A DNA stretch of 64,000 nt. Origin: Sinohyriopsis cumingii (taxonomy: Eukaryota > Mollusca > Bivalvia > Unionida > Unionidae). The stretch is taken from the NCBI GenBank assembly GCA_028554795.2, contig CM068825.1, forward strand, positions 154,921,553-154,985,552, given 5' to 3'. Made by a program: the position numbers and the translations under genes. A model generated the notes under the pieces. It was not told where the DNA came from and made no database searches. It worked only from the letters and a program-made list of their open reading frames with translations. This document shows, piece after piece, positions 1-64,000 of the stretch (positions are counted from its first letter, which is position 1; every line of letters starts with the position of its first letter).

Positions 1-849
1 TATAGCATGCACATTTAAAAATCTGGTCAACGATTATCTTAGTTTAGGACGAGAAGAATTACCCCCAAAACCTTCACCAGTTGTAAAACTACATATTATG
101 TCAGCCATGCTGTTGGTATTTTAAGGTCAAAATTTAAGAAAGACACTAAAAATATTGAAACAGATAAAAGACTTACTTTCAAAACAAAATTGCCTCGTTA
201 ATGATAAGTCGCACATCTACCTGGATCCTGCCATCAGCTCCTACTCGTCCTTCAAACTGATTTCATGACATCAAGATCTCTGGCAGAAAAGGAAACTGAA
301 CAATAACATTGTGAAAAGTTTCAGTCCATCTGCGAGTCAAATCTAACAGCTGAGTGTCACGGAATTGTGTATGAATTATATTAATATGTATATGTTGTCA
401 AAAATGTACTCGGGTTTCGTTGCCGCGTACAGCGTCACCCGAGGGTGTATATTTTTTCGGCTCTAGTTATTTCGAAATACTGAGCGAAACTCAAACCATG
501 CAGCGTGTGCAAATTGCCTGCAGTGGAAAAACCTAAGTACCAAGCTGCGCAAATCTGTCACAACTAGTATACATATAGAGCAAATTCTCTATAACCGAAT
601 TACATTAGGACGAGTCTTGTCAGAAAGCTTACCCCTTTACGAAAGACAAGATGCGGTCGTCCAAAGGAACGAGGTCAGACTGAGTTTTCCCGTGCGATCA
701 AAAAAGGAGAGGTAAAACATCACAATCTGCTGTCACGCAAGCAACACTAGCAACACAACAGTACACCAATATTATTTTAGCCATAACCGTGGTTTTAAAT
801 TAAACTATTTCTTAATAAAACCCTTTTAAGAGCTATTAACCCCAAGAAA
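1..849. other. Flank with no recognised gene
   Basis: AT-rich non-coding DNA. I see no coding pattern, RNA gene or clear repeat family in this stretch. Confidence 0.4.
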
Positions 850-1116
850 ATGGCCACTAATATAAACACACGTGTAAGCGGCGAGGCATTCATCAAGCAA
901 TTGTTTAAGACAGAGGAAGAAGAAATTGAACAAGGACGCCTTTTTAAGGCAAAACGTGACCCTTGCGCACAAGCAATCGATTTTTCCGAGGTAAACAGCA
1001 CTGATCGACCTACCACAATGGAGGTCATAGCAGCCCTAGCTGCTGGTGGGGGGGGGGGGGGGCAGGGTCCAGTTTTTATGTACAAATTTAATGCCGCAAT
1101 CAGCGACCTAGTATAA
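850..1116 (+). CDS. Short open frame, unrecognised
   Basis: An 88-codon open frame starting ATGGCC after a run of A. The product is acidic in the middle (TEEEEIEQG) and has a Gly stretch coded by a run of G at about 1047-1061, which is a low-complexity tract. I recognise no domain. It lies about 550 bp upstream of the LINE remnant in the same orientation, so it could be the decayed start of that element's ORF1, but nothing in the sequence proves this. It may also be chance. Confidence 0.15.
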   Translation: MATNINTRVSGEAFIKQLFKTEEEEIEQGRLFKAKRDPCAQAIDFSEVNSTDRPTTMEVIAALAAGGGGGGQGPVFMYKFNAAISDLV

Positions 1117-1659
1117 AAAATCATAAAAAATCAATTACACAAGTGAGGTCAAAAAGGTCCATATGTTTAGATACCTATATGAAAACAAAGCATAAGAATA
1201 GTATTCACTTGACCAGAGAAGTCAATGGCAGTTCACAGCAGAAGAGGTTTATGCACCCCAACCCCTATTTTATACCTGCATTTTTCACATCCAAATGCCA
1301 TTTTTGACAGCATGTGGTGCTCACAGTGCAAACGTAAGCCCTTTCCCTGGATGAAAATTTTGAAAAACATTGTCTACTAAATAGTTTGATGCAATTCAGA
1401 ATAGTTGTTATCCAAGCCGTTTTTGAGATACTCTAGTTGCCTTGAACCCACGTGTCTACTGCTATGTGAGGCTAGCTCTTCTTCCTAGCCAACTATTGGT
1501 ATTTCACTATCAACATACTGCAGAGCAACTATGGAAGGTGTACATGCCTGACATCAATTTCAAGAACAATACAAGCCCAAAACACCTAGTTCACAAATAT
1601 ATCCATATCTATAAATACTAAACAATAATAGCTGAAAAAGTCACACCATAGCCTTAAGT

Positions 1660-2830
1660 TAAGAAATTTGCCACGGGCCAATTTACGAAACTGGACCCTG
1701 CCACCTAGAGAGATTAACTCTGAAAACATGGATACACTGTCTAACATTGGGAGGGGAATTTTCATCCTATATCCCAAGAAGAAAGAGCTTATATTGCCCA
1801 AAGGCAATATAATCCTGTGCGAGAGGGTGGTCAAAGTGACCCCCACCACCACCACCACCAATCACAAAATTAATACAAAGTAAGTTTGCCGACATTTATG
1901 TGTCAAGATTTCCAAAAGAAATCCCTCTGGAAGTATTCCGTGAAGGATTTGAAAAAAGAACTGGAATACTTGTCTACAATACAAAATACGATACATATAA
2001 GGCAATCCCAGGGCTCTGCACGAGGAAACTTATTGTAAGAGTAAACTATCAGGATGCTGCACACATCCCAGAATTTTTCTAACTATATGGACTACCGATC
2101 CAAACCTGGTTCTACAATTGCCACATGGTACTCCCTTGTGGAAACTGTGGGAAAAAGGGTCATGATAAATGGCCTGCACTTACAAAACAACCAAACAACA
2201 GAACCAGGATGAGCTAGAAATTGACTTAGAAAATGAATCTGATGGCAACTCAGTAACACAACAGAACACAACTTATGCACAGGTGGCAAGTGCAAACCCA
2301 CCAACAACCAAACAGAACACAGCAAAAAACACCACCACCAACAACAACAGAAGAAAATAATATAAGAAATGACCATTTAATCATACTCCTATAAACCAAA
2401 ACCGATATAAATAATAGAAAACAAAGAAATTCTCTTATATCAGGGATAAAAAAGGAATAAAAATACTCTCATGCAATGTTAACTCTCTAAATCCAAACAA
2501 AACTAACAAATTAATAAACTTAGCAAGGAACATTTACGTTATAAGTCTACAAGAAATTCACAAAATTCAATCCCTTTTGTGAATAGCATCTTACATGCTA
2601 GGTAAAAAGCAACAGTCTAAGACAAACACCTTGGAAGAGCTATAAAACTAGCTATCCTGAAGGGAACCAAAGGAAATGTTTTATATTTATAACAAAATAT
2701 ACACTTTGACTGCCCTCTCGCAAAAAAACACGGTTATGAACTAATACAGGTATGGAAAAATAACAAAAATACAGGAAGGACTGAGTTTTATGCCTTTTAG
2801 GCTCTCAAAAGAGGAAAACCCAGACACCCA
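1660..2830 (+). pseudogene. Degenerate non-LTR retrotransposon (ORF1 plus start of endonuclease)
   Basis: Pieces of a LINE in several frames. Around 1880-2160 a Gag-like ORF1 segment ends in a zinc-knuckle relic (CGNCGKKGHDKW, the last Cys replaced by Trp). It is interrupted by a stop near 2082. From 2169 to 2360 a Q/N/T-rich ORF1 tail follows. From about 2455 a new frame reads ILSCNVNSLNP…ISLQEIH, which is the start of an AP-endonuclease domain (family knowledge: N and E of the EN active site lie in these two motifs). EN-like coding continues to about 2800 with stops. No reverse transcriptase is left. The copy is old and inactive. Confidence 0.6.
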
Positions 2831-3225
2831 CCCACCCCCGTATCAAATATAACAAATAATATGACAAAACATTACGATACAAAAACACATTCTAATAAAA
2901 TGGACAAGCACCAAGGTACTGTACAACAAAAAACTAACAAGCAATTAAGGTAACATATATTTCTTAGACAATCTGGAACTCGTTCTCAATTTGGCACAAT
3001 ATCACATACAAAAAGTATTCACGGTAGCCCCAGACCGTCCATCGAATTTTATATTATTTATATATATTATTTATTTATATTATCTGGTACACATAATCCC
3101 AAGCCGAGCAACTAAACTATGTCCAAAATTAAGCAATTGCATTATTCTCGTGATCCTGTTACAACACAGTTAATAACCTAATCTAAAACAATCTTGCGCC
3201 CAAAGTAACACACATGTTTTAAATT
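2831..3225. other. Non-coding, nothing recognised
   Basis: AT-rich sequence with short ATTT-type low complexity near 3050-3080. No gene seen. Confidence 0.3.
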
Positions 3226-3360
3226 ACGTCCGCGTTATTGAACATTTCAATCCCTTTTCAGAAATGAAGCGTCAAGAGGCTTCAAAATGAAAATCTAAAT
3301 ACAAAAGGGGATGTTTTCCATCACGTCCGCGTGATGGATAGTTTCAATCCCTTTTTGTAC
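3226..3360 (+). repeat. Two-unit repeat carrying the Polinton promoter box
   Basis: Two units about 97 bp apart each contain ACGTCCGCG (3226 and 3323) followed by TTTCAATCCCTTTT. The second unit is preceded by GGGGATGTTTTCCATC (from 3307), identical to the box upstream of the right-end genes of the Polinton at 5148-25708. It lies outside that element, so it is probably a relic of another Polinton end. Confidence 0.55.
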
Positions 3361-3513
3361 ATGAGGTGCCAAGTCCCCAATTATTAACACGACATGTAAA
3401 TCCAACACTTATATTCAGACCAAACATACTAAATTATACAACAAAAATGGGCACAATATACCTTCTAAATTCAATATAGCTATTAAACAAAGAATCGTGG
3501 CGATAAAAGACCA

Positions 3514-3777
3514 GTGGCAAAATCAAGATCTAAGGCAACGGAAATCGAGTCGAAACAGAACAGCAAACTCTACCAAAACAGCAAAACACTACAACAGCAT
3601 GAAGAAGAAAGAAAGAGGGTATCACAGAATGAAGAAGGAGTAAAGAAGAAAACGGACATCGACTTTCAAATTGCCAATTTATATGAGGTTCTTCCTTCGG
3701 CTATTGAAGACCTCTTTCGATACAAGCTCTATACCCACAACCCTAACTCGATCCTTTGCATACCACCAACAAAATGA
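3514..3777 (+). CDS. Small charged ORF downstream of a Polinton-type promoter box
   Basis: The frame has 87 codons and opens with a non-ATG codon in the listed reading, so the true start is unclear. The product is rich in K, E and Q (HEEERKRVSQNEEGVKKK) and likely helical, ending in a hydrophobic and aromatic segment (LPSAIEDLFRYKLY). It starts about 180 bp after the GGGGATGTTTTCC box at 3307, the same layout as the small helical genes at the right end of the complete Polinton. No histone-type hairpin is visible after its stop. It could be the remnant of a terminal gene from another Polinton, or chance. Confidence 0.2.
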   Translation: MAKSRSKATEIESKQNSKLYQNSKTLQQHEEERKRVSQNEEGVKKKTDIDFQIANLYEVLPSAIEDLFRYKLYTHNPNSILCIPPTK

Positions 3778-4053
3778 AAACCGAAAGTAAACACAGCGTG
3801 ACCCAAACATGTATAGGATGCCTGACACCCAGTTGATTGTCAACATTTCGGAAAATCAAAAGTACACCATGTACACCAAATTCCAACTTTAATTAAAAAT
3901 AGTAATGAAATTACACAACTCAAAGGATTAGGAAAATTACACGAGTGACTTACACACCATTGTAGTAGATTTCTGTCCACTAGTACAACTGGACTTGAGT
4001 CCCGCGGGCCCCTTATCTCCTTTCCTCAACCGGACATGTTCATGAATTAAAAA

Positions 4054-4173
4054 GTGCGACTTTCGCACATAAAAGCGGGACTGTAGTGGCTCCGTTCCTA
4101 CAGTCCCGATCAATTGAAAATCTCGACCTTCGAGATTTAACCAGTCGCGAAAGCACTAGTTGCGTAGGCGACT
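4054..4173. repeat. Cluster of four consecutive hairpins
   Basis: Four perfect inverted repeats follow each other: GTGCG/CGCAC (4054-4068), an 11-bp stem CGGGACTGTAG/CTACAGTCCCG (4076-4108), an 8-bp stem AAATCTCG/CGAGATTT (4118-4138) and AGTCGC/GCGACT (4143-4173). A TTGA tetranucleotide run follows (about 4182-4201). It could be a structured RNA or a foldback element. I do not recognise a family. Confidence 0.5.
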
Positions 4174-4201
4174 TAAATCCTTTAATTGATTGATTGATTG
4201 A

Positions 4202-5141
4202 TGAGGTGCCAAGGTACCTACTCATATAACCAACACATAAGACAAATAAAACAAATACTAAATACACAAGCAAATGCAATATAAAATAAATACTCATCCC
4301 TAATGGAGAATCCAGATTAGACCAAACAACAAGTGATATCGCACAAAATATTCCAAACCTTTTGATACACACAATAAACAAGTAACTTATGCTAAGGCAA
4401 AAAATAGACACAAGCAGCACGCACTCATAAACAGTAAAACAATGCAGTATAGACACTTTATTATTTTTATCATTTGGATCTAAAGGCAAAGCCTCATTTA
4501 AAAAATGTTAAGCCTTAAATAAGGAACAAAAACTGAAATGAATTTGATCTAGATAATGCCGTCCATACACAAACAACATCAACACCACAAACAACACACA
4601 TTGGACTTTACTGACTCTGGCAGAGTCACTAATATAGCAAACAAATAAGCAAAATAAGGGGGAAACATCTACCTCAAAGTTTATATAACTTTAGAGGGAG
4701 CTAGTACTCTCCTAAGTTCTTGTGAGAAAATGGAAATCAGGCCCACTGCCAGCCTAGGCAAAGGGAAGATTGTACATTCTCTCTAAACCTCAAAGGGATA
4801 ATCAAACCAATAACATTTGACGAACAAAACAAAGAGTAACCGTGCTAAATTATTTATACTATTTTATTAATTTTATAACACAAACATTTATAACACATTG
4901 GTGAGTGGACAGGGAAACCCATAGCATACAACACTATTTGGAAAAAACCAGGGTGCCACTTTTATGTCCTAACCAACCATATATGTTGGGATGGGACTAA
5001 GAGGTGTTAACACCTTTACGGGAGCAAATCTCCAGCTGTAGAGATAATGAAATTTAAGTATTCTTTATTACTATTCGTTTTGTATGACAGAATTGTTTCA
5101 TACTTTAGATGTTTTAGAATTTATTCTAAATTCTACAGAGA
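4202..5141. other. Left flank of the Polinton, no gene seen
   Basis: AT-rich sequence up to the target duplication. One minus-strand open frame here has no protein-like pattern and is not counted as a gene. Confidence 0.4.
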
Positions 5142-5147
5142 GTCAAT
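5142..5147. repeat. Target-site duplication, left copy (GTCAAT)
   Basis: The six bases GTCAAT directly precede the left inverted repeat and are found again directly after the right one at 25709-25714. Six base pairs is the known duplication size for Polinton integrases. Confidence 0.95.
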
Positions 5148-5494
5148 AGTAGTAAAGGGGGCCACTTTAGGGACAATGGGACTTAGCATTAAAAACACCC
5201 CCTGGGCCACTTTAGGGACAATGGAAATTTAACATGGAGAAAAACCCTGGGCCACTTTAGGGACAATGGGAATTTAACATAGAGTTTGGGCTTGTCTAGG
5301 GACAAGGGAAATTAATATGAGGAATAGACTTTGGGCTTGTCTAGGGACAAGGGGAATTGAATATGGGATTTTTTTTATTTTTTTTTTAAAATTTTTTTTA
5401 AATTTAAATTTAAGTTTAAATTTAAAAAAAGGGTAGGCAATTGAAAGGCTATCTCTTTTCGAGAAATATGGCTGTGCCTGAAAAGGGCCTTTGG
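5148..5494 (+). repeat. Left terminal inverted repeat
   Basis: Matches the reverse complement of 25363-25708 almost base for base, except in the A/T homopolymer zone (5370-5430). Starts AGTAGTAAAGGGGG. It contains three sub-repeats of GGGCCACTTTAGGGACAATG and two of GGGCTTGTCTAGGGACAAGG, then an alternating AAATTT tract, then on the minus strand a histone-type hairpin. Confidence 0.97.
5474..5489 (-). terminator. Histone-type 3' stem-loop in left repeat, pointing outward (decayed stem)
   Basis: On the minus strand: AAA, GGCCCT, loop TTTC, then AGGCAC. Only four of six stem pairs remain. The purine element GAAAAGAGA follows 13 nt later (plus-strand 5452-5460). It is oriented to end transcripts leaving the element leftward, the mirror of the copy in the right repeat. 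Confidence 0.5.
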
Positions 5495-5897
5495 CTTTAT
5501 GTTAATGTATTCATTAACATAAATGGCACTGCATTGGTCTTCTTCTTGTCCTTAGGCTACGTCTCACTGTTGACCCCTAAATCAGGACTCTTTTCAGACA
5601 TCATTGCCTCTCCACGTAGATCCTACGTATCCACAGACTGGTGTTTGTCCTGTGGACAACGGTCCACTTGGACCGGACATACATGAGCATGTCCGTCCGG
5701 AACATCATGGAAGACACAAGCGTAGAAGATTGCACATCGGTCCACATCTTGAAGCGACGAGAACAGGTGAATCAATGCACTGAACTGCGCTTATTTATAG
5801 GTAGAGGTAGGATTGAAACGGATTGAGTTCATTCACCAATCCAAACACGCGTTACAAAATTCAGTTAGCCCGCATCCAATCCGAAGAGAGCAGTCTG
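5495..5897. other. Subterminal region before the first gene
   Basis: No convincing gene. A diverged copy of this stretch is present at 59535-59945 in a second Polinton remnant (shared 'gcatt…tcttcttc' and 'gacgagaaca…ggattgaa…ccaatc' segments), so it is conserved between families and may hold replication or promoter functions. Confidence 0.5.
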
Positions 5898-5918
5898 TGA
5901 CGTCAGTTGGCCTATATA
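5898..5918 (+). promoter_or_regulatory. CRE site and TATA box of the first gene
   Basis: TGACGTCA, a perfect CREB/ATF palindrome, at 5898-5905 is followed 7 nt later by TATATA (5913-5918). The ATG of the next gene is at 5967, leaving a short leader. Spacing suits a core promoter with start near 5943. Confidence 0.55.
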
Positions 5919-5966
5919 GATTCGTTAGCGCTTGTGTGCAGTCAATCTATGCGACAGTGATTCAAC

Positions 5967-6540
5967 ATGACGGAAATTCAGAAAACGATCCATTGGGGTG
6001 CACCAACAGGGGAGACTGCCCAAGGGAACCCGGACTTACTTTCAGAAGAGGTGAATTGGGATTTTGTGGATTTTCTCTCCTCGCAAGAATTTGTTCCGGA
6101 ACCTTCGTTACCTTCTTCATTACCGCAAGTGGAGAATTTTAGACAGAGACAGAAAGAAGAATTGGAGAAATTTATGCAACGACAAAAGAAAGCGGAACAA
6201 GCTTTTCTCCTACAGCAACAGCAGCAAGAAGAAGAGGTAAGAAAAAAAACAACAGCAACAACAGCAAGAAGAAGTAGCAGCAAAGAAACAAGAGGGTGAA
6301 ATTCAAACGGTCACGGTACTGTTGGACATTTTAGCGGAGTTAAGAAGTCTGAAACAAATGTATCAGACTTCCTTATTACGACCGAAGAGAATACGACCTT
6401 CCCGAGCTAAACACGTCAACCCTGTGACTAAGCCTACCGTACCACCCTTAGTGATTTCAACCCAATCATCATCATTACGCAGTCCAGAAGTAGGCCTTGG
6501 CCGTGGCAAAGGCTTAAGGCAGTTAAAGTTGATTGCTTAA
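5967..6540 (+). pseudogene. Q-rich coiled-coil protein, frameshifted
   Basis: The ATG at 5967 follows a CRE/TATA promoter. The N-terminal half reads to residue ~90 with an acidic leader and a coiled coil (RQRQKEELEKFMQRQKKAEQ) ending in Q and E runs. The C-terminal half (LLDILAELRSLKQMYQT, then a basic Pro/Ser tail) lies in another frame from about 6250 to the TAA at 6538-6540. The switch falls at the run of eight A at 6242-6249, so one base change in that run, or an assembly error, separates the halves. An AG|GTAAGA splice-donor match sits just before it, so an intron cannot be excluded. A histone-type hairpin begins 24 nt after the stop. Function unknown. Confidence 0.55.
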
Positions 6541-6563
6541 ACTCACCCCTACACCATAAAAAA

Positions 6564-6579
6564 GGCCCTTTTCAGGGCC
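6564..6579 (+). terminator. Histone-type 3' stem-loop (perfect), followed by ACCCA and purine element
   Basis: AAA precedes GGCCCT-TTTC-AGGGCC, a perfect 6-bp stem with a TTTC loop. ACCCA follows (6580-6584) and GAAAAGAAA begins at 6593, 13 nt after the stem. Replication-dependent histone mRNAs have the same order: hairpin with TTTC loop, ACCCA, cleavage, purine-rich downstream element. It closes the Q-rich gene. Confidence 0.8.
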
Positions 6580-6737
6580 ACCCACATTTCTCGAAAAGAA
6601 ATACAATTTCAATTTGCCAATAACTCAAAAGAAAACCCACCCATTTTACCCTTATAGTACGTTTCTGTGTATGAGTGCGTGAGTGTACGTTCTTATTTTA
6701 AAATCAAAACTCAAAGACACTTACCTTATATCATTAA

Positions 6738-6743
6738 TTTATT
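6738..6743 (-). terminator. Poly(A) signal AATAAA of the zinc-knuckle gene
   Basis: TTTATT on the plus strand reads AATAAA on the minus strand, about 90 nt past the stop of the minus-strand gene. The intergenic stretch 6602-6827 otherwise holds no gene. Confidence 0.45.
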
Positions 6744-6827
6744 CTTTTATCCATTTTTACAATCCAATTCACAATTCACAACACAACACTTTAATTAAAA
6801 GTTCATTGACTTCTTCTTTCTCCTTGT

Positions 6828-7331
6828 TTAGTCTCTCTGTTTTTTGAATTTCTTCACCGTCTTTTCCTCTTCTTTCTCCTCATTTTCTTCCCTTCTTCTT
6901 TTCTTCTCCTGTTTCTTTGCCTCTTTTAAATAGAATTGTCTTCTTTCTTCCTCTTCTTCCTCTGAAGAATCCCTCTCTTCCTCTGAAGAATCCCTCTCTT
7001 CCTCTGAAGAATCCCTCTCTTGTTCTGAAGAATTCCTCTTTTTTTCTGATTCCTCTTGTTTTTTTTTTGGGCAATATGGAGACCAATGTCCTTTTTCTTT
7101 ACAATAATAACAGGTATCTTGACTTTTGTCCTTTTTAGGCCCTGTTTGTTTTCTTTTTTGACGGTCTGGACACTCTGAAGACCAATGCCCTTTCTTCTGA
7201 CAGATATAGCAAGTATCTTGACTTTTATCTCGAAAGGAAGGAGAGTAGTCCGTGGGCTGGTCTGAAGAGAATTTTCTAATGACCCCTCGCAAAGCTCTGA
7301 CGAAACGTTCGATTTGGTTAGTCTCTTCCAT
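6828..7331 (-). CDS. CCHC zinc-knuckle protein of the Polinton
   Basis: Minus-strand gene of 167 residues from the ATG at 7331. An earlier in-frame ATG at 7379 is too close to the TATA box at 7385-7392, so the second is preferred. Two CCHC knuckles, CYICQKKGHWSSEC and CYYCKEKGHWSPYC, separated by a basic linker, suggest single-stranded nucleic-acid binding. Three direct repeats of SSEEERD follow, then a long E/K/R-rich coiled coil to the C-terminus. It is the only core gene on this strand and is divergent from the polymerase. Zinc knuckles of this type are known from retroviral Gag and CNBP-like host proteins. Here the role is unknown, perhaps genome or mRNA binding. The frame is intact. Confidence 0.75.
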   Translation of the reverse strand: MEETNQIERFVRALRGVIRKFSSDQPTDYSPSFRDKSQDTCYICQKKGHWSSECPDRQKRKQTGPKKDKSQDTCYYCKEKGHWSPYCPKKKQEESEKKRNSSEQERDSSEEERDSSEEERDSSEEEEEERRQFYLKEAKKQEKKRRREENEEKEEEKTVKKFKKQRD

Positions 7332-7384
7332 CGTTGTGCTCGGCTTGAGAGTGAAATGAATAGTGAAAGGACAAGACACGCACC

Positions 7385-7417
7385 CTTTTATATACGCTGG
7401 TCTGCCATGACTATAAA
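7385..7417. promoter_or_regulatory. Divergent promoter pair: zinc-knuckle gene (-) and polymerase (+)
   Basis: TATAAAAG on the minus strand at 7385-7392 (54 nt before the minus ATG at 7331) and TATAAA on the plus strand at 7412-7417 (about 50 nt before the plus ATG at 7466). Two core promoters sit back to back within 33 bp. Confidence 0.6.
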
Positions 7418-7465
7418 TTTGTTTATGGTGTTTACACTTGAGTCATTTGACGTTTTGCACTCAAG

Positions 7466-10400
7466 ATGAAACGATCCCATTCATTCGAGAAGAAAGAAGA
7501 AGAAGAAGAAAGTAAGAGGCAGAAACGTGATCCATCGCCTCGTACCAGAGCTGAAATCTTGGCACAAATTCATGCCAGTGATTTTGAAGAGGACATGAGT
7601 GAACCAGAATTTGAAACCTCTAAACCAAGTTCGTCACCCTTAGTCAACCTTGAAAAATACTATTCCATTCGAGAGACGGAAAAGCGCTCCTCTAGAAAAT
7701 TTAGAACCACGGCTTACACCTACACGGTGAAGTTTAAAGATTTCAAGGCCGACGTACCATTTGAGAAAGCAGAAGGGTTCATCACCGAGATGTGGGATTC
7801 TTTGCTCACCGCACTCAAGCGACAATGTCAACCCAAAGAAGACGATCGCTTGACACTATCCATAGATCACGACGGTTTGAAATCCCCTGCTTGGATCGAG
7901 TTTAGCAGACCCGCAGAACTAACCCCTTCCAAAATCATGGACAAGATTCAACACGTACAACAATCTAATGACCAGTTTGACATCACCGATGGTAAAGCCA
8001 CACTGAAAATGGCTCACGTCTCTCTTCCTCAAGGGACAGGACGCAAAAAGATGTTATTGGTGGACGACCTTCGCAACACCAAAAAGAGTCTCGTCCGAAT
8101 TAACAACCCTCAAGACCAGATGTGCTTAGCCCGTGCCATCGTGGTGGGACGAACCTATGCCAACAAGAACGACACGGTAGAATGGAAAAGAACCTGGGAG
8201 AACATTCGAAAATCGAACCGAACCAAACAATGAAACGAAGCAGAACTCCTGTTGCAACAAGCTGGCCTGTCCAAAGACACACCCTGCGGCATTCCTGAGA
8301 TGCAAAAATTGCAAGATGCCCTAGCTCCACGCTACACCTTGAAAGTTCGCACTCAAGAAGTGCGTGGGCCTCAATTGTTTCGAGGCCAAGCTTTTAAGGA
8401 TTGAAAATACATTCATGTCTATTATCACGATGACCATTTCGATACCATTACCAGTATCACTGGATTCCTGGGATACAGATATTACTGTGAGAAATGTGAC
8501 CGTGCTTATAATAATCGAGAGCAACACAAGAATTGTGGAATGAAATGCCCAGGATGTTTGGCCTCTCCACCCTGTCTGAGCGAAGGACCAGTGCCTTGTT
8601 CAACTTGTCTGCGCACGTTTGTCAGCCCTACCTGTTACCAACAGTATTTGAAAACACAAGGTTCACAGCAGAAATGTGCTTGTCAACTCCTGAGATTGTG
8701 CCCTACGTGTGGACAAGGCATACTTACCAAAAAGGCCAAGGCACACGTATGTCGAGGAAAGAAAAAATGTCACATTTGTCACCACATCGTGGACTTGGAA
8801 CACCAAGGCTACGTGCAAAAATACCAACCCCCACCAGAGAAAGAGGACGGTCACAAGAAGAAAGGCAATTTCATCTTTTTCGATTTCGAATGCATGCAAG
8901 AGACCGGCATTCACATTCCTAATTTTTGCGTGGCTCATCGAGCGTGCGAGAAGTGCATTCAAGAACCTATCTTCAGTCATTGCCCTCACTGCAGCAAGAT
9001 TCCTGGAGGACGTGAAAAAAATCTTTCGGGGACCGAACACGTTAGCCGATTTTGCCCAATGGGTCTTAGATCCCATCGACAAGACGTGGAGCCAAGAGGA
9101 CATCGAACGTTACGGAGATTGTCATCGTCATGCCACGGTGATGGCTCACAATTTCTCCCGATACGATGGACAGTTTCTTTTGAGATACTATACGGAACAA
9201 GGCACCGAGCGTCCTCAAGTGACTTTGAACGGAGCCAAAATCATTTTCATGCAAGTGGGACAAGTACAGTTTAAAGATTCGATGAGCTACTTGGCCATGC
9301 CTTTGAGTCGAATGCCTAAAACGTTTGGAATGACAGAAATGGCTAAAGGGTACTTTCCACACTTTTTCAATACGGAAGCCAATCAACACGCCGTTCTACC
9401 CCATTTACCTGAGGCTCACTATTACGACCCCGACAACATGCGTACCGAACAACGAGAAGCTTTCTACGCTTGATACCAGGCTCACGCCTCGGACCCTTTC
9501 GACTTTCAGGAAGAAATGCTGAAGTATTGTCGTTCCGACGTGGACATTTTACGGCGTTGCTGTGGAAAATTTCGAGAACTGTTCATGGAACACGGAGGGG
9601 TCGATCCTTTGAAAGAAGCTTGCACCATTGCCAAAGCGTGTTCCTTAGTGTATCGACAACGATTCATGCCTGAAAACACCGTAGCTGTCATCAGTCCTCA
9701 AACGACCCACTATGTCAAGCGTCAATACTCGGTCAAAGCCCTACGCTGGTTACATTACTTGTGCGACAAGGAAGACAAATGGATTCAGCATGCCCGCAAC
9801 GGAGGGGGTGAGAAGACCATCGGAACGTATTCGGTTGATGGCTGGGACTTAGAAAACCCCAAGATCGTGTACGAGTTTAATGGTTGCTTATTTCACGGAT
9901 GTCCCGTCTGTTACCCTGATCGTAGCACTAAAAATCAGTTTTTACAACGAACCATGGAAGACCTGTACCAGGACACTTGTCAACGGCGCCTAAAGTTGGA
10001 ACAGGAAGGATACCAAGTGGTGGAAATGTGGGAACACGAGTACGATCACCGTATGAAAACCGATCCCGAGTTTAAACGCCTCGTGGAAAGTTACCAGTTC
10101 ATGGACCTCTGAACCCGAGGGATAGTTTGTACAGAGGAAGGACCAATGCCACCTGTTTGCTGTACCAAGCCGACGAAGAGAAAGGAGAAGAAATCAAATA
10201 CTTGGATGTGTGTTCGCTGTATCCCTACGTGTGCAAATATTGTCACTTTCCTACAGGGCACACGCGATTGCTGACGGAACACATCGACCTGGTCAACATT
10301 CGACAATACGAAGGCCTGATCAAGTGCAAAGTTTTGCCTCCCACGAACCTATACCATCCCGTCTTACCTCACCATTGTCAAGGCAAACTGATGTTTCCCT

Positions 10401-11509
10401 TGTGCCGTACTTGTGCCGAAACGTGCAATCAAGACCAGCCTTGTCAGCACACCCAGGAAGAACGGGCCTTGACGGGAACCTGGGTCAGCGTAGAATTGTT
10501 CAAAGCTATGGACATGGGATACCAACTGTTAGAAGTGTACGAAATTTGCCACTTTCCCAAGACACAACAATACCACAAGGGTGACCCTACTCAGAAAGGC
10601 ATTTTCGCAGACTACGTGGATGCCTTTTTGAAACTGAAACAAGAAGCCAGCGGCTATCCTTCCTGGTGTCACACTCCCGAAGACCAAATAAAATTCAAAG
10701 AGAAATACCGGGAACAAGAAGGCATCACTTTAGACCACATCGAGAAAAACGAAGGCAGGCGATCGTTTGCCAAAGTGATGTTAAATTGCTTGTGGGGTAA
10801 AATGGCACAACGACCGTGTTTACCCAAGACGGAATATTTGACCGAACCTTCCCGCTACTTCCAGATGATTCACGACAAAACCAAATACATGAAACACGTG
10901 GACGTCGTTCGAGAGGATTTGATCTTGGTCAATTACGAAGAAGATCTGGACTTTGTACAAGACGACCCTTTTGGAAATGTCATCATTGCGGCTTACGTGA
11001 CAGCTCATGCTCGCTTAAAATTGTACGAAGCTTTAGAACTGTTAGGGGAACGCGTCCTGTACTTTGACACGGACAGTTGCATCTACATCGATCGACCGGG
11101 TCAGCAACACCCTGACATCGAAGGAGACCGTTTAGGAGCCTGGACAGACGAACATCCTGACGACAAGATTCTAAGTTTCGTCAGTGGTGGTCCCAAAAAT
11201 TACGGCTACGAATACCGGGACCCACAAGGAGAAGTGCACACGACGTGCAAAGTGAAAGGACTGTCTCTGAATCATCGTACCAGTCGAGTGGTCAACTTTG
11301 GGGTATTGAAAGAAGCCTTGCAATCGGGAGAGGATGGAAACTTTAAAGTGACCACCTATCAACCGAACAAGATTGTACGTTTACCCACTCACCACATCGT
11401 CAGTCGACCCTTGGAAAAAGTCTATCAAATCGTGTATCAGAAGCGAGTGCGACTACCCAATCACTTTACTTTGCCGTATGGACACGTTGGTATAAAACAT
11501 TGGTTGTAA
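7466..11509 (+). pseudogene. polB: Protein-primed DNA polymerase B, inactivated
   Basis: About 1,347 codons. The N-terminal third is lineage-specific, then Cys-rich pairs (about 8490-8760). Exonuclease motifs: DFE near 8880, HNFSRYDGQF near 9147 and YCRSDVDIL near 9525. Polymerase motifs: DVCSLYP near 10205, LNCLWGKM near 10785, YFDTDSCIY near 11060 and KVKG near 11250. These identify the family B protein-primed group. The frame is cut by in-frame TGA at 8231, 8402 and 9471 (the last two where Trp would be expected), by a frameshift in the A run at 9015-9021 and by another near 10106. All motifs survive, so decay is recent. In Polintons it copies the genome using a terminal-protein primer. 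This copy cannot give a full-length product. Confidence 0.93.
11491..11497 (+). promoter_or_regulatory. TATA box of the first BIR gene
   Basis: TATAAAA lies 36-42 nt upstream of the ATG at 11533 and inside the last codons of the polymerase. Confidence 0.5.
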
Positions 11510-11532
11510 GAGGATAGTCACACGCTAGAAAG

Positions 11533-11991
11533 ATGACTTCGCCACAGCAAGAATCGAGTGAGAAACCCGATGAGAACTCCAAGTTCAAACCCTACCATTT
11601 TCCAGTCTTCTTACCTGACTATTGTGATTGTGCCCGTCGATTGGACACGTTTCAAAAATGGCCTACGGATAGGGAAGGATTACCTTCTTCGCATGTTTTA
11701 GCTAGAACAGGATTTGTCTACTTGGGACATGATTCAGGATTGGGATACGAGGTACAGTGTTTCGCTTGCGGACTGAAGTTACGAATGGATCTATGTATCT
11801 ATAAAGATTCAGCTATTCTGGAACATACTCGATGGTCTCCGCACTGCCCTTACCTTTCTATGGCCTTTCCGCCCATCACACTACGGTACAATGTTGACGG
11901 TACCTTAGAGACGGTACCTTCCGAAACAAGACATAAAAAACGTAAAAAAGGAAAGATGTACAAGCTGGAGACTGCATTGCGACTAGTATAA
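11533..11991 (+). CDS. BIR-domain protein 1 (IAP-like)
   Basis: 152 residues, intact. One BIR domain at residues ~36-108: RLDTFQKWP opening, LARTGFVYLG, then zinc ligands C76, C79, H98 and C105. The Trp usual after the CxxC pair is missing (LRMD), which may change peptide binding. A short basic tail follows and there is no RING domain, so ubiquitin-ligase activity is not expected. BIR domains bind caspases or IAP-binding motifs. A role in delaying host-cell death is an inference from the family. A second BIR gene follows at once, and the stop codon of this gene lies inside the next gene's TATA box. Confidence 0.85.
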   Translation: MTSPQQESSEKPDENSKFKPYHFPVFLPDYCDCARRLDTFQKWPTDREGLPSSHVLARTGFVYLGHDSGLGYEVQCFACGLKLRMDLCIYKDSAILEHTRWSPHCPYLSMAFPPITLRYNVDGTLETVPSETRHKKRKKGKMYKLETALRLV

Positions 11992-11994
11992 AAA
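11987..11994 (+). promoter_or_regulatory. TATA box of the second BIR gene, overlapping a stop codon
   Basis: TATAAAAA. The TAA at 11989-11991 is the stop of the upstream BIR gene. The ATG at 12051 is 57-64 nt downstream. Confidence 0.55.
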
Positions 11995-12050
11995 GGGGGC
12001 TATGGTCAAGATCGATAGTTCATTGTGACTACCAAGACCGAGCGAACAAG

Positions 12051-12689
12051 ATGAATACTTTCAGAGAAACACAGAACAAGTTGTTTAGAAAGGCACAATT
12101 CAAGTGTGAGGCTTCTGAAGTGGAATGCGATTGTGAGCCTTGCGATGGGTACGATGCTGTACCTTGTGACCTGAGCGATGCCGTAAAGCATCATGGGAAC
12201 TTTAGTGTCCCTACCCCTATCATGGAAAGTGATGCTGTGCGTATCAAACCTGTGGGATGCGAAAGTGATGCCGCTCGTCCTCTTGGACATTTTACTGGGT
12301 TTCGTTTTAAAGGGGAATGTTCACCTTCACGTCTACCCCCCTACGGATGTCATCCAGCCCTGAGCAAACTCCTGTTCATGTCACCCAACCCTCATCGAAA
12401 CGAACCTGTGAAAGATGAATATTCGTTTCCTGTGCGTTTGTCGGAATACTGCGACTTTGAAAATCGTCTTCAATCGTTCAAAGGAAAATGGCCTAAGTAT
12501 CTGGGAGGACCGACCCCCGAAGAATTAGCCAGAGCCGGATTTTTCTACTTGGGCGAAGGAGATAAAGTCAAGTGCTTCAGTTGCGGTGTGTCACTTCACC
12601 ACTGGGAACCGCAAGATTCGGCCTACGTAGAACATGCTCGATGGTCACCGAATTGTCATTACTTACCCTTAGTGGGACCGAGACATTGA
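12051..12689 (+). CDS. BIR-domain protein 2 (IAP-like) with Cys-rich N-terminus
   Basis: 212 residues, intact. The first ~120 residues are unlike any family I know. They are Cys-rich with repeats of a SDAV/SDAA motif (CDLSDAV, MESDAV, CESDAA). A canonical BIR follows at ~134-206 with RLQSFKGKWP, LARAGFFYLG, ligands C175, C178, H195 and C202, and the conserved Trp185. No RING. This is the more typical of the two BIR domains and the better candidate for a working caspase or IBM-peptide binder. It has its own TATA box in the preceding gene. The pair may have arisen by duplication, as the flanking motifs (EHxRWSPxCxYL) match closely. Confidence 0.87.
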   Translation: MNTFRETQNKLFRKAQFKCEASEVECDCEPCDGYDAVPCDLSDAVKHHGNFSVPTPIMESDAVRIKPVGCESDAARPLGHFTGFRFKGECSPSRLPPYGCHPALSKLLFMSPNPHRNEPVKDEYSFPVRLSEYCDFENRLQSFKGKWPKYLGGPTPEELARAGFFYLGEGDKVKCFSCGVSLHHWEPQDSAYVEHARWSPNCHYLPLVGPRH

Positions 12690-12700
12690 AGTAACTTACC

Positions 12701-13102
12701 ATGTCGTTGACGAAGAAGAAACCAGATTGGCTAGGAGTCAAATGTTGGACATCACCGAGACCAGTATTTAAACTTCATTTCAAAAACGATATTGAATCAT
12801 TACCTAAAGAACTGCAAGAGAAGATTTACAAGGAAGTTTGGCAGGGGTTTGCCAGAGTGAAATCTCAATGGATCACTGTATAACTTTTGTGTCGAGAAAT
12901 TCATAAGAGGAAAGTGAAAAAAGTCAACCAGTGTGTCAGATTTCTTTGGGTCAAGGGTGCATTCATCCTATTATATCGCTTTAGACCGTTTACATCAAAA
13001 GAGTTCAGTGACATTCTTGGACGTTACCCTGAATGGCAGTGGTCAGAAATTACTCACTATGTGGATTACTTTTGTGAATTGTACGGACTGACCTATTCAT
13101 GA
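12701..13102 (+). pseudogene. F-box-like repeat gene, copy 1, one stop
   Basis: ATG at 12701. Contains SLPKELQEKIYKEV, which resembles the opening helix of F-box-type motifs (LPxELxxxI). A TAA at about 12884-12886 interrupts the frame, which then goes on to 13102 with a W/Y/F-rich helical tail. Its TGA stop overlaps the ATG of copy 2 (ATGA). The F-box suggestion rests on a short motif only. Confidence 0.4.
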
Positions 13103-13333
13103 ATACTTTACAAGAGAACATTCGTGCTTTGCCTGTGGAATTGAGAGAAAGGATTTACTGAGAACTGGTCAAAATACAAGTGGAACGCAAACTCGAAGTG
13201 ATTGAACCGTTTTTAAATTATGCTCTGTTCCAAAGTACAAGAAGACTGATTATGAGTGGATATTACATTAGGCACAAAGTTAAACGAGGCTATTGGCCAC
13301 CACCCAACGATTCCAAAAACAGTGTATATACTT
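13099..13333 (+). pseudogene. F-box-like repeat gene, copy 2, truncated
   Basis: Begins with ATG at 13099 overlapping the stop of copy 1. MNTLQENIRALPVELRERIY is almost the same as the start of copy 3. A TGA at about 13159 stands where copy 3 has CGA, a C-to-T change at a CpG. The rest continues open to near 13333, where copy 3 begins. Confidence 0.45.
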
Positions 13334-13825
13334 ATGGATACTTTACAAGAGAACATTTTGGGCTTGCCTGAGGAGTTGAGAGAAAGGATTTACCGAGAGC
13401 TGGTGAAAATACAAGTGAAACGTAAAGAACAATTGCATCCGTTACGTCACCAGATCTTTAACCACTGGTACCTGAATGGCATAAGAGAACTGATTCGTCA
13501 GAAATTGTTTCAATGGTCAGACATTGTTCAAAACTTTGAGGTCGCTAATGATCGACATGTTCATAATTATGGTTACTTCGAGATTCACCTAGTGCAACGC
13601 ATTGAGGAAGACAAGTTAAAGGATTACCAACATTTGTTACGTAGAATCTACTTAGCGGAAGAGGAAACTTCTAAACGAACTCTGACGTTTCGGTTACAGT
13701 ATGCAAGATTTAGATTCCCTACTGGAGAACGAAGATCTCTGGCTAGAAAGTACGTGTATTGCATCCTAGAAAAAGAGAATATAAAAACAGGCTGCCATGC
13801 CACGGCTTATGTCACATGTCATTGA
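13334..13825 (+). CDS. F-box-like repeat gene, copy 3
   Basis: ATG at 13334 (in an open frame from 13256). 163 residues, starting MDTLQENILGLPEELRERIY, followed by a mostly helical, basic and aromatic protein. The LPEELRERIY segment looks like the first helix of an F-box, which would recruit Skp1 in SCF ligases. Only that motif supports it. It is the only open copy of three tandem versions. Its last codons overlap the ATG (13797) of the next decayed frame. Confidence 0.5.
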   Translation: MDTLQENILGLPEELRERIYRELVKIQVKRKEQLHPLRHQIFNHWYLNGIRELIRQKLFQWSDIVQNFEVANDRHVHNYGYFEIHLVQRIEEDKLKDYQHLLRRIYLAEEETSKRTLTFRLQYARFRFPTGERRSLARKYVYCILEKENIKTGCHATAYVTCH

Positions 13826-14385
13826 ACAGATTCCGTGGAAGGAACTGAACGACCATATTCAAACCGTGGATCATTACCATCGATTATTACAAGAACTGTA
13901 TCCATTCAATTTGGGACGACAAGTGGTGTGTGTCTGAGTGACTTGTTTTCTGGGATTTCGTTTACCAGCCGATTCTTTGTGGACTCTTTACGATCAGTAC
14001 TTACCACCTCAATGGCCTTAAATGGTCACGAAAAACTCCTTTTGCTCAAAGCCTTGCGTTTTCATCTGGATACTTCTCGACCTCAATAGGAAAAAAAGAT
14101 TCGTCTACTTTTAGCTACCCAAGACGTGTATGACGATGTGTGTGTAGCTTGTGACTTACATCCCCATTGGACAGATGTCCGTGCCTGGAAAGAATGGGGT
14201 TTTGAGCCTTGGACCCAAGAAGTAGCCCAGTATGCACGAGAGTTGTTCAAGGAAAAAAGTTACTTTTCAACCCGTGTTAGTGACGGTGCCAGAAGAACCC
14301 GTCACACAGGACAGGACTGTCGTGGACAGACCTGAAAGACCCTTTCGGGAGGGTTCTATAGTAAGGGGTAAGGTCACACTTGTGT
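13797..14385 (+). pseudogene. Decayed gene of unknown function
   Basis: From the ATG at 13797 a protein-like frame (IPWKELNDHIQTVDHYHR) runs to a TGA near 13937, resumes in the same frame, shifts near 14015 to another frame (KLLLLKALRFHLDTSRP, TAG at 14087, then LLATQDVYDDVCVACDLH…), and shifts again near 14255 at an A run. At least two stops and two shifts. No recognised domain. It reaches the palindrome at 14353. Confidence 0.4.
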
Positions 14386-14408
14386 GACCTTACCCCCTAC
14401 TATAGAAC
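14353..14408. repeat. 56-bp near-perfect palindrome
   Basis: Arms of 27 bp (gttctatagta…ggtcacac and its complement) with a 2-nt loop and one G/T-type mismatch. It sits between the replication/accessory half and the packaging/virion half of the element, 228 bp before the ATPase ATG. It could act as a terminator hairpin, an insulator or a replication structure. Confidence 0.8.
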
Positions 14409-14559
14409 TGGTTAGAACATTACCCAAAACATGTTGTTGTTGTACAGACACTTGTTTTTATTCCACGTTCATGGTTATCATGTGCCTTTTATCGTTGTAC
14501 TTAAGCCTTTGGCTTTTATGTATTTATGTCTTTCGTATTCATGTTTGAAAAAAACATTC

Positions 14560-14565
14560 AATAAA
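14560..14565 (+). terminator. AATAAA poly(A) signal
   Basis: AATAAA followed by the GT-rich GTGTTCTG, after the accessory gene block and just before the ATPase promoter. Confidence 0.45.
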
Positions 14566-14580
14566 CGTGTTCTGAAAAAG

Positions 14581-14588
14581 TATATAAA
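14581..14588 (+). promoter_or_regulatory. TATA box of the ATPase gene
   Basis: TATATAAA 48-55 nt upstream of the ATG at 14636. An in-frame non-ATG start at 14597 would be too close, so 14636 is chosen. Confidence 0.5.
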
Positions 14589-14635
14589 CTCTTGTCTTGT
14601 TTGTTTTTCGTGTCACAACTGACATTTCTCACACA

Positions 14636-15379
14636 ATGGCTACCTCTGCTGTCTCTGCTCCCTCTTCCTCTACTGTCAAAGTCATCGACGAACACTTAGA
14701 TCGTGCCAGTTGGGAGGCTTTGTATCTTCGCCATCCCTTTAACATGCTCATTGCTGGACCTAGCGGTTCAGGCAAAACCGAATTCGTCAAACGTTTGATC
14801 GAACATAAACATCATTTGATCGATCGACCACCTCAACGGATCGTGTGGTGTTACAAAGAGTGGCAATCGGCGTACAACCTCTTGCGAGAAAGTCAAGGCG
14901 ATTCCATCGTGTTTGTGGAAGGCATTCCTAAAGAAGACGACGGTATCGTCTCTGACTCTCGTCAAACCCATTTGGTCATTTTCGACGACATGTTAGGAGA
15001 AGACGAAGAAGAAATTAAATTGTGGTTCACGCGCAAAGGGCATCACTTTAATGCCAGTGTCGTTTACATCACCCAAAATTTGTTTCAACAAAGTAAAGCC
15101 CATCGCACCATCAGTCTCAATGCGCATTACGTGGTCTTGTTTAAAAGCCCTCGAGATAAATCACAAGTGCAAGTCTTAGCCAAACAGTTAGGGACACCTT
15201 GGCTGACTCAGGCGTACGACGATGCCACTCAAACGCCACACGCCTATTTACTCGTCGATTTGAAACCTACGACCCCCGAGGATTTGCGATTTCGTACCCA
15301 CTTGTTTCACCACTGGTGCCAAGACGGAGGGCCTGTCCTGTACACGTCTCCATCCTCGACTTCATTTCACTCCACATAA
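14636..15379 (+). CDS. DNA-packaging ATPase (FtsK/HerA, A32-like)
   Basis: 247 residues, intact. Walker A GPSGSGKT at 41-48, Walker B LVIFDDM at ~113-119, followed by an acidic helix and YITQN, the sensor-type motif of this family. A32-like ATPases pump DNA into preformed capsids in nucleocytoviruses, virophages and Polintons. It opens the virion module and has its own TATA box. The frame shows no damage. Confidence 0.93.
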   Translation: MATSAVSAPSSSTVKVIDEHLDRASWEALYLRHPFNMLIAGPSGSGKTEFVKRLIEHKHHLIDRPPQRIVWCYKEWQSAYNLLRESQGDSIVFVEGIPKEDDGIVSDSRQTHLVIFDDMLGEDEEEIKLWFTRKGHHFNASVVYITQNLFQQSKAHRTISLNAHYVVLFKSPRDKSQVQVLAKQLGTPWLTQAYDDATQTPHAYLLVDLKPTTPEDLRFRTHLFHHWCQDGGPVLYTSPSSTSFHST

Positions 15380-15388
15380 AAAAATATC

Positions 15389-15396
15389 TATAAAAA
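15389..15396 (+). promoter_or_regulatory. TATA box after the ATPase
   Basis: TATAAAAA just past the ATPase stop and 39-46 nt before the ATG at 15435. Confidence 0.5.
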
Positions 15397-15434
15397 CCTC
15401 AGACCCTTTTTCGTCTGTCTCACACAGTGTGAAC

Positions 15435-15758
15435 ATGACGTCCCTTCAGTCGCATCTTCCCGTCAAATTGATTCGTGCCTTGTATGGCATCAGTCGAGAA
15501 AAAAATCCACAAACACGAGCTCGTGTCTTAGAAGCTAGTCTCAAAGAAGTCTTACGATGGTTCACGGTGACGGCACGTCAATTACTCCAAGGAATCATTC
15601 AGATTCCTCATCAAACCAAACGCTTTTTCGATCGAAACAAAGTCGCTTTGGTCCAACTGGCCGATCCCCGCATCGACACTCAAACCAAAAACCAAATCAT
15701 TTTAAAACCTGGAGGGAGCGGTACTCTAGGAGGGGTCATCATTCGCTCACTCTTATGA
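15435..15758 (+). CDS. Small Polinton virion-module protein (107 aa)
   Basis: ATG at 15435. Helical, basic, ending TKNQIILKPGGSGTLGGVII. This Gly-rich end with a preceding TK…IL is, as far as I recall, seen in small proteins next to the ATPase in other Polintons, but I give no function. The TGA at 15756-15758 is followed in the same frame by a long open reading region (15759-16385), so the two may once have been one protein. Confidence 0.6.
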   Translation: MTSLQSHLPVKLIRALYGISREKNPQTRARVLEASLKEVLRWFTVTARQLLQGIIQIPHQTKRFFDRNKVALVQLADPRIDTQTKNQIILKPGGSGTLGGVIIRSLL

Positions 15759-16385
15759 TGGGATCCTAATGCCCCCAAAGTTATCCCCAAGACAAAAGTC
15801 CAACGAAGCCCCAAGAAGAAAAAGAAAAAGACCAGGTCCCCACGAAGAACTTCTCCAGTGGCGGGACCCTCCTCTTACCAGACACCACCCCGGAAAAAGA
15901 AAAGAAGCCCCCAGAAAAAGAAACAGAGAAAACGTCCCCAGAAAAAGAAAAGTCCACAGAAGAAAACTAGTCGCAAGAGAGGCACTTCGGCCAGGACGCA
16001 ACCTTACACTCGCAAACCACGACCAGCCACGGCGGTGACCGTATCTCCGGCATCCTCACGTTTATCCACTTCTCCGTTGATGTCACCAGGAACTGAAGAG
16101 TACTTGGAGACGTTAATCACACCAAGAACTTCTCCGTTGATGACACCCAAAAGAACTTCCCCAGTGGCAGGACCCTCCAATTTAGCGGCAGTGGCTGCTG
16201 CTCACAAAGTACCTTCTCCCAAAATCAAAGTCCATGAAAGATCGGGCATGTTGCAAAGTTTGCTGGATTTGTCCAAGCAAGAACTGGCTCGATTTAGTCC
16301 GTTACGTACCCCTGCACGACGTGTCATGCCTGTCATGAAGTTGATACGACGTAAAGACAATCAGTGGCGACGCGTTCCAGTATAA
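15759..16385 (+). pseudogene. Lys/Pro-rich basic (core-like) protein without an ATG
   Basis: An open frame of 208 codons directly in frame after the TGA that ends the 107-aa gene, starting WDPNAPKVIPKTK and then very rich in K, R, P and S (RSPKKKKKK, RKKKRSPQKKK). Two SPLM[ST]P repeats follow and then a folded-looking C-terminus. There is no ATG near its start. A short ATG frame from 15769 is in a different phase and looks unnatural. So the gene is either fused to the upstream one with a mutated stop, read through, or frameshifted. A DNA-condensing virion protein is a guess from composition. Confidence 0.55.
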
Positions 16386-16391
16386 AAAAGG
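16381..16391 (+). promoter_or_regulatory. TATA box overlapping a stop codon
   Basis: TATAAAAAAGG. The TAA at 16383-16385 ends the basic protein. The ATG at 16444 is 53-63 nt downstream. Confidence 0.5.
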
Positions 16392-16443
16392 CCTGTGACC
16401 AAGTAGGGTATCAGTGTTTTTTGGTGCTCCTGAAGACTCAAAG

Positions 16444-16830
16444 ATGTCACCCTCCAGAAAATCCCAAGGAAAGAAAAGGAAAGGACTGCCACCACGTTTA
16501 GCCAAACATGGGGACATGTTATCTGTCCTGTCCAAAGCTTCTCCACCCCTACGAAAAAAACTCATTCAAACGGCCTCCAAAGAGGTCATTGATACCGTGT
16601 GCGAATGTTGTTTGAACGTTTTGAAAGGCACGATCCCTTTGTCCAAACACCAGAAACAATGCTTAGGCAAACATCGTCAAGTTCTTCGCCAAATGGTTCG
16701 AAAGAAAATTCCCATTCGTCAAAAAAAGAAAATGTTCGTCCAACGTGGAGGCATTTTGCCTCTCTTGTTAGGCCCCATACTGAAAGGAGTCTTGGGAACC
16801 ATGTTGGGAGGACTGGTGGGAGCAAGATAA
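16444..16830 (+). CDS. Conserved Polinton protein with CECCLNVLKG motif
   Basis: 128 residues, intact. N-terminus basic, then a helical centre (KLIQTASKEVIDTVCECC…LNVLKGTIPLS), a Lys-rich stretch and a Gly/Leu end (VQRGGILPLLLGPILKG). I recall the central motif as widespread in animal Polintons, where its role is not known. A basic virion core protein with a hydrophobic tail is the likely reading. The start is the ATG after CAAAG, 53 nt past a TATA box. An earlier GTG-type start is ignored. Confidence 0.65.
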   Translation: MSPSRKSQGKKRKGLPPRLAKHGDMLSVLSKASPPLRKKLIQTASKEVIDTVCECCLNVLKGTIPLSKHQKQCLGKHRQVLRQMVRKKIPIRQKKKMFVQRGGILPLLLGPILKGVLGTMLGGLVGAR

Positions 16831-16835
16831 AAAGG
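16826..16835 (+). promoter_or_regulatory. TATA-like box overlapping a stop codon
   Basis: GATAAAAAGG. The TAA at 16828-16830 ends the upstream gene and the next ATG is at 16880. Confidence 0.4.
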
Positions 16836-16879
16836 CCTTCGGAAGTCCCAAGATCTCAGAATCGACCCATGACATCCCC

Positions 16880-17514
16880 ATGGAAGGACGAAAACTAGCT
16901 TTAGTGCCTTACAAACGATGGATGGAATACCATCGGTGGCAAGAACAACGCACCCGCATTTACCTCCCAATCCCAATTTGAGCGAGATGTCCCAGTTACA
17001 ACACGAATTGCAGTCCTTGATGGATCGCCAAGATTTGTCCCAAACAGAAAAATCGCAAAAGTACGGTCAACTCTTGCAACGATTGCAACTCTTTCACCAG
17101 AAAGCTTTAGACGAAACAGCTTTACCCACTCTGAAAGATTTTAAGACCTTGATGAAAAGTCCAGCACCATCACCAGTACCAGTACCAGTACCAGTGACCA
17201 AGACAGAAAAAGGAATAGAAGAAGAAGAAGAAGGGTTTCAAACTCCACCAGAAAAAGTACGCAAGTTAACAACACCACCTACCTCCAGAATTGGATGGAT
17301 TAAAAAGATGATGGCCACCCCTTCTTCATCACAAGAGAAAAAGAAAGTGAACACAGAAGTGAAGACAGAAGTGAAACAAGAACCGATATCCCCCGCTCAG
17401 ACATCCTCCTCCTCTTCCACACCTATTGCCGGTCGCACACGCAAAGCCTTGCAATCCAAGAAAATACCCCAAGAAAAAAAGAGTAGCCTCTTCCAAGAGT
17501 GGGTGCCTTATTAA
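16880..17514 (+). pseudogene. Coiled-coil/acidic Polinton protein, one frameshift
   Basis: ATG at 16880 reads KLALVPYKRWMEYHRWQEQR, then the frame must change near 16960 to reach NPNLSEMSQLQHELQSLMDR and go on to the TAA at 17512-17514. The second part holds a helical segment of about 50 residues (LMDRQDLSQTEKSQKYGQLL), a PVPVPV repeat, and a Ser/Thr/Lys-rich disordered tail. Similar short proteins with a helical L/D-rich centre sit next to the integrase in other Polintons. Function unknown. Confidence 0.5.
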
Positions 17515-17536
17515 CACACCAACCAACACACCAAAA

Positions 17537-18646
17537 ATGGAAAAAGTCTTAGCCAGCATTTACTACGATCCCTCCCATCCTGCAGGTTACGCAGGAGTTC
17601 AAAAATTGTATCGTGCTGCCAAAACGCGACTGAAAAGTCTCCGTTTACCTCAAGTGCAACGATGGTTACAAGAACAAGCTACCTACACTTTACACAAACC
17701 CATTCGACGCAAGTTTGCCAGAAGTCGCACCCGAGTGGAAGGCATCGATCATCAATGGCAAGCCGATTTAGCCGATGTCTCTCATTTGGCCAGCTACAAT
17801 CGTGGCTACAAATATTTGTTTTGTGTCATCGACGTCTTTTCCAAATTTGCCTGGGTCGTGCCCTTGACTTCCAAATCCAGCAGCGAGTTAGTGCGAGCCC
17901 TGCAACGAGTGTTGAAACAAAGCGGTCGTCACCCTCTTCGATGGCAAACGGACAAAGGCACCGAATTTCTGAACCAAGCTTTCCAAAAAGAATTAAAGAA
18001 ACGTGACATTCATTTTTTTACCACCGAGAATCCCGAAACCAAAGCCAGCATCGTGGAACGTTTTCAACGCACTTTGAAAGAACGCATGTGGAAATATTTT
18101 ACGCATCACCACACTCTGAAGTACATCGACATCTTACCGCACCTGGTACAAGCGTACAACCAATCTTACCATCGAAGCATCGGACGTGCCCCGCAAGACG
18201 TGACTCCCGACAACGAAGTGCTGGTGTTTGAGCGTCTGTTTGGTACGTCCCCGACGAGGGCTGTCCCCAAGAAAAGTGGAGAGTTGGCCGTAGGAGATTG
18301 GGTGCGCATTGGCAAAACCAAACGCACTTTCGACAAAGGTTACTTACCTAACTGGACGACCGAATTGTTTCGCGTCACTGGACGAGTGCATGTCCGTCAT
18401 CCTACCGTCTATAAATTGGAAGACATGAACGGAGAAGTGCTCAAAGGAACGTTTTATTTGCCCGAGTTACAACGTGTCACCAAAAAAGAAGACGACGTGT
18501 ACGACATCGAAAGCATTCTCGAACGCAGAACCCGTAAAGTGGGCAAACGACGTGTCAAAGAAGTCAAAGTACGTTGGAAAGGATATCCACCCAGTTTTGA
18601 TTCTTGGATCGACGCTTCGCAAGTCATCGACTATAAAAAGAAGTGA
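17537..18646 (+). CDS. Polinton integrase, DD35E with chromodomain
   Basis: 369 residues, intact, ATG at 17537 chosen because it begins the conserved part and follows the upstream stop. Helical N-terminal region, then the RNaseH-fold core with D77 (WQADLADV), D139 (WQTDKGTEF) and E174 (ASIVERFQRTL). The last two are exactly 35 apart, as in retroviral integrases. After an SH3-like region (AVGDWVRIG…FDKGYLPNW) comes a chromodomain at ~318-362 (YDIESIL…VKVRWKGYPPSFDSWI), which in LTR elements reads modified histone tails and guides target choice. The 6-bp GTCAAT duplication is its expected footprint. Confidence 0.96.
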   Translation: MEKVLASIYYDPSHPAGYAGVQKLYRAAKTRLKSLRLPQVQRWLQEQATYTLHKPIRRKFARSRTRVEGIDHQWQADLADVSHLASYNRGYKYLFCVIDVFSKFAWVVPLTSKSSSELVRALQRVLKQSGRHPLRWQTDKGTEFLNQAFQKELKKRDIHFFTTENPETKASIVERFQRTLKERMWKYFTHHHTLKYIDILPHLVQAYNQSYHRSIGRAPQDVTPDNEVLVFERLFGTSPTRAVPKKSGELAVGDWVRIGKTKRTFDKGYLPNWTTELFRVTGRVHVRHPTVYKLEDMNGEVLKGTFYLPELQRVTKKEDDVYDIESILERRTRKVGKRRVKEVKVRWKGYPPSFDSWIDASQVIDYKKK

Positions 18647-18651
18647 CCATC

Positions 18652-19017
18652 ATGCCCTTTCACACAACAGACGTAGCTACGTCGACCACTCCATCACCTA
18701 GTTCTTCTGTGCAAGATTTACAAAAACAACCCTTGTGGGTGTGGTGTGGAGAACGTGTGCCTAAAACGCAAATCGTCTTTTTCTGCCAAATCTTCGTGGT
18801 GTAATGTGTCATCGGGGCAGCCATTGCCAATTTGAGTTTGCAACAAGGAGACAAACAATTGTGGACGATTTTATTGAGCAGTTGCATCGGTTACCTGCTT
18901 CCCAATCCCTCCCTGAAATTCTCCTCGAACGGGAACCTTGTGTCCAGTGCCAGTGCCAGTCACCACTCCAACCACAACCACAACCAGAACCCCATTTTGG
19001 GCGGGACACGCCTCTGA
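18652..19017 (+). pseudogene. Small transmembrane protein, one premature TAA
   Basis: ATG at 18652, 12 nt after TATAAAAAG (18632). The frame reads VPKTQIVFFCQIFVV, TAA at 18802-18804, then CVIGAAIANLSLQQGD…LWTILLSSCIGYLLPNPSLK and a His/Asn-rich tail to 19017. Two hydrophobic segments are separated by a polar turn. I recall proteins with the same LLSSCIGYLLPNP ending in other Polintons, so this is likely a conserved virion membrane protein. The stop falls inside the first membrane segment and would abolish it. It overlaps neither neighbour. Confidence 0.6.
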
Positions 19018-19057
19018 CGTCCAGTAACCCCTCGGACAGCCACAGAACTCTGGAATT

Positions 19058-19993
19058 ATGAGTCACGAAAACCAATTTTACTTAACCTTACCCAGTGACA
19101 GTTCCATGGAGGTGTTTCCCCACAACACGTTGTGCTGTTACACGGCTAAATTACCTCAAGCCATCCCCTTAGATCACGAAGCCCATTGGGAAGTGGCTTT
19201 AGTAGAAATGATTCACCCGACCCAAGTCCTCAATGTCCTTCCCAATCAAAATAAATTTGATGTGGAAGTTCTTGACGTGCCATTGCAACAGGAATTGGAT
19301 AAGAGAGCCATGTCTGACGTTAAAAAAACCTATAATGACAAAACTAAAACGTGGACCTACCACTTGTTCATTCACCCAGGCTATTATTTTAGTGGTCATC
19401 ATTTGGTCAGCGCCATAGCCTCCAGGTTTAATGGCGTGTTTGGGAAAGCTTTGGAGCAGCTCAACAACAAAAGTGTCACCATGGAGTACCACAAAGTAGC
19501 TCGTCGCTTCTTGATGAAATTTGAGCGGAGTAAAATTGTGTCCATTTTATTTTGTCCTGAATTGTTCGACATGTTGGGCGGAGACATGAACATGAGAACG
19601 ATCATACTCAATAACAACGAATTACCCATCGTTTACGACAACGAGTCGTTTAGCAAGTTATTTCGTACCCCGGTAGAACTGAATCAAGGACTGAATTTGA
19701 TGTTCGTGTATTCCGATGTGGTGGAATACAACGTGGTGGGACACACCTCCGTGCCGTTACTGCGTGTCATTCCTTTCAAAGTGGATTCTGCCACGGCCGC
19801 TGACGAGGAAGGTGGAAACAATTACCACGTCCACCGCGAATTTGTCCATCCTCACTATTTGCCGGTCAGCAAGTCGTATTTGGACACGGTCAACATTGCT
19901 ATAAAAGGAGATCTGGGACAAAATATTCCATTCACCAAAGGAAAAGTCACGGTGAAACTCCATTTTCGAAAACAGTTCTCTCACGATTCGTAA
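19058..19993 (+). CDS. Minor capsid protein (penton, single jelly-roll)
   Basis: 311 residues, intact. Begins with FYLTLPSDSSMEVFPHNTL and a WEVALVEMIHP segment, the signature of the Polinton minor capsid (PY) family, which by structure prediction forms a single jelly-roll at capsid vertices. A long middle (DMLGG, PIVYDNESF) and a C-terminus ending VKLHFRKQF agree with family length. The next gene starts 7 nt after its stop. Confidence 0.9.
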   Translation: MSHENQFYLTLPSDSSMEVFPHNTLCCYTAKLPQAIPLDHEAHWEVALVEMIHPTQVLNVLPNQNKFDVEVLDVPLQQELDKRAMSDVKKTYNDKTKTWTYHLFIHPGYYFSGHHLVSAIASRFNGVFGKALEQLNNKSVTMEYHKVARRFLMKFERSKIVSILFCPELFDMLGGDMNMRTIILNNNELPIVYDNESFSKLFRTPVELNQGLNLMFVYSDVVEYNVVGHTSVPLLRVIPFKVDSATAADEEGGNNYHVHREFVHPHYLPVSKSYLDTVNIAIKGDLGQNIPFTKGKVTVKLHFRKQFSHDS

Positions 19994-20000
19994 GTAAGTC

Positions 20001-20420
20001 ATGTATCCAGTGTACCGAGGGATTGCTCGACAGCGAGGACACGGTTTAGGAGACATGTTAAAATCGGCCTTTCGTTCGGTGGCCCCGGTGTTGAAACCGA
20101 TGGTGACACGCGGATTGCACGCCTTGAAAGATGCGGCACTGACGCAAGGCAAAGAATTTCTCCAAAATGTCATCATCGACAAACAAAACCCTAAAGAAGC
20201 CTTCATGAGGGTAGGTAAAAATGTCTTGCTGCAAACGGGTAAAGACATTTTAGGCCGACGAGACACATCTATAAATGCCCTGCACGCTACCGAGTCAGGC
20301 ATTCAGCAAGGACAAGGCAGAAAGAGACGACGACGAAGAAAACACCCTTTCACCAGACTTCAAGCGAGAAAGGCCAAGAAAAGAAGAACCGTTCGAGACT
20401 TAGACGTTTTCGATTATTGA
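20001..20420 (+). CDS. Basic small virion protein (pVI-like?)
   Basis: 139 residues, intact. N-terminus YRGIARQRGHGLGDMLKSAF is amphipathic, followed by helices and a strongly basic end (GRKRRRRRKH, KAKKRRTVRD). Position between minor and major capsid and composition recall adenovirus pVI or core proteins, but similarity is too weak to name it. 13 nt separate its stop from the major capsid ATG. Confidence 0.6.
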   Translation: MYPVYRGIARQRGHGLGDMLKSAFRSVAPVLKPMVTRGLHALKDAALTQGKEFLQNVIIDKQNPKEAFMRVGKNVLLQTGKDILGRRDTSINALHATESGIQQGQGRKRRRRRKHPFTRLQARKAKKRRTVRDLDVFDY

Positions 20421-20433
20421 AACACAGAAAAAA

Positions 20434-21732
20434 ATGATTCACCGAGAGTCTTGCGCTTGTTCCAAGACGGAACTGGATCTGTTTGCCATGCCACCCACCA
20501 TGATGACGATCCAAGAATCCCAGTGGGTGGAATTTCACCCCGTCTCCTCATTAACCGATTCCGCTCCCATCGAGTTTGAAATCAAAGGACAACCCGAAGA
20601 TTACATCGATCTGAATAGCAGTTACTCGTACTTGAAAGTCCAAGTTCTAGAAAAAGATGATAGTGGAGTAGAGGACACTGAAGAAATAGCTCCCGTCAAC
20701 AATTTCATGCATTCCTTGTTCAGCTCAGTGGATTTGTACTTGAATAACAAACTAGTCAGCAGCAGCATGGATACTTACCCTTACCGTGCCTACCTGGAAA
20801 ATCTCTTGACGTACGGAATAGATGCCAAGGATACTCATCTCAATGCCTGTGTGCTGTGGGTACCTGACGAAGCGGGCAAGTTCGACAAATTGGATGGAAC
20901 CAATTCCGGCTTTGAGGCAAGAGAAAGCAAAATCTTAGATAAGAGGAGTTCAGAACTGATGGATCGTTTGCATTTGGACATGTGGTTGCAAGAGAAATAT
21001 TTGCTGAACGGGGTGAATGTCCACTTGAGACTGAATCGCAGCAGTACCGCTTTCCATTTGCTGGCTGATCCTGCTAAGGCTCCTAAAAGCAAAATCGAAG
21101 AGGCCAAACTCTACGTACGACGCGTGGAAGTGTTACCCAAAGTGGGAAACGACATCAGTCAAACGTTGAGCAGAACGACCGCCAAGTATCCCATACGACG
21201 TGTGGAAGTGAAAACGTTCACCATTCCCGCTGGACAGCATTCTATGATCGAAGATCATCTGTTTCAAGGACAGTTACCCAAGCGTTTAATCCTTGGTATG
21301 GTCTTGATTTCAGCCTTCAACGGAGCCTTCGCTCAAAATCCTTTCAACTTTCAACACTTCAACGTGAAGAAAATCGAAGTCAGTCGCGATGGCAAGACCT
21401 TGTGTACCCGACCTTTCGAACCTGACTTTACCAAGATGAATTACTTGAGATCGTACTTGTCCCTGTACGAAGCCACCGGCCAGTTAGGAACCAACACCAG
21501 TCACGGCATTGAGTACGAGGATTACGCAGGAGGCTATGCTTTGTGGGCATTTGATTTCACTCCAGACCAAGGCAGCGACGAGGGACATTTCCACCCTATA
21601 AAATCTGGCCAGATTCGTGTGGAACTTCAGTTTGCAAAAGAACTACCAGCGACAGTGAACGTCATCCTGTATGCAGAATTCGATAATACCATAGAAATCA
21701 ACAGTTTGAGAGAAGTCATTCTAGATTATTAG
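20434..21732 (+). CDS. Major capsid protein (double jelly-roll)
   Basis: 432 residues, intact. Starts with SCACSKTELDLFAMPP, then WVEFHPVSSLTDSAPIEFEI, DYIDLNSSY and NNFMHSLFSSVDLYLNNK, all typical of Polinton MCP. The second half holds RRVEVKTFTIPAGQ and ALWAFDFTPD, marking the second jelly-roll. The family builds hexons of an icosahedral shell. A later ATG at 20485 also exists but would drop the conserved leader. No damage is seen. Confidence 0.95.
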   Translation: MIHRESCACSKTELDLFAMPPTMMTIQESQWVEFHPVSSLTDSAPIEFEIKGQPEDYIDLNSSYSYLKVQVLEKDDSGVEDTEEIAPVNNFMHSLFSSVDLYLNNKLVSSSMDTYPYRAYLENLLTYGIDAKDTHLNACVLWVPDEAGKFDKLDGTNSGFEARESKILDKRSSELMDRLHLDMWLQEKYLLNGVNVHLRLNRSSTAFHLLADPAKAPKSKIEEAKLYVRRVEVLPKVGNDISQTLSRTTAKYPIRRVEVKTFTIPAGQHSMIEDHLFQGQLPKRLILGMVLISAFNGAFAQNPFNFQHFNVKKIEVSRDGKTLCTRPFEPDFTKMNYLRSYLSLYEATGQLGTNTSHGIEYEDYAGGYALWAFDFTPDQGSDEGHFHPIKSGQIRVELQFAKELPATVNVILYAEFDNTIEINSLREVILDY

Positions 21733-21737
21733 AAGCC

Positions 21738-22244
21738 ATGGAAGACTGTTATCCCTCTTTACCTAGTGGAGAAACGTTCGACATGAAATGTGAGGAGACC
21801 GTGGAAAAAGAAGAATCTCAAGACAAAGACGAAGAAGTTGTCATGATGAAGTCGAGATGGCCAGAACAAGAAGCCCATTTAGTCTCCTGTTTTGCCAAAC
21901 ACTTGGTCGATAAAATGACGGAATTGATCAAGAAAAATTGCTATGGATGTCAAAACGATCATCCCAGTCAAATTCAACACGATAAATGCCTGATGTTGAG
22001 TCAAGAAGAAAAATTGGACGAGTATCTGGATGAAGCTTGGAGTCTCATCTCGAACAAAGATGTGTTGCACCAGTGGTATAAAGACTTGCGTGAACATTCT
22101 TGTCCACCATTAACCACTCAAGAGATCCATCGTATCGAAGCTCTCCTGAATCAGAGTGAGGAAACAGAACGAATAACCGTTTATTCGTCAGACATTTTGA
22201 AGCAAAAGGTCAGGATCGAATTGATGACTTATTATTACCTGTGA
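21738..22244 (+). CDS. Conserved Polinton protein with CxxC…H…C motif
   Basis: 168 residues, intact, 5 nt after the major capsid stop. Acidic N-terminus, then a helical body with CYGCQNDHPSQIQHDKCLM, a possible zinc site (C-x2-C-x10-H-x2-C). A similar CxxC…SQ…H…C motif is, from memory, seen in this position in other animal Polintons. Function unknown. Confidence 0.65.
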   Translation: MEDCYPSLPSGETFDMKCEETVEKEESQDKDEEVVMMKSRWPEQEAHLVSCFAKHLVDKMTELIKKNCYGCQNDHPSQIQHDKCLMLSQEEKLDEYLDEAWSLISNKDVLHQWYKDLREHSCPPLTTQEIHRIEALLNQSEETERITVYSSDILKQKVRIELMTYYYL

Positions 22245-22266
22245 AGAAAAAACAACACACAAAACA

Positions 22267-22827
22267 ATGGATACCTGGGAACTGTATTACCTTTTGAACC
22301 ACAGTTCGTATACGGCTTCTTGGAATCCTGTCGTCTGTGCTAAAGATGAACTCCCTCATCGCAAACCTCAAGACCATCAAGCTTACGTGATCAACACGAA
22401 CGACAGTCATCTCCCAGGAACCCACTGGGTAGCCGTTTACTTTCCTCAAGAAGGATGTGTGGAATATTTCGATTCGTACGGATTGCCCCCTTTGGAAGAC
22501 GATATCATCGACTTTATGAGAAGAAATGCTCAGACCACCCGATTCAATAATGTGAAATTGCAAGGCACAGATTCCTTGGTGTGTGGACAATACTGTGTGT
22601 ATTTTCTGCATCATCGCAGCCTAGGCTATTCCTTAGAACATTTAGTGACTCATTTTGATCCTCGTTCTTCTGCTAGAAACGATGTGAAAGTAGATCGATG
22701 GTTTTGTGACCATTATGCTTATCTTTTGTCTCAAGCTAGGAAACGTAGTGTCCATCAATGGCCTAATGATTTCCAACAGTGGAAATCACAATTTCATTCA
22801 CAACTTTGTAAGCCCTGTTTAAAGTAA
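22267..22827 (+). CDS. Adenain-like capsid maturation cysteine protease
   Basis: 186 residues, intact. Catalytic H53 (GTHWVAVYF), D69 (VEYFDSYG), Q99 and C106 (SLVCGQYC). The Q-to-C spacing of 7 equals that in adenovirus protease (Q115, C122). The family cleaves capsid and core proteins during virion maturation, and ULP-type host proteases share the fold. It ends the core operon-like series, with a poly(A) signal 117 nt later. Confidence 0.94.
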   Translation: MDTWELYYLLNHSSYTASWNPVVCAKDELPHRKPQDHQAYVINTNDSHLPGTHWVAVYFPQEGCVEYFDSYGLPPLEDDIIDFMRRNAQTTRFNNVKLQGTDSLVCGQYCVYFLHHRSLGYSLEHLVTHFDPRSSARNDVKVDRWFCDHYAYLLSQARKRSVHQWPNDFQQWKSQFHSQLCKPCLK

Positions 22828-23078
22828 ACTGTAAATTGAGAAAAAAATGTTTGTGATTTGAAAAAAAATGTTTGATGTTATAGTGTTGGATTATTGTTTA
22901 AAATATGTTAGAGTTGTTGTTGTTTAGTGTTAAGTGATTTTTGAATAAAAAATGTTGTGTTTTGAAAAAAAATGCCTTTGTCTTTTGTTTAGCTATAAGA
23001 ATGTTGGATTGATGCTCTTTCATTTCTTACTATCCCTCGCATGACACTCACTGAACGTTGCGGCTCGAAAACCGTGTG
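22828..23078 (+). other. Spacer after the protease, with poly(A) signal
   Basis: No gene. Contains AATAAA at 22944-22949 followed by GTTGTGTTTTG, and three A-run-ATG(TTTG/CCTTTG) repeats. Confidence 0.5.
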
Positions 23079-23104
23079 GGGGATGTTTTCCTTCACGTCC
23101 GCGC
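23079..23104 (+). promoter_or_regulatory. Right-end promoter box, copy 1
   Basis: GGGGATGTTTTCC, then TTCACGTCCGCGC. A TATA-poor ACTTTAAG follows, and the next ATG is at 23171. Confidence 0.6.
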
Positions 23105-23170
23105 TTTGACTTTAAGAACCGGGGTTGTTTCCAGTCTAACCATCCATTGTCGACTCATCCTCCTACGAAG

Positions 23171-23539
23171 ATGTGCTCCAAACTAGCTAAGTTCAACGAA
23201 GCCTACGTGAATTTGCATAGGGTCAGACACAGTCTGATACCGAAGCCAGAAGAAATAGAGAATGTGAGAATGTTAAAAATCACTGAAGACCTGATAGAAG
23301 AGCTCTTCAGAGAAGAAATGAACAGGGAAAAAGAAGAATGGACAGAGAAGTACAGACTTCAGAGACAGCAGCAACAGCAGCAACAGCAGCAACAACAACA
23401 ACAGCAGCAGCAACCTGAAGCTGACAGAGGCTTTGTCGATTGTCGTATCGACACCAAAGAGTTCTTCTTCTCTTTCCGAAGAAGCAGACCTATCGCCAGA
23501 AAGTCTATCCTCAGAGGACATCGCATTCTTAGAAACTAA
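23171..23539 (+). CDS. Q-run coiled-coil protein
   Basis: ATG at 23171 (the frame opens at 23147), 122 residues. Helical acidic/basic N-terminus (EEIENVRMLKITEDLIEELF), then RLQRQ and a run of about 18 Gln coded by mixed CAG/CAA, then a short basic tail. After the Gln run another frame (TEALSIVVSTPKSSSSLSEEAD…) looks at least as protein-like, so a frameshift within the repeat is possible. The stop at 23537-23539 has the histone-type hairpin 29 nt behind it. Function unknown. Confidence 0.45.
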   Translation: MCSKLAKFNEAYVNLHRVRHSLIPKPEEIENVRMLKITEDLIEELFREEMNREKEEWTEKYRLQRQQQQQQQQQQQQQQQQPEADRGFVDCRIDTKEFFFSFRRSRPIARKSILRGHRILRN

Positions 23540-23568
23540 AAAAGAATGCCATAGCAAACAAAAAAAAC

Positions 23569-23584
23569 AGCCCTTTTCAGGGCT
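23569..23584 (+). terminator. Histone-type 3' stem-loop (perfect)
   Basis: AGCCCT-TTTC-AGGGCT, 6 perfect pairs, followed by ACCCCA and, 14 nt after the stem, GAAAAGAAA (23599-23607). A normal AATAAA lies at 23650-23655, so both types of 3' signal are present. Confidence 0.75.
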
Positions 23585-23942
23585 ACCCCAATACTCTAGA
23601 AAAGAAATAACGATCGATTTGCCAATGTGTGTAGGTAGAGTAGTGTGAAAATAAACACTAACTCTTTTTTAAAAAATGTGAGGGTATGTGTTTGTGTGTT
23701 TGTGTTTGTAAGTGGTTAAGTAAGTTGGTATGGATAGTAGATTAAAATGATGTCTTTTTTGGTGTTTGAGGTGTAAATTTGGGGTTAGATTGGATTGCTT
23801 TGCGTATGAGGATAGTCTATTGAAGTGATTTATAAAAAATTTAAAATAGTGATGGGTAGCATAAAAAAGTGAGTGTTTCTTTTAGGTCCGCGCGTTGTTG
23901 TTTTTGGTTATGATCTAGGTAAGATCAATTTTATGTTTTTAG

Positions 23943-23968
23943 GGGGATGTTTTCCATCACGTCCGCGC
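23943..23968 (+). promoter_or_regulatory. Right-end promoter box, copy 2
   Basis: GGGGATGTTTTCC, ATCACGTCCGCGC, then TCAGTATAAATTG (TATA). The ATG at 24038 is about 60 nt past the TATA. A copy of GATCTAGGTAAGATCAATTT lies just upstream and is repeated before copies 3-4. Confidence 0.6.
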
Positions 23969-24037
23969 TTTCAGTATAAATTGAAACTCGCTCGGCAGTC
24001 TAGCTACCCTTGTTGATTGATCAACACCGCCAGAAGA

Positions 24038-24346
24038 ATGAACACCAGAATTGTGAAACTGTTAGAACTCCAGATGCACCTGGAATATGCCAGGCGCATA
24101 GTAAATGAACTATCAGCGGAGGCTATCGTAGAAGAAGCAATAATAAAGAACGAAGAGGAGGAGAGAAGAGAGAGGTAAGAAGAGGAAAAGAAAATAGGAG
24201 AGAGGATGTCATACAATATTCCCGAGACAGAGGATTGGGGTGCTGAAGCGAATCATCCCGCCTCTGCACTCTCAAGACAAAAAGTAAAAAGAGACTGGAG
24301 TCAAAGATGTGTGTGTGGCGCCAGGCCTGGAAGGTGCAACCATTAG
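24038..24346 (+). pseudogene. Small helical protein, one in-frame TAA
   Basis: ATG at 24038. 46 residues of amphipathic helix (KLLELQMHLEYARRIV…) end in an E/R run at TAA 24176-24178. The same frame goes on open and protein-like (IGERMSYNIPETEDW…) to a TAG at 24344-24346. The TAA is inside AGG-TAAGAAG, which is also a splice-donor match, so it could mark a mutated codon or an intron edge. Hairpin 28 nt after the TAG. Function unknown. Confidence 0.4.
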
Positions 24347-24374
24347 ATAGGTGCATCTGGAGTTAAAAAAAAAC

Positions 24375-24390
24375 AGCCCTTTTCAGATCT
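24375..24390 (+). terminator. Histone-type 3' stem-loop (decayed)
   Basis: AGCCCT-TTTC-AGATCT. Two central stem pairs are lost. ACCCA follows and GAAAAGAAA stands 13 nt after the hairpin. The surrounding 100 bp are a duplicate of 23562-23670. Confidence 0.5.
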
Positions 24391-24605
24391 ACCCAATACT
24401 CTAGAAAAGAAATAACGATCAATTTGCCAATGTGTGTAGGTATAGTAGTGTGAATATAAACACTAACTCTTTATTAATAGTGCGAGTGTTTGTGTTCGTG
24501 TTTGTAACTGCTCAAGTAAAGTTTGTGTGAATAGTAGTTTCTTTATTGTTTCTTAGCGTATGTGGAGAGTATAGTTCGGGTTTTATTATATAAAATGAGA
24601 AAAGT

Positions 24606-24700
24606 GGGGATGTTTTCCTTCACGTCCGCGCGTTGTTCGGTCATGATCTAGGTAAGATCAATTTTATGTTTTAGGGGGATGTTTTCCTTCACGTACGCGC
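24606..24700 (+). promoter_or_regulatory. Right-end promoter box, copies 3 and 4
   Basis: Two boxes, 24606-24631 (GGGGATGTTTTCC, TTCACGTCCGCGC) and 24675-24700 (same, with ACGTACGCGC), then TTTAAGTATAAG. A five-codon upstream ORF (ATGATGGAACCATTCTAA, about 24729) precedes the main ATG at 24763. Confidence 0.6.
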
Positions 24701-24762
24701 TTTAAGTATAAGAACCCACAAAGTTTGATGATGGAACCATTCTAAGGAATAACTGAGACAAA

Positions 24763-25356
24763 ATGACTCAAGTATCAGTTCTATTTAATCTATTGAGAGA
24801 CATCTATTTCTGGATAATGGATGTAGAATATGTTTTAGGAAGAAGAGAAGAGGAATGGAGGCATGGAGATATGAAAGACTTTGTAACGAGTCAAGTTCAA
24901 GGCCTAAAGACAGCAAGAGATATCATAGCAGGGATGATTGAAGAAGAAGTCAATAAGTCAAGAGGCTTCATCAACCCACCTTACTTCAGAGTGGGAAGTT
25001 TGAAGGAAGCACTGGATAATGTCATCAAAGTCAGGTGCTTCCTAGAAAAAATATTGTACTGGACAGAGTGGAGAAATGTAAAATGGGGATTGGAAAAGGT
25101 GAAGAAAGGGGAAGATCTGATGAGAAAAGTAATGGAGGAAGAAGTAGAGAAGATTAAAGAGAAATGGTGGGAAGAAAGAAAAGATGTGGTAAACAAAAAG
25201 AAACAGGCAGAGTTTGAGAGGTTGAATCAGAATTGGATAAAAGTTCAGGAAAAGTTTAGAGCTCTAGGTCATCCTGACTGGATGCCAGAAAAGGAGAAAA
25301 AGAAGACAGGAATAGTGACAAAAGTGAGAAGATGGTTGAAGAAGTGGAAGTGTTAG
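24763..25356 (+). CDS. Helical protein next to the right repeat (197 aa)
   Basis: Intact frame from ATG 24763 to TAG 25354-25356. Mostly alpha-helical, with an aromatic N-terminus (NLLRDIYFWIMDVEYVLG), a hydrophobic middle and a long K/E/W-rich coil (VEKIKEKWWEERKDVV) ending in a basic RRWLKKWKC. No family recognised. It has two promoter boxes upstream and its stop lies 12 nt before the histone-type hairpin of the right repeat, so the repeat itself supplies the 3' end. Confidence 0.65.
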   Translation: MTQVSVLFNLLRDIYFWIMDVEYVLGRREEEWRHGDMKDFVTSQVQGLKTARDIIAGMIEEEVNKSRGFINPPYFRVGSLKEALDNVIKVRCFLEKILYWTEWRNVKWGLEKVKKGEDLMRKVMEEEVEKIKEKWWEERKDVVNKKKQAEFERLNQNWIKVQEKFRALGHPDWMPEKEKKKTGIVTKVRRWLKKWKC

Positions 25357-25362
25357 AAGAAA

Positions 25363-25708
25363 CCCAAAGGCCCTTTTCAGGTCCAGCCATATTTCTCGAA
25401 AAGAGATAGCCTTTCAATTGCCTACCCTTCTTTTAAATTTAAATTTAAATTTAAATTTAAAAAAATTTTTTTTTAAAAAAAAAATAATCCCATATTCAAT
25501 TCCCCTTGTCCCTAGACAAGCCCAAACTCTATTCCTCATATTAATTTCCCTTGTCCCTAGACAAGCCCAAACTCTATGTTAAATTCCCATTGTCCCTAAA
25601 GTGGCCCAGGGTTTTTCTCCATGTTAAATTTCCATTGTCCCTAAAGTGGCCCAGGGGGTGTTTTTAATGCTAAGTCCCATTGTCCCTAAAGTGGCCCCCT
25701 TTACTACT
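25363..25708 (-). repeat. Right terminal inverted repeat
   Basis: Reverse complement of 5148-5494 with few differences outside the A/T tract. Its inner edge carries the hairpin that ends the 197-aa gene. Confidence 0.97.
25369..25384 (+). terminator. Histone-type 3' stem-loop in right repeat, pointing outward
   Basis: GGCCCT-TTTC-AGGTCC, five of six pairs. AGCCA follows in place of ACCCA, then GAAAAGAGA 13 nt after the stem (25398-25406). Confidence 0.65.
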
Positions 25709-25714
25709 GTCAAT
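25709..25714. repeat. Target-site duplication, right copy (GTCAAT)
   Basis: Identical to 5142-5147. Confidence 0.95.
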
Positions 25715-28252
25715 ACCTAGGTTATACAACGCCATATTAGAAATACTATAGTCTGGTTCGAGTTACCTATTTGTTGTAACTGAACAGACAAATTGAATTT
25801 ACTTATACGCTGCATGCATTGAACGATTAATGTAATGGGTAACGAATTCATGTGCCCGCATGCGCATCATATATCAATGCAGAAGTACTTAACCGTGTCA
25901 TATGTACTACACGGTTTAGTTGGTATAATTTTAACTGCCTTATACATGGTTTGATGTGGAGTCACATAACTCTGTGTAGTTTCTTGTGACGTGTACGCTG
26001 TGTCTGGTGTCGTTGGTTCCGAAGAGTGTACTGGTGTTCTCAGTGCGAGGGACCAGGGCTTCGCGACCATCAGGTCTGTGTTAAATGTGAGGACTCTCGA
26101 GGGATCCTTCAACAGACTGAGAGAGGCGGACCATGAGTGGGCGCTTCTCTGACCATTGACTAGAGTGAGTGGAACCGGAGATACATCTTGGACGGCAAAT
26201 GGGTGTCACTATAGTTAAATATATATATATACTACGTTTTCCATGTCATTGTTATTTCCACTATTGCTACCTGAGCAAATTTACATGCATTTCAATATCG
26301 TTATATGAACGATGCATTCAAATTTACATGCATTTCAATATCGTTATATGATCGATACATTCAAATTTACATGCATTTCAATATCGTTATATGAACGATA
26401 CATTCAAGACTTTGTTTATATTTGGGTGTAGATCATATGCTTTAATTTTGTTGATCGGTGATAGGACTTAATTCACGTTTGTTTGAAATTCCATTTGTTA
26501 AATTCATGTTTGAGATTTTTTCGTTGAGTTAATTGTTGTTGATAGTTCCATGTTAGGAAATTTATAATTTTCCTTATCTTTTTTGTTTATAATGGTGTCA
26601 GATTTGTTGATATTTAATTTGCGTTTATAAATAAACATCTTATAAACGCAGTTGCTTTGGGTGTCTTCACTAATCCAGTCCCAACCCGGCTTCATCTTGT
26701 GACACTGAGATCCTTTAGAAAAAAGCTGACAATGCTGTGGATCCAATACTCCCATTTACAATCATGCTTAATGATGTTGCAGGGGATACAGTATCACAAA
26801 ACATAGGCAATTTCTAGACATGTCAATGACCATCGTTTGATAGGCACTATCAGGGAACGGGAAAAGGGTCCTTCAAGATTCAATACCAGTCCAACAACTG
26901 AAAATCTGAATCTCTACCATTAGAGACAGCAAGAAGAAAACGTGCAGATCACGTGTTTCTAGGTTAAACGTTTGCTTCTTGGTTAAAACGGTATGAAATA
27001 TAGTATGAAAAAGCACTGGCAAAAATAAAAGCAGCTGTACTGAGCATTTAAACAAATCTGATAAAATAGGTATTTGCAAAACAATGGAAAGGGTGAGAAA
27101 AAAAATTGCCTACCCTGGTCTATTTAATACAACAAACTACTATCAGACATACAATGTGGGTTCAATAGTCCGACAGGCACAGTTTGCTATCTTGTCAGAC
27201 TATAAAGCATTTCTTAAAGACGCTTTCGTGAAGATAAAACAATAGTTCCCATCTTTTCAAGACAGCACGATGAAGTACTGCATAATGAATAATCTTTCCA
27301 CCAAAAGGTATAAAGGGCTTAGCTTTTCCTATATGTACAATTATTTTCAAATATAAAACTTCAAAGTTAAAGTAGATAAAACCTTTTCTGAAAGCTATCC
27401 TCAGGAACTGGTGTACCCCGGTGTACCCCGGAGTACCATTCTGTCATTCACCGTGTTCAACATCAAATTAACAAGACAGTGAAATTCCTAAATCCATAAA
27501 CAAACTGCTCAGTATATTTTACCCTCCAGAAAGTCTCTGTGTTGATGTAAATAAACCACGACTGTATCTCAGATGATCGAAACAGGCCCTGCGGTATGCT
27601 ACAAAATTATCCTTTAATCGAATCCTGAATATGATGGATCATTTTGGCCCAAATAACAAACCTTATTCGTTCAGAATTCAAACTTCATTGGATCTATTGG
27701 CATACGAAACAGTTAAAAGCAATGTTGCAAATGCTGCTTACTTCTGTATTTCCATATCACTACCGTTGTTTTCAAAACATCTAACACTACTATTGTTCCT
27801 TTGATAATTAAAAACGTCACCAGTCAAAGTAAATTCAATGAAATTAGAGCCTCCGTTCGTAGTAGCCATACAAACCTGTATGCAGAAAGTTCAAAGATGA
27901 AGACAAAGTTTGAGCTGCTATCGCAACACCACATGACTCCATCTTAAGCCGGTTACGAGATAGAGTTTCGTTGTTTTACTGCAGAAATAACAGAAATTCT
28001 CAAATCATTTTAACGTCTCAAAATGCAAATGTATAATCACTTCGTATTCCCTTTCCACATTGAAATCCTTGTATAAAATTAAACCTGACAACCTGTTAAT
28101 ATCCCAGATATCAGAGAAGCATAATGTACTCATACAATATTGGAAATGTATTCTGTACTGTTGGCTACCCAGTCAATTGGTATAAATGGCAATGAACGGC
28201 CATGCAAAACAGCAAAAGTTGCGCCTCATTCACCAATTTTCGAACTGAATAT
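25715..28252. other. Right flank of the Polinton, no gene seen
   Basis: No coding pattern recognised. Contains a short tandem repeat (separate entry at 26275). Confidence 0.4.
26275..26407. repeat. Three-unit tandem repeat, about 50 bp
   Basis: AAATTTACATGCATTTCAAT followed by ATCGTTATATGAACGATGCATTC, three times with small changes (GAACGAT/GATCGAT). Confidence 0.8.
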
Positions 28253-31200
28253 TCCATCGTCATCATCATCATCATTGTAGGTTGGTAGTGGAGAGTTGTA
28301 GTTACATCGTCATCATTATCATCATTGTAAGTTGTTAGTGGGGAGTAGTAGTTACATCGTCATCATTATCATCATTGTAGGTTGTTAGTGGGAGTAGTAG
28401 TTACATCGTCATCATCATCATTGTAAGATGGTAGTTGGAGTAGTAGTTACATCGTCATCATTATCATCATTGTAGGTTGTTAGTGGGGAGTAGCAGTTAC
28501 ATCGTCATCATTATCATCATTGTAGGTTGTTAGTGGGAGTAGTAGTTACATCGTCATCATCATCATTGTAAGATGGTAGTTGGAGTAGTAGTTACATCGT
28601 CATCATTATCATCATTGTAGGTTGTTAGTGGGGAGTAGTAGTTACATCGTCATCATTATCATCATTGTAGGTTGTTAGTGGGAGTAGTAGTTACATCGTC
28701 ATCATCATCATTGTAAGATGGTAGTTGGAGTAGTAGTTACATCGTCATCATTATCATCATTGTAGGTTGTTAGTGGGGAGTAGCAGTTACATCGTCATCA
28801 TTATCATCATTGTAGGTTGTTAGTGGGAGTAGTAGTTACATCGTCATCATCATCATTGTAAGATGGTAGTTGGAGTAGTAGTTACATCGTCATCATTATC
28901 ATCATTGTAGGTTGTTAGTGGGGAGTAGTAGTTACATCGTCATCATTATCATCATTGTAGGTTGTTAGTGGGAGTAGTAGTTACATCGTCATCATTATCA
29001 TCATTGTAAGATGGTAGTTGGATTAGTAGTTACATCGTCATCATTATCATCATTGTAGGTTGTTAGTGGGAGTAGTAGTTACATCGTCATCATCATCATT
29101 GTAAGATGGTAGTTGGAGTAGTAGTTACATCGTCATCATTATCATCATTGTAGGTTGTTAGTGGGGAGTAGTAGTTACATCGTCATCATTATCATCATTG
29201 TAGGTTGTTAGTGGGAGTAGTAGTTACATCGTCATCATCATCATTGTAAGATGGTAGTTGGAGTAGTAGTTACATCGTCATCATTATCATCATTGTAGGT
29301 TGTTAGTGGGGAGTAGCAGTTACATCGTCATCATTATCATCATTGTAGGTTGTTAGTGGGAGTAGTAGTTACATCGTCATCATCATCATTGTAAGATGGT
29401 AGTTGGAGTAGTAGTTACATCGTCATCATTATCATCATTGTAGGTTGTTAGTGGGGAGTAGTAGTTACATCGTCATCATTATCATCATTGTAGGTTGTTA
29501 GTGGGGAGTAGTAGTTACATCGTCATCATTATCATCATTGTAGGTTGTTAGTGGGAGTAGTAGTTACATCGTCATCATCATCATTGTAAGATGGTAGTTG
29601 GAGTAGTAGTTACATCGTCATCATTATCATCATTGTAGGTTGTTAGTGGGGAGTAGCAGTTACATCGTCATCATTATCATCATTGTAGGTTGTTAGTGGG
29701 AGTAGTAGTTACATCGTCATCATCATCATTGTAAGATGGTAGTTGGAGTAGTAGTTACATCGTCATCATTATCATCATTGTAGGTTGTTAGTGGGAGTAG
29801 TAGTTACATCGTCATCATCATCATTGTAAGATGGTAGTTGGAGTAGTAGTTACATCGTCATCATTATCATCATTGTAGGTTGTTAGTGGGGAGTAGTAGT
29901 TACATCGTCATCATTATCATCATTGTAGGTTGTTAGTGGGAGTAGTAGTTACATCGTCATCATCATCATTGTAAGATGGTAGTTGGAGTAGTAGTTACAT
30001 CGTCATCATTATCATCATTGTAGGTTGTTAGTGGGGAGTAGCAGTTACATCGTCATCATTATCATCATTGTAGGTTGTTAGTGGGAGTAGTAGTTACATC
30101 GTCATCATCATCATTGTAAGATGGTAGTTGGAGTAGTAGTTACATCGTCATCATTATCATCATTGTAGGTTGTTAGTGGGGAGTAGCAGTTACATCGTCA
30201 TCATTATCATCATTGTAGGTTGTTAGTGGGAGTAGTAGTTACATCGTCATCATCATCATTGTAAGATGGTAGTTGGAGTAGTAGTTACATCGTCATCATC
30301 ATCATTGTAGGTTGTTAGTGGGAGTAGTAGTTACATCGTCATCATCATCATTGTAAGATGGTAGTTGGAGTAGTAGTTACATCGTCATCATTATCATCAT
30401 TGTAGGTTGTTAGTGGGGAGTAGTAGTTACATCGTCATCATTATCATCATTGTAGGTTGTTAGTGGGAGTAGTAGTTACATCGTCATCATCATCATTGTA
30501 AGATGGTAGTTGGAGTAGTAGTTACATCGTCATCATTATCATCATTGTAGGTTGTTAGTGGGGAGTAGCAGTTACATCGTCATCATTATCATCATTGTAG
30601 GTTGTTAGTGGGAGTAGTAGTTACATCGTCATCATCATCATTGTAAGATGGTAGTTGGAGTAGTAGTTACATCGTCATCATTATCATCATTGTAGGTTGT
30701 TAGTGGGGAGTAGCAGTTACATCGTCATCATTATCATCATTGTAGGTTGTTAGTGGGAGTAGTAGTTACATCGTCATCATCATCATTGTAGGTTGTTAGT
30801 GGGAGTAGTAGTTACATCGTCATCATCATCATTGTAAGATGGTAGTTGGAGTAGTAGTTACATCGTCATCATTATCATCATTGTAGGTTGTTAGTGGGAG
30901 TAGTAGTTACATCGTCATCATCATCATTGTAAGATGGTAGTGGGAGTAGTAGTTACATCGTCATCATCATCATTGTAAGATGGTAGTTGGAGTAGTAGTT
31001 ACATCGTCATCATTATCATCATTGTAAGATGGTAGTTGGAGTAGTAGTTACATCGTCATCATTATCATCATTGTAAGATGGTAGTTGGAGTAGTAGTTAC
31101 ATCGTCATCATTATCATCATTGTAGGTTGTTAGTGGGAGTAGTAGTTACATCGTCATCATCATCATTGTAAGATGGTAGTGGGAGTAGTAGTTACATCGT

Positions 31201-33376
31201 CATCATTATCATCATTGTAAGATGTTAGTTGGAGTAGTAGTTACATCGTCATCATTATCATCATTGTAAGATGGTAGTTGGAGTAGTAGTTACATCGTCA
31301 TCATTATCATCATTGTAAGATGGTAGTGGGAGTAGAAGTTACATCGTCATCATTATCATCATTGTAAGATGGTAGTTGGAGTAGTAGTTACATCGTCATC
31401 ATTATCATCATTGTAAGATGGTAGTTGGAGTAGTAGTTACATCGTCATCATTATCATCATTGTAAGATGGTAGTTGGAGTAGTAGTTACATCGTCATCAT
31501 TATCATCATTGTAAGATGGTAGTTGGAGTAGTAGTTACATCGTCATCATTATCATCATTGTAAGATGGTAGTGGGAGTAGAAGTTACATCGTCATCATTA
31601 TCATCATTGTAAGATGGTAGTTGGAGTAGTAGTTACATCGTCATCATTATCATCATTGTAAGATGGTAGTTGGAGTAGTAGTTACATCGTCATCATTATC
31701 ATCATTGTAAGATGGTAGTTGGAGTAGTAGTTACATCGTCATCATTATCATCATTGTAAGATGGTAGTGGGAGTAGAAGTTACATCGTCATCATTATCAT
31801 CATTGTAAGATGGTAGTTGGATTAGTAGTTACATCGTCATCATTATCATCATTGTAAGATGGTAGTGGGAGTAGAAGTTATTATCATTCATGTAATGAAT
31901 GGTCGTTGGAGTAGTAGTAAGTTACATTCCGTTCATCATTATTCATCATTATGTAGGTGTTAGTGGGGAGTAGCAGTTACATCGTCATCATTATCATCAT
32001 TGTAGGTTGTTATGGGAGTAGTAGATTATACGATCATCATCATCATTGTAGAGTGTTAGTTGGAGTAGTAGTTACATCGTCATTATCATCATTGTAAGAT
32101 GGTAGTTGGAGTAGTAGTTACATCGTCATCATTATCATCATTGTAGGTTGTTAGTGGGAGTAGTAGTTACATCGTCATCATCATCATTGTAAGATGGTAG
32201 TGGGAGTAGTAGTTACATCGTCATCATCATCATTGTAAGATGGTAGTTGGAGTAGTAGTTACATCGTCATCATTATCATCATTGTAAGATGGTAGTTGGA
32301 GTAGTAGTTACATCGTCATCATTATCATCATTGTAAGATGGTAGTTGGAGTAGTAGTTACATCGTCATCATTATCATCATTGTAGGTTGTTAGTGGGAGT
32401 AGTAGTTACATCGTCATCATCATCATTGTAAGATGGTAGTGGGAGTAGTAGTTACATCGTCATCATTATCATCATTGTAAGATGGTAGTTGGAGTAGTAG
32501 TTACATCGTCATCATTATCATCATTGTAAGATGGTAGTTGGAGTAGTAGTTACATCGTCATCATTATCATCATTGTAAGATGGTAGTTGGAGTAGTAGTT
32601 ACATCGTCATCATTATCATCATTGTAAGATGGTAGTGGGAGTAGAAGTTACATCGTCATCATTATCATCATTGTAAGATGGTAGTTGGAGTAGTAGTTAC
32701 ATCGTCATCATTATCATCATTGTAAGATGGTAGTTGGAGTAGTAGTTACATCGTCATCATTATCATCATTGTAAGATGGTAGTTGGAGTAGTAGTTACAT
32801 CGTCATCATTATCATCATTGTAAGATGGTAGTGGGAGTAGAAGTTACATCGTCATCATTATCATCATTGTAAGATGGTAGTTGGATTAGTAGTTACATCG
32901 TCATCATTATCATCATTGTAAGATGGTAGTGGGAGTAGAAGTTACATCGTCATCATTATCATCATTGTAAGATGGTAGTTGGATTAGTAGTTACATCGTC
33001 ATCATTATCATCATTGTAAGATGGTAGTTGGATTAGTAGTTACATCGTCATCATTATCATCATTGTAAGATGGTAGTTGGAGTAGTAGTTACATCGTCAT
33101 CATTATCATCATTGTAAGATGGTAGTTGGAGTAGTAGTTACATCGTCATCATTATCATCATTGTAAGATGGTAGTTGGAGTAGTAGTTACATCGTCATCA
33201 TCATCATTGTAGGTTGTTAGTGGGAGTAGTAGTTACATCGTCATCATCATCATTGTAGGTTGTTAGTGGGAGTAGTAGTTACATCGTCATCATTATCATC
33301 ATTGTAGGTTGTTAGTGGGAGTAGTAGTTACATCGTCATCATTATCATTGTAAGATGGTAGTGGGAGTAATAGTTT
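28253..33376. repeat. Minisatellite, 46-50 bp units, higher-order structure
   Basis: About 100 units built from ATCGTCATCA(TTA)TCATCATTG, TAAGATGGTAGTTGG or TAGGTTGTTAGTGGG(G), and AGTAGTAGTTAC. In the first half the three unit types of 50, 49 and 46 bp alternate in a repeated order. In the second half one type (TAAGATGGTAG) is amplified. A damaged patch at 31876-32050 splits two near-copies of the same block (about 30890-31870 and 32130-32940). Confidence 0.95.
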
Positions 33377-34220
33377 ATCATCTCGTCTTGAATAATTTGT
33401 TTTAAATGTACTGTAGAAATAAAAACTATAGCACACAAGTAGTATATGGGTCCGCCTTAGCGTCAGTGGAATTTAACGTTAAAAATGGGTAAATCAAAAT
33501 TGGCGTCAATGGGAATTTAACATGGGAATGTCACCTTTCGGTCAATGGGAATTGAAAATTGGTGAGGTCATGGGCTTTTTAGGGTCAAAACAATTTATAA
33601 GGCGAAATGTATTTGTAAGGACAGAGAGTTGATAGGGACAAACATAGACATACAGAAACAAACAAATACACATCCAAACACACAGAAAAGAGGACAGAAA
33701 TGTTCTAAAGAAAGACTCACAGATAAAATAGAGACTCGAAAAAAGAAAAGACTATTGTATGGGTACAAAACATTTATTCAGGTATATACATGGGCTCTCT
33801 AGCGTGTGATATGGTCTAAGCACTATCCATCTAATACATTAAACATTTGGACAGGAAACAAACCTATTTAAAAGTTATTCAGCTCTTTGTTCTAGTAAAC
33901 TACTTTTTAAAAATTAAAGTTCATATCTTCAAAGAAATAATTCATATACAACGTATTTACATTTCATAAAAGAAATCCATTTTCTTTCACGCTACATTAA
34001 ATGCTCATTGTTAAGAAAAAGCTAAAGCAATTAGCAAACAATCAAATAGGACAAAGTTCGTGCTTTTCTCTATATCCGTCACACACATTGTTTAAAATCT
34101 GGTCAGCTACCACTTGTGTCCCAGTGTAGATGTTTCCCATCACGTACCCCTTTTCATTCGTAAATCTGCTGTTATGTCCATCGTGTTAGGTACACTTATT
34201 GGTAAGCAGATCAAGTGCAG

Positions 34221-34759
34221 TCATTGTCTTCTTCCCATCTGAGCTACAACGTATGCCATATGAATGGTCACTTTTCCATCAGTGATGTCAAATTTTTCTC
34301 TCATCGTCTGCACGTCTTCGATAGCCCTCAAAAGTTTGGATGAAGTTAATTCTGCAGGTGTACTAAACCCGATACATACAGGAGAGTTCAAACTGTCGTG
34401 TGATACATCGATAGGCTTAAACGACCTAAATCTTTGACTTGACACTGACGTTTGAGTTCATCTAACAGTGAGTCAGATAAGTCCGTAATGAAACCTGCCA
34501 CTTCCTCAGGTAGAATGTCAGACGCAAAGTCTTTAAATTTCACCGTGTAGGTGTAAGTTGTCGTCCTAAATTTTCTAGTAGTCGCCGTCTGAATCATTTG
34601 GATGCTAAAATACTCCTTTAGGTCTACTGAATCCTTTCCCTTCTTGGACGCACTTTGCTGTGACGGTATTGTAGTGGTGAAAGAGGCCAATGATGTTTGT
34701 TTCTCCTCTTTTTTCATCTGCGCAGAGTGGTCCATCGTTCTCGTCGCTTGTCCTTGCAA
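34221..34759 (-). pseudogene. Polymerase N-terminal region fragment
   Basis: Matches the first 200 residues of the polymerase at 7466 (FRTTTYTYTVKFKDF, PAELTSSKLL, FDITDGK). One frameshift near 34440. The ATG side has its own TATAAAAAGGGG (minus strand, near 34785-34796), so this piece may once have been a separate gene. Inactive. Confidence 0.75.
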
Positions 34760-34967
34760 TGAAGTGTCGTTCTTGAAAGTCGTCCCCTTTTTATACTGGG
34801 TGATATCATCGTGTCCCTAAAGTAAAGTCTTGTAGTCTGGAAGTTGCACTGCTAGCACATAGTTTTCCATGGCGTTAGTAAATAAACAACTAAGATGTGG
34901 TACTGTATTGGTGGTGTGATCGTGAGGCACAGCATCGCACTCGAGCTTCTCATTGGACTTGAGCCTC

Positions 34968-36088
34968 TCATTCGATTTTTGCTGTGTCGAAGTCATCCTT
35001 TTTGTTGGTAGCTATCGTCTTTGAACAATTGTGTTTATACCAGTGTGTCCGTACGGCAAAGTGAAGTGGTTGGGAAGTCGCACTAACTTCTGGTACACGA
35101 TTTGATTTTTGCAAAGGTCGACTGACCATTTGGTGTGTGGCTGAACTTACAATCTTGTGAGGTTGGTAGGTGGTCACTTTAAAATTTTGATCCTTTCCAG
35201 ACTGCAAGGTTTCTTTCGATACCCCAAAGGTCACCACTTGACTGGTGCGATAATTGAGAGTCATTCTTTTCACTTCTCCATGTTGGTCCCGGTATTCGTA
35301 GCCGTAATTTTTGGGACCGCCACTGGCAAAACATAGAATCTTGTCGTCGGAGTGCTCGTCCGTCCAGGCTTCTAAACGGTTGCCATCGATGTCAGGGTGT
35401 CGGTGACCCAGGCGATCAATGTAGATGCAACTGTCCCTGTCATAAAACAGCATACGATCTCCTAATGGGTGAATAGCGAGCATGAGCTGTCACGTGGGCT
35501 GTAATGATGACATTTCCAAATTCGTCAGCTTCTACAAAGTCCAGGTCTTCTTCGTAATTGACCATGATCAAGTCCTCACGAAGGACATCCATGTGTTACG
35601 TGGTTTTGGTTTTGTCGTGAATCATCTGGAAGTAGCGGGAATGATCGGACAAATACTCTGTCTTGGGTAAACACGGCCGTTGTGACATTTTGCCCCGCAA
35701 ACAATTCAACATCACTTTGGCAAACGATCGCCTTCCTTCGTTTTTTCTCCACGTGTTCTAAAGTGATGCCTTCCTGCTCCAAGTCATTCTCTTTGAATTT
35801 GTTTCGGTCTTCGGGAGTGTGACACCAGGAAGGATAGCCGCTGGCTTCTTGTTTCAGTTTCGAAAAGGCATCCACGTAGTCTGCGAAAATGCCTTTATGA
35901 GTCTTGTTACCCTTGTGGTATTTTTTGTCTTGGGAAAGTGGTAAATTTTGTACCCTTCTAATAGTTGGTATACCAGATCCAGAGCATTGAACAATTCCAC
36001 GCTGACCCACGTTCCCGTCAAGGCGCGTTCTTCCTAGGTGTGCTGACAAGGTTGGTCTTGGTTGCACGTTTCGGCACAAGGGAAACAT
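34968..36088 (-). pseudogene. Polymerase C-terminal region fragment
   Basis: Matches 10390-11509 of the complete element on the minus strand in two or more frames. It has the TPR/palm part and motif C, where DTDS has become DRDS (FYDRDSCIYI), plus GGPKNYGYEYRD. Broken by several shifts. Lacks everything before motif A. Confidence 0.85.
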
Positions 36089-36221
36089 CAGTTTGCTCTA
36101 GAAAATTTAAGGTATCCATAATAACTTGATTCTATTCACACATCGCTGATGAAATATATATTTAATTTATTTGTTTAAAATAAATATTTTACAAAGGATT
36201 GATTTATTACTTATGAATGAA

Positions 36222-36480
36222 GGGGTCCCGAGTGGCCAAGTGGTCTAAAGCGCTCTCCGTTACGGATTACTGCCATCTCACCTCTGTCTGTGTGGGTTCC
36301 AGTCTAGGATTCGGCCAGTGTGGGTATGTGAGAAAGCTTGTCAGTAGCTTCTCGTGGGTCAGTGGTTCTTTCTGGGGTTTTCCCAGGTTCTTCCTCCACC
36401 ATTAATGCTGGCCGCCATGTATAGCCTATCGTGTGCTGAAAAATGGCATTAAACCCCACAACAACAACAAAAAAACAACA
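36222..36480 (+). mobile_element. tRNA-derived SINE, family 1, full length
   Basis: tRNA-like head with A box TGGCCAAGTGGT and B box GGTTCCAGTC, a body CTCCACCATTAATGCTGGCCGCC, a tail CTGAAAAATGGCATTAAAC and (CAA)n. Flanked by a 13-bp duplication ACTTATGAATGAA (36209-36221 and 36481-36493). Absent at the same place in copy B. Confidence 0.9.
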
Positions 36481-38956
36481 ACTTATGAATGAAAGGATAA
36501 TTAAGAACTGATGAACATAGAATGTAAGTCTGATATCTTTAGGTATAACAATAAAGAAATTATAGCTTTGGCAGGAATGATGGAAATACTTTTTTACGAA
36601 AGTTTGAATTATTCCTAGAAAATACGATATAAAGTCTTGGTGAAAATGTACCTTTACTGTAAATAAGGTGGTGTTATGCGATAAGATATTGAATTTAGAG
36701 GTTGGACCCTATTTATACCAGTTACATATTAATCATGAAATGTAGGTGAAAGTGGCGCACTTTTGATGCGCGATGAATGATCATTCTAAAATGTACAGAC
36801 AGTGAATATTCAATATCAAAAGGAGAAGTAGTACAGGAGTTTCATACCGGAGAAGATGCACAGACTCATGCACGAACGGACAAAATGAATCATATTTATT
36901 GCTCGCTTCTTGAAGCAGGGGACATACATTCATCCTCAAATAATCAAAACACTAAAGTAGAAATGAATTAGAATACAAGGAGATATAAATTAAGCAGAGA
37001 AAAATTCTGAATTTATTCCAAACAATTTGTTAATTAATCTGTGTCATGTCAATTATACATGGGCATGTTCAATGGTACTTGCCTAATATGATAGTAGGTT
37101 ATTTGGTCTGCGACATAATTCAGAAGCACATTACTAACAGATGCATAAACTTTAATACACACGTTCAACCATTCTACAAGTAATGCTTGTGGTCTGTCTC
37201 ACGTTTTAGCTTCCACCCCTTTAGAAGAAAGAAACCTCTTTGTGCTGGTAGTGCATTTCAAAGGTGACATCGATTTTACAGCGGAGAGAGTGTCGACAAA
37301 GAATGTTACTTTAGTGAAGCAGTGGACAAGAGAACCATGTTACTGTAGAGAAGAGAGAAGTAGTCGGTAAGGGAACCTGTTACTGTAGAGCAATAGTGGA
37401 CAGTTTCTGGACTGGTTGTTTAGTCCAAGTGCTTGCATAAGGAATATATTTTATTGGTGTTTATGCTCGTGTTTCCCGCCATTTTGATCAAGCATAGTAA
37501 ATGTAGAGAACATTCTTTCTATTCAAGGCCAGGGAGGGAAAACTATCTATCCACCCAAACTGGGTTTGTACTACTATTTTTTTCTCACTCACTCCTCCTC
37601 GGCCCACAAAGTACTCAGTGCTTCCGTCTACATTATGTATGTAATAAAAAAGGGATCATTAGTTTAGATACTTTTATTACAGACACAATTATGTCGCATT
37701 ACTGCTCTTCCTCCCACCTCTCCTTCTAGTAAAAAAAATCAAATCTACGTAATACAGAAGGAAACAAAAAGGCTTTATCAGAGACTACGTTTTCGCACCG
37801 ATCAAGGAAGGTGTCTTATTGGGAAGGAAGACGCGAATGACAAGTAACGAAAATATACTTTAGAAAATAAGAGAAATTTGCTGGCTGACATGAAAAGACA
37901 GAACAAATAGTATAGCAGAAAAATGTATTTTCACCAAAATGATTCGGAAACATATTCTTATTATTTTCAGTCATATCTTTTGAAAGAAACAAATTAAGTT
38001 GCCTTTAATACTCTACAAAAAGGAAATGAAAAACAAGCAAACATGGCTAAACTTTATTTTCACAATTATCATGGTACTGCATGAAGGATAGAAACACAGG
38101 GTACATGCAATGAGAAAGAATGACTTTATATTTCAGAGGTCTTTGGTATTTAAGGGTGGTAGGGGTAATGGGCGTCCTCCATTGTCTTCTTGACCCAGTC
38201 TGAGTATTGAACAACGTCCTCAAATATGCCAGGCTCATCGTGAAGCTTGCAATCACCACCAGAGGAAGCTATGCCTAAAAAAGGAATGAGAAATGATGTG
38301 GAATAGAAGATCAAACAAATAAGACAGGACTCACTTTTGAATAGTTTAAAAGAATAATTGTAATCCTTGGTACAGTTAAGTTTTACAACACTTCTTACAC
38401 CAGTTTTGCACTTGGGCATTCTCTTTGAGAAAGTATGATTTTGCCAAGAAAATGAAACGGCAGGACATGAGAAACAAATTTATTGTAAGTAATTGGAGGG
38501 AAAATCCTTACGTTTCATTCATAACTTGTTTTAATAGTATGTGGAACATTAAAAACCGAGTCTATTATATGCATGTACTATATACTTTTCAGCTTTTATT
38601 TTAGTTACCAGCACAATGCAAACTTACTACAACGTGTGACAAATATATGTAACCAAGACATGTGGATGAAGACGATTGCATGACGAGAACACATTGAATT
38701 TCAACCAACATTTCGCTGATAATTTGGAATTCAGAAGACAAAAGAGAGCTGTCGAAACTCAATAGTTGCATTTTGGAGGCAATTAAAGACAGTAAATACT
38801 TGTTATAGAAGCAATACATCTCGTTAATTAAAAGTGTTGCCCTCCTTCTGAAAGATGTGCTTTTAGACAAATTTCATCTGTACCCAGCTAGAAATCACCC
38901 AATCCTTAAATCAGTCAATGAGTGAAACACATTTTTAAAAAAGAAATTTAGTTGAC

Positions 38957-39060
<104 letters not shown>

Positions 39061-39475
39061 ACAGGCTGAATTATTTGTCTGCATTTATGAGACATGAATG
39101 TTGAAGAAATATGGTTGTAAATAGATTCTTCCACCAGTATGGGATGATTGCCCCTTGGAAAACGTCACGAACTGCTAATTCAAGATATATTTAGCCTCTG
39201 TACTTTTCTTTATAATGCAAGAGCTGGTTCGACAATTCATGACCAGCCCATGAAAGATATTTAGCTAACTCTTCCTTGGCATGATACAGCCAAATAAAAT
39301 GCTGAATATGCCGTCAAAAATCAACCAATCGGTCAATTTCATTATAAAACTCATTGCAACTAAGTAATTGACATTCGGTTGCAAGAGACAATGAGTGTAT
39401 AACATTTCTGGCCATTTCCCGTTCTTTTCGGAAACATATGTGAGACTGTGATACTGCTCGTCAGAGCGTGTGTGC

Positions 39476-40831
39476 GTGCATGTAACGTGAATTGATTTCT
39501 TTGTAATGTTGTAGTTCATTTGTATATTTTAGTGTCCCGGTAGAAATACCAATCTGACAGTAAGTCTTATTATTGAATCCGTTTACGTACAAAATAGGTT
39601 GTTTAGAAAAATTGGTAACCCAAAAATAATAGGGTCAACATGTTGCATTTTTGTAGAAATAGCTTGATAATTTTCTTTTAGTTTTGTCTCCCCTCTGAAT
39701 GGACGAGACGTCGATATAGTTTTCCCCGTCAACGAAGATGAAGGCGGTGGCGTCAGTTATATTACTAATTTCTGTATTTAAGTTATTAAAACTCGAACAT
39801 CTGCTAAATATCTATCTATATTCAATTACGCCATTGGAGGATATATGTTACATCAGTGGCTGTAATCAGTTACAACATTGGCGGATATCTGCTACAGCCC
39901 TCGCTGTATTCAATTACAACATTGTGGATATAGTATATATACCTAAAGTGTGTACCCTGATATGAGTTGGTGTCTCGACTGCCTAAGCAGAATCTAGACG
40001 TCGTACATAAGCGAGACCTCGCGTGCCGCGTAACCTATATTTTAAAAACGAGGGGTCAGCCGAGCGCTGTCTCACTTGCGAACATCATTATTATGACACA
40101 TTTTTTCCTGCGTGTCAGACGAGAGAGGAAATCACACACATCACAAAAGGTATTTATTCAATAATACTAATCCAAGTTGTAATTTAATATAGCGAGTGAT
40201 GTACGCTTCAGGAGACTTTAAAAATACTTAAACACAGTACTGAACATTGTTGACAAGGACGAGAACAACTTCCAGAAAAGTAATAAAGTATCTCAGTCTC
40301 GCCAAACATGTAAGACTACAGGTCTGCATTGCTCAACGAAGATAACTGTTCCATTCCAACTGCAATGGATCTCTCCGCGGAAAAAATACCTCTTTACATT
40401 ATAAGAATTCTGCGGAATGTTGTGTTTCAACTGATTTAATCCACAAACCTTGCAAAGGCAATAGAGCAAAAAAGTAGGTCACTGTGATCTACTTTTGTTC
40501 GTCGTAAGAGCTATCTATCAAGATAAACACACCCATCAAGATTCATGACTACATGCAGTAGTGTGAGATAGACAAGCACTTAGCGTAGCCATTGGAGCGT
40601 CAAAAAGGAGGTCACGGTGACTCATTTGGCTTGTAGTGGAGCATCACCGCAAAGAATACTCCCATAAAGTTTTAAAAACGGCCTAAATGCGAAAGGTTAA
40701 TGTTGGCGCCCGAGCATAATGCAATGACAATCCCTCTTGTTTGTTTCGCATGCGAGTGAACAACTGTTTAACATGTACAAATCTCGATAAAGTGGATTTA
40801 TTATGTAATCTTAACTATTCACTCCACTTAC
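39476..40831. other. Intron 6, nothing recognised
   Basis: No coding or repeat pattern stands out. Confidence 0.4.
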
Positions 40832-40889
40832 CCTGGATGTACCACTGACCACTCTGGTCCTTGCAGAGCAGCGGACTGCCGATATCATC

Positions 40890-41279
40890 CTGAAATAAAT
40901 GAAAAGCAATGGAAATCATGGTGAAGGAAATTTAGTGTACGCACGGAAAATCCATCTTACTGAGTACTTACATTTCTGTTAACCTTGACAACAAGCAATC
41001 TGCGGCGCAACACACCTGATAGGGATCACCTACCAGTAATTCAATGGAACAATTTGAAATGCTTAACTCTAGGAATGATTCCATGCTATTTAAAGCTTCT
41101 AGCATGAATAAAGCAAAGACATCAAAACAAAATTCTGCCCTGATGAAATGAAGCCTCAAAAAAAAAACCCACAACAGAACAAAAAAAAATTAAAAATGGT
41201 GATTTACGTGTTCGACCCTCTCAGTCATCTAGATTATGATTTTTAAGTGCAATTTGTGAAATTCTGGTCTGCATTACTT

Positions 41280-41321
<42 letters not shown>

Positions 41322-42439
41322 TTGCTTTTTTTTTAATTTTCACACTTTCAATCCACATCCATGCCTCCAAAAAGAAAAGACTAAAACTTATTAAATCATT
41401 TCACGGGACTGATGATGATGATGATGATAATGATGATGATGATGATGAAATGTGTCAATAATATAATAAGCTAATACACACAGACCAGCACATGCCTGCA
41501 TATACTTGTTCGTAACCAACCTCATTTGCAGGATCTTTTGAATATGGTGAAGTGTCAATTTCCGTAAAATTATTGTATGATCTACTGTAAATATTTTGTT
41601 TTAAAACAAAACACTGTCTAAACGAGTAAATTTTACAAATGACGTGAACTCATAATAAACATGTATCACCGCATGCAATCTGATTAAAATCGATATCTAC
41701 AACACGACGGAGATCTGATTAAAATCGATATCTACAACACGACGGAGATCTGATTAAAATCGATATCTACGACATGACGGAGATCTGAGAGGGACTCTTT
41801 CGATTTTATGTCATCTTAACCTTTTGATTCATCGATCAAACTACAACTTTCCTAATAATGAAAGTGAAACATACCAATTAAAAGATATACTCGCCAACTC
41901 TGCAAATAGAAACAGCGACTCTTGCGTGAGCTACAAATAAGGAAAATTCTAAATCTCACCAGAATATAAACTTCTAACGATGCCTATCAATTTTAATCAA
42001 TGTGCCACTATTATATGCAAGGTCGAAAATAAAAAACGAACGTAGAATTGTTGTCCTTGGGTTAACCATCTGCATTTTTAGATGCCACCCCCGGGGATCG
42101 CAGGAAGGGTATTAAAGTTTTCACATAAAACAATTACAACGACATTTGCTAATATATTCTGACCTAAGTTTTATATTTACAGCAATGGCGTGATGTCGCG
42201 TCATGCATGTGACCGATTTTGCATTGTGACTCCTCGGTTACTGGGTATTTCTTGATGTAGGTGTGAGGGGCTGGGTGGTTGTTATGAATGCACCACAAAG
42301 CGTGGGGATTTGCATTGGAGAGCCATCGAAGTCAATTTAGAGCTGGTCATTATAAATGTGACAGTAGATTTGTGCTATATTTTAGATATCAACACGTCTA
42401 CTTATTTACCTATTCTGGAACGATCCAATCATTACTCAC
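40890..42439. other. Intron 5 with simple repeats
   Basis: (GA)n at about 41285-41323, (GAT)n at 41409-41449 and a three-unit 35-bp tandem repeat (ATCTGATTAAAATCGATATC…) at about 41678-41790. Otherwise nothing recognised. Confidence 0.7.
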
Positions 42440-42943
42440 CACACAGAAGTCTTTTGTTCCGTTTTCCTAGCCAGCACAGACTTCCGTAGCCGGCAGGAAA
42501 TCTGGCCAATGGTGTAGACAGATGTCATCAGAGAGGATTGGGAGGTCTACCTGATTCAGCACCTCCTCGTTGCCGCTAGCTGTACAAATATAGGAATGTA
42601 AATATATGATTGTAAACAAACTACTCGCATTGTTGACAATTTACATCAGCTAAATGATATGAAAATACCTGCAAACAATAGCATGAACGAAAAGCAATGG
42701 CATACTCAGTCTGGAAACCATGTATAATACATTACGTGGAAAACTGTCAAATGCCATTTTTCAGAAACAAGATATTTTGTTCATATTGTTAAAGAATCAA
42801 ATACTTCCTATCTTCAGATTTTGTTGGTAATAACCATATTGCGTGGCCTTAATGTGTCGTGAATGTATAGTGAATCGACGTTTTAACTTACATATAATAA
42901 AGTTTATCAAATTTATTTACTGGATCTCTTAGAAACAAATTTC

Positions 42944-45195
42944 TTGCGACAGACATACCCCAAAACATGCATTATATTTGTATATGTTCCGTTTTACATT
43001 CTTTCTCATGGTATAATGTATGACATCCAAGCAAACCTAACAACTTGGTTACCTCCTACTGCAGAACAACTTGATAACTGCCTGCGTTCATTGCTTGACA
43101 AACATACCCCAGCAACCAAGTGCAGGGTATCAATTAAAAAGTGTTCTCCGTGGTATAGCAGTGTTAGTGACCAGCTTCGCACTGCTAAAAGAGACCGCCG
43201 TAGAGCTGAGATGCTTTGGCTTTCCACCAGATTCACTGTTCATAAGCAAATTTATGAAGCCGCTAAGAAGAATGTCACATGATTAGTTCATGCAGCGAAA
43301 TCAGCGCACTACAGTACGAAGATCATGGAAAGTTCCAGCTGCAAAGAGTTCTTCGAGATCACTAACAAGCTAATAGGGAATAGATGTACACCACTTCAAA
43401 CTACCTTCTCTCCAGTCGACCCTCCGGACATGTTTGCAAATTTCTTCCGTGACAAAGTACAGACCATTAAAGATAAGCTTGACAACACAATGTCTGCTGA
43501 TTCGTCGTCACCATACAGTTGCTATACATAATTCCATCGGCATCCATTAGCAGCATTTGAACCTATCTCTATGGATATAGTATGTATAATCGTGACGAAG
43601 GGTGCACCAAAGTCATGTGAACTTGATCCAATTCCAACATCACTGCTGCTTGACTGCTTAAATGCAGTATTGTCTTCACTAACTGATGTTATTAATACCT
43701 CTCTCATCCAGGAAATTCCTATCATTTTTCAAATCTGCCATTGTAAAGCCTCTGCTGAAGAAACGAACACTCGACCATAACGATTTAAAGAACTACCACC
43801 CAGTTTCTCATCTCCCATTCATGCCAAAAATCTTAGAAAAAGTTGTTCAATCCGAAATTGTATCTCATCTGAATTCAAACAGTCTTTTTAGCAATGTACA
43901 TTCTACATATCGCCCCTGCTATAGTACCGAAACTACTCTTCTGAAAATAGGTATTGACTTTCTCTCTGCTTTTGATAGCGAAAAGATCACAGTCCTCACC
44001 CTTCTTGACTTATCTGCAGCATTTGACACAATAGATATATTATTTCACTGTTTCCAGCATTTATTTGGAATTCATGATACAGCCTTACTGCAGTTCAAGT
44101 CCTACTGAGTCAACAGGACACAGATTGTGTCACAAACGGAATACACTCCAGCCCAGTTGATTTATGTTGTGGTGTTCCACGGGGGTCTGTTAATGGACCT
44201 GTTCTCTTCATTGTAGACACTCATTAGCTCTCAATGTGATAGATCATCATTCAGTGTCTCACCAATTGTACGCTGATGACACCCGAATAAACAACTATAG
44301 CCACCAAACTGAAGTTGATGCAACCATCCAAGGTGTAGAGAGGTGCATTTCTGATGTGAAATCATGGATGACATGTAACAAGCTGCAGATGAATGATGGT
44401 AAAACTGAAGCCATTCTGATTGCAACACAACGACTTTCTAATTCACATCCTTACCCTCAAACAATAAATATCAGCAAAACCAACATTAAATTCACACAGT
44501 CAGTACGAAACCTAGGTGTTTCTCTCGACAGTACTCTTACATTGCACCAACATGTCATGAACATATGCAAGGCTGCATATCTTGAGCTGAGACGCATCAG
44601 CTCCATTCGCAATTATCTTTCAGTTGATGCCACTAAAATACTTGTGTGTTCCTTAGTACATTCAAAACTGGAATATTGTAACTTAGTTTTGTCTGGTTTG
44701 TCTCAATATCTACTTCAGAATCTTCAAAAAGTTCAAACCACAGCTGCTTGGGTCATCTTTAGAGTACCAAAACCAGAACACACCTCCCCCTGCTCTGTAC
44801 CCTACACTGGCTATCCATTTGATCCAGAATCAAACACAAAATTTGTTCACTGTGCTTCGTTTCACTGGCTGCAGTCCAACATACCTATCCGACCTCAGCC
44901 TTGTGTACACACCAGCTAGATACCTACGGTCGTCTTCTGACACTCGTATTTGCCCACTGACACTAATGCATGGTGATCTCATTCAAGAGCTCTATTAAAA
45001 CTCACCTATTTCAATTGCAAGAACAGACTTAAAGATCTAATAATGTTTCCTTACCTTAAATATTTTCAGCATGTTTTCTGTTTTCTAATTTGTAAGCATA
45101 TCATTATGTGTTGTCCAATGTTGTGAAACGCTTAGAGCTTCTAAAGATTAGGCGCTATACAAAGTCCCCATTATTATTATTATTATTATTATTTG
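42944..45195 (+). pseudogene. CR1/L2-type LINE remnant in intron 4
   Basis: Plus-strand pieces of ORF2 in several frames: the linker before RT (KKCSPWYSSVSDQLRTAKRD), RT motifs VKPLLKK, NYHPVSHLPFMPKILEK and LLDLSAAFDT, the active site YADDT near 44265, and the C-terminal region (LGVSLDSTLTLHQHV…, HSKLEYCNLV). The 3' end GAAACGCTTAGAGC…GGCGCTATACAA with (ATT)n at 45172-45195 is typical of the CR1/L2 group. Many stops and shifts. The endonuclease is missing (5' truncated). Opposite in direction to the protease gene. Confidence 0.85.
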
Positions 45196-46069
45196 TAAAT
45201 CTCATTATTTTGAGCAATGCTGTTTTCATATCTTGATTATGAGGACAACGTGGACAGGATACAATCTACAACAATAATATAAAACCATGTTCATGTATAA
45301 AACATTTCGGAGATCCAAAGAGTACGCTCCATTAAATTTAGTTTTCTAAACCTAAGTGAGAATAATGTTTGCTTCTATTTGAATGGGATATATCTGTAAA
45401 GGAACTTCTACAATGCTGTAGAATAGTATATATTTGTACTTATTTTTATATACTCTGTACAAATAGGTCCACTAAAATGTTCTCCTTTAAACATGTATTC
45501 TTGGTGAATGAAGAAATAGCGGTGAACAGTCCTATTATGCAGTATACCGTATTTTACTGTTAGAAATCAATTATGTGTCCGGACTTTTTTCGCGGAAAAT
45601 TGCTAAGGAAGCGATCAAATAACTGCCAAGCACTTTAGGAGATTACACCAGAAATACTGAGAAAGGCTGATAAAAATAAAACAGAACCGGTCATGAAACG
45701 TGTTCAAAGTAATCTAGTACACACTGAATAATTGCCATAGACGTGTAATGACTGCATAGCTAATCAGTTTGCTAAGATGATCCTAACTGTTCCTAAATCT
45801 TGGGTTTTAACAATCTGGGGTGGTCGTGGGCAGTATAAGTACTACTACTACAGTCAAATGTAGCAACGTAAATCACATCACATGTTGAAGATTGAATGTT
45901 ATAAAATACTATCCTAAATACCTAACTCAATTATAAAATATTTGATCCTTTGGAAAGAAATTTCCAATAAGAATACGCATAGTCCGCCTTGAAATAATTG
46001 TAGACTCTGGAGAAAAGTATCAACCTAGCGTTATGTTTTCAATTAGTACATGCAAATTTTGTAGAGGGG
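45196..46069. other. Intron 4, nothing recognised
   Basis: AT-rich, no gene or clear repeat seen. Confidence 0.35.
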
Positions 46070-46395
46070 TGTGTGTGTGTGTGTGTGTGTGTGATATGGA
46101 TTTTTAACGTAGCTTTAACAATTTTGGTCATATCGCTACGATGTCTGCAGTGTGGCAGTTTATAGTGATGACTAGCGCCGACGTTTCATGCCGCAGACAT
46201 GTAGTATCATGTCCCATCCAGTCACATTATCTTGACCAATGATCCTGACACCAGGCTGACCAGTCCTAACAGTAACCTCTTAATGCTAAGCGCTGAGCGA
46301 GGCAGCTATTATTATAATGTTAATGAGACTCTGGTATGACTCAGCCAGAGTTTGAACCCGCGACCCCCGCATCCAAGGCGGATGGCCAATTGCGT
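46070..46395 (-). mobile_element. tRNA-derived SINE, family 2
   Basis: Minus-strand copy: head with GGTTCAAACTC-type B box complement, body with CTTAATGCTAAGCGC and CGATATGACC, ending in (CA)n (GT run on the plus strand, 46070-46093). Same family as 60602-60905. Confidence 0.8.
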
Positions 46396-46419
46396 AGGCA
46401 ATAGTAATAACCCAAATTA

Positions 46420-46423
<4 letters not shown>

Positions 46424-46457
<34 letters not shown>
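46424..46457. repeat. (TTA)n microsatellite
   Basis: Next to exon 4 on its 3' side in gene orientation. Confidence 0.9.
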
Positions 46458-46460
<3 letters not shown>

Positions 46461-47032
46461 CCATGGGTGCAAACATATTCTCAAGTTTCCTCATAGATGC
46501 AATTGAACAAAATTCATATATTTGTATATTGATATAACACAGGGTAATGCAATCCAGATATGGGAGACCGCGCATAGGGGGAAAGGTGTGTGTACTCACA
46601 CCCCACCCCCAACAACCCCCGGATTGCATCTCTAAACATGTTTTGGCTTTCATCCGTAAAGCTAAATCGTAAACCACTAGATGACTGCGTCCCCAACCAC
46701 CCACCTCACCAATGAATAGATTAACAGTTTTAGTTAAAACAATCTTACCTGCAGTTGACCCCCAGCCAGGGAGGTAGCATGTCTGGCCTACTGTATATTG
46801 ATGAGATGAATCTGGCAGACAGACGAAACGCACGTGGTCATTAAAATGCATTGCTTCCTTAGTAATGATCAGTGCAATATCGTTCTCCAAGGTAGAATAA
46901 TTGTACGCGGGATGGAGAATAACACGTGATATGTGGTAGTAACGTTCGTTTGGATCTTTAGTGTGGATATTGTGTTCCCCAGCATACACTCTCCAGTGCG
47001 CGATGTCTACATCAAAAATACTATAGTATGGT

Positions 47033-47413
47033 CTGAAAGAAAATAATCGATTGTAGTAACAGTTGAGGTAATGCTGTTCAAACATAGAACTAGAAAATGT
47101 AAGCCAGCCGAAAACTACCACCCAGTCCCATTTCTACACACATTCCCCTTCTCTCTCTTCCCTTCAAAGCGGGTGCATCCTAAATCTTCACATTTTTAAT
47201 TACCTAAAAGTATGAAGATTTTAATTCATGAAGCAAAACAAGACATTAAGCACGCACGAGCGTAATCGTGCACATACGCTTGCGTGCACGACCAGACCTA
47301 TTAGAAGAAAAACATTCACTGCACATTCTTTACATAAAAACACAGAGGTTAACGAGTCCCATTTATTGACTACTTCCTCAATGGACCTTCCCCATCCCAT
47401 ACGCATAACCACA

Positions 47414-47447
<34 letters not shown>

Positions 47448-48083
47448 AGGGGCGTTATGTGAATCAAAGTAGTAGGACTGTCTAAATCACACAGGTGACT
47501 CAGCTATAGCATTTGATTTTCGCGTCTCGTTAGTGAAAAATGTATGAGGAGCTTCGTTACATAGTTCACGCAAAATCGCTGTCCAATGGCCAATAGATCG
47601 ACAATGTGACATTAATAATGAAAAACAGTAAATACTATCGTGCAGAAAACAGATCATTCCAACACCTTCCATTGCGAGCCACACTGGTTGTTACTGTCAA
47701 TAAGTATAATTTCAAATGGGATTGCATTCACATTTGCAGGCACGGTGCCACTGATTCGATTCCAAGCTGGACTCATTTGCTATGTTTATTATTTTACCCT
47801 TGTGGGCCATTCGTGATCTGTTTCCGCGTGATTCTTTGACAGGCAATCATCAGATTTTCGGGCACAGTTTTGAACATATACTGTTGGTATATCAAATTGT
47901 TATCCGCCCGTAGCATTAATATGCATACATAAACATTGTTTCATCTGTCGCTTCAATACTCTTGATTAGTGATGAATTTCCACTGGTTAATCATTAACGA
48001 CATAAGAAAATAAAGGGAAAAATAGTAATAATCCCCGTTTTCTAAATGAATTAAACTTGGTATAGAGTTTAATCGAATCCCCC

Positions 48084-48159
<76 letters not shown>

Positions 48160-48843
48160 ACACACACACACACACACACACACATGTAAGGGACGAAATA
48201 CGTCAAAATCTGTGGAGTGAGAGAGAAAAAGAATTTGGACTTGATGAAAACCTTGAAACTGAACTTGCACGAATTAACCTTCATTAAGCTGGGTCGTCAT
48301 AACGTTACGTGTACAGTTCCATGGGATTTTCCTTCAGTGTTCACAATATCAATGACACGCAATAAATAGTAAGTCGAGACGGCGCGATCAATTTCTTAGG
48401 TAGGAAGCGCGCACATATTGCAAACTATTTAATGATTTTTTTTAGGGGTTTTGTTTGTTCGTTCGTTTGTCTATTTGTCTGTTTTGTTTGTTTTTTTAAA
48501 ACATATGCAATGTTCACAAATGTATCACAATAATACAATCCAAATATTCTTGTCTGAATTCGTTATAGTTCCAAATTAATGTTTAAGTCAAAGAATATTA
48601 ATGATGAGTAGACTGTATTTCCAATGAAGACAAATTTGAATAAATAAGTCCACACAGATTAAAAACTGAAAACAACAATAATATTGATTATGCTTCAGAT
48701 GTTAAGCCAAGACTTAGTAATTCTTCAAGTAAACATCATTATATGGTTGCTTGTTATACTTACAATTTACCTCGTAAAGGCCGTATAGCCTATCAATTTA
48801 ACTACAGGACTAGTTAGTATGAACTATAGCTGTATTTATTTAC
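47033..48843. other. Intron 3 with CA/CT repeats
   Basis: (CA)n at 47410-47448, (CT)n at about 48083-48134 and (CA)n at 48135-48184. No gene recognised. Confidence 0.7.
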
Positions 48844-48933
48844 CCTTCAAAGTGTTGAGCTGATGTCACCAGTACGTGTGCATTCAAGATTGTGGCACTC
48901 CCGGTAACGTAGCCTAAGTCATCAACCAGCAAA

Positions 48934-49057
<124 letters not shown>

Positions 49058-49570
49058 CGTTCTACATATAGACAAAAAGATAGATAGATAGAAAGAGAGG
49101 TAGATGGAGATATATATGTAAATTTATATATACAAGCAATTGAATAAACAATAATTTCCCAACATACCAATAGTGTGCTTGAACCTAATATAAGTAATTG
49201 ATTCATAATTTAAGGCTACCAATGTCATTTTAGCTGAAACTAAAATCCAAAATTTAGTCTGAAATATATTTTTAAAAATAAAGTATTTCAGTCCTGGGCA
49301 GCATATGTATGTATAGTGTATCCAAATATACAACAAGCACTGACTATTAGAAGCACCAAGTTTTATAGAGATGACATATTTTCCGATCTCATAAAGATTT
49401 GCATTTGAGCTTTTCGGGGAAAACAAATTAATTACAATTTCAAGTACATGTAATCTCAAAATTAATCGTATTAATATTAAGTAAAACCTGTGCATTGAAA
49501 ATAATAGTTATATACTCAGTTTAAGAGGTTTGTGGAAACCTTAATCGACCAAATAACCTGTTATAACCTC

Positions 49571-50010
49571 ACATGAGCACAACTATTTGTTCTGATAGGG
49601 GTTTCTTAAAACAAAAGATAACGTTTGTTATGTCCATTGTCAGTGCATGTTATGATGACGGACTGTCAACTAAGTCTAACATGGCACATGGGGGTGGAAG
49701 GTCCGTTGTCAGGTACAGTATGATGACAGAGTGTCAACTAGGCCTAACATTGCGCATGGGGGTGGAAGGTCCGTTGTCAGGTACAGTATGATGACAGAGT
49801 GCCAACCTCCCATGAACACCACCCTTTGTTCTGATATGTGTTTTTTAAACAAAAGATAAGGGTTGTTATGTTCATTGGCAGGTACGTTATGATGACAGTC
49901 TGTCAACTGAGTCTAACGTTGAACATGGGTGTGTAAGGTCCGTTGTCAGGTACAGTATGATGACAGTGTCAACTAGGCCTAACATTGCGCATGGGGGTGG
50001 AAAGTGCGAT
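49571..50010. repeat. 68-bp tandem repeat, about 5 partial units
   Basis: TATGATGACAGAGTGTCAAC, TAGGCCTAACATTGCGCATG and GGTCCGTTGTCAGGTACAG recur, broken by longer units that contain TTTGTTCTGATA…AAACAAAAGATAA. Confidence 0.8.
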
Positions 50011-51056
50011 GATTTCAGTTTCTGGATAATGATACAAATACTCAATAGCATAATGTCCAATATCCGTCCAACATATTTATCCTTGCATGTAAACAGTGTC
50101 GTCATATTGAACGAGCAGTGTATTGTATCCAATAGCCAATGAGAAATGCATATTGCCTTTAGAAATATCAATGTGGCTAACAGTCGTAACACGAAAATGA
50201 ATTATTATATCATGTACTAATGTTAACGACTACTAAATTAGAATCACTACTTACGACATAAGGCCATGAATTAGGAGTGCTCTCCACTCCTCCCACGACC
50301 CTCGTTGTAATTGGCTGAACAACTGGAGTACCACACGTGATATCTGGGTTATTATAAAAAGGTATATCTGTATTAAAAATCTCAAATCATTCCTTTAAGA
50401 CGAACATTCACGATCGTCTCTATTTCCTTCAAGGCTTAATCATTCTTTCGAATGCTTGTCAAAATTATAAAGCCATAACTAGTTTAACAGCATGTGTCTT
50501 GTGAACTATACACCTGGGAAATAGTGTTTAACAGTTATCTCATATAAAACATAATGTTATTCAACTCCCTGACTTAATTCATTTGAGGCGACCTGAAACT
50601 GTATCTCTTTTTCTAAATCCTATGAGCGAAAGTAACAAACATTTAAAGGTTGCATTTCTTAATGAGAAGAATTAGATGAAACACATAACTGTGTGACCCG
50701 TACGACCTTTGTTCATAGGTGTGTCGTACATTCTATTGGTCACTGTGTCGCATCAAACGTCAAGCATCTTATTAGCTTCTTTAAATAACAAAATGTTAGG
50801 CTTATGAGAGAACAACATGAAACAAATACTACATGCAAAAAACTTCAACGTTTAATGCAGTATTTCTGATTAAAAGGGGACAGTTCGAATACGTGTTCCT
50901 AAAACTCACAGAATCAGTATTTTAAAGTGTTGCCTCCAATGAAAGGCAATGTTAGTTAAAATGTTGAAGATATGTAAGGTCATAACTTACTTCCTTGAGT
51001 TCTAACCAAGGTCACAAGTCCGAGTGAGACCAGGAGTGACAGCATTCTGACTAAAA

Positions 51057-51057
<1 letters not shown>

Positions 51058-51142
<85 letters not shown>

Positions 51143-51245
51143 CAATAACAACAATAATAACAATAATAATTACTATTACTATTAATTATGATTATTATTA
51201 TCGTTATTATTATTACTATTATTATTATTATTATTATTATCATTA
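51058..51245. repeat. (TA)n then ATT-rich repeats upstream of exon 1
   Basis: Pure TA to about 51140, then AAT/ATT-type triplets. It lies 13 bp upstream of the first ATG of the protease gene, where the promoter or leader would be. Confidence 0.85.
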
Positions 51246-53092
51246 TTATTATTAAAACAATAATGCTAACTTGTTCTATTATAACAATAATACTAACTTC
51301 TTGATTTAGTAATTTAGTCCACTGGCCCATATTAGAAAATACAATACAAGTAAATATAGTGTGTGTCATGGTGTATAATAATTAAATGTAATATTCAACA
51401 TGAGTATACATACATAATTTCCTATCAATAATCAGTATATAAAATTATAAAGATGTTACTACCAATAAGCATATCATTCACCATTCGTATGAGTTGTCAA
51501 AGATTGTCTAAGACGAAAAACCAAACTGATATAGTAAGAAAGATTGATTATATGATTAATATATTACTGTGACTCATGAGGGAAACAAATATTTCTACAG
51601 ACGGATAGAGATAATAAACTTAATTAAAATATTTCTTACTTAAATGGTCATAAGATGGACTAATATAAAGAAAATGGAATTCATCTTCTACCAAATAAAC
51701 ATTATTTTCCGGCATAATTCACAGTACCTATTATTTCTCTCAATCGTACTATGCCTACATATCCCTGTATTCAGAAAATGCGCTGAACACCTAAAGGTAT
51801 GTTTCTGGTTCCAGTTCAGTTTTCAACTTGTTATAATATATACATTTATGTGAATCGTTAATATCACTTTGCCAGTTTTGAAATGCTAAATCCTTAATTC
51901 TTTGAGAAAAATACTGAGAAAATTTGTTTTTCGTCTCCAACATCTTGATTTAGTTAGACCTGCCCAAAGCCGAAGCGAAATAGCACGTCTTTCACTTTGG
52001 TAGCCCAGGTGATACAGTTGGTTTCATCTAATCTTTTCAAACATTAAATAGTATTGGCTTTGGTATCGAGTTAAAAGCATTCTTACAACATTCACCTAGT
52101 ACTTATTACATCACAAAAAATACGAGCTAAAAAATTGGTATCTTCCGCACTCCCCTAGCATAATCGCATTTTTGGTAATTTTAGGAACTCCTCAGTACTG
52201 TTTGCAAAAGTTGTTTTGCAATTTCAATACCTCGGCTAAATTCATATTGCCAAATTTCCGACCCACGTCAAGCAAATGATTTTATCGAAGAATCAAAAAC
52301 TTTCAATGCATCCTCTAAAACAGCCAAATCGATTTTGGTAATACAAAACCTTGAGGTTGATTTTACGGAGATCTTAATCAAATACTTCTTTGAACGTTAA
52401 GATGTACGTCGTACACTTACCTTCTGCTGGTCTGATACTGATGCGTGAAGGGAATGAGAAAAAACAAATTCAAACTTTGCTATTTATTGCAGGTGAAAGA
52501 GGTTTTATGGGTTTTGTGAATAGATAACAGCATTCATCACAACAAATATGGACTTGTTGTAATTAATTAATGAGTGAAAACGCGCGAAAAAAAGCCAGAA
52601 TTTGCAAAGTACAGCCCATTTTGTTTTTTTGAAATCTGGGACCCATTCTTAGAATTGAAATTATCATTTTTTCTTTTAAATTAAAAGGAAATAATGTCTA
52701 TTTGTATTTTACTCTTCCCTTAGGAACCCCGCACAACACTACGGTTATCTTCCTTTAAAGTTACCTCCCATGACCTTTTCCTGCGTGGACATGAGACAGT
52801 AAAGAGCTTTCTCCTATATAATCTAGTATTACGTCAGACGCCTGACCTTGGGATTGTTGGATCATTAAGTATGAGAATGAACCCAAGATTTTGTGCTGTG
52901 CAATCTAATTGTGACTTCTCTTTCAGCACAAAACCTGAACTGAATTTCAGATACGAAAATGGACATAATGCTTACACATCACATTTGTAAGGTTTCAATG
53001 GACAGTTTATCTGGTGAATTTTCATTCGACAATGATCTATTGCAGAAAAATAAGAATAATTTTACACTGAAGATACAACTAAAAAGAGGATA
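51246..53092. other. Nothing recognised
   Basis: AT-rich, no gene pattern found. Confidence 0.35.
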
Positions 53093-53200
53093 TTTGCTTG
53101 AAACGAGTGAATAATTGATATATTACATCGAGTGGATATAATACTAGAGTTTTTCACCCACGAGATGAAATGTATCCGTTATTCACTCGTTTCAAGCAAA
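53093..53200. repeat. Foldback element with 21-bp perfect arms
   Basis: TTTGCTTGAAACGAGTGAAT(A) at 53093-53113 and its exact complement at 53180-53200. Imperfect pairing goes further to about 43 bp each side. A second hairpin, CTGTAGTGAAAAAATA and its complement, lies at 53504-53539. Confidence 0.75.
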
Positions 53201-53539
53201 TTTTTTATTTTATGCTCACATACGTTGGCTACCTAAAGTTTGTGACAAAGTGAATTAGCATATTTCTTACGGCAGTGTCAGCTGTTTACCGTACTTGTTA
53301 TGCTGTGCTGTGTACCTGCGCATAAAATTAGTTCCACATCAGATTGATAAAACTTAACTGATATTTCCAAAATAACAAACTACAAGTTTCAAGGATAAAA
53401 GACAGGGATTATTAATAGGAAAACAACCACTACATAAGGAAAAAGTAGTTCACTGATAGAAAATCAAAGGGAGGTAAGTATGTTCTGACCCAAAAAGTAG
53501 TCCCTGTAGTGAAAAAATACTGTTATTTTTTCACTACAG

Positions 53540-54719
<1,180 letters not shown>

Positions 54720-56539
54720 TCTCACGGTTCTATCACAAATCCAGAAGATTAGAATTATTTGAATAATCAATTCCACTAGTACTGATTGCCTTAAGAGCCA
54801 CAATGATGTAAACCAAAATGTCTTTCAATGAATACACGATAATCCCAAAATAGTGTTGATACCACTCTGTGGCCTTAAGCTAAGTAACAGAAATTACTAA
54901 AAACCAACGAGTTAAGTAAAATTCAACAAATAATTTATTAATCTTACATATAAATGAATCTTTAAAAAAAACTTACACTATTTTTAATTCAATCCCAAAT
55001 AGTCCTAAGCGCTCTAACAAAAGTCTAAAACTACCGAGTATTCCTAATGCATTACTGTTTTATTCCGAATAAATTCTAGTTTTTAATGTGCTGATGCGCC
55101 AACAGTCTTCATGTACTACAATGATATAATCCAAAATGTCTTCAAATGAATTCATAATAATCCTAACTCAGTGATATTGTCGTAAAGTAACAGTGAGCAC
55201 TCTGTAAATCCAACGAATAGTTTAAATAAATAAATGTTCTCATATTAAAATTGAACGCAACTTAAAGTCTGATTCCACTAAAGATCTAAAAAAGGAATAA
55301 ATATTTCAGATTGACACAACCAAAATCTAAAATCCTAATACACAATATGTGGATCAGGATGAGGGTCAAAGGTCACTTCCAGATCATCGTAAGTTGTAAC
55401 ATGGCAAATATCAGGTAGAACGGGAATTGCGAACGGGAAAACCAGTGTCATAAACTTAGATCCAAGTAAACATGTTTAACTAAATGTATCGATTATCTAC
55501 AGTGATCGACACAAATTTGCTATGCAATACGTAGTTTATAAAATGACATTTACAATATATTACCTTAGACAAAAGCCAAACAAACAATACAAATTATATA
55601 TGATAGAGTTAATCTAGACAATGAAAAATTTAGTCATTCCAATGAATAATTTGAATATTTCGTCAAGAATAATATTTTAAACGACAGGAACTACATCCGC
55701 ATACTGATCTTAAGATACGAACTAATAAGTTTTGTTTACCTCTAACTTAAATGCAAAACATAAGCCACAGTAAGACTACCAGGATGTGGGCCATATGTTC
55801 GCGCTTCCAGAACGTTCTGTGATCAAAAGGTCATATCAGGATATTTACAAATTACCATTGTATTAAAGTACAATCTACAATCATGGACAAAAGTCAGCTA
55901 TCTAAACATGTTGTTTACAAATGACAATTAGCTTATCCAAAAGCGTACAAAATTTAAACACACACACATAAAGTGCATGATATATGAGGTGCTATTAGTT
56001 AAGGCTCAGTTTTAATGCATTTTTTAAACAAGTATAGAATTATTAAAACCTTATAATTATTAACTTTAGAATCCTCCCTTTCTGAATAATTAAGGTTATC
56101 GTGTTTCTCTGTCTCTTATTAGGCTCTTTTAGGATCGTTTTTAATAAAATGCAAAATTAAATTTCTAAAAGTTAATTTCCATTAGGGTTGTATTTTGTAG
56201 TTTAAATTTAGTGATAGACACCGTTGGGTTAAATCAGCAAGGTTTTTTCTTCATATACCTTTTTCTAAATATTTGTCGACTGAAAAGCTGTGCTGCCTGA
56301 AGGTCACATTAGCGATCTGTTTTCATGGACGATATTAGCATGAAAGCCGTTTTCTGTTTCACAGGACAATAAAGAGAAAATATGTTTAAAAGGTATTGCA
56401 TTGTTTCATTGTTTACATGTAGCACCTGAGAAATCTTCGATGAGCAATCGGATTACTATGTCATTAATTTACAAGACTCGACAATGATACGTAGGCTAAT
56501 GTCACATTTTGAAGCTACTTCTAAATCCTTTCAATTAAA
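54720..56539. other. Nothing recognised
   Basis: AT-rich, two weakly similar segments (CCAAAATGTCTTtcAATGAAT near 54812 and 55131). No gene. Confidence 0.35.
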
Positions 56540-56701
56540 AACTAAGCCAGTAGCCTGTTCTAGTCGTTCAAGTTTTATACTAATGACGTGACTATAATTT
56601 CTGCCCTGTAGAAGTTGTGTAGTTCTGCAAACTCCTGCTTTAAGATTTGTCGTAAGAATGTGCAGTGGTGCAAAGCCTGATTCAAGAACTTGAAAGTCAT
56701 A

Positions 56702-56890
56702 TTACTCAAGGGTTAACGGGTATTTATATTTGACTTCTTCAATCATCCGAATTAATTTGGCATTTTCCTTCAAATGATATCTAAACAAGCCCATCATAAC
56801 TCCAGATAAGGCAGGTTTGTTCTGAAATCTACGCAATCCATAATATCTACGTTCCCAAGAATGATTATAGTCACGTGACAAGAAAACAGA
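56702..56890 (-). CDS. Possible terminal exon of an unrecognised gene
   Basis: Minus-strand open frame that reads like protein: DYNHSWERRYYGLRRF, ALSGVMMGLFRYHLKENAKL, then KYPLTLE and a stop. A TTGTACAG acceptor match stands before AGCAG (about 56898). No name can be given. It could also be a retrocopy fragment. Confidence 0.3.
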   Translation of the reverse strand, partial: SVFLSRDYNHSWERRYYGLRRFQNKPALSGVMMGLFRYHLKENAKLIRMIEEVKYKYPLTLE

Positions 56891-57339
56891 ACTGCTCTGT
56901 ACAATCATGGTATATTTCACAAGCAATTATATGACATATATGAGATTTGTTTTATTAAATTCCTTACACAGAATTAAGGATCTTATATTCATGCCCAAGA
57001 GATCGTAACCAGTTCACGCTAGGCATATTTTGATGGGATCATGTCTATTTTTGGACTTAGTAGATTAACGTTTGAAGGTCACACTCACGTCATTTAACTC
57101 TCTCATGCCCTGAAAAATCACAGATGTTCAACTAACAAGTAAAAAATATTGTCATTTCTCTCTAGAATTTCCAAGACATCAATAACGAATTTGGTTCCAT
57201 TTCGCAGTAATTCTGACACAGCTTAAGACATTTGACATTATATGGATTTTACAATTAGGATTTACAAAAGGTTTACTAAATGGCGTATGAATGAAACGAT
57301 AGTTTAGAACTGATGCACACGGAGCGTATGTCTGATGTC

Positions 57340-57590
57340 GTTGTCGTTGTTGTAGGATTTAACGCCATTTTTCAGCACACGATAGGCTATACATGGCGGC
57401 CAGTATTAATTTTGGAGGAAGAACCCTGGAAAACCCCGGAAAGAGCCACCGACCCACGAGAAGCTACTGGCAAGCTTACTCGCATACCCACATTGGCTAA
57501 ATCCGAGACTCGAACCCACGCAGACAGAGATGAGTTGGCAGTGATCCGTAACGGAGAGCGCTTTAGACCACACGGCCACTCGGGGCCCCG
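57340..57590 (-). mobile_element. tRNA-derived SINE, family 1, second copy
   Basis: Minus-strand full copy, B box complement CGAACCCACGC, head complement GGCCACTCGGGGCCCC. Duplication TGTCTGATGTC at 57329-57339 and 57591-57601. Confidence 0.9.
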
Positions 57591-57932
57591 TGTCTGATGT
57601 CAATGATTGTAAACATACAGGAGTTATAGACCTGACTTGAAGAATGGAAATAACTTTTAGTAAAGTTTCAATTATTCATAGAACATAGGACAGAGCAATC
57701 AGTTTTGGTGCAAAATACGTTTTGTCTAAGAAATAAGTTCAGCGCTAAATGAACTAACATTAAAAAATGGGAGTAACCGTCGAGTACAATTTATGCTTTG
57801 CTTTTACACTGATTATGTCTCTAATATAGAGTGGCAGAATGCTTCTAATATATTTCAGTTCTGTATTCTGACAGCTAGCGGCGTAAATGTCTCGTATTCA
57901 CACACACAGATGTACACACACACCACGTGTAT

Positions 57933-58047
<115 letters not shown>

Positions 58048-58107
58048 GGATGTTTATGGTTTTTGTTATATATTTATTCCAAAATCTACCCATAATGCAG
58101 ATTAAAT

Positions 58108-58108
<1 letters not shown>

Positions 58109-58146
<38 letters not shown>

Positions 58147-58551
58147 TTTGGATTTTTAACGTAGCATTAAAAAATTTCAGTCATATCACTACGATGTCTG
58201 AAGGCTTCTCATGGGTCGATGTTTCTCTCCGGGGTTTCCCGTGTTCTTCCTCCACCATTATACTGACCGCCATGTAACTAATATCTTGTGCTGAAAAATG
58301 GCGTTAAACTCTATAACAACAGCAACGATGACTGCAGTGTGGCAATTTGTAGTGATGTCTAGCACCAGGATATCATGCCGCAGACCCAGTCACATTATCC
58401 TAACATCAGGCCGACCAGTCCTAACACTAACCTTTTAATGATGCACGCCTAGACAGGCAGCTGTTAATATCATTCTTTGGTATGACTCAGAGGGGGTTCC
58501 AACCCGCATCCGAATTGGACGCTCTAACCACTAGGCCACCGGAGCGGTCCA
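58109..58551 (-). mobile_element. SINE family 2 with a nested family 1 SINE
   Basis: Family 2 copy on the minus strand, from the (GT)n at 58109 to the tRNA head GCTCTAACCACTAGGCCACC. A 5'-truncated family 1 SINE (58201-58324, plus strand) is inserted inside, flanked by ACGATGTCTG/ACGATGACTG. Confidence 0.85.
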
Positions 58552-58934
58552 GATTATATAATAATTGGGGACTTGTATAAAGGTCATATACCAGACAAGG
58601 CGCACGGGACAGAATTGTTTTAAAAAAATTAATCACTAAAATAGATAGGAAGCAGAATATTAGAGGATATACATTAAGCAAAATATAGCATCGTCGAAAG
58701 AGAAAATACGGGATATTTTGTTTTTCAAAATGATGACAATAAGTATATTTGATCAGTGAAATATTTCAAAAACACTTTCCTGGCAAATGAATATACCTTA
58801 TTAAGGCTTTGCCATTCATTTCCGTCCTACAAGTAATAATTGCGCTGTGTCAAACATCTTAACTCCATCACTAAAAAAAAGGAACACAATTTATGTTGTT
58901 AGTGGATCAAAACCGACTTCGACTTTACTTTAAA

Positions 58935-59125
58935 GGAGTCAATCCGAAAGCATGTTACTGCAGTGAAGGAGTTGAAGGAAGCCTGTAACTATAACGTAGT
59001 CAACAAGAAAAGCATGTTACTGTAGAAAATGAATTGTCAAGGGAAGCGTGTTACTGTAATGGGTTGACAAGGGAAGCATGTTATTGAAGAAAATGTGTTT
59101 ACTAGGAAAGCAAGTTACTGTAGTG
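58935..59125. repeat. Tandem repeat with GCATGTTACTGTAG motif
   Basis: About five units of 35-40 bp of the type AAGCATGTTACTGTAG…GACAAGG. The motif also occurs at about 37305-37400 in copy A. Confidence 0.65.
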
Positions 59126-59309
59126 AAGGAGTCAGTCAGAAAGGTTAGGACTATATACGGACAAGGGAATGTTAAACATATGTTGGGTTTGTATTGTGTC
59201 GATATGAATGGAACAGGTAGGGTGACGTCACTGTACTGGACATTGGCAACAATGTTGTAAGTGGCTGACCTCAATCGGGCCAAACAGTGACAGCGTGGAA
59301 GAAAAAGCT

Positions 59310-59950
59310 GTAACACTTGGCGGGCGGGTACGTTCTGCTAATTCAGCGGTGGAACTATACGAATAATAACTCTTGGCGGGGCGGGATGTATAACTTGATA
59401 TAATGCTTGGCGGGGCGGGATATATAACTTTATTATAGACATAGACAAAGAAACAAATACATATACATAAAACAAACACCAAACAAATACTACAAGTATA
59501 GCGAAAAGAATAGATATCTTTTCGAGGCAATGAAGTGGCTCTGAAAAGGGCCTTTGGTTTTTTGTTAACACCATTCCGTTTACATAGAGGGCATAGCAAG
59601 TATCTTCTTCACTTCCTCAAACTTACTCTGACCTCCAGACCGTAGATTAAGTTTCTCTTCAGACAGCCTTATCTCTCCACATAGTTCTTTCTTTTCCAAA
59701 GGGCTGTATCAGTCATTTGGGTGATATCCCATGATGATTTTACATACTTGGGATAGTCCGGGTTGAACAGCATCGACGATAGGAGGGTAGACAATTCTAC
59801 GTTAGTCTACATCTTGTGACGAGAACATGTGAAGGGAATGAAGTGGATTGCGGTTATTTATTGTGGAAAAGCGGATCAAACGGATCGAATTTTTCACCAA
59901 TCTAAACACACATTACAACATTACAATATAAATGCGCTAGCGTCACTTCC
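59310..59950 (+). mobile_element. Left-end remnant of a second Polinton family
   Basis: CTTGGCGGGGCGGGA sub-repeats, then a segment like 5450-5890 of the complete element (TATCTTTTCGAG…CTGAAAAGGGCCTTTGG and the following subterminal region). Cut by (TA)n at 59960. No genes left. Confidence 0.7.
59537..59552 (-). terminator. Histone-type 3' stem-loop in the Polinton remnant
   Basis: Minus strand: AAA, GGCCCT-TTTC-AGAGCC, AC. Five of six pairs. Purine element GAAAAGATA (plus-strand 59515-59523) 13 nt after the stem. Position and direction equal the left repeat of the complete element. Confidence 0.6.
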
Positions 59951-59959
59951 CAGTGAATT

Positions 59960-60073
<114 letters not shown>

Positions 60074-60269
60074 GTAACATGAAAGAAATAGCATTCTTTT
60101 GTGAAATGTAAATATGTTGCATATTAAGTGCTTTGTTTTAAGTCACAAAATTTAATTTAAAACGTGCTTTACTAAAACAAAGAAAAAAATAACTTGTAAA
60201 TAGGATTGTTTCATGTCCAAATGTTTATATATTGAATGGATAGTGCAGAGACCATGACAAAGGTCTGAG

Positions 60270-60600
60270 AGCGCATGCATATACTTGAATAAATGTTTTG
60301 ATCCCATACAACAGACTTTTCTTATAGGAGTCTCTATTATATCTGTGAGTCTTTCTTTGAAATATCTCTGTCCTATTTTCTGTGTGTTTGGATGTGCATT
60401 TGTTTGTTTCTGTATGTCTGTGTTTGTTAGTATCAATCCGTTGTCCCTACAACTACATTTCACCCTAAAAATAGTTTTGACCCTATAAATCCATGACGTC
60501 ACCAATGTTCAGTTCCCATTGACCTTCAGGTGACATTACCATGTTAAATTCCCAATGACGCCCATTGCAATATACCCATTTTTAACGTTAAGTTCTCATT
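60270..60600 (-). repeat. Diverged Polinton terminal repeat, partner of 33466-33790
   Basis: Reverse complement matches 33466-33790 over the whole length: TTAACGTTAAAAATGGGTA, GGGAATTTAACATGG, CAGAAACAAACAAAT, AAAGAAAGACTCACAGAT. Confidence 0.85.
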
Positions 60601-60601
60601 T

Positions 60602-60909
60602 CGCGACCGCTCTGGTGACCTAGTGGTTAGAGCGTCCGCCCCGGATGCGGGACGTCGTGGGTTTGAACCCCGGTCGAGTCATACCAAAGACTTCTAAAAA
60701 TGGTATTAACAGTTCTCTTGCTAGGAGCTCAGCATTAAGAGGTTAGTGTTAGGACTGGTCGGCCTGGTGTCAGCATAATGTGACTGGGCATGATGCCCCA
60801 GTGCTAGACATCACTTTAAACTGCCACACTGCAGACATCGTAGCGATATGACTGGAAAATTATTAAAGCTACGTTAAAAATTAAAATCACATACACACAC
60901 ACGCACACA
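60602..60909 (+). mobile_element. tRNA-derived SINE, family 2, full length
   Basis: A box TGACCTAGTGGTTAGAGCG, B box GGTTTGAACCCC, body TTAAGAGGTTAGTGTTAGGA, ending in (CA)n. It abuts the outer edge of the Polinton repeat. Confidence 0.85.
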
Positions 60910-61079
60910 TTCCATTCTCGCTGAAGGTGCTCCATATACTACTTAAACAACGAGTTCTAATTTACTTATAAGATAAATAAATATTATATGATTGTTTGAA
61001 AAAGCAATGAAATATAAAATTGGTTTAATAGATCAACTAAGCTTTAGCACACTAACACGACTTAATACGTGAATTTGGA

Positions 61080-64000
61080 TATATAAAGTCATACTTTTCA
61101 AACTATTTGTAAAATGTTTTATGCAAAATGAAACACATGCCGTCTTCTAGTTGTTCAAACTTTTTGTACAAATGGCGTCTCTATAATTTTCCTCATTAAT
61201 GACTATACGCCTTTCTGCCCTTTCAAAATGAATAATTCTGCCATCAGTCAAACAAATCGCCCGGATTGAAAAATCGCAAAGAGCTCAATAGCTACTAGCG
61301 CTAAAATATCAGACAGAAAGTAATTCTTACTTTACTCTAGAAAATCTAAGGCATCAATAATAATTTGATTCTATTCGGACATAGCTGATGAAATTTACAT
61401 TTGATTTATTTGTTTTCAAAAAAAATATTTTACAAGAATTGATTAATTACTTATGAATGAAAGGATAATTAAGAACTGATGAACATAGAGTGTAAGTCTG
61501 ATATCTTTAGGTATAACAATAAAGAAGTTATAGCCTGGGCAGGAATGATGGGAAAAAAAATTACGATATTTTTTAATAATTTCCACAAAATACGATATAA
61601 AGCCTTGGTGGAAAGGAGACACCCACTCGAAAATGTACCTTGACTGTACATACGGTGACGATATGTGATAAGATATTGAATTTAGTGGTGGATTTATACC
61701 AGTTACATATTATTCATGAAATGTAGGTGAAAGTAGTGCACTTTTGATGCGCGATGAATGATCATTCTAAAATGTACCGACAGTGAATATTCAATATCAA
61801 AACGAGAAGTAGTACAGGAGTTTCATACCGGAGAAGATGCACAGACTCATGCACGAACGGACAAAATGAATCATATTTATTGCTTGCTTCTTGAAGCAGG
61901 GGACATACATTCATTTTCAAATAATCAAAACACTAAAGTAGAAATGAATTAGAATACAAGGAGATAAAAATTAAGCAGAGAAAAATCTGAATTTATTCCA
62001 AACAATTTGATAATTAATCTACTTCATGTCAATTTTACATGGGCACGTTCAACGATATTTCTTGGTGTTTATGCTCGTGTTTCCCGTCATTTTGATAAAG
62101 CATAGTAACTGTAGAGAACATTCGTTCTATTCAAGGCCAGGGAGTGAAAACTATATATCCGCCCAAACTGGGTTTTGACTATTAGTTTTTGCTCACTTGC
62201 TCCTTCTCGGCCCACAATTTACTCGGTGCTTCCGTCTACATTATGTATGTAATAAAAAAGGGAACATTAGTTTAGACACTGACAATTATAATGTTTTACT
62301 ACAGACTCATTTCTGTCGCATGACGGCTACCCTCTTCCTCCCACCTCTCCTTCTAGTAAAAAAAAATCAAACCTACGTAATACAGAAGGAAACAAAAAGG
62401 CTTTGTCAGAGACTACGTTTTCGCGCCGATTAAGGAAGGTGTCTTATTGGGAAGGAAGACGCGAATGACGAGTAAAGAAAATATACTTTAGAATATAAGA
62501 GAAATTTTCTGACTGACATGAAAAGACAAAACAAATAGTAGACCTGAAAAATGGATTTTCACCAAAATGATTTGGGAACATAATGTGATTATTTTCAGTC
62601 ATACCTGTCAAAAGAAACAAATTAAGTTGCCTTTAATACTGTACGAAAAGGAATGGAAAAACAATTAAACCTAGCTAAACTTTATTTTCACAATTGTCAT
62701 GGTACTGCGTGAAGGATAGAAACACAGGGTACATGCAATGAGAAAGAATGACTTTATGTTTCAGAGATCTTTGGTATTTAAGGGTGGTAGGGGTAATGGG
62801 CGTCCTCCATTGTCTTCTTGACCCAGTCTGAGTATTGAACAACGTCCTTAAACGCTCCAGGCTCATTGTGAAGCTTGCAGTTGCCACCAGATAAAGCTAT
62901 ACCTAAAAAAAAGAATGTGAAATAATGTGGAATAGAAGATCAAACAAATAAGACAGTTTGTTTATTTTAAAGGAATACTTGTAATCCTTGGTACAGTTAA
63001 GTTTTACAACACTTCTTACGCCACTTTTGCACTTGGGCATTCTCGTAGAGAAAGTGTGATTTTGCTAAGGAAATGAAATCGCAGGACATGAGAAACAAAT
63101 TCATTGCAAGTCATTGGATGGAAAAGCCTTACGTTTCATTCATAATTTGTTTTAAAAATATGTCGAACACTAAAAGCCGACTCTAGTATATGCATGTACA
63201 GCATACTTTCCAACTTTTATTTTAGTTGCCAGAACAATGCAAACTTACAAGACTTTGTGACAAGTATATGTAACTAAGAAATGTGGATGAAGACGGTTGT
63301 AGGATGAGAACACATTGAATTTGAACCGTCATTTGGCTGATATATTTTTTTATCTCTGAGGACAAAAGAGTGATGTTGAAACTCAGCATTTACATTACGG
63401 AGGCATCTAAAGACAGTAAATATTTGATATAGAAGCAAGACATCTCGTTAATTGAAATTGTTGCCCGCCTTCTGAAAGATGTTCTTTTGGAAATTATTCA
63501 GTGAATAGACAAATTTCATCTGTACCCAGAACTCAATCAGTAAAATAAATCAGTCCATGAGTGAAACACACTTTTAAAAAGAAATTCAGTTGACATTATA
63601 TAAGTATATAGAATTATCCTACAGGCTAAATTATTTGTCTTCATTCATGAGAGATGAATCTTGAAGAAATGTGGTTATAAATGGATTCGTCCTCCAGTAT
63701 AGGATGATTGCCACTTGGAAAACGTCACGCGCTGCCAATTCAAGATTTTTTATTAGCCTTTGTACTTTTCATTATAATGCTAGAGCTGGTTCGACAATTC
63801 ATGGCCAGCCCTTCAAAGGTATTTAGCTAACTTTTTTTTGGCATGATACAGCCAAATAAAATGCTGAATATGCCGTCAAAAATCAACCAATCAAAGTTGA
63901 TATTCGATTGCAAGAGACAATGAGTATTTAACAGTTCTGGTCATTTTCCGTTCTTCTCGGAAACATATGTGAGACTTTGAGACTGCTCGTTAGAGCGTAT
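61080..64000. repeat. Segmental duplication, copy B (runs off the window)
   Basis: Matches copy A from 61332 and copy C from about 61140. Lacks the SINE and TA run of copy A. Confidence 0.88.
62778..62902 (-). CDS. Last exon of a second, paralogous serine protease homologue
   Basis: 125 nt, same length and phase as exon 7 at 38150-38274. Acceptor TTTTTTAG. Reads IALSGGNCKLHNEPGAFKDV and ends with the same WVKKTMEDAHYPYHP and TAA. Intact. The Trp215 position is again Ser (ALSGG). Earlier exons would lie beyond 64000, so catalytic status is unknown. Confidence 0.8.

Follow-up and report, generated by a model that had tools for sequence, protein, structure and literature searches.

The hairpins that follow several small genes at the ends of a Polinton/Maverick element of the bivalve Sinohyriopsis cumingii raise the question of whether these genes, which are not histone genes, use the host pathway of histone mRNA formation. 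Based on analysis of the window, i.e., the whole stretch of 64,000 nucleotides containing the element, and of related copies in the genome, we propose, with a probability of about 0.86, that in this Polinton family host SLBP and U7 mediate histone-type expression of the terminal genes. The sequence, position and conservation of the signals, as well as their identity to the signals of host histone genes, are established.

The element and its terminal genes

The element is bounded by inverted repeats (5148–5498 and 25360–25708, 96% identical) and a 6-bp target duplication, GTCAAT, at 5142–5147 and 25709–25714 (Table 1). In a profile search, the Polinton genes DNA_pol_B_2, rve+Chromo and Pox_A32 were identified above the cut-off, and Peptidase_C5 below it. 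PolB of the window copy is in pieces, and the gene that we take to encode the capsid is labeled by its homologues, mostly uncharacterized F54H12.2-like proteins.

The left-outward gene has longer copies elsewhere, mostly of 76–78 aa, with the stop codon 21–24 nt upstream of the hairpin (12 rows). Its codon-position differences (0.139/0.067/0.310 in 40 distinct copies) clearly indicate purifying selection. For the left-inward gene, encoding 182–196 aa in other copies, the respective values (0.032/0.034/0.059) point to purifying selection weakly. The right-terminal gene has only four relatives in the database search. Profile scanning of four terminal ORFs, 5967–6299, 6358–6540, 23171–23539 and 24763–25356, revealed no histone domain.

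Table 1. Features of the element and of the related remnant in the window.
Feature	Coordinates	Strand	Description
Polinton/Maverick element	5148..25708	.	20,561 bp; inverted repeat at each end
Histone-type hairpin of left-outward gene	5474..5489	-	Inside left inverted repeat; 4/6 pairs, decayed; HDE GAAAAGAGA intact
Left-outward terminal gene	5601..5747	-	48 aa in window copy
Left-inward terminal gene	5967..6540	+	Two ORFs in window: 5967-6299, 6358-6540
Left-inward histone-type 3' end	6559..6604	+	AAAAA, GGCCCT-TTTC-AGGGCC, ACCCA, GAAAAGAAA; 41.2 bits
CCHC zinc-knuckle gene	6828..7331	-	Followed by ATTAAA/AATAAA (6795, 6743 on -); no histone hairpin
Protease-like gene	22267..22827	+	3' of capsid gene; AATAAA at 22944; no histone hairpin
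Histone-promoter word	23082..23105	+	23/24 letters of host H2B word; upstream of gene at 23171
Right terminal gene 1	23171..23539	+	122 aa, glutamine-rich
Right gene 1 histone-type 3' end	23564..23609	+	AGCCCT-TTTC-AGGGCT, ACCCC, GAAAAGAAA; 29.3 bits
21-bp word	23876..23896	+	Identical to host H4 promoter (L085:1401)
24-bp word	23946..23969	+	Identical to H2B promoter (L085:2230); 23/24 in H1 promoter (L085:5629); then TATAAA
Third right-end site	24370..24414	+	Diverged duplicate segment; stem 4/6 pairs
24-bp word, two copies	24609..24701	+	At 24609 and 24678; two mismatches each; before right-terminal gene; TATAAG past second copy
Right-terminal gene	24763..25356	+	197 aa
Right-terminal gene histone-type 3' end	25364..25409	+	Inside right inverted repeat; 5/6 pairs; 25.0 bits
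Histone-type 3' end past left-outward-gene homologue	59512..59557	-	Remnant of related element; 27.2 bits

Histone-type signals in the window, the host and the family

A preliminary description had claimed four plus-strand sites, and all four are present, with stems starting at 6564, 23569, 24375 and 25369. Stop-to-hairpin distances of 23, 29, 28 and 12 nt, respectively, reproduce the described range of 12–29 nt, and GAAAAGA of the downstream element (HDE) starts 13, 14, 13 and 13 nt past the stem, at the described 13–14 nt. Two minus-strand sites, 5489 and 59552, had been overlooked. The 6-bp stems ascribed to the four sites are indeed seen, with 6/6 pairs, at 6564 (GGCCCT/AGGGCC) and 23569 (AGCCCT/AGGGCT, the outer pair being A–T instead of G–C), but 25369 has five pairs and 24375 has four. 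The search with the Rfam Histone3 model (RF00032, cut-off 34 bits), suggested as a check, yields 41.2 bits for 6559–6603, the only window site above the cut-off; 23564, 59512 and 25364 score 29.3, 27.2 and 25.0 bits, and 24375 and 5489 are absent from the matches at E≤1. Chance hairpins are ruled out, as the hairpin core followed by GAAAAGA at the set spacing occurs six times in the window, compared to 0.00 expected (100 shuffles).

The site at 24375 is not independent, because it lies inside a diverged duplicate of the 23560–23979 segment (71% over 423 aligned nt). ACCCA deviates at 59552 and at the inverted-repeat sites of the window. Two of the five in-element sites fall within the inverted repeats, and the other three are located 1.3 to 2.2 kb inward, on the sense strand past a stop codon. 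The sites of one element are partly mutual duplicates, and there may be copying between the inverted repeats.

The proposed comparison with host histone genes, made for one repeat unit (L085, gene order H3-H4-H2B-H2A-H1), revealed agreement in the stem, its distance to the HDE and the HDE core. All five genes of this unit are hairpin-ended, with the stem 27–38 nt past the stop codon and GAAAAG 13–14 nt past the stem; the stem is GGCCCT/AGGGCC in H3, H4, H2B and H2A, and GGTCCT/AGGACC in H1. The only candidate for the host SLBP in an exon-wise genome search, a PF15247 match below the cut-off in unrelated sequence, was rejected.

Genome-wide, we considered the best-scored 75 of 589,472 first-look Histone3 candidates in 2.9 Gb, a sample and no census. 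All 75 are above the cut-off, a level reached in none of 14 prokaryote control genomes. A Polinton-family gene is found within 1.5 kb of 66 of these loci, and a family inverted repeat at 74, both with and without filtering of AT-rich tracts and low complexity; each locus has at least one of the two. The risk that the stem might not be conserved in related elements has not materialized: all these best-scored matches represent the same Polinton family, and hairpin and HDE are present at 26/26 left-inward sites that were not Histone3 matches themselves (48/49 in total), as well as at 9/9 right-terminal 3' ends, eight of them being the Histone3 match itself. As the loci were gathered via hairpin matches, these fractions describe members with at least one such match.

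The distance between the stop codon and the hairpin is 19–27 nt in 49 left-inward copies and 13–60 nt in nine right-terminal ones, and the HDE follows the stem at 13 nt in 41 sites out of 42, and at 14 nt in the remaining one. Perfect stems are observed in 33 of these 42 sites, which were picked by a pattern fixing the inner stem and loop. The outer pair is G–C in 24 and A–U in nine of 38 distinct rows. The stem covariation score exceeds all 500 shuffles, with both-sided changes at one stem pair only, the number of such pairs being no higher than in shuffles. Column conservation in 50 left-inward rows is 0.985 for the stem-loop, 0.984 for ACCCA and 1.00 for AAAAGA, compared to 0.818 for the spacer and 0.878 for 40 nt past the HDE; the coding end (0.968) and the UTR before the hairpin (0.963) are conserved nearly at the hairpin level.

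The 24- and 21-bp words shared with histone promoters are longer than any obtained with 100 random elements, for which the maximum is 17. A 17-bp word common to the element and the histone repeat does not exceed this random range, and a run of 17 bases in which two left ends agree, with P of about 0.06, is not extreme alone. Our conclusions rest on position and conservation, together with the longer promoter words. Of 13 right-terminal genes, 11 are preceded by the 24-mer (up to five mismatches), which is located at –84 to –89 in ten cases; the count of the 21-bp word, also 11 of 13 at ≤5 mismatches, was dropped because of overlap between the matches of the two words.

Other genes of the family present a different picture: AWTAAA follows 4/4 protease genes and 11/12 CCHC genes, none of which (0/4 and 0/12) has a hairpin, whereas for right gene 1 copies these numbers are 0/4 for AWTAAA and 4/4 for the hairpin.

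Proposed expression mode and alternatives

The hairpin, the downstream signal and some promoter words being the same as in host histone genes, the messages are probably histone-like and lack a poly(A) tail. Recruitment of SLBP and U7, cleavage, S-phase timing, absence of poly(A) and the purpose of the arrangement are what we infer from sequence, as follows. In terminal-gene transcripts, the hairpin (GGCCCT-TTTC-AGGGCC, or AGCCCT/AGGGCT) would be the binding site of host SLBP, GAAAAGA, 13 nt past the stem, would pair with U7 snRNP, and cleavage past ACCCA would produce short hairpin-ended mRNAs without poly(A). The identity to the HDE cores of host histone genes lends indirect support to the predicted pairing with host U7. 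Promoter words shared with host H2B/H1 and H4 probably activate the right-end genes. The likely effects would be strong expression during or around S phase, the time at which the element can replicate, and freedom of terminal-gene mRNAs from control via the poly(A) tail. The protease gene, at the end of the capsid cluster, and the CCHC gene have ordinary poly(A) signals, and hence would be expressed separately. It seems rather likely that the element follows a two-class programme, the terminal genes being full mimics of histone genes (promoter and 3' end), transcribed at the same time as these and yielding tail-less S-phase mRNAs, and the capsid genes being polyadenylated.

The signals could instead be passengers from captured pieces of host histone genes, non-functional now or from the beginning. 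Their close match to host histone genes, the location, in promoters and a 3' end, of the three longest non-simple words common to the element and the histone repeat, and broken stems in several window copies are consistent with such an origin. Still, we consider it unlikely, as the signals are sense-oriented past at least four different genes of one element and retained in all 26 left-inward copies outside the Histone3 matches; the spacer and the stretch further downstream are more variable than the stem, ACCCA and HDE, the outer stem pair has changed on both sides, and the left-outward gene shows purifying selection. It is also quite unlikely that the genes have dual 3' ends, histone-type in S phase and polyadenylated otherwise, as reported for some histone genes (H2A.X, H2B). 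AWTAAA within 150 nt is observed in 17/49 left-inward 3' regions, which makes additional poly(A) use possible there, and in 1/9 right-terminal ones (raw counts), and AATAAA is present at 23650 past right gene 1 of the window; but AWTAAA is absent from all four other copies of right gene 1 and from 8/9 right-terminal copies, and it easily arises by chance in AT-rich sequence.

The location of two in-element sites in the inverted repeats would suit DNA signals, e.g., for replication, packaging or integration, merely resembling histone RNA signals. This is very improbable given the internal, sense-strand position of the other three sites past stop codons, and would leave the HDE, its spacing and the identity to the host unexplained. 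The Histone3 match in the window might also mark host histone genes or their remnants, with the element inserted beside them, which is hardly credible: none of the best-scored 75 loci has a core histone gene within 1.5 kb, and the host histone genes, among the matches listed, sit in tandem repeats elsewhere in the genome.

Histone-type expression of the terminal genes, if true, would be the first case of a non-histone set of animal mRNAs, and of a mobile element or DNA virus, shown on the histone mRNA pathway. Virus-like elements would thereby gain a simple tie of gene expression to host DNA replication. Copies of the element would supply many natural variants of the signals that may be tolerated by SLBP and U7 of the host. 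The signals are also a cheap marker for terminal genes of such elements.

Comparison with known systems

The literature search yielded no report of histone-type expression signals on Polinton genes among the matches listed. In a viral contig collection, no protein relatives were found, some pattern-matching stretches having failed tblastn, and motif scans did not find the hairpin motif. The same Rfam model is reported to match coronavirus genomes, inside a coding region (PMC7786107); that match, at 14.7 bits, is far below the 34-bit cut-off, and the account of it describes no downstream element at this place.

Among animal, including molluscan, Polintons/Mavericks, the element is typical in its inverted repeats, 6-bp target duplication, PolB, rve-chromo integrase and FtsK/A32-type ATPase, as well as in the weak match to the adenovirus-type protease and capsid homologues. 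It differs in histone-type promoter words and 3' ends of its terminal genes. The suggested extension of the Histone3 search to other Polintons did not bear out a wider occurrence: four distant animal Polinton contigs (inside bacterial MAGs), whose fragments cover little of the terminal regions, have no match at E≤5, and the model specific to the present Polinton family reaches no more than 15.3 bits (E 0.5). Hence the signal is not established for Polintons in general.

Like the five histone genes of L085, the element shares with replication-dependent histone mRNA 3' ends (RF00032) the 6-bp stem with a TTTC loop, the A-rich 5' flank, ACCCA, GAAAAGA 13 nt past the stem and proximity to the stop codon. 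Unlike in those systems, its genes are small non-histone genes of a virus-like transposon, and the A–U outer pair of some element sites is found in none of the five L085 genes. Similarity to the host H2B, H1 and H4 promoters comprises the 24-bp word GATGTTTTCCATCACGTCCGCGCT (24/24 in H2B, 23/24 in H1) and the 21-bp word (H4). In the element the word differs in being mostly doubled, with a second copy upstream in 10/11 loci, and the TATA-like box follows 29 nt from the word start, compared to about 52 nt in H2B.

Histone-type hairpins in and around the element

The element is a Polinton, located in a 2.9-Gb assembly and bounded by inverted repeats with 96% identity over 351 bp; GTCAAT, a 6-bp duplication read directly from the sequence, flanks it at either side. 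Its genes specify PolB, here broken into pieces, together with an integrase of the rve-chromo kind, an A32/FtsK-type ATPase and two BIR proteins, and there is a weak match to the adenovirus-type protease. For the 432-aa protein, which we take to be the major capsid protein, 941 relatives were found, and all animal names displayed for the 120 listed are molluscan (Mercenaria, Ostrea, Crassostrea, Saccostrea, Littorina), which makes a molluscan host probable.

The four hairpins with a U7 histone downstream element (HDE) reported behind small Polinton genes in the preliminary description are all present on re-reading, with the 6-bp stem described for them perfect at two sites and carrying mismatches at the other two. 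Two additional sites were identified on the minus strand, and the combined hairpin and HDE pattern has 6 matches in the window vs 0.00 expected. Aligned across 419 columns, the element and the remnant around the site at 59552 are 64% identical; CCAAAGGCCCTTTTCAG is the longest run without a difference, and CTCGAAAAGA is one of three such runs of ten bases. Past the HDE the two are hardly alike (17/44).

Positions of genes, hairpin sites and other features in the window
Feature	Position	Strand	Remark
Histone-promoter word copy	3307-3333	+	outside element, 2 mismatches, no evident TATA box or gene
Polinton	5148-25708
Hairpin site	5489	-	left inverted repeat, behind leftward gene
Left-outward gene	5601-5747	-
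Left-inward gene	5967-6540	+
Hairpin site	6564		perfect stem
TTTCAATTTGCC-like stretch	6607-6621		past HDE, one example among Polinton sites
CCHC zinc-knuckle gene	6828-7331	-
BIR-domain (inhibitor of apoptosis) ORFs	11533-11991, 12051-12689		45% alike across aligned part
Self-complementary stretch (93%)	14353-14408		56 bp, upstream of ATPase gene
432-aa protein	20434-21732
Protease-like gene	22267-22827	+
Right gene 1	23171-23539	+
Hairpin site	23569		perfect stem
Promoter word TTTCTTTTAGGTCCGCGCGTT	23876
Promoter word GATGTTTTCCATCACGTCCGCGCT	23946
Hairpin site	24375		two mismatches
Right-terminal gene	24763-25356	+
Hairpin site	25369		one mismatch
Tandem satellite	28292 to about 32370		periods 49/46 and 145 bp
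Related Polinton remnant	34233-36106	-	PolB part 82% identical to 10374-11563; homologue of 7466-8233 gene
Hairpin site	59552	-	behind 67%-identical copy of left-outward gene, in remnant outside element

Conservation of the signals in the element family

Search of the host genome with the Rfam Histone3 model produced at least 75 matches, all above the model cut-off and spread over many contigs, this being a lower bound because 75 of 589,472 first-look candidates were scored; no match above the cut-off was observed in any of 14 prokaryote control genomes. In about 3 kb of surroundings, taken for all 75 loci (20 + 55), a gene of the element family is found at 66 loci (tblastn, E<=1e-4), its inverted repeat at 74, one or the other at all 75, and a core histone gene at none. 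Extension of four of the nine gene-less loci revealed right gene 1 of the family in each, and three of these (L081, L083, L084) have protease and capsid genes as well.

As motif-based choice of sites was to be avoided, 3' ends within these loci, all from elements with at least one Histone3 match, were located by protein homology. Hairpin and HDE are present at 48 of 49 left-inward ends, the remaining one having the hairpin with a variant HDE, and at 9/9 right-terminal ends, eight of which are the Histone3 match itself. Conservation in related elements, on which the preliminary description made its reading depend, is seen, for hairpin and HDE together, at 26/26 left-inward ends that are not themselves Histone3 matches.

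Among the genes examined, the signals are restricted to terminal genes. Counting raw AWTAAA occurrences within 150 nt, we observe AWTAAA in 4/4 copies of the protease gene and 11/12 of the CCHC gene, with hairpins in 0/4 and 0/12, vs 0/4, 1/9 and 17/49 copies of right gene 1, the right-terminal and the left-inward gene, with hairpins in 4/4, 9/9 and 49/49. Neither signal occurs at the 3' ends of the 3 capsid and 2 integrase gene copies.

In 42 sites picked with a pattern fixing the loop and inner stem, six Watson-Crick pairs are formed in 33 and the HDE lies 13 nt from the stem in 41. Of 38 distinct rows, 24 have G-C as the outer pair and 9 have A-U. Covariation scores higher than in any of 500 shuffles, but both-side changes occur at the outer pair only, and the number of such pairs is no higher than in shuffles. 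The A-U form mostly occupies the site that precedes the right-terminal gene and therefore may stem from a single old change.

Across 50 left-inward rows, mean column identity reaches 0.985 in the stem-loop, 0.984 in ACCCA and 1.00 in AAAAGA. The spacer has 0.818 and the 40 nt past the HDE have 0.878, with good conservation of TTTCAATTTGCC inside those 40 nt; the UTR ahead of the hairpin (0.963) and the coding end (0.968) are near the hairpin's own identity. An open reading frame for the left-outward gene (72-82 aa) is present in 41 entries, 40 of them distinct, and its codon-position differences of 0.139, 0.067 and 0.310 show selection on the protein; the left-inward gene (24 distinct; 0.032, 0.034, 0.059) has much less sign of selection.

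Scope of the trait

The trait is established for one Polinton family in one genome, since four distant animal Polintons (L001-L004) have neither a histone-type signal nor the promoter word (best 9 mismatches), but are fragments. The MAGs whose contigs contain these fragments are bacterial (symbionts of tubeworms and mussels, Breoghania, Rickettsiaceae), and the fragments are probably host contamination. Among the literature matches listed, with subscription papers and preprints thinly covered, nothing connects histone-type 3' ends with Polintons, with other mobile elements or with DNA viruses; the same holds for passages of PMC6303110, PMC7786107 and PMC12846552, and PMC4028283 gave no match in a term search.

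SLBP was not found in the host genome by exon-wise search, a match at L025 (G000:C4:22740991) being spurious. This locus contains dense small ORFs and is possibly another virus-like element.

Comparison with host histone genes

Host core histones form tandem repeats of about 8.3 kb each (150 matches, from 662 candidates, were scored), and one unit, L085, encodes H3, H4, H2B, H2A and H1. The comparison with the host's own histone genes proposed in the preliminary description shows similar architecture in 5/5 genes: a hairpin 27-38 nt past the stop (GGCCCT-TTTT/TTTT/TTTC/TTTA-AGGGCC in H3, H4, H2B and H2A; GGTCCT-TTTC-AGGACC in H1), then CTAGAAAAGA (in H2A, CCCGAAAAGG), with GAAAAG 13-14 nt from the stem. 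The Polinton-site model run on L085 recovers exactly the five histone ends at E<=1 (41-56 bits). Past the HDE, host H2A has TCAATTTTGCC (L085, about 3716-3727), resembling Polinton TTTCAATTTGCC; this stretch may be an additional part of the signal.

The longest non-simple exact word common to the element and L085 is GATGTTTTCCATCACGTCCGCGCT (24 bp), whose host copy lies 107 nt ahead of the H2B start; a 23/24 version precedes H1. Second in length is TTTCTTTTAGGTCCGCGCGTT (21 bp), located in the host H4 promoter, and third is the hairpin (17 bp); the longest word shared with L085 is 17 bp in 100 random elements and likewise in 38 kb of window sequence beyond the element. With up to 5 mismatches, 11 of 13 loci have the 24-mer upstream of the right-terminal gene; L075 starts within this gene, and L037 has no 24-mer. 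Ten loci have it at -84 to -89 and one, whose protein match starts 15 residues late, at -133; a TATA-like box begins 29 nt past the start of the 24-mer in 10/11 loci.

We infer from these motifs that SLBP and U7 would bind, with cleavage, absence of poly(A) and S-phase timing. A replication-linked purpose is our guess, and it fits the element because a PolB-type polymerase is encoded. The signals are present, in place, conserved and identical to host signals at both ends, and the simplest account is that the terminal genes would be expressed as histone-type mRNAs via the machinery serving the host's own histone genes.
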